From assembly GCA_034620365.1 (NCBI GenBank), contig JAQGEQ010000162.1:248001-312000 (forward strand): 64,000 bases of DNA, in the 5' to 3' direction. The notes beneath the pieces were generated by a model that was not told the DNA's origin, searched no databases, and saw only the letters and a program-made list of their open reading frames with translations. How positions within the stretch are numbered: the stretch's first letter is position 1; every line of letters begins with the position of its first letter. The position numbers were made by a program, and so were the translations under genes. Positions 1 to 64,000 of this stretch are shown here, piece after piece. This stretch comes from Pegea sp. RAD2-039. Lineage: Eukaryota > Chordata > Thaliacea > Salpida > Salpidae.

Positions 1-800
1 CTCACTATCCAAGTCTAATATACCAATCTTACAAACAATTTCAATATTTTTACAAGTTGCACCGACTTGAAGATTTTGCATGATAATAACATCAAGTATC
101 TATCCACCGACTTGGAATCCAAAGTAAGAATTTCTCGTATGGCTTACAAGCAACAAATGCTAAAATATGTTTAAAGTTATTTGATAAATACTTTGAAAAC
201 TTATCAAAGATGATCTTACAAATATTTGAAAGAATAAAGATAAAGATAATTATTTCAAAAGCTTCATCTTACCAACAAGACTTTATGAAATGACTTCTCG
301 AGAAACGCTGACAAAAAATTCAAAAACACAAAGTTGATCATAATATGATTTTATTAAACATTTTCTTCAATATAGAAGAAGTGAAACAGAAAATCGAGTT
401 GAGAATAAAGTTGTCTTATAATTAAAATAAAAACTTCCCAATTAGTCTTTGCTTTCTTGTTTTTGTTATCAAAGCCATCTTTGAGGATTTACAAAACATT
501 GTTGCACCTAAAAATTAGTAGATGACATCAAAATACTTTTGATTCTACAAATCTTGTTTTATAAAAGATACACAAAAGTTGTAGAAAAATATTTTTGATA
601 AACAATAATCTGTAAAACTTTAGACAACTTCTACACTGATTATTTTTAATCATTATTTCAAATGAGATAAAACAAACCGAATGAGAGTTTCTCCTAGTAT
701 TTCAGTTCTTACATCAGCAACATACTCTTCAGTATTAACAAATTCTTTTGAATTCTGAGCCTTCAATTAATTATAGTTTGTTTAAGCCATTGCAATATTC
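1..800 (-). pseudogene. module A: minus-strand exon remnants, unit I
   Basis: Read on the minus strand. A segment ending at about 678 gives NSKEFVNTEEYVADVRTEIL and GETLIR before a G|GTTTGT donor. At about 440-525, after CTACTAATTTTTAG (branch-point-like sequence plus acceptor), comes ATMFCKSSKMALITKTRKQ. At about 260-345 comes MINFVFLNFLSAFLEKSF, ending at a GTAAGA donor. Frames persist in several of the five A copies, so this is probably a real multi-exon gene, partly decayed. Not identified. Confidence 0.35.
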
Positions 801-1078
801 GAGACAAGTTTTACCTGTGATTACTCATAAATTGTTAATTACAATTTAATTAGATGTAAAGTAAAAAATATTTATATGCAGATGAAAGGTTGAAGGTAAA
901 TGCATGCAATAGAATGCTATAAAAATAAACTTGTCGATTTGATAAACATGTTTGTGATTATATCATCCTATTCAACAAACGTACATCTGGCTGCAATGTG
1001 ATTGAGATTTGATGATCGTGGAACTATTATTTATCTAGCTGTTTTCTTGCTTCATCTGCAGAGTCGGTTTATTTTAGT

Positions 1079-1120
1079 TCATGAAAGATGTTGATGAATG
1101 TCTCCAAACTTCACGTTCGT
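1079..1120 (-). other. module R terminal-exon-like segment, unit I first copy
   Basis: Minus strand: a TTTTTTTAACTTGCAG-type acceptor, then TNVKFGDIHQHLS and TGA. An overlapping frame continues FINIFHELK and stops. The module carries a TATATGCA(A/G)ATGAA octamer-like motif on its left and a TGTTTGTAAACAAA forkhead-like palindrome on its right. Confidence 0.3.
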
Positions 1121-1826
1121 CTGCAAGTTAAAAAATCTGTTTGTAAAACTGTTTGTAAACAAAGTTTTGTTTGTGTCTTCAAAAGTTGTTAACTATTTAC
1201 AAATTTTCTTTTTAAAAATTTATTTTATTAAATCAAATGTATTCTTTTTAAATTTGACTAACACATCTAGTAATCTTGAAAGCTTATCAGTTGGGTAACT
1301 TAAAATTTTAATAAAAAGTTTTGTTTGTTTTGGCTCACCGAAGATGTTGATGAATGCCTTCAAAATTCACGTTCTTCTGCAAGTTAAAAAAACTATTTAT
1401 TAAACTGTTTGTAAACAAATATTTGGTTTTTGTATTCAAAATTTGATAAGTTTTTATAATTATTTTGATGTTTTGTAAATAAATCAATAACATTTTCTTC
1501 AATCTAAATATAAATTTCGAATTTATTTAAAATTTGAGAAAAAATTTGTGGATTTTGTGTTTTTTAAAACTGAAATAATTGAAATCAGGAAAAATTTTAT
1601 TGGTGATTTAAAGCTGTTTAAACAGTTATACAGGTTTATCTTGTTAGATATGGTTTAGCTTAATTACTCTAGCAATTTTCTTTGAAAATTATAATCATAA
1701 AATTAATAGTTTAGTTTTATTTCAAATCTGTTCGTTGATATTAGATGTTTGCTGGAGTTTTTCAAGATAAAATTATAATAGGACTTCATCAAAACAACAA
1801 ATATTTTTAATGAAAATCAATCAAAC

Positions 1827-1936
1827 CTGAACAATCTACAGCAACTGAAAAATGTTTAGATTTTCTCTTGTTGCATTCGGACATTCTCATCAGCTGACAT
1901 TTGTCTAAATTGTTATCTGAATCTTCATAATCCACC
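1827..1936 (-). other. module P exon-like segment, unit I
   Basis: Minus strand, ends at TCAG|GTTTGA. Open frame: VDYEDSDNNLDKCQLMRMSE, then CNKRKSKHFSVAVDCS. Copies in units II (about 19560-19672) and IV (about 44118-44228) keep the frame with a few replacements. In these three copies the acceptor CAG has become CTG, while copies at about 10016, 27684 and 60713 keep CAG but carry stops. Function unknown. Confidence 0.35.
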
Positions 1937-2457
1937 AGATAGTTTAAAAAAGTTGGAAATTTGACCAACAAACTCAGTAATTTCGAATTTTGAAGTTTTA
2001 TTTAAAGTTAATCAAATGGGTAACCCAAACTTTTATAAAAAAGTAGCTGATGATATAAATAGTCGAAAATGTAATGTAGTTTTTACTAAGAGTTTTTTTT
2101 AGTTTAATACTGACCAGCTTCTTATAGAACATTTAGAAGCAGTTTAAATAAATATTTATTACTAACATGACGTTTAGATTCAATATTAATTTTAATATAA
2201 ATGAATAATCAAAACTGTGTTTATAGAAAGTAATAACAAATATACAATTCAGTTTTGATCTAGAGTTAAGTAATATAAAATGTAATTGTTCTTTAAAAAA
2301 TCTTAAAAATAATAAAAGTGATAAAATATTAATTATATCTATATATATTTACAAAATACACTTAAATAAAAATCAAATTAAAATATTTATCATTATATAA
2401 ATAATTTTATAAACAAAATAAAACAAACAGTGTGTATATATTTGATCAACATACATA

Positions 2458-2549
2458 CCATACAATGCCACGAAGCTTATAACCTCTAACCTTTCACTAT
2501 CTCAAGCCTCTTGGTAGCTGGATTACAAGCATATGCCACAACGCTCAGC
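2458..2549 (-). ncRNA. short 5' Alu-domain-like RNA, unit I
   Basis: Minus strand: GCTGAGCGTTGTGGCATATG, then TTGTAATCCAGCTACCAAGA and GGCTTGAGATAGTG, a diverged 7SL 5' domain without the 3' arm. Beyond TTGTATGG the homology ends in A+T-rich sequence with a TTTTATTTT run. It lies 0.3 kb downstream of the PCGF remnant on the same strand. Probably a SINE-type fragment. Confidence 0.6.
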
Positions 2550-2835
2550 GAATGTGATTTTTCAAAATATTATTTAAAGGCAAAGTGTTTTTTTTTATAT
2601 AATCTTCTCTTTCGAAAGTCACTTTTCAAATACTGATCAACTAAAGAAATAAAAGAGAAATGAAACAAAATTTAGTTTTGTTTGTTTACAAAAAACATTT
2701 ACAAAAACATCACATTTTTTCGATTTAGTAACCAGTTTGTTCGATGTTCTTTTTATCATGTGTTTTGCATGCCACAGTTTGAGGTGTTACATTTTTTCAA
2801 ATAAGTTTACTTACAAATGGTTGTTTTGAAACTTT

Positions 2836-4944
2836 CTAATAAGCGTTTGCTTCCATATGGGTTTTTGAAGAATGAATGCTTGTATTCATTTCTTCATCTC
2901 TTATCAATTCTTCGCTCTTGCGAGTAAATTTCTTCAAAATTTTAGGATTTAAAGATTTCTTTGAGTTGTCAACAGAATAGGTTATATTAAAGTCACTTTC
3001 ATTATTTGTTTTACTACACTCAGATGTTTCTGATGCCATTTGTGTTGACTTCGTGGAAGAAAGTTAAACCGATCTCGGCTTATACTGTAATTTCCAGACT
3101 GGAATCGGCTTCTTCTACAATGCCCTTAAGGAAGATGTGCTTAAGGTCGATTGATTCTTGTCTGTTTTGTCACTATTAAATGAGTTTTCCTGTGACAGGA
3201 CTCCACAACTTTTTCCAATATAATTATATACTTGAAAATCAGGAGAATGATAAATGTCATTCTTATTTCTTTGATTTTTATCTATTTCTAAAAGAGATGT
3301 TATCGCTGACTGTCTAGTTTCATTTGTCTGAGACATATTTAAAGCACTCGTAGAAGCATGATCTGAAGTTGATACAGAGGTTTTCTCATCAGAATTGTGG
3401 GAAGAAAATGTTTCAAAGATGTTTTCTAAGTTATTCAAACTTGTGTTCGGAGTTTTGTGCCCAAAATTCGTTTCACAATGATTGGATGAGTTGTCGTTAG
3501 TTTTTTTACAATTTGATAGAAACAAAACATCTTTGTTTAGTAACCTTTTTTGTCGTTTTTGTTCAACAATTAGAGACTTCACTGTTTCTCGAAAGTTAGG
3601 AATAGTCATGTGCTCATTATGCATTGATGATTGTTCTTTTTTCATGTAAAATGTAAATCAATTACTAAATAGTTTGACCAAAATAAAATAGTTTCTATAT
3701 AAAATACCTTCGAATATTCCGGTTTTTTCCCAAACACCTCCTTTAGTGTCTTATCAATGTTAAGATATTCCTCATTGCACTCCAACACCACCTTTTGTTA
3801 AAACAAATAACTTTTAAACATTTTTTCCAAACCAATTTTTGTACTTTAACATAATTACAAGTTAAAAAGATACAAAACATGAAGATTTAAAAGTAAAAAA
3901 ACTCGACTTAATATGTTCAGTGGAGTTAAAAATAATTATAATTTGTTAATATACTTAAACTTTCATTTGTTTAACAAACATTAGAAATGGTTTAAAAAAT
4001 TGTTAGTAGTATCTATGTTACTTATTTGAAATAAATACTTTTGGAAATCGTTAGTAGTATCTATGTTACTTATATTAAAAGCTTTTGAATCTACATTTTA
4101 AAAGTGCATAAAAGTATAAAATAATTACTTGAGTAGAGGTTTCCCGTCTATGTACACTTTCTAGCTTGGTAAAAACAAGTTTTTCAACTGATCTTACTAA
4201 GCTATTTTGATTAATGATGAATACAAATGGTTCAATCTCGGGAATAATCTTTACAAAATGACTGTCCTCAAGTTCATTGAGGTTGTTACAACTAAAACTA
4301 TTTTTGATGAAGTGAATTTTTTAAGAATAAATTGAAAATCATACATAGCTATACAATTGATAAAAATAATTGTTTGATTAAAAAAGTCAACACAAACAAT
4401 TTTCAAATTAAAGTAACTTTATAATCACCTAGTTAAATGTTTCAGTTTCAAATTATAAGCTCTGCAAGGATCTTCGCTAAATTCTAAAAAAATAAATATT
4501 GTAAATTTTAGATGAAAAAAAGCTTTTTTTACAAAACGTTTTTTTTACCTCCTTGGCTTATGTGTGGATATATTTTTAATAAATCTGCAATCAGCTTTTC
4601 TAATTCTCTGTCCTCAAGTAATGGTTTGTCAGCATGATCATATACTATATGATGGCAGGTGGGACATGATAAATCGGTTTAATATATTTCTTACAAACTA
4701 AAACGAGATAAAAGTAAATATTTCTCCGTTAAAAATATTTAAAAAAGAGATTATTATATAAATAACCACTTAAAGAAACATCCTTACAATAGTGAAGACA
4801 TGTTTTCAAAACCTTAACTTTGTACAGGAAGGATTTGCAGATATTACAATTGATAGTTTTTAGTATGAATTGATCAATAGACGTTAATTTGTTCATGTTG
4901 TTCTCATTAGATGAGGACTGAATCCAGGCAAAATTCTGCAACAT
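2836..4944 (-). pseudogene. Polycomb RING-finger (PCGF/Psc/Bmi1-type) gene, unit I copy, damaged
   Basis: Minus-strand exons with matching phases: 4788-4944, 4549-4697, 4429-4483, 4129-4297 and 3708-3791, all GT-AG. Exons 1-2 encode a C3HC4 RING: CNIC at residues 33-36, TCLHY(F)CKKC with C49, H51, C54 and C57, then CPTC, followed by a PL...ELEKLIADLL segment as in PCGF proteins. Exons 4-5 give a RAWUL-like region (VRSVEKLVFTKL; TQVVLECNEEYL; KTLKEVFGKK). A serine- and lysine-rich C-terminal region (3115-3645, then 2836-3039) probably follows, but its splice into exon 5 does not keep frame. PCGF proteins pair with RING1 in PRC1 to ubiquitinate H2A. Lesions: a 13-base deletion in exon 2 that shifts frame inside the RING, Cys57 to Tyr, a TAG at about 3112-3114, and a frameshift at about 3055. 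Confidence 0.72.
3995..4075. repeat. intronic tandem duplication, units I and II only
   Basis: GTTAGTAGTATCTATGTTAC occurs twice about 50 bases apart inside the intron between PCGF exons 4 and 5. Unit II has the same; unit IV has a single diverged copy. Confidence 0.7.
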
Positions 4945-5822
4945 GTTGCTTATCAAAAGGATATATTTGACATTTTGATTTATAAGTTAAACAATTTTAT
5001 TGTTTTTAAAATTATTTTGACACATTTTCATGATTATACAATAAACATTGTATCCTAGATACTAAAGTTTTAATTTTGTCTCAAATTATCGTGAATTTTG
5101 AATTTAACACTAAAATAAAATATAAAAAGGTTTAGTAAAATAAAAAACGGATATTTAAAAATAAAATATTAAAAATTAGTTACTTTTTTGCTGAACTTCG
5201 GTTTATCACCATGATTCAAAAGTTTCCTTTAACTAAATAGTTAAAATTGTTTGTATAAAGTTTGGCAGAATACCTTTTTCTAACAATTATATTTTTCTGT
5301 AAAATTTTTACTCTTTCTTTAAACAGTTTCAGTCATTTAAGCAAACTTTTTGCCTCTTATTTCTTCCAAAGAATATGTTGCTTCTGTTACTCGAAGCAAA
5401 TGTTGAACATTAGATGAGAAAATAAAAATATTTCGTTTTGTTTATTTGCAATTGTTTGTTATCTTCAAACTATAACTTATTGTGTTGTTTGTATCTATTG
5501 GCAAATGGTCCATCACAATATATAATTTCTTATCGATCCAAATTTTTCAACTATTTGAATACTTATGGAGGGTTAACTAGAGAATGTAATTATGAATATC
5601 AATAGTAAATTACTTTATAGCAATTATTTTATGCTAATTTATATTTTAACCTATTGAACAGCTGAAACACAAAAATGTTTTAGAGTACAACTACTAAATT
5701 AAAACTACATTACTTCTAATTTTTATAAGATGTCACAAATCAAAATTTAGCACAAAAAAATACTCCACATTAACATGAGTTAGATAAAAATGTTTGGACT
5801 TAAATCATTTTGTTTTCAGCAG

Positions 5823-6360
5823 AATATTTCAACCCTTGTGAAGAAAGCACCAGAAACATTTAAAACTGAATAACAAAAGTAACAGTCAAGAAATTGTTGA
5901 TGAAGATGATGAGGATTTGGTTGTAAATGTTTCTGGTATTAGTTACAAAGGTGACATCGAAGACGTTTCTGAGGAAGAAAAAAAAATTAAAGGTTCAAAT
6001 ATAAATCTATTAAAGATCTTATTTATAATTGCTACGAACAAGCATGAAATATCTAATAATCAAAGTAACTGCAAACACAAACTTATTATTAATCAGCAGT
6101 AACTTTTTCTAACATAAATTATTCAAAACAAGAAAAACAAATTGGAAAAACAACCAGAAAAAGTGATAAAAATTAATTTTGTTTTTAAACAAAAGTTTAA
6201 AAGAACTTGATTTATAAATAATTTGTTTGCAGCTGAAGTCTTAAAAGAGTCAAGTGAGGAGAATTTTAAAGATGAAAAAGATTTTAAGGTAAAATGGAAA
6301 CTTGAAAGTAAAAGAAAAATCTTGTGTGGCCGATTTAAAAAAAATTTCAAACATGAATAA
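5823..6360 (+). pseudogene. acidic/charged two-exon ORF, unit I
   Basis: Plus strand, 0.9 kb from the 5' end of the PCGF gene and divergent from it. After a TTTTCAG acceptor-like site at about 5814-5820, an exon-like stretch contains EIVDEDDEDLVV and continues NVSGISYKG to SEEEKKIKG. A second piece starts after TTTGCAG at 6231 (AEVLKESSEENFKD, then KWKLESKRK and LCGRFKK). Very acidic then basic; no family recognised. The upstream part has stops in every frame, so the first exon or start is missing or broken. Compared with units II and IV, the second exon has lost a segment between two copies of AATTTTAAAGAT. Confidence 0.35.
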
Positions 6361-7029
6361 AATCTTAAGATCTTTTTAACTAAAGGAAACTCACGATTAA
6401 AAGATCTAAAGAAAGTCATTCTGATATGATTTTAATTTACGAACATATATACTTACTGTTCATGAAAAACAAACACTTTTCACTCGCTCAAAATATGGAA
6501 GTTTTTTTTTGCACAGAAAGTTAACCTTAACCAAAATATACAAAAAGTTCATCAACATGTAACCTATGAAATCATTAACTTATAATCAAACATTACGAAA
6601 CAAGTTTTGTAAATCATTTCAAAAAGTCATCTTCATAATAAGTAGAAAATTTTCTCCAGTATTAATCAAAGAACAAAACCAAAGTATTCATTTGGCCAAC
6701 AGGTGTTGTTCTGGTTTATAATTGAAATTGTCACCTTAAAATCTGCGCAAAATATCAAAAACCGGATGAAAATATGCAATTGACAAATACAAAAGCGCCA
6801 AAAAAGCTCAAATCTTATAAAATATTTTTGTTTATATAAACACTATACTTTAAGGTTATTAATTAAAGTTATTCTGTTTTTGAAATTATTTTTTTGAAGT
6901 TATATTGTGCTTTTGAGTCATAATTTACTTTTTTGAGTTATACAATCAACTATTAGTAATAAGTAATATTATTTAAACAGACTTTTAGATCAGTCTCACA
7001 TTTAAAATTAGTAAAAATTCTCAGACAAT

Positions 7030-7700
7030 TTAACAACAAATTCCATTTTATCTTTTGAATTCAGCAAATTCTTAAAGATAAACAAGACATTTTATCAATA
7101 ATAACTGTGCCTCAAGTTTTCTTGAAGTTTCTTCCGTATTTTATGAATGACGTAAAATTATTCTATATAACTACAACCCTTAGAAAAATTAATGGTTCTT
7201 GCCAAACACTCTGGTGGTAAATCAGTTAATCTTCAATCTTTGTTATAATTTGTTAATTTCTGACTTAATCAACAGCTAGGTACAAATTCAAAATTTCTAC
7301 CTCTCGACAAATAAACTTCTGACATTTACTTCAACTAATTTTTAATTAGACAAAAACAAAATTTCTCATTATCAATTCATTAAAGACTTGATCATCTTTA
7401 TCTCTCACTTAAGTTATTTACTGATAATTGGTTCATCTAGTTTATAAAAAATTCACAAATCTTTTAAGAGCAGAGAGATATGGATACTCCCTTATAAGTT
7501 CTTCACTTTAAAAAAGCTCTTTTAAATCTTCAATCCGTTCTAAGATCATTTATCAGGAAGACTCCACTTAAAGAAAAGCATTGATTATTAGAAATAAATT
7601 TTTGATCAATTTTTTCATAAATGCTAAAAACGTATTTTTATGGTGACTTTGGTAGTTGACCTTTCATACCAAGAATTAAAATGAATTTAAATTTTTTTTA
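7030..7700 (-). pseudogene. minus-strand coding-like segments, unit I
   Basis: Pieces that keep frame in units II (about 24790-25450) and IV (about 49200-49870): EKIDQKFISNNQCFSLSG and VFL after an ACGTTTTTAG acceptor; MILERIEDLKELF, then SEELIREYPYLSALKRFV after one stop; RLTDLPPECLARTINFSKG; NTEETSRKLEAQLLLIKC. Internal stops and shifts show decay or unrecognised short introns. LPPECLAR resembles the start of an F-box but is too short to call. Confidence 0.3.
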
Positions 7701-8000
7701 GACGTCCATCTATTTTGTAGAAGTTAGATTTTTTCTTATGCTTTATTGTTCATTAACATTTATATTCAGATAACATCTGTAAAACATACTAACCGTTCTA
7801 ATAATATTTGAAGCTGAATTTTTTGTACGAGTCGTCTTTCTGAAGAAAAGAAAAATAAATTGGTCATTAATATTTTACTTATTTTATAAATCTCTTGTGG
7901 TACCCACAAACGCAAAACTTTATATGGTTAATAAATACAGTAAGGAGACTGTCTCCATCAGATGTTACTTTCGATAATTTAAATTTTTGGAACCGTCGAA

Positions 8001-8051
8001 ATGGCGGTGTACAAAAAATATAAAACTAGAAGCTCACTTAAAAGTAAATAA
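8001..8051 (+). pseudogene. short ORF starting MAVYKKYK, unit I
   Basis: ATGGCGGTG-start ORF, 16 codons here, because one base is missing relative to units II and IV. The start context (GTCGAAATGGCG) is G+C-rich against the local background. Confidence 0.35.
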
Positions 8052-8359
8052 GTGTAAAGCTGAATGTCTTTTAAACGAGCTGGCTAAATATTCTACGTGT
8101 TTCTTCTGCTGTCTTACAATTATAAAAGAACTTAATAAAAATTCCATAAAATTGTAGCTGTTTATGAAATATTTTTTCATATCATGAAATTATATACTCA
8201 TTATATTATTCTTTTGCAATTTAACTTCTTTGAGGATGAGAAAATGAAGATGACTTCCTGATGAAGTCATTGTCAGTGTTTGCATCATTATTTTTAAAAT
8301 CATGGTTACAAGTCACCGAAAAATTGTTTTGTTGACTTCAAACAATCAAAAGACAATGA

Positions 8360-8367
8360 TGACGTCA
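8360..8367. promoter_or_regulatory. palindromic CRE, unit I
   Basis: TGACGTCA, followed 14 bases on by a second GACGTCAT in inverted relation. Binding is inferred. Confidence 0.4.
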
Positions 8368-9039
8368 CAACCAATGTCAACGACGTCATCTTCTTATATT
8401 CGTTTAGAAAAAGTTGTTCGCTCAATTTAAGCTAAAGTAAATTATATACATTTCATAATCAAGCTTTTTCTGGCTTATACTTTTAGCTTCTAAAATTAAG
8501 TTTTATTGATTTTTACTTATGAGCCAAAGATACAAATTAAACTGAATTGAAAGATAACTCAAGAATTCATTAATTGTAGTTTTATTATTACATTTAGATT
8601 TAGCAAAAACTCACAAAAGATTAGAAGATTTTCACAAGGTATACACAGAAGATACTAAATGAAGTGAATTAAATGAGCTTTTTTTACTTTAGCTTTGATT
8701 ACATAAAGATCTGTTGATAAAATCATTTCTTTCACTGACAAATAGTACAGATTTTCTAATATAGAGTAAACACTAAATTTTATTCAATTATAAGTTTTAT
8801 TTAAATAGTTTTCTCATTCATCTGATTACATCTAATTATACGATTGTATACAACAAGAAATCTATACAAAAATTCAGTTCAACATCAAATAATAAAATAT
8901 TCAACATATACCAAACATAAAACTTCATTTGCTATTCTAATGTACTCGATTTCTTTTGGTCAAGCATTAGTTAATACATCTTGTCAAAAAAATGTGTTTG
9001 TCCCAACTTTTCTGTAAGGACACTTTCAGTAGTAGTGTA

Positions 9040-9385
9040 TCAAGGTAGAATGTAAGACGTAAAATAAAAAAAGTATATGTAAATGAAAGGCTGAAAATAA
9101 AAATGACAAGATGAATATTATAATGATGGAACCATCGATTATAGCAGACAAATTTGTGAATGAATAAGCTAATGCAACAAACGAACATCTGGCTGCAATG
9201 TGATTGAGATTTGATTAGCGTGGAATTATTATTTATCTAGCTGTTTTCTTGCTTCATCTACATAATCGGTTTGTTTTGGTTCATGAAAGATGTTGATAAA
9301 TATCTTCAAACTTCATGTTCTTCTGTAAGTTAAAAAAACTGTTTGTTAAACTGTTTGTAAACAAATTTTTGTTTTTGTATTCAAA
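9040..9385 (-). repeat. module R, unit I second copy
   Basis: Terminal-exon-like frame KNMKFEDIYQHLS, TGA; overlapping frame FINIFHEPKQTDYVDEARKQ, LDK, TAA. About 340 bases, one of nine or ten copies. Confidence 0.45.
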
Positions 9386-11854
9386 ATTTGATAAGTATTT
9401 CTAATTATTTTGATGTTTTGTAAATAAATAAAAACATTTTTTTCAATCTAAAGATAAAAGTTGAAATTAGTCAAAAATTGAAAAATAATTTCTGGATTTT
9501 GTGTTCCTAAAACTGAAATAAGTGAAATCAAGAAAAATTTTATTGGTCATTTAAAGCTGTTTTCTCATTTGATAAAAGCAATAATAAAACAAAAAAACGT
9601 TTGATGAAAAAACGTTTATTATTGGATCACAAATTTGTACAATTATTACAAAAATCATTTTATAAAAGTTTCTAGGAGACTTAAATCAAAAAGCTTTTTT
9701 TTTTTCAAGTTGAATTATTTATATTTACTTCTAACAAAAAAACTTTGCAACAACAAAGTAGCAACATGAAAGTAGTGACTTTGAAGTCAAATTATTTAGC
9801 ATCCAATTGCAATTCTTCGTTAATATTAGATGTTTGCTTGAGTCTTTCAAGATAAGATTATAAGAGGACTGCATTAAAACAACAAATATTTTAATGAAAA
9901 TCATTGAAACCTGAATAAACTACAGCAACTAATAAACGTTTAGATTTCCTCCTGTTGCATTCGGTCTATCTAATCAGCTGACATTTGTCTAAATGGTCCA
10001 AATATCTTCATCATCTACCTGAAAAGTAAGATCAAGTCTTAACCAACATATCGATTAATCTTTAATTTACAAATTATCTGATACTTACCAGATTTTTTAG
10101 AGAGATCTCTTTGTTGAAAGCTTTATATTGTACCATAATCTTTAAGTTTGCTTCAAATCTTAGAAAAAGATTCGTAGATAGCAGAATTCTACTGGAATCT
10201 ATAAATATATAGAAAACTGCAATAAACCAACAAATAATGCAAATGATTTCAATTCGAACTAACCTGAACAAACAACAGCAACTGAAAAAACGTCTGATTT
10301 TATTATTTTGTATTTAGACATTCTCATCAGCCGAGATTTGTCAATCGATCAGATCATCCACCATTAATTACAAAAGTTTTACATTTTACCAACAAATCTA
10401 TTAATTTTTAATTTACAAGTTTTGTTTTAAGATAATCAGTTGTGAAACTCAAAATTTTTAAATTAATTATTTGAAATTAGTAATACTGGAATAAAATAAT
10501 TAATCTGATCCTAAATGCATTCAAATCAAGATACTATAGTGGCTTAGTATAAAACAGAATTCTGCAAGATCAGTTAGATTAACATAATTACCTAAGTTCT
10601 TCATCTACATTCAAAAATTAAATTAAAAAGATAAAAGATTTGTAACAATAGTTTGAAAAGAGTTTAAAATGACTGCCTAAGAGCAAATGATATAATAATT
10701 TCATGTCTTAGAATTATAGCATTTCTTAGATTGCATAACAGCAATTTACATTCAAGAAGGTTGCACAGTTTTCTGTTTTACTAAATAAAAGCTTTTTTAT
10801 ATTTTTTTGAGATTATTAACCTACTTTAGATAAAATTGAAAGGTTGCAGACAGGGATAGAACATTTTTATTTTCAAGCCGTCTACTTAAAAACTTAGTTT
10901 AAGTTACAACTTAAAGCAAAAATTTACTTTAAGCATATTTACATCATTTTAATTAAACTTTTAATTTTTTTCATCCTAAAAATAAATAAGAAAATTTTTT
11001 TTCATCAAAAAAGACTTTTGCAAGAAGTTTAATTCGCTTTTTAGCAGCCAAAGATTTTTCCTGAAAATAACCAAAAGTTAAAACTTTTTAGTTCAAATTA
11101 ACTATTAATGTTTATAAACCTTATTGTTATACAGTTAGTATAAAGTTTAGAATTAAATATTATACACTTGTTAGTTAATTAATATCGAATACATAACTTA
11201 ATCCTATAATTTGTATATAGTTTGTCATCGAAGCTGATTTGTCAATGTTTCCAGAATTGTGGTTACCTAAAAATTCTCAAAAGAAAGAAAATTGGATATG
11301 GAAGAAACTAACTATTTTCAAAAGTTTGACTTGCTGAGATGAAAGGAATTATTTTAGGTGAGATTGAGTTTTGATGAAACGGTTTCTTCGATGATAATAA
11401 CTCAACTAATTAGTCGACCTAGCCGGATTTCAAAAGCAATTAATTTATAATTAATTAGTCAATGATCAAAAACTAGTTAACGATAAAAATAAATGACTTT
11501 TAATTCTTTGTAACATCAATTTAATTTGATTAGTTTTTTTTGTCTGTTAATATAGCTTTGAATGAGTTTTCAAAAAGTAATTAATACTTTCCATCATTCG
11601 ATAAAATCAATAATAAAAATTAAACGAATGTCTGATGAAAAAGTTTTATCATTCGATCACAAATTTTTACAATTTTATAAAATCATTTGTTAAACTTTTC
11701 TTAAATCAAAAACGTTTTATCTATTTTTTAAGTTGAATTAATTATTTTTACCCTAAAAAAACGTTTGCAAAAACAAGGTAGCAGCAGGAAAATAGTGACT
11801 TTGAAGTCAAAGTATTTAGCTTCGAAATGCAATTGTAAGAAATTTAAATGATGT

Positions 11855-12190
11855 GCATCAAGATAGAATGTAAGACGTAAAAGAAAAATTAAGTATATGC
11901 AAATGAAAGGCTGAAAATAAAAATGACAAGATGAGTGTTATAATGATGGAACCATCGATTCAGGGAGATAAATTTGTGAATGAATAAGCTATCTCAACAA
12001 ACGCACATCTGGCTGCAATGTGATTGAGATTTGATGATCGTAGAACTATTATCTATCTAGCTTTTTTTTGCTTCATCTGCAGAATCGGTTTGTTTTGGTT
12101 CATGAAAGATGTTGATGAATGTCTTCAAATTTCACGTTCGTCTGCAAGTTAAACAAACTGTTTGTTAAACTGTTTGCTAGAAACGTACTT
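11855..12190 (-). repeat. module R, start of Z1
   Basis: Copy with TNVKFEDIHQHLS, TGA intact; a deletion near 12062 breaks the overlapping FHEPKQ frame. Confidence 0.4.
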
Positions 12191-14746
12191 ATATGTGCAT
12201 TCCAAATCTAATTAGTTCTTATAAATTTTCTATTTAAACTTTATTTTAAACTTTTCTTGTTCAGAGAACAGTTCTGTAATTTGATGTTTTACAAATAAAA
12301 GAAATACATTTTCTACAATTTCGATAAAAAAATTTAAATTGTTTCTAATACGAAAAAATTTCTTTGTTTGTTTTGAAAATTGCAATAGATATAAAAGAGG
12401 GAAAACTTAATTGGTGATTTAAGGCTGTTTAAACAGTAGTACAAGTTTAACTTGTTAGATGCATTTCATTTGTAATCTTTCAACTTTATATAAAAATAAT
12501 GATCATGAAAATAGTAATTTAGTTTAAACTGAATGAGGTAACCTAATCAAACAAGAATCAACTAACTTCATTTAAAAGATGAAAACCTCCGAACAACAAG
12601 TAGCACTTTTGAAACTACCTCATAAACAACAGATTGTCTGGCGAGATCTCTTAGTTATTAGATTAATGAGATTAGATATTCTTTGATTTAACTGAAAATC
12701 TTCGAATATATTTGTTGAATATAAATATTTAGCGGAAATCATCAAACTAGAGATTCTAAGACAATTGTATGAAAATATCAAAACATTTTTATTGAAAATC
12801 GATCAAACCTGAACAAATTACAGCATCTAATAAAACGTTTCGATTTTCTCAATTTGTAATCAGACAACCTCATCAACCGATGTTTGTCTATCGAGTTCAA
12901 ATACTTTCATCTTCCACCTAATAAGTAAAAAAGAAGTATTAATTTCTACCAACACTAACAATTGTGTTTCTTTTGAAACTGACCATCAATATGCTTATTG
13001 TTTTTATTCTATTTTATCCCAAAATCTCTAATATTGAGAGAGGAATTTCGAATCTTTTATTTTCATTCACTACCCCTTCGAAGTTCTGCTTTCATTTTAT
13101 CTACAAATTTCAAAATGGTGGATTCGTGAAGAAAAACAATCATTAAAAGAAACCACTAGACAGCGCTATAATGAGAAGTTACCTGACAGATTGCGCCAGA
13201 AGTCATCTCTTAGAAAGTTCTTCAGTTTTTCTCTTTATTTTCGTGATAAAGTTGTTTTAAGCAAATTTGTTAAATATTTGTTAGTTTCTATGAAAAAAAA
13301 ATTATAAAATGATTTGAACAAAGCAAGAGCAACTAATTTGTAAATAAGTTTCGAACTAACTTGAACTAACAAAAGCAATCAAAGAAATTTCGTTTACTTC
13401 ATAAGTAGGAACATCTACAACAAGTGCAGATATCTCTATCAACTCTAATATTGTTGCTGAAGTGGCTTTCAAATCTGTCAACAATTTCATTAATATTTAA
13501 TCTAGAAGTAAATAAGATTTGAAACAAGTAAATGATCACCTTAAAAATATTGTTCTTCGAAAGATTAGTTAAAAAATTAGATTCCAAATGTAAACGATCA
13601 GTTTTACTTCTATGGTTTCGTCATCGTACAGAAATGCTTTTGTTTACTGAAAAAGCAATTCAATGAAGCAATAACATCTAATATTTGTTTAAATATTAAA
13701 TAATATAATAAAAAAATTAATAATAATAACAGTGAAACAACATCTGAAAACTTTAAAAGTGAATGTTGTGTCTAAAGAGCAAAACTGGAAGGACTTCAAC
13801 AGTTATCAGTTTACTCTGGGATATAGGAAGATTGCTGCTCAATAAGGAATGAAGCGAAAATTTTTTTAAACAAATTCTTCTATCCAAAACCCTGCTACAT
13901 TGAAAAAGATTAAAATGAATTTTGTCATTAAAAATATTTAAAAGTTTCTTTATGATAAAAGAAGCCATATTCAATTGAAAGAAACAATCCAGCAGTATCC
14001 AAACTTCTACAATATCTTCAATCGATATTAAAAGTAAACAAAGGTACAATTGTACAAAAGAGGAGTATAAACTAGTGATTGAAGCAAACTATTCTACATT
14101 TTAAAGAACAACAAGTATCAGATAATTTAATAATTTAGCAATGCAGGATTTAACTTATAAATAGAAGGACTTGTTGTAGCAGTACAAAATTAAACGTTAA
14201 ATACTAAATTTATTCGATTCTACAATAGGAAGATGTACAACAGATACTGAGAACTGTGATAGTAAGAACTTCAAAGAATGCAAAAAAAGAATTCTAAATA
14301 CAAGTAACTAGAAATAGAAATCAGAAAAATGTTAAAAGTAAACACGAAAATAATTGAAGGTGTGTTTGTTACTTTTGAAATAACATCGAAAGAGTTTGAG
14401 AAGTTTACTGAACAAAATATCAGGATCATTTCAAGGTGATGAAGTTCAAAAGATAGCTCTGTGAAGAACAGCAAACATACTACGGAAAGTTCTGATGCTA
14501 AATTGAATCTGAAATATTTGCTGCGTTTTTACTTGTTACTTACTTTTACTGTTTGTTATCAACTGCATTTTTATCAAAGTTTAAATTCCAACAAACCCAG
14601 TAACCTTCAATTTACAAGTATTGTTTAAAGATAATCAGTTGTGTAACTCAAAATTTTTATCAAAGTTTAAACTTGTAGCTGATGAAATAAATAGTCAAAA
14701 ATGAGATTTAGTTTTTGCTAAGAGTTGTTTATTATTTAAAACTGAC

Positions 14747-14867
14747 CAGCAAAGTTCGAACATTAGGAAAAAAATTTGGTTTCTTCGATTCTCTATCCAA
14801 AATCACATCGAAGTAAGAGTAAATAGTTGTACTCTCATGTGACCTACAAAACTCAAAATGTTTGATT
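14747..14867 (-). other. module Q exon-like segment in Z1
   Basis: TTTTCTTCACAG acceptor, 40 open codons (IKHFEFCRSHESTTIYSYFD, VILDRESKKPNFFPNVRTLL) and a G|GTCAGT donor. A second frame (SNILSFVGHMRV, LTSM, stop) is open too and is the frame best kept in other copies (near 13080, 34000, 56210, 61000), so the true frame is unresolved. Confidence 0.35.
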
Positions 14868-15802
14868 CTGTGAAGAAAATCAATCATTAAAGTAAATCAC
14901 AAGATAGCGCTGTAGTAACAATTTACCTGACAGATTTTGCAACACATGTTTCTAAAGTTCATCAACTGTGCTCCACTTTGTAAAGAAAGATTTGTAAATA
15001 TCAGATGTTTAATTAATTATAAACTAAAACAAAAGGTTAAAAAAGGAAAATTCAACAAGTTCAGATATCTTCATCAACTCCAGTATTGTGGATAAAGTAC
15101 CTTCAAAATCTCTCAGAAATTTCATTGATTTTCAATCTAATGAAAAATAAAAGATTAAAATAAGTTGATCATCACCAAAAGATTAGTTATCAGTTATAGT
15201 TTTATAGTTGTACCATCATGAAAAATATTTTCTGTTTAAGAAACAACTCAAAGAAGTTATTTAAATTTGACAAAAAGGTGAGGAGAAATATTCTCAGATG
15301 TAGAAAACGATTTTATTGATTTTGAAAATAAAATCTTCATCTGATTAAAGATGATGTTAACAACAAAGAATAATAACCCTAAATTAAGAACTCACTTTGG
15401 GAATCATCCAAAGAAAACTTTCCTTCAAGAAATTTTTATCAAATGCGTTCTATCAAACAAAATATTCAAGATTTACTTTTATATAAACTAGTTATTTGTA
15501 GAAGTCATAACTGCAAAACTGAATTTATATTTTATCTGCATCTTTTAAACCAGTCTATCAAATTATTAAGAAATCAAGATCTCTTCTAGAGTTCAATCAA
15601 AACACACATTTGTAAAAAAATAATGAAATTAAAAAAAATTGCTTTAGAAACTAAAACTTAAATTAATTACTAATATATAAAAGCTTATTTTTATAGAAAG
15701 TTAATGAAACAGCTTTAATTATTATTTATTATCCTTATATTTAAAATAAAAAATGTTTGTTTCAATTAAATAGTTCAATTAACTAAACTGAAAAGTTAAA
15801 TT

Positions 15803-16380
15803 ATTCTTTGACAAGATTGTGTAAAAGAATTGAAAATTAGACATTTAATACAAAATAAATATATATTTGTAAACTGCAAATATCAACCTCAAAACAAATT
15901 TAAAGTAAGAACAAGATATCATCTTTATGTAATGTATATGATAATTAAATTAATAAATGAAATTAACAAATCTCAAGAAAGTTCAAAACTCATTGACAAT
16001 TATAAAGTTTAAATAAATAAATAATAAAGTACTTACAACTTCAAGCATTAGACATAATTACTCACAATTTTTAGAACCAAGAAGCAAAACAAAAACCATG
16101 AAAGCCGTTTAATTTTTTCCTGAAGAAAAATATAAAAATAAATAAACATTTTAGTACATTTAAAACCCTTGAATTACAAACTTTAAATTTATCAATTCAA
16201 TATTTAATTTTGTAACATTTTATAAACAACTAAAAATAGTATGACTTTTAAACATCATTTAAAAATTTAAATTAACATTAAATAACTATTAATAAAACAC
16301 AGAAACATCATAATTATATAAACTATGATTTTTATATATATAAACAAAAACATAAACCCAAATTGCCTGAATAATAAATT
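15803..16380. other. about 580-base segment present in Z1 only
   Basis: Between GTTAAATT...GACAA and ATTTAGT(C/T)AAATATAAAAATGG the Z1 copy has about 580 bases that Z2 (near 62965) lacks. No terminal repeats or target duplications are obvious. The 60-codon ORF inside (15830) has no support. Confidence 0.55.
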
Positions 16381-17234
16381 TAGTCAAATATAAAAATGGT
16401 TTAAAACTAAATGACAAATTTTTAAGAAGTTGATATGAAATATCTGTCTAAAAGAAGAATTAGTAAGATTAATTATTTAAGATTTATATGTTTGTCATTT
16501 AAAGTTATTAAGACAAGTGAAGTTATATTAGCTTTTAATTGAAAAAAGCTGTTTATTTAAATCAAAAAACTAAGCACTGATATGCTAAAGTCTTCATCTT
16601 AAATTATATATTTTTCTATTGATAGAACGTAGTAACAAATTGTTGGTTAAAAAGATTTTTAATTTATATTATTTGTATTATAAAGCTCTCATAAGTTAGG
16701 AACAGGTTTTGTCATTTGTCTTACTACTCTTACTAATAAAATTACTCTTTTAAAACATCAAACTGAAACAGTGAAGCCTTAAAAAACTTTGCGCTAAATG
16801 ACCGTAGAATATTTTTAAACTAAGATTTCAAATAGTTCTTACAACTATCAAAAGATTCCATTATCAACCAATTTCACATTTTGGTTAAGTAGCTCCTCTG
16901 CCTTCTAAGATTTATACACTTTAACATTTTAATAAGATAAGGAAGTGATTTAGATTCAATGCTTTTCTTGACAATTTGAAGAGAGGACCATGAGACAGTT
17001 GTTATGTTTAGATACGCTAACAGTTGTATGCTAGTTGATAAGTGATCAGCTAATGTTGTGTTTATATTTGCAAGCTTTTTATCAGTGCCATAGTAAGCTG
17101 ATGATTTCTATAGCGCCTCTACTGGTTACTAATGTTTTGGTCGCTATGCTTCGTTGCTTACAAATGATTTCTGTATCACGTGTTTAACAGTTGTTTACAA
17201 AAACAGCTTTATATGTTGTGCCTGAAATAAACGA

Positions 17235-17420
17235 GTGTTTACAAGATTTTGTCGCAATCGAAGCAGCGTTTTCGGGTTGATGAAACATATGATGTTCATG
17301 ACATCAGCAATTAAAAAAAAGCTTAGAGAAGAGTTTTACATCAACAATGTACTGGGACTAGAAGAAACACTAATGGTATCACTAGTGGAGAGTGCTAGAG
17401 CTTGTTGTAGAATGTTTTAA
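17235..17420 (+). pseudogene. module T plus-strand ORF (KKKLREEFYINNV), unit II
   Basis: Frame GLMKHMMFMTSAIKKKL, REEFYINNVLGLEE, MVSLVESARACC. Just upstream, a different frame reads YVVPEINECLQDFVAIEAAF and ends at TGA. Units III and V have one more T at that point, which joins the two parts differently. The pattern suggests a single ancestral exon broken by an indel. No family assigned. Copies III and V are listed separately. Confidence 0.3.
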
Positions 17421-17879
17421 AAGTCTTCAGTTGTTGTAGAGATATTAACTTCCAATTTTAATTCAGAAACTATTAAAAAAAATTTTTTAATGACTCATAT
17501 AAAGGTTTAGAAATTAAGAAACTAAATCACAAAACATAAAACCGTATCTGTTACTGAAACAGAATATAGTTGTATAATTTTAAACGTTTATAAAAATGTA
17601 GTTTAATATTAACCTAAATATTGTAATTGAACATTTACTCAAAATAATTGTCCTGTTGGTTTTGATTAAGAATAACAAAAACAATTTATAGGCCTTTGCG
17701 GCAGTTAAAGTTTAAAAGAACTTGATCTATAAACAAGTAAGAAAGCAATTTATTTTGTAGTAAGCAAATCAGTTAGCAATTACAGAAGAGTTTGATTATA
17801 GAAAAAAATTGGAAATTTTGAACTTTTATACTTGCTTATAGTTAACTTCAGCAAAGCAACTGACAAAGAGAGAACTTAC

Positions 17880-18780
17880 AACAAAGAGTGGTGCTCCGGT
17901 TTCATTTTAGGGAAATAAACTCTCAAAACTCTCATAGGTCTTATCAAAAATAGTTCATTAAAAATCTCAAAAAAAGATAAAATACCCTCACTATCCAAGT
18001 CTAATATACCAATCTTACAAACAATTTGATTATTTTAACAAGTAGCACCGACTTGAACATTTTGCATGATATTAATATCAAGTATCTATCCACCGAATTG
18101 GAATCCAAAGTAAGAATTTCTCGTATGGCTTACAAGCAACAAATGCTAAAATATGTTTAAAGTTAGTTGATAAAAGCTTTGAAAACTTATCAAAGATGAT
18201 CTTACAAATATTTGAAACACTAAAGATAATTATTTTAAAAGCTTCATCTTACCAACAAGACTTTATGAAACGACTTCACGAGAAAAGCTGAGAAAATAAT
18301 TCAAAAACACAAAATTGATCATAATATGATTTTATTTAATTTTTTCTTCAATATAGAGGAATTTAAACAGAAAATCGAGTTGAGAATAAAGTTGTCTTAT
18401 AATTAAAATAAAAACTTCCCTATTAGTCTTTGCTTTCTTGTTTTTGTTATCAAAGCCATCTTTGTAGATTTACAAAACATTGTTGCACCTAAAAATTAGT
18501 AGATGACATCAACATACTTTTGATTCTACAAATCTTGTTTTATAAAAGATACACAAAAGTTGTAAAATGAATTTTTTGATGAACAATAATCTGTAAAACT
18601 TTAAACTACTTCTACACTGATTATTTTTAATCATTATTTTAAATGAAATTAAACAAACCAAATGAGAGTTTCTCCTAGTAAATCAATCTTTACATCAGCA
18701 ACATATTCTTCAGTATTGAAAAATTATGTTGAATTCTGAGCCTTCATTTAATTATAGCTTTCCTAAGCCATCACAATATT
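17880..18780 (-). pseudogene. module T/A: minus-strand exons, unit II
   Basis: Contains an exon ending at a perfect GTAAGT donor (17879 downward), encoding KIGILDLDSEGILSFFE, FNELFLIRPMRVLRVYF, PKM. The stretch DLDSEGILSFFE fits the EF-hand loop consensus D-x-D-x-x-G-x-(I/L)-x-x-x-E. The end of the exon has a frameshift relative to unit III. A further segment near 18770 reads KVETCLEYCDGLGK. The VNTEEYVADV exon is frameshifted here. Confidence 0.35.
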
Positions 18781-18839
18781 CGAGACAAGTTTCTATCTTG
18801 TGATTACTCACAAATTGTTAATTCCAATTAAATTAGATG

Positions 18840-19165
18840 TAAAGGAAAAAGTATTTATATGCAAATGAACCACAAGGTCGAAGATAAATGCAGGCAATGG
18901 AATGCTATAAAGATGAAATTGTCGATTTTGATAGACATGTTTGTGAATAAATATTCAATTCAACAAACTCACATCTGGCTGCAATGTGATTTAGAATTGA
19001 TGATCGTGGAACTATTATTTATCTAGCTGTTTTCTTGCTTCATATGCAGAATCGGTTTGTTTTGGCTCACCGAAGATGTTGATGAATGCTTTCAAACTTC
19101 ACGTTCTTCTGTAAGTTGAGAGAACTGTTCATTAAACTGTTTGTAAACAAATATTTGGTTTTTGT
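18840..19165 (-). repeat. module R, unit II first copy
   Basis: KNVKFESIHQHLR, TGA; overlapping frame with FGEPKQTDSAYEARKQLDK. Fused to the same downstream sequence as in units I and IV. Confidence 0.4.
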
Positions 19166-20189
19166 ATTCAAAAATTTATAAGTATTTATAATTATTTTGA
19201 TGTTTTGTAAATAAATCAATAACATTTTCTTCAATCTAAATATAAATTTCGAATTTGTTTAAAATTTGAGAAAAAATTTGTGGATTTTGTGTTTTTTAAA
19301 ACTGAAATAATTGAAATCAGGAAAAATTTTATTGGTGATTTAAAGCTGTTTAAACAGTATTACAGGTTTATCTTGTTAGATATGGTTTAGCTTAATTACT
19401 CTAGCAATTTTCTTTGAAAATTATAATCATAAAATTAATAGTTTAGTTTTATTTCAAATCTGTTCGTTGATATTAGATGTTTGCTGGGGTTTGTCAAGAT
19501 AAAATTATAATAGGACTTCATCAAAACAACAAATATTTTTAATGAAAATCAATGAAACCTGAACAATCTACAGCAAATGAAAAATGTTTAGATTTTCTCT
19601 TGTTGCATTCGGACATTCTCATCAGCTGACATTTGTCTAAATTGTCATCTGAATCTTCATTATCCACCAGATAATTTAAAAAAGTTTGAAATTTGACCAA
19701 CAAACTCAGTAATTTCGAATTTTGAAGTTTTATTTAAAGTTAATCAAATGTGTAACCCAAACTTTTATAAAAAAGTAGCTGATGATATAAATAATCGAAA
19801 ATGTAATGTAGTTTTTACTAAGAGTTTTTTTTAGTTTAATACTGACCAGCTTCTTATAGAACATTTAGAAGCAGTTTAAATAAATATTTATTACTAACAT
19901 GACGTTTAGATTCAATATTAATTTTAATCTAAATGAATAATCAAAACTGTGTTCATAGAAAGTAATAACAAATATACAATTCAGTTTTGATCTAGAGTTA
20001 AGTAATATAAAATGTAATTGTTCTTTAAAAAATCTTAAAAATAATAAAAGTGATAAAATATTAATTATATCTATATATATTTACAAAATACACTTAAATA
20101 AAAATCAAATTAAAATATTTATCATTATATAAATAATTTTATAAACAAAATAAAACAAACAGTGTGTATATATTTGATCAACATACATA

Positions 20190-20281
20190 CCATACAATGC
20201 CACGAAGCTTATAACCTCTAACCTTTCACTATCTCAAGCCTCTTGGTAGCTGGATTACAAGCATATGCCACAACGCTCAGC
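20190..20281 (-). ncRNA. short 5' Alu-domain-like RNA, unit II
   Basis: Copy of the unit I element, apparently base-identical over the Alu domain. Confidence 0.6.
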
Positions 20282-20567
20282 GAATGTGATTTTTCAAAAT
20301 ATTATTTAAAGGCAAAGTGTTTTTTTTTATATAATCTTCTCTTTCGAAAGTCACTTTTCAAATACTGATCAACTAAAGAAATAAAAGAGAAATGAAACAA
20401 AATTTAGTTTTGTTTGTTTACAAAAAACATTTACAAAAACATCACATTTTTTCGATTTAGTAACCAGTTTGTTCGATGTTCTTTTTATCATGTGTTTTGC
20501 ATGCCACAGTTTGAGGTGTTACATTTTTTCAAATAAGTTTACTTACAAATGGTTGTTTTGAAACTTT

Positions 20568-22676
20568 CTAATAAGCGTTTGCTTCCATATGGGTTTTTGA
20601 AGAATGAATGCTTGTATTCATTTCTTCATCTCTTATCAATTCTTCGCTCTTGCGAGTAAATTTCTTCAAAATTTTAGGATTTAAAGATTTCTTTGAGTTG
20701 TCAACAGAATAGGTTATATTAAAGTCACTTTCATTATTTGTTTTACTACACTCAGATGTTTCTGATGCCATTTGTGTTGACTTCGTGGAAGAAAGTTAAA
20801 CCGATCTCGGCTTATACTGTAATTTCCAGACTGGAATCGGCTTCTTCTACAATGCCCTTAAGGAAGATGTGCTTAAGGTCGATTGATTCTTGTCTGTTTT
20901 GTCACTATTAAATGAGTTTTCCTGTGACAGGACTCCACAACTTTTTCCAATATAATTATATACTTGAAAATCAGGAGAATGATAAATGTCATTCTTATTT
21001 CTTTGATTTTTATCTATTTCTAAAAGAGATGTTATCGCTGACTGTCTAGTTTCATTTGTCTGAGACATATTTAAAGCACTCGTAGAAGCATGATCTGAAG
21101 TTGATACAGAGGTTTTCTCATCAGAATTGTGGGAAGAAAATGTTTCAAAGATGTTTTCTAAGTTATTCAAACTTGTGTTCGGAGTTTTGTGCCCAAAATT
21201 CGTTTCACAATGATTGGATGAGTTGTCGTTAGTTTTTTTACAATTTGATAGAAACAAAACATCTTTGTTTAGTAACCTTTTTTGTCGTTTTTGTTCAACA
21301 ATTAGAGACTTCACTGTTTCTCGAAAGTTAGGAATAGTCATGTGCTCATTATGCATTGATGATTGTTCTTTTTTCATGTAAAATGTAAATCAATTACTAA
21401 ATAGTTTGACCAAAATAAAATAGTTTCTATATAAAATACCTTCGAATATTCCGGTTTTTTCCCAAACACCTCCTTTAGTGTCTTATCAATGTTAAGATAT
21501 TCCTCATTGCACTCCAACACCACCTTTTGTTAAAACAAATAACTTTTAAACATTTTTTCCAAACCAATTTTTGTACTTTAACATAATTACAAGTTAAAAA
21601 GATACAAAACATGAAGATTTAAAAGTAAAAAAACTCGACTTAATATGTTCAGTGGAGTTAAAAATAATTATAATTTGTTAATATACTTAAACTTTCATTT
21701 GTTTAACAAACATTAGAAATGGTTTAAAAAATTGTTAGTAGTATCTATGTTACTTATTTGAAATAAATACTTTTGGAAATCGTTAGTAGTATCTATGTTA
21801 CTTATATTAAAAGCTTTTGAATCTACATTTTAAAAGTGCATAAAAGTATAAAATAATTACTTGAGTAGAGGTTTCCCGTCTATGTACACTTTCTAGCTTG
21901 GTAAAAACAAGTTTTTCAACTGATCTTACTAAGCTATTTTGATTAATGATGAATACAAATGGTTCAATCTCGGGAATAATCTTTACAAAATGACTGTCCT
22001 CAAGTTCATTGAGGTTGTTACAACTAAAACTATTTTTGATGAAGTGAATTTTTTAAGAATAAATTGAAAATCATACATAGCTATACAATTGATAAAAATA
22101 ATTGTTTGATTAAAAAAGTCAACACAAACAATTTTCAAATTAAAGTAACTTTATAATCACCTAGTTAAATGTTTCAGTTTCAAATTATAAGCTCTGCAAG
22201 GATCTTCGCTAAATTCTAAAAAAATAAATATTGTAAATTTTAGATGAAAAAAAGCTTTTTTTACAAAACGTTTTTTTTACCTCCTTGGCTTATGTGTGGA
22301 TATATTTTTAATAAATCTGCAATCAGCTTTTCTAATTCTCTGTCCTCAAGTAATGGTTTGTCAGCATGATCATATACTATATGATGGCAGGTGGGACATG
22401 ATAAATCGGTTTAATATATTTCTTACAAACTAAAACGAGATAAAAGTAAATATTTCTCCGTTAAAAATATTTAAAAAAGAGATTATTATATAAATAACCA
22501 CTTAAAGAAACATCCTTACAATAGTGAAGACATGTTTTCAAAACCTTAACTTTGTACAGGAAGGATTTGCAAATATTACAATTGATAGTTTTTAGTATGA
22601 ATTGATCAATAGACGTTAATTTGTTCATGTTGTTCTCATTAGATGAGGACTGAATCCAGGCAAAATTCTGCAACAT
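20568..22676 (-). pseudogene. PCGF-type RING + RAWUL gene, unit II copy, damaged
   Basis: Equivalent exons at 22520-22676, 22281-22429, 22161-22215, 21861-22029 and 21440-21523; C-terminal frames at 20847-21377 and 20568-20771. It is almost base-identical to the unit I copy and shares every lesion: the 13-base RING deletion, the Cys to Tyr change, and the TAG and frameshift in the C-terminal part. One visible difference lies in exon 1 (G to A near 22571, silent). A shared lesion set means the duplication, or gene conversion, came after the gene had died, unless a truncated product is still used. Confidence 0.72.
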
Positions 22677-23559
22677 GTTGCTTATCAAAAGGATATATTT
22701 GACATTTTGATTTATAAGTTAAACAATTTTATTGTTTTTAAAATTATTTTGACACATTTTCATGATTATACAATAAACATTGTATCCTAGATACTAAAGT
22801 TTTAATTTTGTCTCAAATTATCGTGAATTTTGAATTTAACACTAAAATAAAATATAAAAAGGTTTAGTAAAATAAAAAACGGATATTTAAAAATAAAATA
22901 TTAAAAATTAGTTACTTTTTTGCTGAACTTCGGTTTATCACCATGATTCAAAAGTTTCCTTTAACTAAATAGTTAAAATTGTTTGTATAAAGTTTGGCAG
23001 AATACCTTTTTCTAACAATTATATTTTTCTGTAAAATTTTTACTCTTTCTTTAAACAGTTTCAGTCATTTAAGCAAACTTTTTGCCTCTTATTTCTTCCA
23101 AAGAATATGTTGCTTCTGTTACTCGAAGCAAATGTTGAACATTAGATGAGAAAATAAGAATATTTCGTTTTGTTTATTTGCAATTGTTTGTTATCTTCAA
23201 ACTATAACTTATTGTGTTGTTTGTATCTATTGGCAAATGGTCCATCACAATATATAATTTCTTATCGATCCAAATTTTTCAACTATTTGAATACTTATGG
23301 AGGGTTAACTAGAGAATGTAATTATGAATATCAATAGTAAATTACTTTATAGCAATTATTTTATGCTAATTTATATTTTAACCTATTGAACAGCTGAAAC
23401 ACAAAAATATTTTGAGTACAACTACTAAATTAAAACTACATTACTTCTAATTTTTATAAGATGTCACAAATCAAAATTTAGCACAAAAAAATACTCCACA
23501 TTAACATGAGTTAGATAAAAATGTTTGGACTTAAATCATTTTGTTTTCAGCAGAATATT

Positions 23560-24130
23560 TCAACCCTTGTGAAGAAAGCACCCGAGACATTTAAAACTGA
23601 ATAACAAAAGTAACAGTTAAGAAATTGTTGATGAAGATGAAGATGATGAGGATTTGGTTCTAAATGTTTCTGATATTAGTTACAAAGGTGACATCGAAGA
23701 TGTTTCTGAGGAAAAAAAAATTAAAGGTTCAAATACAAATCTATTAAAGATCTTATTTATAATTGCTACGAACAAGCATAAAATATCTAATAATCAAAGT
23801 AACTACAAACACAAACTTATTATTAATCAGCAGTAACTTTTTCTAACATAAATCATTCAAAACGAGAAAAATAATTTGGAAAAACAACCGGAAAAAGTGA
23901 TAAAAATTAATTTTGTTTTTAAACAAAAGTTTAAATGAACTTGGTTTATAAATAATTTGTTTCAGCTGAAGTCTTAAAAGAGTCAAGTGAGGAGGATTTT
24001 AAAGATCAAAAAGATATTAGAGTGAAGGAGAATTTTAAAGATGAAAAAGATTTTAAGTTAAACTGGAAATTTGAAAGTAAAAGAAAATTCCAGTGTGGCC
24101 GATTTAAAAAAAATTTCAAACATGAATAAA
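23560..24130 (+). pseudogene. acidic/charged two-exon ORF, unit II
   Basis: Copy of the unit I ORF. The second exon here still holds the repeat (EDFKDQKDIRVKENFKDEKD), lost in unit I. It ends at GRFKKNFKHE and a stop. Function unknown. Confidence 0.33.
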
Positions 24131-25659
24131 ATTTTAAGATCTTTTTAACTAAAGGAAACTCACGATTAAAAGATCTAAAGAAAGTCATTCTGATATGATT
24201 TTAATTTACGAACATATATACTTACTGTTCATGAAAAACAAACACTTTTCACTTGCTCAAAATATGGAAGTTTTTTTTGCACAGAAAGTTAACCTTAACC
24301 AAAATATACAAAAAGTTTATCAACATGTAACCTATGAAATGATTAACTTATAATCAAACATTACGAAAAAAGTTTTGTAAATCATTTCAAAAAGTCATCT
24401 TCATAAGAAGTAGAAAGATTTTCTCCAGTATTAATCAAAGAACAAAACCAAAGTACTCATTTGGCCAACAGGTGTTGTTCTGGTTTATAATTGAAATTGT
24501 CACCTTAAAATCTGCACAAAATAACAAAAACCGGATGAAATTATGCAATTGACAAATACAAAAGCGTCAAAAAAGCTCAAATCTTATAAAATATCTCTGA
24601 TGATATAAACACTATACTTTAAGGTTTTTAATTAAAGTTATTCTGTTTTTGAAATTATTTTTTTGAAGTTATATTGTGCTTTTGAGTCATAATTTACTTT
24701 TTTGAGTTTTACAATCAACTATTAGTAATAAGTAATATTATTTAAACAGACTTTTAGATCAGTCTCACATTTAAAATTAGTAAAAATTCTCAGACAATTT
24801 AACAACAAATTCCATTTTATCTTTTGAATTCAGCAAATTCTTAAAGATAAAATAGACATTTTATCAATAATAACTGTGCTTCAAGTTTTCTTGAAGTTTC
24901 TTAAGTATTTTATGAATGACGTAAAATTATTCTATATAAATACAACCCTTAGAAAAATTAATGTTTCTTGTCAAACACTCTGGTGGTAAATCAGTTAATC
25001 TTCAATCTTTATTAGAATATGTTAATTTCTGACTTAATCAACAGCTAGGTACAAATTAGAAATTTCTACCTCTCGACAAATAAACTTTCAACATTTACTT
25101 CAACTAATTTTTAATTAGACAAAAATAAAATTTCTCATTATGAATTCATTAAAGACTTGATCATCTTTATCTCTCACTTAAGTTTTTTACTGATAATTGG
25201 TTCATCTACTTTATAAAAAATTCACAAATCTTTTAAGAGCAGAGAGATATGGATACTCCCTCCTAAGGTCTTCACTTTAAAAAAGCTCTTTTAAATCTTC
25301 AATCCGTTCTAAGATCATTTATCAGGAAGACTCCACTTAAAGAAAAGCATTGATTATTAGAAATAAATTTTTGATCAATTTATTCATAAATGCTAAAAAC
25401 GTATTTTTATGGTGACTTTGGTAGTTGACCTTTCATACCAAGAATTAAAATGAATTTAAATTTTTTTCTAGACGTCCATCTATTTTGTAGAAGTTAGATT
25501 TATTCTTATGTTTGTAATTGTTCATTAACATTTTACTGATTTTATAAATCTCTTGTGGCACCCACAAACGCTAAACTTTAAATGGTTAATAAATACAGTA
25601 AGGAGACTGTCTCCTTACCCTCATCATCCTTGAAGATCAAAATTTTTGGAACCGTCGAA

Positions 25660-25734
25660 ATGGCGGTGTACGAAAAATATAAAATTAGAAACTCACTTAA
25701 AAGTACAATAAGTGTAAAGCTGATTGTCTTTTAA
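25660..25734 (+). CDS. short ORF starting MAVYEKYK, unit II
   Basis: Opens at ATGGCGGTG and runs 24 codons to TAA (MAVYEKYKIRNSLKST, then ISVKLIVF). It could be a first exon (a GTACAA donor-like site is inside) or a small peptide gene. Product unknown. Confidence 0.35.
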   Translation: MAVYEKYKIRNSLKSTISVKLIVF

Positions 25735-26021
25735 ACGTGCTGGCTAAATATTTTACGTGTTTCTTCTGGTGTCTTACAATTATAAAAGCAATTTTATAAT
25801 TAATTACATAAAATTGTAGCTGTTTATGAAATTTTTTCTTGTTTCATGAAATTATATATTCATTATATAATTCTTTTGCAATTCAACGTTTTTGAGGATG
25901 TGAAAATGAAGATGACTCCCTGGTTGGGTCATTGTCAGTGTCGGCATCATTATTTTCAATACCCTGATTACTAATCACCGAAAAATTGTTTTGTTGAATT
26001 CAAACAATCAAAAGACAATGA

Positions 26022-26029
26022 TGACGTCA
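26022..26029. promoter_or_regulatory. palindromic CRE, unit II
   Basis: TGACGTCA followed by CTGACGTATACGGCGTCA, a second imperfect inverted pair. The unit IV equivalent (50453-50460) is AGACGTCA, having lost the first base. Confidence 0.4.
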
Positions 26030-26689
26030 CAACTGACGTATACGGCGTCATCTTCTTATATTTGTTTAGAAAAAGTTCCTCGCTCAGTTTAACCTAAAGT
26101 AAATTATATACATTTCATAATCAAGCTTTTTCTGGCTTATACTTTTAACTTCTAAAATTAAGTTTTGTTGATTTGTACTTATGAGCCAAAGATACCAATT
26201 AAACTGAATTGAAAGATAATTCAAGAACTCATTAATTGTAGTTTTATTATTACATTTAGATTTAGCAAAAACTCACAAAAGTTTAGACGAATTTCACAAG
26301 ATATACACAGAAGATACTAAATGAAATTAATTAAATGAGCTTCTATTACTTTAGCTTTGATTACATAAAAATTTGTTCATAAATTCCCTTCTTTCACTGA
26401 TAACTATTACATAATTTCTAATATAGAGTAAACACTAAATTTAATTCAATTATATGTTTTATTTAAATAATTTTCTAATTCATCTGATTACATCTAATTA
26501 TACGATTGTATACAACGAGAAATCTATACAAAAATTCAGTTCAACATCAAATAATAAAATATTACACATATACCAAACATAAAACCTCATTTGCTATTCT
26601 AATGTACTCGATTTCTTTTTCAAGGTTTAGTTAATACACCTTGTCAAAAAATACGTTTGTCCCAACTTTTCTGTAAGGACACTTTCAGT

Positions 26690-27030
26690 AGTAGTGTATC
26701 AAGATAGAAAGTAAGACGTAAAATAAAAAATTAGTATATGCAAATGAATGGCTGAAAATAAAAATGACAAGATGAATGTTATAATGATGGAACCATCGAT
26801 TATAGCAGACAAATATGTGAATGAATAAGCTATTGCAACAAACGAACATCTGGCTGCAATGTGATTGAGATTTGATTAGCGTGGAACTATTATTTATCTA
26901 GCTGTTTTCTTGCTTCATCTACATAATCGGTTTGTTTTGGTTCATGAAAGATGTTGATGAATGTCTTCAAAATTCACGTTCGTCTGCAAGTTAAAAAAAC
27001 TGTTTGTTAAACTGTTTGTAAACAAATTTT
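26690..27030 (-). repeat. module R, unit II second copy
   Basis: TNVNFEDIHQHLS, TGA; overlapping FHEPKQTDYVDEARKQLDK. Confidence 0.4.
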
Positions 27031-28350
27031 TGTTTTTGAATTCAAAATTTGATAAGTATTTCTAATTATTTTGATGTCTTGTAAATAAATAAAAACATTT
27101 TCTTCAAAATAAAGATAAAAATTAAAATTATTTAAAAATTAAAAACAATTTGTGGAATTTGTGTTTTTAAAACTGAAATAAGTGAAATCAAGAAAAACTT
27201 TATTGGTCATCTCAAGCTGTTTTCTCATTTGGTAAAATCAATATTAGAAAACAAACAAACGTTTGATGAAAAACCGTTTATTATTGGATCACAAATTTTT
27301 ACAATTATTACAAAAATCATTTTATAAAAGTTTCTTGGAGTCTTAAATCAAAAAGCTTTTATTTATTTCAAGTTGAATTATTTATATTTACTTCTTAAGA
27401 AAACTTTGCAACAACAAAGTAGCAACATGAAAGTAGTGACTTTGAAGTCAAAGTATTTAGCATCCAAATGCAATTCTTCGTTGATATTAGATGTTTGCTG
27501 GAGTGTTTCAAGATAAGATTATAAGAGGACTGCATCAAAACAACAAATATTTTTAATGAAAATCAATGAAACCTGAATAAACTATAGCAACTGAAAAAAG
27601 TTTAGATTTTCTCCTGTTGCATTCGGACATTCTTATCAGCTGACTTTTGTTTAAATAGTTCAAATATCTTCATCATCTACCTGATAAGTACGATCAAGTC
27701 TTAACAAACAAATCTATTAATCTTTTATTTACAAAATACCTGATAATTACCAGATTTTAAAAAAAAATCTCATTGGTGAAATCTTTAAGTTTGCTTCAAA
27801 TCTTAGAAAAAGATTCGTAGATATCAGAATTCTGCTGGAATCTATAAATATAAAGAAAACTGTAATAAACCAATAAATAATGTAAATGATATCAAATTGA
27901 ACTAACCTGAACAAACAACAGCAACTGAAAAAACGTCTGATTTTATCATTTTGTATTTAGACATTCTCATCAGCCGAGATTTGTCAATCAAGTTCAGATC
28001 ATCTCTTATTAGTTACAAAAGCTTTATATTTGACCAACAAACCCAGTAACCTTCAATTTACAAGATTTGTTTTAAGATAATCAGTTGTGAAACTCAAAAT
28101 TTTTATCAAAATTTAAACTTGAAGCTGATGATATGAATAGTCAAAAATGGGATTTAGTTTTTGCTAAGAGTTGTTTATTATTTGAAACTGACCTGCAAAG
28201 TTCAAACATTAGGAAAAAAATTTGGTTTCTTCGCTTCTCTATTCAAAATCTCATCGAATTAAGGGTAAGTAGTTGTACTCTCATGTGACCTACAAAACTC
28301 AAAATGTAGGATTCTGTGAAGAAATTTTAAAAATTACCTTTTTAAAAATA

Positions 28351-28631
28351 GAAAAAGAAATGGGTCCAATCTTATTGGTTAGGCTGTGACACTTGTACTG
28401 ATGTACTGATGGGGATATAGAATATAAGAGACCCCTGTCGAAGAATCAAATTGCAGAGAATTAACTGAGGATATTTGTGGATTTAGCAAGCTAGATAGAA
28501 CTATAGAGAATTATCATAAAGCTGCAAGAATACTCGACAACCATACAGTGCACACAGCTTCTAACCTCATACCGTCCACCATCTCAAGCCTCCTAGCAAG
28601 TGGATTACAGGCGCACGCCACTACGCCCGGC
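28351..28631 (-). ncRNA. 7SL/SRP-Alu-domain-like RNA, about 281 nt, unit II
   Basis: Read on the minus strand, the element begins GCCGGGCGTAGTGGCGTGCG and continues CTGTAATCC, then GCTAGGAGGCTTGAG. This is the 5' Alu domain of 7SL RNA, including the U-turn loop. Near the 3' end, CACAGCCTAACCAATAAG followed by GGACCCAT matches the 3' arm of the Alu domain, and a TTTCTTTTT run suits a Pol III terminator. TGGCGTGCGCC sits where the A box should be; GGTTAGAAGC is a weak B box. Total length equals that of SRP RNA, but the central 150-160 nt show no recognisable S domain (no GGAA tetraloop with AGCA internal loop). It is either a 7SL-derived SINE or a divergent or decayed SRP RNA gene. Confidence 0.7.
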
Positions 28632-29628
28632 GAAGGAAATTTATAAAGTTAATTTTTAAACATTGTTTTTGATGATTATTTTTCTGCTTAAACATTATTT
28701 ACCCAATTTTTTAGCCTATCTTTTAAGAAAACAATTTTAAAAACAGTTTTTATTCATAATTGTTTATTATTAAAAATATTTAACTAAACTTAGTATTTTA
28801 AGTTAATTGAAGTCTGGCAACTATTATTAAATTTGTAAAGTTTTTTTAACATTAAATTTTACCACTAAAATTTAAAGCCTTTTTATGAATCTTTTAATAT
28901 TTTAGCATTTAACATGCATTGGTAAAGTCAATTTTAATTACTGAATTTGGCCAATAATTTTTAATTAAATTCTAATTATATTTAAAAAAAAGTTGATTTA
29001 CTCTGTTTTATCAAAGCTGATATTTTTTCTAACTCTTTTTTATCAATTAATTTCACAATTTAGTTCATTTCACTAAGCAATCAGTAATCACTTAACAATC
29101 TTTTAACCCAAAATTCGTTTAGTATTCCTTCTGTTTAACTTATTCACTATTACTTACTCAATACAGCAATTTTTACACATTTTATGAATAAGCTTGTTCT
29201 TTCTTTTAATAAAAATTTGATAATTAGGTTATTTTGATTTTTACTTATGAATATTATTTACAGTTTAAACTAAAATTAAATTTAACTATTTCTTTCATTA
29301 GATGCATTTTTTTATGGAAATGTCACCTTAACTAGCTTCACTGAAAAATACTAAAGAGTACTTATTACAAAGTAAACTCTAATTTGATTCAATTATTTGT
29401 TTTATTTAGAATCTTCTCATTCATCTGATTCTACGATCATATATAACGAAAAAATCTATACAAGAAAATAATTTCAAAATCAACTACTAAAAATCATTCA
29501 ACGTAACAGTCTTGATAAAGTGAAGTTGGTTTGCTTACATTTTAAATATGCCTTTTGTGTTAAATTAAATGTAAGACTATTTTGTTGACTGAAAAGTTTA
29601 TAAAAATAATTATAGCAACTTGATTCTA

Positions 29629-30018
29629 TTAATTAAAAAGTTTTATTATTAAACAATTAGTATTTGTAACATTGTAGAAATATAATTTCAATAATTTTCT
29701 ACCGTTTGCCTTTGATTGATCAGCCACATTGTTAACCTTGCAGTTAAGAGCTTTCTTAGAAGTTTCAGCAGCTGGAGATGCTTCAACAGGAGGCTTAGTA
29801 GAGTTCTTAGTTGTTTCTTCACAATCTTGGAAATCTTCTCGACCTTGGCTGAAACCTGTTCAAATAAATTTAAATATATTTTAATTTGCTAAATATCAAT
29901 TTCCTTTTTTGTTACGTTTTTTAAAAAGTAAAAAGCAGTTTGAGCCCAAAACCATCTCTTCCTGGCTAATCACCTTCTTGGCCAACAACCTTTCTTCCTG
30001 CTTCACAACATCTTTCAT
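29629..30018 (-). CDS. two-exon ORF of module K, unit II
   Basis: Exon 1 29974-30018 (MKDVVKQEERLLAKK) ends at AAG|GTGATT. Exon 2 starts after TTGAACAG at 29855. In phase it reads VSAKVEKISKIVKKQL and then a Leu/Lys-rich stretch to TGA at 29688-29690, 70 residues in all. A second frame of exon 2 is open even longer (to 29629) and has a more natural composition: SQGREDFQDCEETTKNS, PPVEASPAAETSKKAL. Exon 1 cannot be spliced into it with the donors seen. Differences from unit III are milder in the first frame. Function unknown. Confidence 0.4.
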
Positions 30019-31713
30019 TATGACTTAAGGGACACTTTTCAATCTCTTTTTAAATACAAACAAAATTTTATTGTAAGCTTATACTTAACAACCTCTAAAC
30101 AATTTTCATACAAACTATGTTTTAAAACTAATTAAACTAAAATACAAGAAAAACAATGTAAGATATATTACAAAATATAAACTAACCAAAATTAAGAACC
30201 TAATTATTCATAAATAGTAATACTTGAAATAAAAGTGCTTTAAGTAATAAATATTGAATAAAAGATTATCCAATTGAATGACTTATCAGATACTAAAAAA
30301 GTGTTTGTAGCAATAAAGTTAAATTTTTTTCAATGAAGCTAATAGCCAATGTCAATTGATGTTATTAACAATTTACCAACGAAGTCTAATAAAAATTTTG
30401 ATCAAATGAAAATAATAATTGAATTATTTAATCTGATCCTAAAAGCATTCACACCAAGATACTATAGTGGCTTAGTATAAAACAGAATTCTGCAAGATCA
30501 GTTAGATTAACAAAATTACAGAAGTTCTTCATCTACATTCAAAAATTAAACTAAAAAGATAAAAGTTTAGTAACAATAGTTTGAAAAGAGTGTAAAATGA
30601 CTGCCTAAAGGCAAATGATATAATAATCTTATGTATTGGAATTATAGTATTTTCTTATATTGCATAACAGCAGTTTACATTCAAGAAGGTTTTCACAATT
30701 TTTAATTTTACTAAATAATAGCTAGTTTATATAGTTTTATGGCTATTAATCTACTTTAGATAAAATTGAAAGCTTGCAGACAGGGATAAAACATTTTTAT
30801 TTTCAAGGCGACTTCCTAAAAACTTAGTTTAATTACCAACTTAAAGCAAAAACTTACTTTAAGCATATTTACATCATTTTAATTAAAATTTTAATTGTTT
30901 TCATCCTAAAAATTAATAAGAAATATTTTTTGTAATCAAAAATAGACTTTTGCAAGAAGTTTAATTCGATTTTTAGCAGCCAAAGATTTTCCTGAAAATA
31001 ACGAAAAGTTAAAAGTTTTTAGTTCAAATAAACAATTAAAGTTTAGAAAGTTTATTGTTATAAAGTTGGTAAAAAGTTTATATTCAAATATTATAAAATT
31101 GTTAGTTAATTAATATCGAATACATAACTTAATTATATATTTTGTAAATAGTTTTCATCAAAGTTGATTTGTCAATGTTTCCAGAATTGTCGTTACCTAA
31201 AAACTCTCAAAAGAAAAAACATTGGATATAGAAGAAAATAACTACTTTCAAAAGTTTAACTTGCTGAGATGAAAGGAGTTATTTTAGGTGAGATTGAGTT
31301 TTGATGAAACCGTTTCCCTGATGATAATGACTCAACTAATCAGTCGATCTAGCTGGATTTCAAAAACTATTGGAGGATTCCACTATCAACCAATTTTATA
31401 TTTTGGTTAAGTGGCTGGCCTGCCTTCTAAAATTTAAACACCTTAATATATTAATTAGATTAGGAAGTGATTTAGAGTCAATGGTTTTTCGACCAATTTG
31501 AAGAGAGAACCATGAGACAGTTGTTATGTTTAGATACGCTAACAGTTGTATGCTAGTTGATCATGTGATCAGCTAATGTTGTGTTTATAATTGCAAGATT
31601 TTTATCAGTAGCATAGTAAGCTGATGATTTCTATAGCGCCTCTACTGGTTACTATTGTTTTAGTCGTTATGCTTCGTTGCTTACAAATGATTTCTGTGTC
31701 ACGTGGTTAACAA

Positions 31714-31944
31714 TTGTTTACAAAAACAGCTTCATATGTTATGCCTGAAATAACCAAGTGTTTTACAAGATTTTGTTGCAATAGAAGCAGCGTTTTCGGG
31801 TTGATGAAACATATGATGTTTATGACATCAGCAATTAAAAAAAAGCTTAGAGAAGAGTTTTACATCAACAATGTAATGGGACTAGAAGAAAAACAAATGG
31901 TATCTCTAGTGGAGAGTGCTAGAAGTTGTTGTAGATTGTTGTAG
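31714..31944 (+). CDS. module T plus-strand ORF, unit III
   Basis: 76 codons open, ending SLVESARSCCRLL; no convincing ATG at the start, so if real it is an internal or terminal exon. Shares CNRSSVFGLMKHMMFMTSAI with unit V. Confidence 0.3.
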   Translation: MFTKTASYVMPEITKCFTRFCCNRSSVFGLMKHMMFMTSAIKKKLREEFYINNVMGLEEKQMVSLVESARSCCRLL

Positions 31945-32399
31945 AAGACTTCAGTTGTTGTAGAAATGTTTACTTCCAATGTTAATTCAGAAACTATTAT
32001 AAGAAAATTTCTAATGTCTCATTTAAAGGTTTAGAAATTAAGAAACTAAATCACAAAACATAAAACCGTATCTGTCACTGAATCAGAATACAGTTGTATA
32101 ATTTTAAATGTTTATGAAAATGTAGTTTTATATAATCCTAAAAACTTTAGTCGAACATTTACTCAAAATAATTGTTTTGTTTGTTTTGATTACGAATAAC
32201 AGAAACAATTTAAAGGCCTTTACGGCAGTTTAAGTTTAAAAGAACTTGATCTATGAATAAGAAAGAAAGCGATTTATTTTGTAGTAAGCAAATCAGTTAG
32301 CAATTACAGAAGAGTTTGATTATAGAAAAAATTGGAAATTTTGAACTTTTATACTTGCTTATAGTTATCTTCAGCAAAGCAACTGACAAAAAGATAACT

Positions 32400-33300
32400 T
32401 ACAACAAAGAGTGGTGCTCCGGTTGTCATTTTAGGGAAATAAACTCTCAAAGATCTCATATGTCTTATCAAAAATAGTTCATTAAAAATCTCAAAAAAAG
32501 ATAAAATACCCTCACTATCCAAGTCTAATACACCAATCTTACAAACAATTTGATTATTTTAATAAGTAGCACCGACTTGAAGATTGTGCATGATAATAAC
32601 ATCAAGTATCTATCCACCGACTTGGAATCCAAAGTAAGACTCTCTCGTATGGCTTACAAGCAACAAATGCAAAAATATATTTAAAGTTAGTTGATAAAAG
32701 CTTTGAAAACTTATCAAAGATGATCTTACAAATATTTGAAAGAATAAAGATAAAGATGAATATTTCAAAAGCTTCATCTCACCAACAAGACTTTATGAAA
32801 CGACTTCACGAGAAACGCTGAGAAAATAATTCAAAAACACAAAATTCATCATAATATGATTTTATTAAAGTTTTTCTTCAATATAGAAGAAGTGAAACAG
32901 AAAATCGAGTTGAGAATAAAGTTGTCTTATAATTAAAATAAAAACTTCCCAATTAGTCTTTGCTTTCTCGTTTTTGTTATCAAAGCCATCTTTGTGGAAT
33001 TACAAAACATTATTGCACCTAAAAATTAGTAGATGACATCAACATACTTTTGATTCTACAAATCTTGTTTTATAAAAGATAAACAAAAGTTGTAAAATAA
33101 ATTTTTTGATAAACAATAATCTGTAAAACTTTAGACTAATTCTACACTGATTATTTTTAATCATTATTTTAAATGAGATAAAACAAACCGAATGAGAGTC
33201 TCTCCTAGTATTTCAGTTCTTACATCAGCAACATACTCTTCAGTATTAACAAATTCTGTTGAATTCTTAGCCTTCATTTAATTATAGTTTGTTTAAGCTA
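32400..33300 (-). pseudogene. module T/A: minus-strand exons, unit III
   Basis: The EF-hand-like exon is in frame to the GTAAGT donor (ends FPKMTTGAPLFV). The exon with NSTEFVNTEEYVADVRTE is also open. Unit III is the best A-module copy for testing whether this gene is expressed. Confidence 0.38.
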
Positions 33301-33369
33301 TCGCAATATTCGAGACAAGTTTTTCCCTGTGATTACTCTTGAATTGTTAATTTAAATTCTATTAGATGT

Positions 33370-33680
33370 AAAGGAAAAAATATTTATATGCAACCACAAG
33401 GTCGAAGATAAATGCAGGCAATGGAATGCTATAAAGATGAAATTGTCGATTTGATAAACATGTTTGTGATTATATCATCTGATTCAACAAACTCACATCT
33501 GACTGTAATGTGATTGAGATCTGATGATCGTGGAATTTTTATTTATCTTGCTGTTTTCTTGCTTCATCTGCAGAATCGGTTTGTTTTGGCTCATGAAAGA
33601 TGTTGATTGTCTTCAAACTTCACGTTTGTCTGTAAGGTAAAAACTGTTTGTTAAACTGTTTGTAAACAAACTTTTGTTTT
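33370..33680 (-). repeat. module R, unit III
   Basis: Has an in-frame 3-base deletion (ED-NQHLS), shared with unit V, which keeps both overlapping frames open. Confidence 0.4.
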
Positions 33681-35229
33681 TGTATTCAAAATTTGATAAG
33701 TATTTACAAATTTTCTTTTTAAAAATTTAATTTATTAATTTAAATGTATTCTTTTTAAATTTGACTAACATATCCAGTAATCTTGAAAGCTTATCAGTTG
33801 GGTAACTTAAAATTTTTATAAAAAGTAATGAAAAAGTTTGAACATGGAGCTGATGATATAAATAGTCGAAATGGTGATGTTGTTTTTACTAATTGTTTTT
33901 ATCTTAGTTTAAAACTGACCAGCAACATCAAAATTCGAATATTATGAGAAGAATTTGGATTCATCTATTGTTCATTCACTATCACATCGAAGTAAGAGCA
34001 AGTTCTCCTGCTATTATTTTCTGTATAAATTTAAAAATATTGAATTCTATGAAGAAAAACAATCAATAAAATCAATCACTAGAAAGTGCTATAGTAACAA
34101 ATTACCTGACAAAATTTGCATGGAGATATTTGTAGTATACAACTTCCTATAAGTGTCTTCCTTTAAATCAAAGACTGTCATTATAAAAATTCTCATCTGG
34201 TTGTTTAGTAACAAGCTTATCGTTTAATTTTATGAATTTAATTCTAAAATGACTGATTACAAATATTTAAACAAGTACTATTAGGATTGATTTAAAATAT
34301 AGTTAGAAAAGTTAAAGTAATAAGATAGTATAAGGTTTTCAAATCATTTAGACTTTGTACTTTTCGTTTGTTTTGATATGTTTGCTTATTAGAATAAAAA
34401 TTAGTTATAGGAAACACTGTAATGTTAATATTTAAAAAAAAGATTTTTAAGATGAAAAAATTTGACAACCTGAAAGAAGCTTAGCTCAATTTTTTATCGT
34501 TTAAAAGATCTTTATCAGTATGTCGAGTTTTTCAAATTCGAGTTTGCAGTTTCATTTCATGAAACTGTTGGAAAATAAACTGGAAAAATTTATGAAATAG
34601 TTTTTTATTGATATGTTTGCTTTTGCTTGTATAAGAATAAACAAAATTTTATTAAACTAGTTTTAAAGTTTATCTTAAATTGTTTATTTATTTTAAACTG
34701 AGTGTTTGTAATGTATTTTTTAAGTTGTCGTGTAAGTAGTTAGAAAAATTAATTGAAGTTTTTTTAATAAATCATTTTTCGATTTTTTCGAACTTTATAT
34801 CGTTTTAAGCTTTATTGTAGCTATTACTAACTAGTTTTGAGTGTAACATTAAAATAAATGATTTTTTTTGAAATAAATATAAATACTTTTTATCATAACT
34901 TAAGTACGTTTTTTAATTAATTTTTATTGAAGATAATACAAACTTACTAAAAAATTTATAACTGTTTACTTTATATTTAACTTAAATAAAATATTAATCT
35001 AAAATAATGTTATAAATTTTTAAGACAATAATGCATGTACTCTGAGTTGATAGTAAATGAAAAGAACTTTTCTTCAAACGATAGATTACAAAGTTGATAA
35101 AATTACTGAGAGAAATTTAGGCGATTCAAAAAAATTTTCTCACAGTTTTTCTCGTTAGCTGTCAGGTTGATAAATTTGAATAATTTATTTGAAAAAATTT
35201 TTATCATTTAAATCAATCGAATTTCTTCA

Positions 35230-36181
35230 ATGACTAAAATCACCCAAGATAAATTCTATCTGCTTTCTGCTCTTCGTCGGGGTAGAAGAAATGCCGTGAT
35301 TCCTTCAGAAGAAGAGGAGAATGTAATTCTTTTATAAATGATATTTTGTGACAATTATTATAAACTACAATGGACTATTTTGCTATGTTGTATTTTATTA
35401 AACATTTGTTTAAATGGTATAAAACAAAAAGTAGTTTATAATTTTAAACTATTACAATTTTGATTTAGAATAAAATGAAAAAATGATCAAGTGTAATTTG
35501 TTTGTTAATATACGAAAAGAATTTTAAAGAATAAGTTAGTATTAGGAAGCTAAAATATTTATTCAATTTTACTATTTGCTGCCGTGTAAACTTTAAAATT
35601 AAGCTGTTTGTTGTTTTACTATCAAAAAATAAGTTAAAAATAAACCTAGAAACTTAATTTTTGGATAAAATCTATAATAATCACTAGATTGGTTCGATAA
35701 GCTTGGATGAGTTAAAATGCAATTTATTATCTTGTAGAAATTCAGATATAAAAATGAGAGAAAACAACTCTCTTATCTATTCAAGAGGGATAATTGAAAT
35801 TTAATCTTGAAATCTTTATACAGTTTTTCTTAGAATTTGACATTTTAAGATATTTTATTTTCTATGCAAACTCAATTATTACAAACTGACTTTTCTTTAC
35901 TAAAATGTTTCGATTGTAGTTTTACTTCATATTAAATATCTAAAATCAATATTTTTATTTTAGAAGATTCAACAGCTTCTGCTGAAACTTGATAAATTCA
36001 ATCTTGAAACCACACAGGAGGAGAAAATCACTTCAATGAATAATGACAAGCCCAAAGCAAAGTGAATAATTTTCAAAACTAATTTTTGAATTGATTATCA
36101 TTTTATTTAATTTCCAGAAAAAGAAAAACTGAAGTTAATCAAAAGGTTTCCAGTTTTCCATCATCATTTTCATCAACATAA
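35230..36181 (+). CDS. cAMP-dependent protein kinase inhibitor (PKI-like), 3 exons, unit III copy
   Basis: Exons 35230-35322, 35964-36061 and 36118-36181 join to an 84-residue protein; all introns are GT-AG (donors GTAATT and GTGAAT, acceptors TTTTAG and TTCCAG) and the frame closes at a TAA. Residues 16-23 read RRGRRNAV. This is the PKI pseudosubstrate pattern: Arg at P-6, P-3 and P-2, Asn at P-1, Ala in place of the phospho-acceptor, and a hydrophobic P+1. Residues 36-45, LLLKLDKFNL, occupy the same place as the leucine-rich nuclear export signal of vertebrate PKI (LALKLAGLDI). A basic run KPKAKKRK (60-67) could be a nuclear localisation signal, which vertebrate PKI lacks. Vertebrate PKIs are 75-78 residues, so the length fits. 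Expected role: inhibit free PKA catalytic subunit and export it from the nucleus. A Phe is at residue 9, but strict alignment puts Leu11 where PKI has its key Phe10. Family assignment is strong; activity is inferred. Confidence 0.8.
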
Positions 36182-36411
36182 TTTAATGTAAGTAATTAAC
36201 TAATTTTTTGAAATGTAAAATAAATAAATAATTAATCTAAAAAAAGTAATTATGTAGTTGAAAAAATTATTAGAATTTTGAGAATATTTTGAAGGTTGTT
36301 AATATATTTGGTTGTCTTTCTAAAAGTCTGAAATAAAATCTAACAAAAAAATTTGTAGACAAAAAGATTGAAAGATTAATTTACGATAATGTCTGTTTAT
36401 ATGACGCTGAG

Positions 36412-36419
36412 TGACGTCA
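36412..36419. promoter_or_regulatory. palindromic CRE (TGACGTCA) 3' of the PKI gene
   Basis: Perfect CREB/ATF full site 231 bases after the PKI stop codon, preceded 10 bases earlier by a half site (TGACG). Binding is inferred. Its position next to an inhibitor of PKA suggests cAMP feedback. Confidence 0.45.
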
Positions 36420-37070
36420 GCAAAACTTTCTGACATTTCCTTATTGTTTGTTTTTATTACGATATTGCATTTAGATAAACTTCTTAAGAAATATTAAAAT
36501 CAATTTTTATTTTTAAGAAAGTTCCTTCAAAATTTGTTAACAACTTACTTTGACAGATTAATTAGACGACAAAATCTCTCAAATGAAAATTTTATATTCT
36601 GGAAAACTTCACAATATTAGTTGATTTGTTTTTAGAAAATATTTTAACAAATTAATTAAGCAACCCGAAGTATTACAAAATAATTCTTAAAAAAAAGTAA
36701 TATTTTCTACTTGTGTTTAGATATTTTCAGAAGTATTTTGATATGATGTTTTTATAAAGCTATACTAAAGTAATTTAAAAATAGTTTGCAATAAAAGTTT
36801 CTTTTTTGAGATAAAATTATTCCTTTTGATTGACAATTCTTTCGTTTTGTATATTCTGCTTTATGTTAGGTTTTTGTATTAACTTTTTTGTTTTAGTTTT
36901 TTCGGAAATTTTTTGATTTCAAATAAATAAGACTAATTTATTTTTTACTGTTTTATGTTAATCTATGTAGTTAGATTACAATTAATTTAGGTATACAGCA
37001 GTTGATGTAGCATGAAAGTTATTTAGTTGATCAATTAGATTACCTGTTTGTAAATTCATTTATTGAACTC

Positions 37071-37193
37071 ATGGCCGCGGTTGACAATTTCAATAACTCG
37101 TATGGCGGAAAAAAACCAAAGTTTTACGACAATTTGACAACATTCAATTTGAGATTGAATTTTCGACAATCAAACTTTGTATTAAGCTGCTAG
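37071..37193 (+). CDS. conserved 40-codon ORF starting MAAVDNF, unit III
   Basis: ATGGCCGCGG opens a frame that runs 40 codons to TAG: MAAVDNFNNSYGG, then KKPKFYDNL and a tail ending NFVLSC. It stands out because the first 40 bases are far more G+C-rich than anything around and include CpGs, as in a constitutively active first exon. The unit V copy keeps the same frame and differs by one residue. It lies about 0.9 kb after the PKI stop on the same strand and could be a separate short gene, a first exon (a GTATTA donor-like site lies near its end), or an alternative exon. I recognise no family. Confidence 0.5.
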   Translation: MAAVDNFNNSYGGKKPKFYDNLTTFNLRLNFRQSNFVLSC

Positions 37194-38213
37194 TATAAAA
37201 AGCAAGAACTTCTTAATCTTTATTGTACAGCAATTTGGCATAAAATTTATATAAAAGAAAGGATAAAAGTTTACAGTTGCTTCAGAGAGATTTCTTGGTT
37301 GATCTACTTTCATATAGAAATTGTAATCGTTTTTTTTAGTTTCTTCATTTTGTAACAAAAATTAAATTTAAAAACCAAATTGATTGGTACTAATAGATTA
37401 TTTGGAATCTATTACTAAATATTTTCTTTAAGAAAAAACGGTTTGTTGGATGTCTGTATTTGATTGAGATCAGATTTTAATTTTCATCGATAATTTTAAT
37501 ATGATCAGTTAACTTTAGATGGCAAATTAAATTTTAAATTAGACGAAAAGTAATATTTCTCTTCTATTCATTTTCTTTTCTATTCTATTTATTTTTATTA
37601 TATTCTATTTCTATTATTTTCTATTTGATAATATCTAAGTTAATGGATCAACTCTTTTCCAGTTAGTCTAGTTAGTTTTTGGTTAATCATTTTTTGAACA
37701 TGTTGATGTTTTAGTATTCTGGACTATGTTGGAAAACCTACCTTTCTTCACAAGTAAAAAATTCCAAAGGATGAAACATCACTGTAAATCTTCATCATGT
37801 GATTTCTCAAATTGTATTCAAAACTTTTGATCCAAATATTATTTGTTTTTTTAAATCTAAGATTAGTTTGAGCTTTTTGTTTCTACAAGTTATTCGTAAA
37901 CAATTTTGACAAACTTTCAAATTGATGTTGCGCAATGAATGCACCTACTTGTTTATTGATTTATTTGATGTATTCTTTCATCATTAGCCGAAAAAATTAT
38001 TTTCAAACTTCTCTATCTCCCATCTTCAAAAGCTTTGTAGATTTGACAATTTTTGATTTCATCTCAGAAGTTGTGTTTTGTAACTCACACTTGTTCATTG
38101 AGAATGCATAAAAGAAAGATCAAAGTTTTTGTTTGAAAAACTTTAATATAAATTATTCTCATTAATTATTTGTTATTCTTTTAACTACATGATTACAGTT
38201 TCTTTTTAATCTT

Positions 38214-38216
<3 letters not shown>

Positions 38217-38251
<35 letters not shown>

Positions 38252-38267
38252 TATCATCATCATCATC
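38217..38267 (+). repeat. (CAT)n microsatellite
   Basis: About 17 ATC/CAT triplets with one ATT interruption, in the part of unit III that has no counterpart in unit V. Confidence 0.9.
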
Positions 38268-38715
38268 TTATTTCCAAACACATTCAACATGATTGTATTG
38301 CTCTTATCATTGATTCTTTAGGTTAACTGTTTAATGCAGTCTATTTGCTCAAAAAATTTGCTTCTCTTAATACATCTTTGAATTCCTTGTTTTACAATTC
38401 CTTGTTCACTTTACAATTCTCTATTTAATTTCTAACACTGATTTAGTCCAAAAACAGAAATTAAATTTTTGTCATATTCGGATAAATATGGAAAACTTGT
38501 TACATTTCTTAAACTAACAGAAATGGACCCTGAAAATATTTATTTATCTTTTCAAAATGGAAAATTGCTTTTTGCATTGTTTAAAAGCGTTGTTTACTTT
38601 TGTTATACTAAAGTTGTGATATTTTAAAAGTTTGAATTTACAAAGGTAAAAAGTATTTGCAAAATTTAATAGATTAATATAATTTTAGATATAATTTTAA
38701 TCACTTTTTAAAAAC

Positions 38716-38989
38716 AGAAAAAGAAATGGGTCCAATCTTATTGGTTAGGCTGTGACACTTGTACTGATGAGGATATAGAATATGAGAGACCCCTGTCAAA
38801 GCATCACAATGCAGAGAACTAACTGGGGATATTTGAGGATCTAGCAAGCTAGATAGAACTATAGAGAATTATCATAAAGCTGCAAGAATACTCGACAACC
38901 ATACAGTGCACACAGCTTCTAAACTCATACCGTCCACCATCTCAAGCCTCCTAGCAACTGGATTACAAGCGCACGCCACAACGCCCGGC
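38716..38989 (-). ncRNA. 7SL/SRP-Alu-domain-like RNA, about 274 nt, unit III
   Basis: Starts GCCGGGCGTTGTGGCGTGCG on the minus strand, with GTAATCCAGTTGCTAGGAGG and the same 3' arm and T-rich end. It lacks a few bases near the 3' arm (a CAGTACAT repeat unit) present in unit II. The Alu-domain loops are unchanged while single substitutions scatter elsewhere. Confidence 0.68.
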
Positions 38990-39987
38990 GAAGGAAATTT
39001 ACAAAATTAATTTTCAAACTTTTTCTTTGATGATTATTTTTCTGCTTAAACATTATGTTTCAAATTTTTTAGCCTATCTTTTAAGAAAACACTTTTAAAA
39101 ATAATTTTTATTCATAATTGTTTATTATTAAAAACATTTAACTAAACTTAGTATTTTAAGTTAATTGAAGTCAAGAAACTATTATTAACCTTGTAAAATT
39201 TTTTTAACATTAAATGTTACCACTAAAATTTTAAGCCTTTTTATGAACCTTTTAATATTACAGCATTTAACATGCATTGGTAAATTCAATTTTAATTACT
39301 GAATTTAGCCTATAATTTTTATTTAAATTCTAATTATATTCATAATAAAGTTGATTTGCTCTGTTTTATTAAAGCTGATATTTTATGTAACTCTTGTTTA
39401 TCAACTAATTTCACAATTTAGTTTATTTCACTAAGCAATCAGTAATCACTTAACAATCTTTTAAACCAAAATTCCTTTAGTATTCCTTCTGTTTAACTTA
39501 TTCATTATTACTTACTCAATACAGCAATTTTTGTAAATTATATTAAAAAGCTTGTTCTTTCTTTTACTAAAAATTTGATAATTAAGTTAATTTGATTTTT
39601 ACTTATGAATATTATTTACAGTTTAAACTAAAACTAAATTTAACTATTTCTTTCATTAGATGCATTTTTTTATGGAAATGTCACCTTAACTAGCTTCACT
39701 GAAAAATACTAGAGAGTACTTATTTTAAAGTAAATTCTAATTTGATTCAATTATTTGTTTTATTTAGAATCATCTCATTCATCTGATTCTACGATCGTAT
39801 ACAACGAAAAAATCTATACAAGAAAAATAATTTAAATATCAACTATTAAAAATCATTCAACGTAACAGTCTTGATAAAGTGAAGTTGGTTTGCCTACATT
39901 TTAAATACGCCTTTTGTGTTAAATTAAATGTAAGACTATTTTGTTGACTGAAAAGTTTACAAAAATAATTATAGCAACTTGATTCTA

Positions 39988-40376
39988 TTAATTAAACAGT
40001 TTTATTATTAAACAATTAGTATTTGTAATGTTGTAGAAATATAATTTCACTAATTTTCTACCGTTTGCCTTTGATTGATCATCCACATTGTTAACCTTGC
40101 ATTTAAGAGCTTTCTTAGAAGTTTCAGCAGCTGGAGATACTTCAATAGGAGGCTTAGTAGAGTTCTTAGTTGTTTCTTCACAATCTTGGAAATCTTCTCG
40201 ACTTTGGCTGAGATCTGTTCAAATAAATTTAAATATATTTTAATTTGCTAAATATCAAATTCCTTTTGTGTTACGTTTTTTAAAAAGAAAAAGCAGTTTG
40301 AGCCCAACACCATCTCTTCCTGGCTAATCACCTTCTTGGCCAACAACCTTTCTTCCTGCTTCACAACATCTCCCAT
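39988..40376 (-). CDS. two-exon ORF of module K, unit III
   Basis: Exon 1 40332-40376 (MGDVVKQEERLLAKK) and exon 2 from 40214; the in-phase frame ISAKVEKISKIVKKQL stops at TAG 40050-40052, and the alternative frame (LSQSREDFQDCEETTKNS) stops at 39988-39990. The same splice signals as in unit II are kept. Unit IV lacks this gene because module K is truncated there. Confidence 0.4.
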
Positions 40377-41622
40377 TATGACTTAAAGGACACTTTTAAA
40401 TCTCTTTTTAAATACAAACAAAATTTTATTCTAAGCTTATACTTATCAACCTCTAAACAATTTTCTTCATACAAGCTATATTTCAAAACTCTATAAACTA
40501 AAATACAAGAAGAACAATGTAAGATATATTACAAAATATAAACTAACCAAAATTAAAAACCTAATCATTCAAAATTAGTAATACTTGATATAAAAGTGCT
40601 TTAAGTAATAAATATCAAATAACAAATTATGCAATTGAATGATTTATCAGATACTAAAAAAGTGTTTGTAGCACTAATGTTAATTTTTTTTTTCAATAAA
40701 GCTAATAGCCAATTTCAATTGATGTTATTAACACCTTACCAACAAAGTCTAATACAAACTATGATCAAATGAAATTAATAATTAAAATACTTAATCTGAT
40801 CCTAAAATGCATTCAAATCAAGAAATTATAGTGGCTTAGTTTTAAAAAGAATTCTGCAAGATCAGTTAGATTAACATAATTATATAAGTTTTTCACCTAC
40901 ATTCAAAAATTCAAGTAAAAAGATAAAAGTTTAATAACAATAGTTTGAAAAGAGTGTAAAATGACTGCCTAAAGTCAAATGATATAATAATTTCATGTCT
41001 TAGAATTATAGCATTTTCTTATACTGCATAACAGTAATTTACATTCACCAAGAAAGTTTGCACAATTTTTAATTTAACTAAATAATTGCTAGTTTATATA
41101 GTTTTATGGGTATTAATCTACTTTAGATAAAATTGAAAGATTGCGGACAGGGATAGAACATTTTTATTTTCAAGCCGTCTTCTTAAAAACTTAGTTTAAT
41201 TTGCAAATTAAAGCATAATCTTTCTCTAATCATATTTCATATTTTTAATTAAAATTTTAATTGTCTTCAATTCAAAAATATATGCGAGGAACTGGTTTTG
41301 TCATTTGTTTTAATACTTTTACTAATAAAATTACTCTTTGAAAACATCAAACTGAAACACTAATGATTTTGAAAAAATTTGCGATAAATGACCGTAAAAT
41401 ATTTGTAAACTAAGATTTCAAATAGTTCTTAAAACTATCAACAGATTCCACTATCAACCAAATCCCTATTTTGATTAAGTGGCTTGACTGCCTTCTAGGA
41501 TTTAAACACTTTAATATATTAATTAGATTAGGAAGTGATTTAGAGTCAATGGTTTTCTTGACAATTTGAAGAGAGAGCAGTGAGAAGGTTGATATGTTTA
41601 GATACGCTAACAGTTGTATGCT

Positions 41623-41642
41623 AGCTGATCATGTGATCAGCT
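41623..41642. repeat. inverted repeat AGCTGATCA-TG-TGATCAGCT
   Basis: Nine-base arms with a 2-base spacer in the T module of unit IV; shorter or imperfect in the other T copies. Confidence 0.6.
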
Positions 41643-42429
41643 AATGTTGTGTTTATATTTGCAAGATTTTTATCAGTAGCATAGTAAGCTGATGATTTCT
41701 ATAGCGCCTCTACTGGTTACTATTGTTTTGGTCGTTATGCTTCGTTGCTTACAAATGATTTCTGTATCACGTGTTTAACAGTTGTTTACAAAAACAGTTT
41801 CATATGTTGTGCCTGAAATAACCAAGTGTCTTACAAGATTTTGTTGCAATCGAAGCAGCGTTTTCGGGTTGATGAAACATATGTTGTTGATGACATCGGC
41901 AATTAATAATTTGTAATGGGACTAGAAGAAAGACTAATTATATCACTATTGGAGATTGCTAGAAATTGTTGTAAAATGTTGTAGAAATCATCAGTTGTTG
42001 TAGAAATGTTTACCTCCAATGTTAATTCAGAAACTATAATAAGAAAATTTTTAATGTCTCATATAGAGGTTTTGAAATTAAGAAACTAAATCACAAAACA
42101 TAAAACCATATCTGTTAATGAATCAGAATACAGTTGTATATTTTTAAAAGTTTATGAAAATGTAGTTTTATAAAAACCTAAATATTGTAGTTGAAGATTT
42201 ACTTAAAATAATTGTCCTGTTGGTTTTGATTAAGAATAACAGAAACAATTTAAAGGCCTTTGCGGCAGTTTATGTTTAAAAGAACTTGATCTATAAAAAA
42301 GAGAGAAAGCAATTTACTTTGTAGTGAGCAAATCAGTTAGCAATTACAGAAGAGTTTGATTATAGAAAAAAATTGGAAATTTTGAACTTTTATACTTGCT
42401 TAGTAAACTTCAGCAAAGCAACTGACAAA

Positions 42430-43370
42430 GAAATAACTTACAACAAAGAATGGTGCTCCCGGTGTCATTTTAGGGAAATAAACTCTCAAAGATCTCATAT
42501 GTCTTATCAAAAATAGTTCATTAAAAACCTCAAAAAAAGATAAAATACCCTCACTATCCAAGTCTAATATACCAATCTTACAAACAATTTGATTATTTTA
42601 ACAAGTAGCACCGACTTGAAGAATTTGCATGATAATAACATCTAGTATCTATCCACCGACTTGGAATCCAAATTAAGACTCTCTCGTTTGGCTTACAAGC
42701 AACAAATGCAAAAATATGTTTAAAGTTAGTTGATAAGAGCTTTGAAAACTTATCAAAGATGATCTTATATATATTTCAAAGAATAAAGATAATTATTTTA
42801 AAAGATTCATCTCACCAACAAGTCTTTATGAAACCACTTCACGAGAAACGCTGACAAAAAATTCAAAAACACAAAATTGATCATAATATGATTTTATTAA
42901 ACATTTTCTTCAATATAGAAGAATTGAAACAGAAAATAGAGTTGAGAATAAAGTTGTCTTATAATTAAAATAAAAACTTCCCAATTAGTCTTTGCTTTCT
43001 TGTTTTTGTTATCAAAGCTATCTTTGTGGATTTACAAAACATTGTTGCACCTAAAAATTAGTAGATGACATCAACATACTTTTGATTCTACAAATCTTCT
43101 TTTATAAAAGATACACAAAAGTTGTAAAATAAATTTTTTGATGAACAATAATCTGTAAAACTTTAGACTAATTCTACACTGATTATTTTTAATCATTATT
43201 TTAAATGATATTAAACAAACCAAATGAGAGTTTCTCCTAGTAAATCAATCTTTACATCAGCAACATACTCTTCAGTATTAACAAATTCTGTTGAATTCTG
43301 AGCCTTCATTTAATTATAGCTTTCCTAAGCCATCACAATATTCGAGACAAGTTTCTACCTTGTGATTGTG
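42430..43370 (-). pseudogene. module T/A: minus-strand exons, unit IV
   Basis: The EF-hand-like exon runs to the donor as FPKMTPGAPFFV; KVETCLEYCDGLGK is present near 43340. The equivalent plus-strand T-module ORF is disrupted by a deletion near 41905. Confidence 0.35.
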
Positions 43371-43389
43371 ATTGTTAATTCCAATTAAA

Positions 43390-43720
43390 TTAGATGTAAA
43401 GGAAAAAGTATTTATATGCAAATGAACCACAAGGTCGAAGATAAATGCAGGCAATGGAATGCTATAAAAATGAAATTGTCGATTTTGATAGACATGTTTG
43501 TGAATAAATATTCAATTCAACAAACTCACATCTGGCTGCAATGTGATTTAGATTTGATGATCGTGGAGCTATTATTTATCTAGCTGTTTTCTTGCTTCAT
43601 CTGCAGAATGGGTTTGTTTTGGTTCATGAAAGATGTTGATAAATATCTTCAAACTTCACGTTCTACTGCAAGTTGAGAGAACTGTTCATTAAACTGTTTG
43701 TAAACAAATATTTTGTTTTT
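43390..43720 (-). repeat. module R, unit IV first copy
   Basis: Overlapping frame FINIFHEPKQTHSADEARKQ intact. Confidence 0.4.
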
Positions 43721-44746
43721 GTATTCAAAAATTTATAAGTATTTATAATTATTTTGATGTTTTGTAAATAAATCAATAACATTTTCTTCAATCTAAATAT
43801 AAATTTCGAATTTATTTAAAATTTGAGAAAAAAATTGTAGATTTTGTGTTTTTTAAAACTGAAATAATTGAAATCAGGAAAAATTTTATTTGTGATTTAA
43901 AGCTGTTTAAACAGTTATACAGGTTTATCTTGTTAGATATGGTTTAATTTATATACTCTAGCAATTTTCTTTGAAAATTATAATCATAAAATTAATAGTT
44001 TAGTTTTATTTCAAATCTGTTCGTTGATATTAGATGTTTGCTGGGGTTTTTCAAGATAAAATTATAATAGGACTTCATCAAAACAACAAATATTTTTAAT
44101 GAAAATCAATGAAACCTGAATAATCTACAGCAACTGAAAAATGTTTAGATTTTCTCTGGTTGCATTCGGACATTCTCATCAGCTGACATTTGTCTAAATT
44201 GTCATCTGAATCTTCATTTTCCACCAGATAGTTTAAAAAAGTTGGAAATTTGACCAACAAACTCAGTAATTTCGAATTTTGAAGTTTTATTTAAAGTTAA
44301 TCAAATGGGTAACCAAAACTTTTATAAAAAAGTAGCTGATGATATAAATAATCGAAAATGTAATGTAGTTTTTACTAAGAGTTTTTTTTAGTTTAATACT
44401 GACCAGCTTCTTATAGAACATTTAGAAGCAGTTTAAATAAATATCTATTACTAACACGACTTTTAGATTCAATATTAATTTTAATCTAAATGAATAATCA
44501 AAACTGTGTTCATAGAAAGTAATAACAAATATACAATTCAGTTTTGATCTAGAGTTAAGTAATATAAAATGTAATTGTTCTTTAAAAAATCTTAAAAATA
44601 ATAAAAGTGATAAAATATTAATTATATCTATGTATATTTACAAAATACACTTAAATAAAAATCAAATTAAAATATTTATCATTATATAAATAATTTTATA
44701 AACAAAATAAAACAAACAGTGTGTATATATTTGATCAACATACATA

Positions 44747-44838
44747 CCATACAATGCCACGAAGCTTATAACCTCTAACCTTTCACTATCTCAAGCCTCT
44801 TGGTAGCTGGATTACAAGCATATGCCACAACGCTCAGC
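44747..44838 (-). ncRNA. short 5' Alu-domain-like RNA, unit IV
   Basis: Same short element 0.3 kb downstream of the unit IV PCGF remnant, unchanged in the Alu domain even though the adjacent gene has diverged. Confidence 0.6.
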
Positions 44839-45123
44839 GAATGTGATTTTTCAAAATATTATTTAAAGGCAAAGTGTTTTTTTTATATAATCTTCTCTTT
44901 CGAAAGTCACTTTTCAAATATTGATCAACTAAAGAAATAAAAGAGAAATGAAACAAAATTTAGTTTTGTTTGTTTACAAAAAACATTTACAAAAACATCA
45001 CATTTTTTCGATTTAGTAACCAGTTTGTTCGATGTTCTTTTTATCATGTGTTTTGCATGCCACAGTTTGAGGTGTTACATTTTTTCAAATAAGTTTACTT
45101 ACAAATGGTTGTTTTGAAACTTT

Positions 45124-45624
45124 CTAATAAGCGTTTGCTTCCATATGGGTTTTTGAAGAATGAATGCTTGTATTCATTTCTTCATCTCCTATCAATTCTT
45201 CGTTCTTGCGAGTAAATTTCTTCAAAATTTTAGGATTTAAAGGTTTTTTTGAGTTGTCAACAGAAGAGGTTATATTAAAGTCACTTTCATTATTTGTTTT
45301 ACTACACTCAGATGTTTCTGATGCTATTTGTGTTGACATCATGGAAGAAGGTTTAACCGATCTCGGCTTATATTGTAATTTCCAGACTGGAATCGGCTTC
45401 TTTTGCAACGCCCTTAAGGAAGATGTGCTTAAGGTCGATTGATTCTTGTCTGTTTTGTCACTATTAAATAAGTTTTCCTGTGACAGGACACCACAACTTT
45501 TTCCAATATAATTATATACTTGAAAATCGGGAGACTGATAAATTTCATTCTTATTTCTTTGATTTTTATCTATTTCTAAAAGAGATGTTATCGCTGACTG
45601 TATAGTTTCATTTGTCTGAGACAT
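45124..45624 (-). CDS. C-terminal PCGF tail, longest intact frame
   Basis: Open for 166 codons in unit IV, starting MSQTNET and ending HMEANAY. Rich in Ser, Thr, Asn and Lys, with no membrane segment, consistent with the disordered C-terminal extension of insect Psc/Su(z)2-like proteins. That comparison is by composition only. The same stretch in units I and II is split by a TAG and a frameshift. It may be only the remnant of the longer gene. Confidence 0.45.
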   Translation of the reverse strand: MSQTNETIQSAITSLLEIDKNQRNKNEIYQSPDFQVYNYIGKSCGVLSQENLFNSDKTDKNQSTLSTSSLRALQKKPIPVWKLQYKPRSVKPSSMMSTQIASETSECSKTNNESDFNITSSVDNSKKPLNPKILKKFTRKNEELIGDEEMNTSIHSSKTHMEANAY

Positions 45625-47106
45625 ATTTAAAGCACTCGTAGAAGCATGATCTGAAGTTGATACAGAGGTTTTCTCATCAGAATTGTGGGAAGAAAATGTT
45701 TCAAAGATGTTTTCTTAGTTATTCAAACTTGTGTTCGGAGTATTGTGCCCAAAATTCGTTGCACAATGATTGGATGAGTTGTTGTTTGTTTTTTACAATT
45801 CGATAGAAACAAAACATCTTTGATTATTAACCTTTTTTGTCGTTTTTGTTCAAAAATTAGGGACTTCACTGTTTCTCGAAAATTTTGAATAATCATGCGC
45901 TCATTATGCATTGATGATCGTTCTTTTTTCATATAAAATGTAAATCATTGTTAAGATATTCCTCATTGCACTCCAACACCACCTTTTGTTAAAACAAATA
46001 ACTTTTAAACCTTTTTTTCCAAACCAATATTTCTACTTTAACATAATTATAAGTTAAAAAGATACAAAACATGAAGATTTAAAAGTACACAAACTTGACT
46101 TAATTTATTCAGTGGAGTTAAAAACAATTATAATTTGTTTATATACTTAAACTTTCATTTGTTTAACAAACGTTAGATATAGTTTAGAAAATCGTTTGTA
46201 TTTTCTATGTCACTTATTTTAAATAAATACTTTTGAATCTACATTTTAAAAGTGCATAAAAGTATAAAATAATTACTTGAGTAGAGGTTTCCCGTCTATA
46301 TACACTTTCTAACTTGGTAAAAACAAGTTATTTAACTGATCTTACTGAGCTATGTTGATTAATAATGATTTTAATTGGATCAATCTCGGGAATAATCTTT
46401 ACAAAATGATTGTCCTCAACTTCATTGAGGTTGCTACAACAAAAACTATTTTTTGATGAAATGAATTTTTTAAGAATAAATTTAAAAACATACACAGCTA
46501 TATAATTGATAAAAAGAAATTTCTGATTAAAAAAGTCAACACAAACATTTTTCAAACAAAAGTAATTTTATAATCACCTAGTTAAATGTTTCACTTTCAA
46601 AGTATAAGCTCTGCAAGGATCTTCAGTAAATTCTAAGGGAAAAAAATATTGTAAAATTTAGATGAAAAAAAGATTTTTTTACAAAACGTTTTTTTTACCT
46701 CCTTGGCTTATCTGTGGATATATTTTTAATATATCTACAATCAGCCTTTCTAATTCTCTGTCCTCAAGAAATGGTTTGTCAGCATGATCATACATTATAT
46801 GATGGCAGGTGGGAAATGATAAATCGGTTTGAAGATGGTCTTCAATACATTTCTTACAAACTAAAACGAGTTAAAAGTAAATATTTCTCTGTTAAAAATA
46901 TTTAAAAAAGAGATTATTATATAAATAACCACTTAAAGAAACATCCTTACAATAGTGAAGACATGTTTTCAAAACCTTAACTTTGTACAGGAAGGATTTG
47001 CAGATATTACAATTGATAGTTTTTAGTATGAATTGATCAATAGACGTTAATTTGTCCATGTTTTTTTCTCATTAGATGAGGACTGAATCCAGGACAGATT
47101 CTGCAA
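45124..47106 (-). pseudogene. PCGF-type RING + RAWUL gene, unit IV copy, damaged differently
   Basis: Exon 2 (46699-46860) here is full length, 162 bases: the 13 bases missing from copies I and II are present and the frame runs through CKKCIEDHLQTDLS into PTCHH. The C-terminal region (45124-45624) is one open frame where the other copies have a stop. This copy has its own damage: the initiator ATG is AAG, the RING Cys before Pro is Phe, there is a TAA at about 45717-45719, an indel frameshift at about 45790, and about 100 bases are deleted at 45952. That deletion removes the end of the RAWUL exon and the following intron. It is the best template for the ancestral frame in exon 2 and the tail. 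Confidence 0.7.
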
Positions 47107-47999
47107 CTTGTTGCTTATCAAAAGGATATATTTGACAAATTAATTTATAAGTTAAACAATTTTATTGTTTTTAAAATTATTTTGACTCATTTTCATGATT
47201 ATACAATAAACATTGTATCCTAGATACTAAAGTTTTAATTTTGTCTCAAATTATCGTGAATTTTGAATTTAACACTAAAATAAAATATAAAAAGGTTTAG
47301 TAAAATAAAAAACGGATATTTAAAAATAAAATATTAAAAGTTAGTTACTTTTTTGCTGAACTTCGGGTTATCACCATGATTCAAAAGTTTCTTTTAACTA
47401 AATAGTTAAAATTGTTTGTATAAAGTTTGGCAGAATACCTTTTTCTAAAAATTATATTTTTCTGTAAAATTTTTACTCTTTCTTTAAACAGTTTCAGTCA
47501 TTTAAGCAAACTTTTTACCTCTTATTTCTTCCAAAGAATATGTTGCTTCTGTTACTCGAAGCAAATGTTAAAACAGATGAGAAAATAAGAATATTTCTTT
47601 TTGTTTATTTGCAATTGCATGTTATCTTCAAACTATAACTTTTTCTGTTGTTTGTATCTATTGGCAAATGGTCCATCACAAAAAATAATTTCTTATCGAT
47701 CCAAATTTTTCAACTATTTGAATACTTATGGAGGGTTAACTAGATAAGGTAATTATGAATATCAATAGTAAATTACTGTATAGCAATTATTTCATGCTAA
47801 TTTATATTTTAACCTATTGAACAGCTGAAACACAAAAATGTTTTGAGTACAACTACTAAATTGAAACTACATTACTTCTAATTTTTATAAGCTGTCACAA
47901 ATCAAAATTTAGCACAAGAAATACTCCACATTAACATGAGTTAGATAAAAATGTTTGGACTTAAATCATTTTGTTTTCAGCAGAATATTTTAAACCTTG

Positions 48000-48581
48000 T
48001 GAAGAAAGCACCAGAAAGATTCAAAACTGAATAACAAAAGTAACAGTCAAGAAATTGTTGATGAAGATGAAGATGATGAGGATTTGGTTGTAAATGTTTC
48101 TGGTATTAGTTACAAAGGTGACATTGAAGATGTTTTTGAGGAAGAAGAAAAAATTAAAGGTTGAAATACAGATCTATTAAATATCTTATTTATAATTGCT
48201 ACGAACAAGCATAAAACATCTAATAATCAAAGTAACTGCAAACTCAAACTTATTATTAATCAGCATTAACTTTTTCTAACATAAATTCTTCAAAACAAGA
48301 AAAACAAATTGGAAAAACAACCGGAAAAAGTGATAAAAATTAATTTTGTTTTTAAACAAAAGCTTAAATAAACTTGATTTATAAATAATTTGTTTGCAGC
48401 TGAAGTCTTAAAAGAGTCAAGTGAGGAGAATTTTAAAGATCAAAAAGATATTAGAGTGAAGGAGGAAGTTAAAGATGAAAAAGATTTTAAGTTAAAATGG
48501 AAACTTGAAAGTAAAAGAAAATTCCTGTGTGGCCGATTTAAAAAAAATTCAAACATGAATAAAATTTTTAGATCTTTTTAA
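48000..48581 (+). CDS. acidic/charged two-exon ORF, unit IV
   Basis: Longest version: the second exon runs AEVLKESSEENFKD, then QKDIRVKEEVKDEKD and KLKWKLESKRKFLCGR, to a TAA at about 48579. The first piece ends at a TGA just after EEEKIKG, where the other copies read through. The alternating Lys/Glu pattern would form a charged helix. No known domain seen. Position upstream of the PCGF gene and divergent from it is the same in all three units. Confidence 0.35.
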
Positions 48582-50090
48582 CTAAAGGAAACTCACGATT
48601 AAAAGATCTAAAGAAAGTCATTCTGATATGATTTTAATTTAAGAACATATATACTTACTGTTCATGAAAAACAAACACTTTTCACTTGCTCAAAATATGG
48701 AAGTTTTTTTTGCACAGAAAGATAACCTTAACCAAAATATACAAAAAGTTTATCAACATGTAACCTATGAAATGATTAACTTATAATCAAACATTACGAA
48801 AAAAGTTTTGTATATCATTTCAAAAAGTCATCTTCATAAGAAGTAGAAAGATTTTCTCCAGTATTAATCAAAGAACAAAACCAAAGTATTCATTTGGCCA
48901 ACAGGTGTTGTTCTGGTTTATAATTGAAATTGTCACCTTAAAATCTGCGCAACATATCAAAAACCGGATGAAATTATGCAATTGACAAATACAAAAGCGT
49001 CAAAAATGCTCAAATCTTATAAAATATTTCTGTTGATATAAACACTATACTTTAAGGTTTTTAATTAAAGTTATTCTGTTTTTGAAATTATTTTTTTGAA
49101 GTTATATTGTGCTTTTGAGTCATAATTTACTTTTTTGAGTTATACAATCAACTATTAGTAATAAGTAATATTATTTAAACAGACTTTTAGATCAGTCTCA
49201 CATTTAAAATTAGTAAAAATTCTCAGACAATTTAACAACAAATTCCATTTTATCTTTTGAATTCAACAAATTCTTAAAGATAAACACGACATTTTATCAA
49301 TAATAACTGTGCCTCAAGTTTTCTTGAAGTTTCTTCAGTATTTATATGAATGACGTAAAATTATTCTATATAAATACAACCTTCAGAAAAATTAATGGTT
49401 CTTGCCAAACACTCTGGTGGTAAAACAGTTAATGTTCAATCTTTATTAGAATCTGTTAATTTCTGACTTAATCAACAGCTAGGTACAAATTAAAAATTTC
49501 TACCTCTCGACAAATAAACTTCCAACATTTACTTCAACTAATTTTTAATTAGACAAAAACAAAATTTCTCATTATCAATTCATTAAAGACTTGATGATCT
49601 TTATCTCTCACTTAAGTTATTTACTGATAATTGGTTCATCTACTTTATAAAAAATTCACAAATCTTTTAAGAGCAGAGAGATATGGATACTCCCTCCTAA
49701 GGTCTTCACTTTAAAAAAGCTCTTTTAAATCTTCAATCCATTCTAAGATCATTTATCAGGAAGACTCCACTTAAAGAAAAGCATTGATTATTAGAAATAA
49801 ATGTTTGATCAATTTATTCATAAATGCTAAAAACGTATTTTTATGGTGACTTTGGTAGTTGACCTTTCATACCAAGAATTAAAATGAATTTAAATTTTTT
49901 TGAGACGTCCATCTATTTTGTAGAAGTTAGATTTATTCTTATGTTTTATTGTTCATTAACATTTTACTGATTTTATAAATCTCTTGTGGCACCCACAAAC
50001 GCTAAACTTTAAATGGTTAATAAATACAGTAAGGAGACTGTCTCCTTACTCTCATCATCTCAGAAGATCATAATTTTTGGAACCGTCGAA

Positions 50091-50165
50091 ATGGCGGTGT
50101 ACGAAAAATATAAAATTAGAAACTCACTTAAAAGTACAATAAGTGTAAGGCTGATTGTCTTTTAA
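50091..50165 (+). CDS. short ORF starting MAVYEKYK, unit IV
   Basis: Same 24-codon ORF as in unit II, with one Lys to Arg change. Conservation of the frame in two of three copies is the only support. Confidence 0.35.
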   Translation: MAVYEKYKIRNSLKSTISVRLIVF

Positions 50166-51129
50166 ACGTGCTGGCTAAATATTTTACGTGTTTCTTCTGC
50201 TGTCTTACAATTATAAAAGCAATTTTATAATAAATTACATAAAATTGTAGCTGTTTATGAATTTTTTTCTTGTTTCATGAAATTATATATTCATTATATA
50301 ATTCTTTTGCAATTCAACTTTTTTGAGGATGTGAAAATGAAGATGACTCCCTGGTTGGGTCATTGTCAGTGTCGGCATCATTATTTTCAATACCCTGATT
50401 ACTAATCACCGAAAAATTGTTTTGTTGAATTCAAACAATCAAAAGACAATGAAGACGTCACAACTGACGTATACGGCGTCATCTTCTTATATTTGTTTAG
50501 AAAAGGTTCCTCGCTCAGTTTAACTTAAAGTAAATTATATACATTTCATAATCAAGCTTTTTCTGGCTTATACTTTTAACTTCTAAAATTAAGTTTTGTT
50601 GATTTGTACTTATGAGCCAAAGATACCAATTAAACTGAATTGAAAGATAACTCAAGAACTCATTAATTGTAGTTTTATTATTACATTTAGATTTAGCAAA
50701 AACTCACAAAAGTTTAGACGAATTTCACAAGATATACACAGAAGATACTAAATGAAATTAATTAAATGAGCTTCTTTTACTTTAGCTTTGATTACATAAA
50801 AATTTGTTCATAAATTCCCTTCTTTCACTGATAACTATTACATAATTTCTAATATACAGTAAACACTAAATTTAATTCAATTATATGTTTTATTTAAATA
50901 ATTTTCTAATTCATCTGATTACATCTAATTATACGATTGTATACAACGAGAAATCTATACAAAAATTCAGTTCAACATCAAATAATAAAATATTACACAT
51001 ATACGAAACATAAAACCTCATTTGCTATTCCAATGTACTCGAATTTTTTTGGTCAAGCATTAGTTAATACACCTTGTCAAAAAAATACGTTTGTCCCAAC
51101 TTTTCTGTAAAGACACTTTCAGTAGTAGT

Positions 51130-51460
51130 GTATCAAGGTAGAATGTAAGACTTGAAGGAAAAAAAGTATATGCAAATGAAAGACTGAAAATAAAAATGAC
51201 AAGATGAATGTTATAATGATGGAACCATCGATTATAGCAGACAAATTTGTGAATGAATAAGCTATTGCAACAAACGAACATCTGGCTGCAATGTGATTGA
51301 GATTTGATTAGCGTGGAACTATTATTTATCTAGCTGTTTTCTTGCTTCATCTGCAGAATCGGTTTATTTTAGTTCATGAAAGATGTTGATAAATGTCTTC
51401 AAAATTCACGTTCGTCTGCAAGTTAAAAAAACTGTTTGTTAAACTGTTTGTAATCAAATT
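51130..51460 (-). repeat. module R, unit IV second copy
   Basis: TNVNFEDIYQHLS-type frame intact; the longer frame stops at FHELK, as in unit I first copy. Confidence 0.4.
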
Positions 51461-52691
51461 TTTGTTTTTGAATTCAAAATTTGATAAGTATTTCTAATTA
51501 TTTTGATGTCTTGTAAATAAATAAAAACATTTTCTTCAAAATAAAGATAAAAATTAAAATTATTTAAAAATTAAAAACAATTTGTGGAATTTTTGTTTTT
51601 AAAACTGAAATAAGTGAAATCAAGAAAAACTTTATTGGTCATCTCAAGCTGTTTTCTCATTTGGTAAAATCAATATTAGAAAACAAATGAACGTTTGATA
51701 AAAAACGTTTATTATCGGATCACAAATTTTTACAATTATTACAAAAATCATTTTATAAAAGTTTCTTGGAGTCTTAAATCAAAAAGCTTTTATTTATTTC
51801 AAGTTGAATTATATATATTTACTTCTAACAAAAATAACTTTGCAATAACAAAGTAACAACATGAAGAGGACTGCATCAAAACAACAAATATTTTTAATGA
51901 AAATCAATGAAACCTGAATAAACTATAGCAACTGAAAAAACTTTAGATTTTCTCCTGTTACATTCAGAAATTCTTATCAGCTGACTTTTGTTTAAATAGT
52001 TCAAATATCTTCATCATCTACCTGATAAGTACGATCAAGTCTTAACAAACAAATCTATTAATCTTTTATTTACAAAATACCTGATAATTACCAGATTTTA
52101 AAAAAAAATCTCATTGGTGAAATCTTTAAGTTTGCTTCAAATCTTAGAAAAAGATTCGTAGATATCAGAATTCTGCTGGAATCTATAAATATAAAGAAAA
52201 CTGCAATAAACCAATAAATAATGTAAATGATATCAAATTGAACTAACCTGAACAAACAACAGCAACTGAAAAAACGTCTGATTTTATCATTTTGTATTTA
52301 GACATTCTCATCAGCCGAGATTTGTCAATCAAGTTCAGATCATCTCTTATTAGTTACAAAAGCTTTATATTTGACCAACAAACCCAGTAACCTTCAATTT
52401 ACAAGTATTGTTTAAAGATAATCAGTTGTGAAACTCAAAATTTTTATCAAAATTTAAACTTGTAGCTGATGATATAAATAGTCAAAAATGAGATTTAGTT
52501 TTTGCTAAAAATTGTTTATTATTTGAAACTGACCAGCAAAGTTCAAACATTAGGAAAAAAATTTGGTTTCTTCGCTTCTCTATTCAAAATCTCATCGAAG
52601 TAAGAGTAAGTAGTTGTACTCTCATGTGACCTACAAAACTCAAAATGTAGGATTCTGTGAAGAAATTTTAAAAATTACCTTTTTAAAAATA

Positions 52692-52972
52692 GAAAAAGAA
52701 ATGGGTCCAATCTTATTGGTTAGGCTGTGACACTTGTTTAGATATACTGATGGGGATATAGAATGTAAGAAACCCCTGTCGAAGCATCACAATGCAGAGA
52801 ATTAACTGAGGATATTTGAGAATTTAGCAAGCTAGATAGAATTATAGAGAATTATCATAAAGCTGCAAGAATACTCGACCACCTTACAGTGCACACAGCT
52901 TCTAACCTCATACCGTCCACCATCTCAAGCCTCCTCGCAGCTGGATTACAAGCGCACGCCACAACGCCCGGC
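52692..52972 (-). ncRNA. 7SL/SRP-Alu-domain-like RNA, about 281 nt, unit IV
   Basis: Third full-length copy: GCCGGGCGTTGTGGCGTGCG, then TAATCCAGCTGCGAGGAGGC at the 5' end and the CACAGCCTAACC arm at the 3' end. The left flank matches unit II, not unit III. Confidence 0.68.
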
Positions 52973-53914
52973 GAAGGAAATTTATAAAGTTAATTTTTAA
53001 ACATTGTTTTTGATGATTATTTTTCTGCTTAAACATTATGTTCCAAATTTTTTAGCCTATCTTTTAAGAAAACAATTTTAAAAACAAATTTTATTCATAC
53101 TTGTTTATTATAAAAAATATTTAACTAAACTTAGTATTTTAAGTTAATTGAAGTCTGGCAACCATTATTAAATTTGTAAAGTTTTTTAACATTAAATGTT
53201 ACCACTAAAATTTAAAGCCTTTTTATGAATCTTTTAATATTTTAGCATTTAACATGCATTGGTAAATTAAATTTTACATTAGATTCAAATATTATAAAAT
53301 TGTTAGTTAATTAATATCGAATACATAATTTAATCATATAATTTGTAAATAGTTTGTCATCGAAGCTGATTTGTCAATGTTTCCAGAATTGTGGTTACCT
53401 AAAAATTCTCAAAAGAAAGAAAATTGGATATGGAAGAAAATAACTATTTTCAAAAGTTTAACTTGCTGTGATGAAAGAAGTTATTTTAGGTGAGATTGAG
53501 TTTTGATGAAACGGTTTCTTCGATGATAATGACTCAACTAATTAGTCGATCAAGCTGGAATACAAAAACTATCGGAAGATTCCACTATCAACCAATTTCA
53601 TATTTTGGTTAAGTAGCTTGCCTGCTTTCTAAAATTTAGACACTTTAATATTTTAATCAGATTAAAAATTATTTAGAGTGAATGCTTTTTATGACAATTT
53701 GAAGAGAGAACCATGAGACAGTTGTTATGTTTAGATACGATAACAGTTGTATTCTAGTTGATCATGTGATCAGCTAATGTTGTGTTTATAATTGCAAGAT
53801 TTTTATCAGTGGCATAGTTAGCTGATGAATTCTATAGCGCCTCTACTGGTTACTATTGTTTTGGTCGTTATGCTTCGTTGCTTACAAATGATTTCTGTGT
53901 CACGTGTTTAACAA

Positions 53915-54145
53915 TTGTTTACAAAAACAGTTTCATATTTTGTGCCTGAAATAACCAAGTGTTTTACAAGATTTTGTTGCAATCGAAGCAGCGTTTTTGG
54001 GTTGATGAAACATCTGATGTTTATGACATCAGCAATTAAAAAAAAGCTTAGAGAAGAGTTTTACATCAACAATGTACTGCGACTAGAAGAAAAACAAATG
54101 GTATCTCTAGTGGAGAGTGCTAGAAGTTGTTGTAGAATGTTTTAG
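53915..54145 (+). CDS. module T plus-strand ORF, unit V
   Basis: 76 codons, several substitutions from unit III, no stop gained. Same doubt about the true start. Confidence 0.3.
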   Translation: MFTKTVSYFVPEITKCFTRFCCNRSSVFGLMKHLMFMTSAIKKKLREEFYINNVLRLEEKQMVSLVESARSCCRMF

Positions 54146-54599
54146 AAGACTTCAGTTGTTGTAGACATGTTTACTTCCAATGTTAATTCAGAAACTATTA
54201 TAAGAAAATTTCTAATGACTCATATAAAGGTTTAGCTATTAAGAAACTAAATCACAAAACATAAAACCGTGTCTATTACTGAATCCGAATACAGTTGTAT
54301 ATTTTTAAATGTTTATGAAAATGTAGTTTTATATAAACCTAAAAACTGTAGTCGAACATTTACTCAAAGTAATTGTTTTGTTTGTTTTGATTACGAATAA
54401 CAGAAACAATTTAAAGGCTTTTGCGGCAGTTTAAGTTTAAAAGAACTTGATCTATGAATAAGAAAGAAAGCAATTTATTTTGTAGTAAGCAAATCAGTTA
54501 GCAATTACAGAAGCTTTTGATTATAGAAAAAAATTGGAAATTTTGAATTTTTATACTTGCTTATAGTTAACTTCAGCAAAGCAACTGACAAAAAGGTAG

Positions 54600-55510
54600 C
54601 TTACAACAAAGAATGGTGGTCCCGGTTGTCATTTTAGGTAAATAAACTCTTAAAACTCTCATAGGTCTTATCAAAAATAGTTCATTAAAAACCTCAAAAA
54701 AAGATAAAATATCCTCACTATCCAAGTCTAATATACCAATCTTACAAACAATTTGATTATTTTAACAAGTAGCACCGACTTGAAGATTGTGCATGATAAT
54801 AACATCTAGTATCTATCCACCGACTTGGAATCCAAAGTAAGACTTTCTCGTATGGCTTACAAGCAACAAATACAAGAATATATTTAAAGTTAGTTGATAA
54901 AAGCTTTGAAAACTTATCAAAGATGATCTTACAAATATTTGAAAGACTAAAGATAATTATTTCAAAAGCTTCATCTCACCAACAAGTCTTTAAGAAACGA
55001 CTTCACGAGAAACGCTGACAAAATAATTAAAAAACACAAAATTGATCATAATATGATTTTATTAAACTTTTTCTTCAATATAGAAGAATTGAAACAGAAA
55101 ATCGAGTTGAGAATAAAGTTGTCTTATAATTAAAATAAAAACTTCTCAATTAGTCTTTGCTTTCTCGTTTTTGTTATCAAAGCCTTCGTTGTAGATTTAC
55201 AAAACATTGTTGCACCTAAAAATTAGTAGGTGACATCAACATACTTTTGATTCTACAAATCTTCTTTTATAAAAGATAAACAAAAGTTGTAAAAAAATAT
55301 TTTTGATAAACAATAATCTATAAAACTTTTGACAACTCGTACACTGATTATTTTTAATCATTATTTTAAATGAGATAAAACGAACCGAATGAGAGTTTCT
55401 CCTAGTATTTCAGTTCTTACATCAGCAACATACTCTTCAGTATTAACAGATTCTGTTGAATTCTGAGATTTCATTTAATTATAGTTTGTTTAAGCTATCG
55501 CAATATTCGA
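54600..55510 (-). pseudogene. module T/A: minus-strand exons, unit V
   Basis: EF-hand-like exon with Gly to Asp in the loop (DLDSEDILSFFE), so calcium binding there would be lost, and one extra base near the donor. Confidence 0.3.
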
Positions 55511-55564
55511 GACAACTTTTCCTTGTGATTACTCTTAAATTGTTAATTTAAATTCAATTAGATC

Positions 55565-55880
55565 TAAAGGAAAAAATATTTATATGCAACCACAAGGTCG
55601 AAGATAAATGCAGGCAATGGAATGCTATAAAGATGAAATTGTCGATTTTGATAAACATGATTGTGATTAAATCATCTGATTCAACAAACTCACATATGGC
55701 TGTAATGTGATTGAGATTTGATGATCGTGGAATTATTATTTATCTTGCTGTTTTCTTGCATCACCTGCAGAATCGGTTTGTTTTGGCTCATGAAAGATGT
55801 TGATTGTCTTCAAACTTCACGTTTGTCTGTAAGAAAAAAACTGTTTGTTAAACTGTTTGTAAACAGATTTTTGTTTTTGT
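55565..55880 (-). repeat. module R, unit V
   Basis: Same 3-base deletion as in unit III; the acceptor is weakened by a purine run. Confidence 0.4.
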
Positions 55881-57426
55881 ATTCAAAAGTTGATAAGTAT
55901 TTACAAATTTTCTTTTTAAAAATTTAATTTATTAATTTAAATGTATTCTTTTTAAATTTGACTAACATATCCAGTAATCTTGAAAGCTTATCAGTTGGGT
56001 AACTTAAAATTTTAATAAAAAGTAATGAAAAAGTTTGAACATGGAGCTGATGATATAAATAGTCGAAATGGTGATGTTGTTTTTACTAATTGTTTTTATC
56101 TTTGTTTAAAACTGACCAGCAACATCAAAATTCGAATATTATGAGAAGAATTTGGATTCATCTATTGTTCAATTACTATCACATCGAAGTAAGAGCAAGT
56201 TCTCCTGCTATTATTTTCGGTATAAATTTAAAAATGTTGAATTCTATGAAGAAAAACAATCAATAAAATCAATCACTAGAAAGTGCTATAGTAACAAATT
56301 ACCTGACAAAATTTGCATGGAGATATTTGTAGTATACAACTTCCTATAAGTGTCTTCCTTTAAATCAAAGACTGTCATTATAAAAATTCTCATCTGGTTG
56401 TTTAGTAACAAGCTTATCGTTTAATTTTATGAATTTAATTCTAAAATGACTGATTACAAGTATTTAAACAAGTACTATTAGGATTGATTTGAAATATAGT
56501 TAGAAAAGTTAAAGTAATATGATAGTATATGGTTTTCAAATAATTTAGACTTTGTACTTTTCGTTTGTTTTGATATGTTTGCTTATTAGAATAAAAATTA
56601 GTTATAGGAAATACTGTAATGTTAATATTTAAAAAAAGATTTTTAAGATGAAAAAATTTGACAACCTGAAAGAAGCCTAGCTCATATTTTTATCGTTTAA
56701 AAGATCTTTATCAGTATGTCGAGTTTTTCAAATTCGAGTTTGCAGTTTCATTTCATGAAACTGTTGGAAAATAAACTGGAAAAATTTATGAAATAGTTTT
56801 TTATTGATATGTTTGCTTTTGCTTCTATAAGAATAAACAAAACTTTATTAAACTAGTTTTAAAGTTTATTTTAAATTGTTTATTTAATTTAAACTGAGTG
56901 TTTGTAATGTATTTTTTAAGTTGTCGTGTAAGTAGTTAAAAAAATTAATTGAAGTTATTTTAATAAATCATTTTTCGATTTTTTCGAACTTTATATCGTT
57001 TTAAGCTTTATTGTAGCTATTACTAACTAGTTTTGAGTGTAACATCAAAATAAATAATTTTTTTGAAATAAATATAAATACTTTTTATCATAACTTAAGT
57101 ACGTTTTTTAATTAATTTTTATTGAAGTTAATACAAACTTACTAAAAAATTTATAACTGTTTACTTTATATTTAACTTAAATAAAATATTAATCTAAAAT
57201 AATGTTGTAAATTTTTGAGACAATAATGCATGTACTCTGAGTTGATAGTAAATGGAAAGAACTTTTCTTCAAATGATAGATTACAAAGTTGATAAAATTA
57301 TTGATAAAAATTTTAGGCGATTCAAAAAAATTTTCTCACAGTTTTTTCTCGTTAGCTGTCAGGTTGATAAATTTGAATAATTTTTTTGAGAATATTTTTA
57401 TCATTTAAATCAATCGAATTTCTTCA

Positions 57427-58384
57427 ATGACTAAAATCACCCAAGATAAATTATATCTGCTTTCTGCTCTTCGTCGGGGTAGAAGAAATGCCGTGATTCC
57501 TTCAGAAGAAGAGGAGAATGTAATTCTTTTATAAATGATATTTTGTGACAATTATTATAAACCACAATGGAATATTTTGCTATGTTGTATTTTATTAAAC
57601 ATTTGTCTAAATGGTATAAAACAAAAAGTAGTTTATAATTTTACATTATTACAATTTTGATTTAGAATAAAATGAAAAAATGATCAAGTGTAATTTGTTT
57701 GTTAATATACGAAAAGAATTTTAAAGAATAAGTTAGTATTAGGAAGCTAAAATATTTATTCAATTTTACTATTTGCTGCCGTTTAAACTTTAAAATTAAG
57801 CTGTTTGTTGTTTTACTATCAAAAAATAAGTTATAAATAAACTTAGAAACTTAATTTTTGGATAAAATCTATAATAATCACTAGATTTATTCGATAAGCT
57901 TGGATGAGCTAAAATGCAATTTATTATCTTATAGAAATTCAGATATAAAAACGAGAGAAAACAACTCTCTTATCTATTCAAGAGTGATAATTGAAATTTA
58001 ATCTTGAAATCTTTTTACAGTTTTTCTCAGAATTTGACATTTTAAGCTTAAGATATTTTATTTTCTATGCAAGCTCAATTATTACAAACTGACTTTTCTT
58101 TACTAAAATGTTTCGATTGTGGTTTTACTTCATATTAAATATCTAAAATCAATATTTTTATTTCAGAATATTCAACAGCTTCTGCTGAAGCTTGATAAAT
58201 TCAATCTTGAAACCACACAGGAGGAGAAAATCACTTCAATGAATAATGACAAGCCCAAAGCAAAGTGAATAATTTTCAAAACTAAGTTTTGAATTGATTA
58301 TCATTTTATTTAATTTCCAGAAAAAGAAAAACTGAAGTTAATCAAAAGGTTTCCAGTTTGCTATCATCATTTTCATCAAAATAA
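57427..58384 (+). CDS. cAMP-dependent protein kinase inhibitor (PKI-like), 3 exons, unit V copy
   Basis: Second PKI copy, exons 57427-57519, 58167-58264 and 58321-58384, again 84 codons plus TAA with the same phases and intact splice sites. The pseudosubstrate RRGRRNAV (16-23), the export-signal-like LLLKLDKFNL (36-45) and the basic run KPKAKKRK (60-67) are unchanged. Differences from the unit III copy are few: Phe9 to Leu, Lys32 to Asn at the first exon junction, FP to LL near residues 77-78, and the last Thr to Lys. The functional motifs are intact while the C-terminal tail varies. This is what one expects of two working paralogues, although recent duplication alone could also explain it. 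Phe9-to-Leu lies in the N-terminal helix that docks PKA in vertebrate PKI, so affinity could differ between copies. Confidence 0.78.
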
Positions 58385-58610
58385 TTTAATGTAAGTAACT
58401 AACTAATTTTTTGAAATGTAAAATAAATAATTAATCTAAAAAAAGTAGTTATGTAGTTGAAAAAATTATTAGAATTTTGAGAATATTTTGAGGGTTGTTA
58501 AAATATTTGGTCGTCTTTCTAAAAGTCTGAAATAAAATCTAACAAAAAAATTTGTAGACAAAAAGATTGAAAGATTAATTTACGATAATGTCTGATTATA
58601 TGACGCTGAG

Positions 58611-58618
58611 TGACGTCA
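58611..58618. promoter_or_regulatory. palindromic CRE, unit V copy
   Basis: Same TGACGTCA and neighbouring TGACG half site as in unit III, conserved between the two copies although nearby bases differ. Confidence 0.45.
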
Positions 58619-59270
58619 GCAAAACTTTCTGACATTTCCATATTGTTGGTTTTTATTACAATATTGCATTTAGATAAATTGTTTAAGAAATATTAAAATC
58701 AATTTTTATTTTTCAGAAAGTTCCTTCAAACTTTGTTAACAACTTACTTTGACAGATTAATTAGACGACAAAATCTCTCAAATGAAAATTTTCTATTCTG
58801 GAAAACTTCACAATATTAGTTGATTTGTTTTTAGAAAATCTTTTAACAAATTGATTAAGCAACCCGAAGTATTACAAAATAATTCTTAAAAAAAAAGTAA
58901 TATTTTCTACTTGTGTTTAGATATTTTCAGAAGTATTTTGATATGATGTTTTTATAAAGCTATACTAAAGTAATTTAAAAATAGTTTGCAATAAAAGTTT
59001 CTTTTTTGAGATAAAATTATTCCTTTTGATTGACAATTCTTTCGTTTTGTATATTCGGCTTTATGTTAGGTTTTTGTATTAACTTTTTTGTTTTAGTTTT
59101 TTCGGAAATTTTTTGATTTCAAATAAATAAGACTAATTTATTTTTTATTGTTTTATGTTTATCTATGTAGTTAGATTACAATTACTTTAGGTATACAGTA
59201 GTTGATGTAGCATGAAAGTTATTTAGTTGATCATATAGATTACCTGTTTGTAAATTTATTTATTGAACTC

Positions 59271-59393
59271 ATGGCCGCGGTTGACAATTTCAATAACTCG
59301 TATGGCGGAAAAAAACCAAAGTTTTACGACAATTTGACAACATTCAATTTGAGATTGAATTTTCGACAATCAAAATTTGTATTAAGCTGCTAG
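59271..59393 (+). CDS. conserved 40-codon ORF starting MAAVDNF, unit V
   Basis: Second copy of the ATGGCCGCG-start ORF, identical except for one Asn to Lys change near the C-terminus (codon 35). Same position relative to the PKI gene. Product unknown. Confidence 0.5.
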   Translation: MAAVDNFNNSYGGKKPKFYDNLTTFNLRLNFRQSKFVLSC

Positions 59394-61110
59394 TATAAAA
59401 AGCAAGAACTTTTTAATCTTTATTGTACAGCAATTTGGCATAAAATTTATATAAAGAAAGCATAAAAGTTTACAGGTGCTTCAGAGAGATATCTTGGTTG
59501 ACCTACTTTCATATAGAAATTGTAATTCGTTTTTTTTTAGTTTCTTCATTTTGTAATAAAAATTAAATTTAAAAACCAAATTGATTGGTACTAATAGATT
59601 ATTTGGAATCTATTATTAAATATTTTCTTTAAGAAAAAACGGTTTGTTGGATGTCTGTATTTGATTGAGATCAGATTTTAATTTTCATCGATAATTTTAA
59701 TATGATCAGTTAACTTCAGATGGCAAATTAAATTTTAAATTAGACGAAAAGTAATATTTCTATTCTATTCATTTTCTTTTCTATTCTATTTATTTTTATT
59801 ATATTCTATTTCTATTATTTTCTATTTGATAATATCTAAGTTGATGGATCAACTCTTTTCTAGGTAGTTTTTAGTTAATCATTTTTTGAACATGTTGATG
59901 TTTTTGTGTTCTGCACTATGTTGGAAAACCTGGCTTTCTTCACAAGTATAAAGTTCTGTATTTGTTATTTTGTAAATAACATTTTCTTCAATCTAAATAT
60001 AAATTTCGAAATTATTTAAAGTTTTAGAGAAAATTTGGTGATTTTGTGTTTTTTAAAACTGAAATATTTGAAGTCCCGAAAAACTTTATTGGTGAATTAA
60101 AGCTGTTTAAACAGTATTACAGGTTTACCTTGTTAGATATGGTTCAATTTAAATACTCTAAAAATTTTCTTTTAATATATTCATCATAAAATTAGTAATT
60201 TAGTTTAAACTGAATGAGAAAATTCACTAAACCAACAAAATAAAACAAGAATCTACACACTTCATTTAAAAGTTGAACAATTTAGCTGAATTACTGAAAT
60301 TTTCAAAATTACCTGATAACTACCAGATTGTCTGGCGAGGTTTCCATGTTAGAAGCTTTATAGTTTTCGATATTCTTGATTTAACTGGAAATTTTCAAAT
60401 CTGTTCGTTGATATTAGATGTTTGCTGGAGTATTTCAAGATAAGAATCTATGAGGACTGCATCAAAACAACAAATATTTTTAATTAAAATCCATGAAACC
60501 TGAATAAACTACAAAAACTGTCTAAATACTACAAAGATCTTTTTGTCCACCTGATAAGTAAGATCAAGTCTTAAATTTGTCCAACAAATCGATTAATCTT
60601 TAATTTACAAATTACCTGATAAATACCTTAATATATTTACCAGTTTTTCTTTGAAAGCTTTATATTGTGCAGTAATCACTAATCGAGCTCAGTTATCATT
60701 ATCATCCACCTGATAAATGAACAAAGTTTGAAATTTGACCAACAATACCAGTAATCTTGAATTTAAAAATTTCATTCAAAGTTAATCAAATGTTTAACTA
60801 AACATTTTAATAAAAATTAAAAAAAGTTTGATCATGTACCTGATGATAAAAATAGTCGAAAATACTTTTGTTTTTACTAAGAGTTGTTTTAAATTTGAAA
60901 CTAAATAGCAACATCAAAGTTCCAACATTAGGAAAAAGTTTGGGTTCCTTCATTGTTCATTTGTTTACATCGAAGTAAGAGTAAGTAGAAGTTCTGATGT
61001 TTTTCTCTCATGTTCTGCTCTCATGGTATCTACAAATTTTAAAATATTGGATTTTCTGAAAAAAAAAAGATTTATTAAAAGAAACAACTAGATAGCGCTG
61101 TGATAAGAAG

Positions 61111-61193
61111 TTACCTCTGAAAGATTTTACGATGAGAGATCTCATGAAAGATCTATCACATCCGGAAATTTGATAATCTTTAGTTTTGGTCAA
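61111..61193 (-). CDS. short exon-like ORF MTKTKDYQISG in Z2
   Basis: MTKTKDYQISGCDRSFMRSL, then IVKSFR before an AG|GTAACT donor at about 61111. A following Q-type exon (from about 61068 downward) reads SNILKFVDTMRAEHERKTSE, then LLLTLTSM and a stop. Together they look like a short two-exon gene, though the junction phase is not certain. Confidence 0.35.
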
Positions 61194-62119
61194 TGTTGTA
61201 AAGCAAGATTTGTAAGTATCAAGTAGTTGCTAGATTCTGTCAAAACAAAAGATTATAAAATCTTTCTATCAATAAATTATTTTTATTTTATTTTAGTCTT
61301 GATGAAAAAGTTGTAAGCTAGATAAGTATCTACTCTTAATTTATTATTAATTTTAAAAATATTTAGAAGATTTCAGATTCAAATAGAGACATTTCAATTA
61401 TAAATCTTAATTTTTCAACTTCTTAACTAAATAATCTACAGTTAAGATATTAGTTATACTTTAAGATGTCATTTTTCAAAAAGGATATTGTATCAACAAT
61501 TTTAATGAATAAGAAAGAGTTTTTAAAATTTCTACAAGTAGAATTATCACCTTGACTGGTAAAGATTTTTCAATCAACAGTATCAAGCTACTCTGTGGAA
61601 GAATCAGCTAGCGCCGAAGATGCTGTAGTTTTAATTAAGAAAATTGAGTTTCCTGTGTCGAATCAGAATAGTTGGATTATATTTCAGTATCATTAATTCT
61701 AATTATTAGAATTGAAATTCTATTTGAAGGTTCTACGTTAATCACAAATAAACTAATTAACAAAATATTTCTTTGTATTCTTGATAAACTCTCGAACGAT
61801 AGATAATTGACAACTTGAGTTTTACGGGAGAGTTAGAGATGAAATAAAAGGTTTAATTTCTCATCGCAAAATCTTTGAAATTTAAATATTTTCAACATAA
61901 TAAACCATTAATTAATATGCAACAAAATAAAATTTCTACTTTTAGTTTTAAAACAGTCAAAATAAACAAAAAGAAATGTAATACTCAAAGTAACTGGTTA
62001 CAATAATTGAAGACTTTATATTCTTTAATTCTTCATCCAATGTCCAATCGAAAAAAGAGTAAGTAGTTCTACTCTCATGTGACCTGCATTACTCAAAATG
62101 TTGGATTCTGTGAAGAAAA

Positions 62120-62275
62120 TCAATCACAAGATAGCGCTGTAGTAACAAATTTCCTGACATTTAAAAAATGTCTTTTTAAATCATCAAAAGTTGAAACATT
62201 TTCAACAAGTTCAGATATCCTCATCAACTTCAGTATTGTGGAAAAATTAGCTTCAAAATCTCTCAGAAATTTCAT
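62120..62275 (-). CDS. ORF MKFLRDFEANF in Z2
   Basis: Minus strand, 51 codons: MKFLRDFEANFSTILKLMRI, SELVENVSTFDDLKRHFL, NVRK, FVTTALSCD. Related segments at about 15050-15130 and 13400-13500 keep MKFLRDFE / MKLLTDLKA and TIL-L---IS-LV in the same frame, which supports coding. In Z1 the stretch ends at CTGTCAG|GTAAAT, a usable donor; here that donor has become GTCAGGAAA, so the ORF runs on. Helical by composition; unidentified. Confidence 0.4.
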   Translation of the reverse strand: MKFLRDFEANFSTILKLMRISELVENVSTFDDLKRHFLNVRKFVTTALSCD

Positions 62276-63799
62276 TGATTTTCAATCTAATGGAAAATAA
62301 AAGATCAGAATAAGTTGATCATCTCTAAAAGATTAGTTATCAGTTATAATTTATAGTTGTATTTTCATGAAACATATTTTATGTTTAAGAAACAACTCAA
62401 AGAAGTTATTTAAATTTGACAAAAAAGTGAGGAGAAATATTCTCAGATGTAGAAAACGATTTTATTGATTTTGAAAATCAAATCTTCATCTGATTAAAGG
62501 ATGATGTTAACAACTAAGACTAATAACCCTAAATTAAGAACTCACTTTGGGAATCATCCAAAGAAAACTTTCCTTCAAGAAATTTTTATCAAATGCGTTC
62601 TATCAAACAAAATATTCAAGATTTACTTTTATATAAACTAGTTATTTGTAGAAGCCAGAACTGCAAAACTGAATTTATATTTTATCTGCATCTTTTAAAC
62701 CAGTCTATCAAATTATTAAGAAATCAAGATCTCTTCTAGAGTTCAATCAAAACACATATTTGTAAAAAAATATTGAAATTAAAAAAATTGCTTTAGAAAC
62801 TATAACTTAAATTAATTACTATTATATAAAAGTTTATTTTTATAGAAAGTTATTGAAACATCTTTAATTATTTTTTATTATCCTTATATTTAGAATAAAA
62901 AAATGTTTGTTTCAATTAAATAGTTCAATTAACTAAACTGAAAAGTTAAATTGATCTATGACAAAATTTAGTTAAATATAAAAATGGTTTAAAACTAAAT
63001 GACAAATTTTTAAGAAGTTGATATGAAATATCTGTCTAAAAGAAGAATTAGTAAGATTAATTATTTAAGATTTATATGTTTGTCATTTAAAGTTATTAAG
63101 ACAAGTGAAGTTATATTAGCTTTTAATTGAAAAAAGCTGTTTATTTAAATCAAAAAACTAAGCACTGATATGCTAAAGTCTTCATTTTAAATTATATCTT
63201 TTTCTATTGATAGAACGTAGTAACAAACTGTTGGTTAAAAAGATTTTCAATTTTTATTTATTTTTATTATAAAGCTCTCATAAGTTAGGAACAGGTTTTG
63301 TCATTTGTTTTACTACTCTTACTAATAAAATTACTCTTTTAAAACATCAAACTGAAACAGTGATGCCTTAAAAAACTTTGCGCTAAATGACCGTGAAATA
63401 TTTTTAAACTAAGATTTCAAATAGTTCTTACAACTATCAAAAGATTCCATTATCAACCAATTTCACATTTTGGTTAAGTAGCTCCTCTGCCTTCTAAGAT
63501 TTAAACAATTTAATATTTTAATAAGATAAGGAAGTGATTTAGATTCAATGCTTTTCTTGACAATTTGAAGAGAGGACCATGAGACAGTTGTTATGTTTAG
63601 ATACGCTAACAGTTGTATGCTAGTTGATAAGTGATCAGCTAATGTTGTGTTTATATTTGCAAGCTTTTTATCAGTGCCATAGTAAGCTGATGATTTCTAT
63701 AGCGCCTCTACTGGTTACTAATGTTTTGGTCGCTATGCTTCGTTGCTTACAAATGATTTCTGTATCACGTGTTTAACAGTTGTTTACAAAAACAGCTTT

Positions 63800-64000
63800 A
63801 TATGTTGTGCCTGAAATAAACGAGTGCTTACAAGATTTTGTCGCAATCGAAGCAGCGTTTTCGGGTTGATGAAACATACGATGTTCATGACATCAGCAAT
63901 TAAAAAAAAGCTTAGAGAAGAGTTTTACATCAACAATGTACTGGGACTAGAAGAAACACTAATGGTATCACTAGTGGAGAGTGCTAGAGCTTGTTGTAGA
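63800..64000 (+). pseudogene. module T plus-strand ORF, unit VI, cut by window end
   Basis: Near-identical to the unit II version, including the shorter T run that splits the frame; continues past the window. Confidence 0.3.

Follow-up and report, generated by a model that had tools for sequence, protein, structure and literature searches.

The window analysed here, a stretch of 64,000 nt from contig JAQGEQ010000162.1 of Pegea sp. RAD2-039 (positions 248,001 to 312,000), carries three elements related to SRP RNA (type 1), a conserved block upstream of each, and three decayed copies of the 5' arm alone (type 3; Table 1). The window was scanned with cmscan (E <= 0.01), which returned exactly three matches, all of them to Metazoa_SRP (Rfam RF00017) and all on the minus strand; the gathering score of this model (70 bits) was passed by copy 1 only. 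A first-pass annotation had placed three SRP-like elements of 274–281 nt in the window, with a normal Alu domain and an unrecognisable S domain, and had offered two identities for them, a 7SL-derived SINE of independent origin or the SRP RNA proper, its S domain having become extraordinarily derived. All three elements were recovered with matches over both Alu arms, and their lengths are close to those given; the type-3 copies are additional to that annotation. The 3' end and T-run of copy 1 read CCCATTTCTTTTTC. A search for a 3' arm in the type-3 copies gave nothing convincing.

Table 1. Positions of the SRP-like elements and associated features within the window.
Feature	Position	Strand	Remarks
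Type-1 SRP-like RNA gene, copy 1	28354..28631	-	278 nt; Metazoa_SRP 70.6 bits, E 1e-15, Alu arms only
Type-1 SRP-like RNA gene, copy 2	38720..38989	-	270 nt; 64.6 bits, E 5.7e-14; 92% to copy 1
Type-1 SRP-like RNA gene, copy 3	52695..52972	-	278 nt; 64.8 bits, E 4.8e-14; 93% to copy 1
Copy 1, 5' Alu arm (Alu 5' domain)	28545..28631	-	nt 1–87; blastn to canonical SRP RNA and low divergence among copies
Copy 1, insert in place of S domain	28395..28544	-	nt 88–237; no more like the canonical S domain than shuffles
Copy 1, 3' Alu arm	28354..28394	-	last 41 nt, then T-run; 90% to canonical last 40 nt
Conserved upstream block, copy 1 (putative promoter element)	28668..28694	-	starts at -63; identical 27-nt string
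Conserved upstream block, copy 2	39026..39052	-	exact match to 27-nt string
Conserved upstream block, copy 3	53009..53035	-	exact match to 27-nt string
Type-3 decayed 5'-arm-only copy	2457..2544	-	80% to type-1 5' arm over 86 nt
Type-3 decayed 5'-arm-only copy	20189..20276	-	similarity to type-1 5' arm
Type-3 decayed 5'-arm-only copy	44746..44833	-	similarity to type-1 5' arm

The Alu domain of metazoan SRP RNA, comprising the 5' and 3' arms, is present in the family in both sequence and fold. When copy 1 was compared with the canonical SRP RNA of the same genome (blastn), identity was 88.9% over nt 1–81 and 90% over the final 40 nt, and the middle gave just 8–9 nt matches, which is chance level. 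In the one Metazoa_SRP alignment inspected, the outer parts of the Alu arms were aligned with high posterior probability and a middle part of 140 nt was skipped by the local mode; the S domain with the SRP54-binding helix 8, skipped in the Metazoa_SRP alignments, is not recognisable in the family. A second type of copy (type 2) shares 98.7% identity with the canonical gene C258 over nt 1–75, and all four type-2 loci scanned pass the 70-bit cut-off at 81–83 bits. Alu-domain base pairs are kept in 615 of 651 cells of class A (the 21 intact type-1 copies) and in 494 of 496 type-2 cells; G13, G14, C36 and UGUAAUCC show no variation across the 39 sequences read, and pair 70/-28 shows a G-C to A-U double change relative to C258. 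Pair 72/-30 is broken in all 21 class-A copies and pair 71/-29 in six of them, and no compensatory pairs were found within types. Folding better than that of shuffles was seen in two type-2 copies (z -2.6 and -2.4) and not in two type-1 copies (z -0.5 and +0.6). The normal Alu domain and the unrecognisable S domain of the first-pass annotation were both confirmed. One match each was obtained in the genome for SRP14 (E 7.9e-22) and SRP9 (E 8.1e-4).

The 7SL-derived head of types 1 and 2 spans the positions of the A and B boxes, which lie at nt 6–15 and 76–86 of human 7SL (excerpt of PMC7245038). An inner TTTT, a potential premature Pol III terminator, occurs within the presumed transcript in 16/16 type-2 and 4/21 class-A copies. 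Avoidance of TTTT in type 1 was considered as a sign of selection and rejected (p 0.09 with single-base and 0.52 with dinucleotide shuffles); type 2 contradicts it.

The genome-wide count and the search for the canonical gene, both proposed with the first-pass annotation, revealed a multicopy family and four separate, complete canonical SRP RNA genes elsewhere in the genome, with Metazoa_SRP scores of 256–263 bits. The window elements are therefore not the SRP RNA, and this proposed identity is refuted. The family might still be a working variant SRP RNA with an S domain too diverged for the models, given its equal layout and similar length and the marginal likeness of the type-2 insert to the S domain, which 9/300 shuffles equalled in plain global, 38/300 in tolerant global and 17/300 in tolerant local scoring. 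This account is very improbable, as 243/300 shuffles scored as high as the type-2 insert in plain local scoring, the type-1 insert was no better than shuffles in four scorings (76–240 of 300), the model leaves the S domain unaligned, and the four canonical genes fill the role. A decayed S domain as the source of the insert was likewise discarded, being unsupported in type 1 and marginal in type 2 by these shuffle tests.

Between the type-1 and type-2 inserts there is a distant relationship (66% identity). With transition-tolerant scoring, none of 3000 window segments scored as high; the relatedness is weaker with plain scoring, where 7/3000 window segments and 6/637 composition-matched segments did, and in comparison with shuffles, which scored as high in 4/300 (global) and 37/300 (local) cases. 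An insert borrowed from another genomic place or antisense to a gene was rejected: DNA searches (E <= 0.001) returned only the type-1/type-2 family, with all 31 type-1 and all 16 type-2 candidates in the genome scored and identified as family copies, and the search for a source within the window gave nothing convincing. The motif UUCU is enriched in the inserts (5 versus 1.8 expected, p 0.02; 7 versus 1.7, 0/2000 shuffles), in a test that was picked after inspection of the sequences and is a lead only.

Among the matches listed, the family consists of 31 type-1 copies, 16 type-2 copies and 16 decayed 5' arms (type 3) on six contigs, with 46 of the 47 type-1 and type-2 copies on four contigs. 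The cluster is a duplicated mosaic in which many copies are partial or truncated, and stops interrupt the adjoining duplicated coding region in each of its three window copies. Pfam searches with 86 ORFs (the 85 non-redundant ones among 163 with a length of 55 aa or more, and one further ORF) returned no match below E 0.002. Searches of the genome for COX1, for an arthropod cuticle domain (a weak negative, as the control genomes gave no signal either) and for a bdelloid spliced leader returned no match; in B. plicatilis, no trans-spliced leader was found (excerpt of PMC1925144). A SINE1 family derived from 7SL and of independent origin outside vertebrates would agree with the SRP-RNA length, with a 7SL head over both box positions, and with downstream homology that ends less than 100 nt from the element in 127/274 type-1 and 65/120 type-2 pairs, although this early stop might equally stem from AT-rich divergence or breakpoints. 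It would also agree with a fragment on contig C22, which is unrelated in the rest of its sequence, but this fragment lacks both element ends and is the only exception to the finding that dispersed copies with unrelated flanks were not seen, downstream flanks often being unalignable beyond 100 nt. Against such an origin stand the confinement of 46 of the 47 copies to four contigs and the long common upstream flanks (homology of at least 1.4 kb in 137/274 type-1 and 91/120 type-2 pairs), and no empty site for class-A flanks was found in the sequence examined. The elements end in the SRP 3' arm and a T-run, and neither an A-rich nor a simple-repeat tail was seen in the downstream sequences read by eye (26/30 type-1, leaving out rows L015, L017, L019 and L027, and 16/16 type-2). 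The SINE proposed in the first-pass annotation is therefore unsupported, and we consider it highly unlikely.

The 27-nt string at -63 is identical in 21/21 class-A copies and found in 0/9 copies of classes B and C (three and six copies, respectively, with other upstream sequence). Only 2/30 class-A columns vary at -65 to -36, and in type 2 the variable columns amount to 9/99 scored at -100 to -1 versus 38/100 further up. The type-1 and type-2 upstream regions are alike (4/1000 random window segments score as high), and the type-3 and class-B/C upstream regions bear no significant likeness to that of type 1 (57–173 of 1000 random segments as high). The block is unlike the upstream regions of the canonical SRP and U6 genes. 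A U6-type snRNA promoter was rejected, since the U6 genes have a block of their own and the type-1 upstream region is no closer to theirs than random window DNA; seven upstream regions were read from the 13 U6 genes over the cut-off.

Relative to the flanking DNA, divergence of the 5' Alu arm is lower by a factor of about 4 to 13, the range depending on the type and the pairs chosen. In pairs whose flanks align over 300 bp or more on each side, divergence of the arm is 0.006 in type 1 versus 0.058 in the upstream and 0.073 in the downstream flank (100/274 pairs), and 0.004 in type 2 versus 0.054 and 0.037 (51/120 pairs). The corresponding values are 0.018 versus 0.066 and 0.077 within class A (208 of 210 possible pairs), and 0.034 versus 0.066 and 0.078, only a twofold difference, in all 274 type-1 pairs, class B included. 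Divergence of the type-1 insert (0.044) and of the type-1 3' arm (0.047) comes close to that of the flanks. In class A, 5/66 columns vary at nt 1–66, versus 38/99 at -300 to -200 (p 4.7e-6), 25/100 at -200 to -100 (p 0.004) and 34/142 in the insert (p 0.004); in type 2, the same region has 2/66 versus 55/100 (p 1.5e-13) and 38/100 (p 3.1e-8). By variable columns, the class-A 5' arm is indistinguishable from the 3' arm (p 0.21), and the type-2 5' arm from the insert, 3' arm or promoter region (p 0.07–0.61). At nt 67–87, the presumed place of the B box, 6/21 class-A columns vary. The control by copies with different upstream sequence was mixed: divergence in nt 16–66 is 0.118 in class B, which has none in nt 67–87 or the 3' arm, and 0.010 in class C.

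Gene conversion could mimic part of this conservation, and the copies may be non-functional pseudogenes derived from SRP RNA and carried passively in a segmental duplication, with low 5'-arm diversity due to conversion or chance. The mosaic cluster with its broken coding region and truncated copies, the shuffle-like folding of type-1 RNA and the nearly flank-like divergence of its insert and 3' arm all speak for this reading, which we nevertheless judge rather unlikely, as class-A nt 1–66 and the upstream block vary less than the DNA above them. Conversion by the canonical genes would have erased the T at nt 33 (20/21) and the G at nt 35 (21/21) of class A, where those genes have C and A, and does not protect an upstream block that they lack; conversion among the class-A copies themselves is a possible route to the same pattern.

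The observations are better accounted for by an amplified family of Alu-domain RNA genes than by a SINE or the SRP RNA itself. We assign a probability of roughly 0.57 to the reading that these amplified loci are Pol III genes for the RNA of Alu-domain RNPs in which the specificity region has been replaced, with BC200-type action at the ribosome. These small non-coding RNA genes would derive from an SRP (7SL) RNA gene and would have spread mainly by segmental duplication of the array, not by retroposition. Each encoded RNA combines a retained Alu domain with a longer helix 5 and a pyrimidine-rich insert of about 135–150 nt at the former place of the S domain. Transcription by Pol III would proceed from the internal boxes and the upstream block to the T-run terminator, and the Alu domain is predicted to bind SRP9/14. 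The RNP may then dock at the factor site of the ribosome without reading signal peptides, hence repressing translation or competing with SRP, and the insert may confer specificity by base pairing or by way of a bound protein.

Exapted Alu-domain RNAs outside the SRP are also known, for example BC200. With metazoan SRP RNA (RF00017) the family shares the sequence and fold of the Alu domain, the length class and the T-run end, but it has no recognisable S domain, is multicopy in one duplicated cluster and has another upstream block. With BC200 and related Alu-derived cytoplasmic RNAs of primates it shares an Alu-domain head on a non-SRP body; BC200 binds SRP9 and SRP14 via its Alu domain (excerpt of PMC6265466), and its transcription requires internal boxes and about 100 bp of upstream sequence (excerpt of PMC5537265). 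The family differs from BC200 in that its extra sequence lies inside helix 5, the 3' SRP arm is kept, copies are many and, as far as seen, it does not stem from a retroposon. The SINE1 retroposons (Alu, B1, hagfish SINE1-1_EBu) have likewise lost the S domain and retained the Alu domain, but the family lacks their wide dispersal and no tail was seen; vertebrate SINE lineages are a known source of 7SL-derived Alu-domain RNAs beyond the SRP, and SINE1-1_EBu has 2363 full-length insertions (excerpt of PMC7245038). Among the top-ranked literature matches there was no invertebrate family of multicopy Alu-domain RNAs; an excerpt on one rotifer genome mentions SINEs and does not mention 7SL (PMC6555955), and the large, copy-variable tandem satellite regions of raised GC in another rotifer are unlike this cluster (excerpt of PMC8447722).

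The family, dozens of copies that retain the ribosome-braking part of SRP RNA and have unrelated sequence where the part that reads signal sequences was, gives the impression of a regulatory RNA of the primate Alu-derived kind, invented independently. A constant ribosome-binding head with a fast-changing specificity insert might even, although this is quite doubtful, represent a translational regulator shaped by genetic conflict in a cluster that is both decaying and expanding, for example in a selfish or dispensable chromosome region or in its suppression. If the preferred reading of an amplified gene family is true, a constrained multicopy family of Alu-domain RNAs has arisen in an invertebrate by gene duplication, which would mean that recruitment of the Alu RNP does not require retroposition.

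The three elements of the window, all on the minus strand, scored 70.6, 64.6 and 64.8 bits with the Metazoa_SRP model. In the alignment of one copy, the 5' and 3' arms were aligned and the middle was skipped, in agreement with the first-pass annotation of an Alu domain without a recognisable S domain. Its alternative, that the elements are the SRP RNA itself, is refuted by four full-length SRP RNA genes elsewhere in the genome, three on contig C258 (263.4 bits) and one on contig C1 (256.5 bits). Since the S domain is aligned throughout in these canonical RNAs, the organism has retained it, and the loss is confined to an additional family.

The assembly searched consisted of 387 contigs (105.7 Mb), and all copy counts from these searches are lower bounds. 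The genomic copy count called for by the first-pass annotation shows a multicopy family. A whole-element query for type 1, the kind found in the window, recovered at least 30 long matches and one fragment on contig C22 (40 of 70 candidates scored), and a query with the type-1 insert, which stands where the S domain was, recovered 31 genomic places (all 31 candidates scored; C72, the contig whose bases 248001–312000 form the window, has 22, C282 has 6, and C280, C189 and C22 have one each). The related type-2 elements of 261–262 nt occupy 16 places (16 of 16 candidates scored; 9 on C72, 5 on C282, 2 on C280), and decayed 5' arms alone (type 3) at least 16 (40 of 61 candidates scored), with 10 on C72, 3 on C282 and 3 on C94 among the matches listed. 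The 30 long type-1 matches comprise 21 full-length copies with a common upstream sequence (class A), three full-length copies with a different one (class B; loci L026, L029 and L030), and six that begin at nt 16 (class C; L032, L033 and L035–L038). Solitary pieces of type 1 were also observed, and the flanks of the one on C22 have no match anywhere in the window (Table).

Arm boundaries were set at nt 1–87 (5' Alu arm) and the last 41 nt (3' arm), with the insert in between (ca. 150 nt in type 1, 142 nt in its short copies, and 134 nt in type 2). The A box (nt 6–15) and B box (nt 76–86) of human 7SL RNA, as positioned in a passage of PMC7245038, therefore fall within the 5' arm of the family, and the copies read have a T-run after the 3' arm. 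The canonical fold supplied 31 Alu-domain pairs, and standard pairing persists in 615 of 651 cells for class A and in 494 of 496 for type 2. Pair 70/-28, which is G-C in the C258 gene and G-U in the C1 gene, is A-U in 20 of 21 class-A and all 16 type-2 copies; no double-sided changes were found within type 1 or within type 2 in the consensus alignments. Helix 5 is prolonged in the consensus folds of type 1 (alignment columns 74–88 with 237–250) and type 2 (74–85 with 223–233). Two type-2 copies folded better than shuffles (z -2.6 and -2.4), as did canonical SRP RNA (z -3.8), and two type-1 copies did not (z -0.5 and +0.6).

The two types appear to share one ancestor. Their inserts align end to end with 86 of 130 positions identical, a score matched with transition-tolerant scoring by none of 3000 random window segments and none of 637 composition-matched ones, and reached with plain scoring by 7 and 6, respectively. 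Shuffles scored as high in 0 of 300 (tolerant) and 4 of 300 (plain) global alignments, and in 2 and 37 of 300 local ones. The upstream regions are also alike, with 4 of 1000 random window segments scoring as high. Divergence has thus been great in the insert but small in the 5' arm, where type 2 and the C258 gene share 98.7% identity across 75 nt.

For pairs whose flanks align over 300 bp or more on both sides (100 of 274 type-1 pairs, class B among the loci; 51 of 120 type-2 pairs), divergence of upstream sequence, 5' arm, insert, 3' arm and downstream sequence was 0.058, 0.006, 0.044, 0.047 and 0.073 in type 1, and 0.054, 0.004, 0.020, 0.026 and 0.037 in type 2. The 5' arm compares with its flanks as 0.034 to 0.066 and 0.078 in all type-1 pairs, 0.007 to 0.054 and 0.036 in all type-2 pairs, and, when class A is taken by itself (208 of its 210 possible pairs), 0.018 to 0.066 and 0.077. 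Flanks thus exceed the arm ca. 4–12-fold in intact type 1, 5–13-fold in type 2, and ca. 2-fold with class B counted. Because pairs are not independent, variable columns were counted in addition. Class A has 5/66 in nt 1–66, 6/21 in nt 67–87, 34/142 in the insert and 7/41 in the 3' arm; upstream, 2/30 in a block near -63, 12/35 at -35 to -1, 12/34 at -100 to -67, and farther out 25/100 and then 38/99. The corresponding type-2 values are 2/66, 1/21, 9/133 and 4/41, and 4/30, 2/35, 3/34, 38/100 and 55/100. The conserved unit is therefore nt 1–66 plus the block in class A, and runs from about -100 through the RNA end in type 2. Column counts do not distinguish the class-A 3' arm from the 5' arm (p 0.21), although its pairwise divergence is near flank level.

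For class-A nt 1–66, selection appears to be the simpler account. Conversion by canonical genes would erase the class-A bases T33 (20 of 21 copies) and G35 (21 of 21), which are kept; moreover, the block upstream of the element is conserved too (class A, 21 of 21; classes B and C, 0 of 9), and no likeness to canonical SRP or U6 upstream regions was found for it. The control by copies with another upstream sequence was mixed: in class B, divergence from the class-A consensus is 0.118 in nt 16–66 and zero both in nt 67–87 and in the 3' arm; in class C it is 0.010 in nt 16–66. A strong block, ACAAACNCTAAACTT, is common to the seven U6 upstream regions read (L087, L089–L094), as is a TATA-like box; together they form a Pol III promoter of snRNA type.

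The window (G + C content ca. 26%) is a mosaic of duplicated blocks with ca. 81–99% identity. Two copies of a serine- and asparagine-rich coding region are identical across 540 nt, each of the three has a stop where another reads through, and no Pfam match of weight was found for the region. The small RNA arms are thus conserved within decaying duplicated DNA. Two further fragments, searched singly, may bear a weak likeness to RING fingers (Pfam zf-C3HC4_2, E 0.027, under its cut-off; PCGF1 chain in PDB, E 0.086, behind a designed protein, E 0.00015).

Table. Features in the window and solitary type-1 pieces elsewhere
Feature	Position	Strand	Remarks
Serine- and asparagine-rich coding region	2839-3657, 20571-21389, 45127-45944	-	three duplicated copies
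RING-finger-like fragments	22464-22718, 46682-46870	-	weak matches, perhaps Polycomb group type
Lone partial copy (C22)	L081:2921-3116		element nt 35-230, 95%
Second, solitary type-1-like 3' arm	L026, L029, L030: ~2775-2834		~91% over 55 nt; ~1 kb away from element
Lone type-1-like 5' arm	L033:2257-2339 (C72:394577-394659)		nt 5-87; 97.6% to class-A consensus; near a class-C copy

The genome has one match each for SRP14 (E 7.9e-22) and SRP9 (E 8.1e-4), both above the curated cut-off. From established knowledge of SRP, an Alu-domain RNA without an S domain would bind SRP9/14 and arrive at the factor site of the ribosome without reading signal peptides. The nearest working analogue of the predicted RNAs is BC200, whose Alu domain, as stated in PMC6265466, binds SRP9 and SRP14 and which is implicated as a translation inhibitor. 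The insert, whose pyrimidine-rich loop sits atop a firm stem, may then direct the choice of target.
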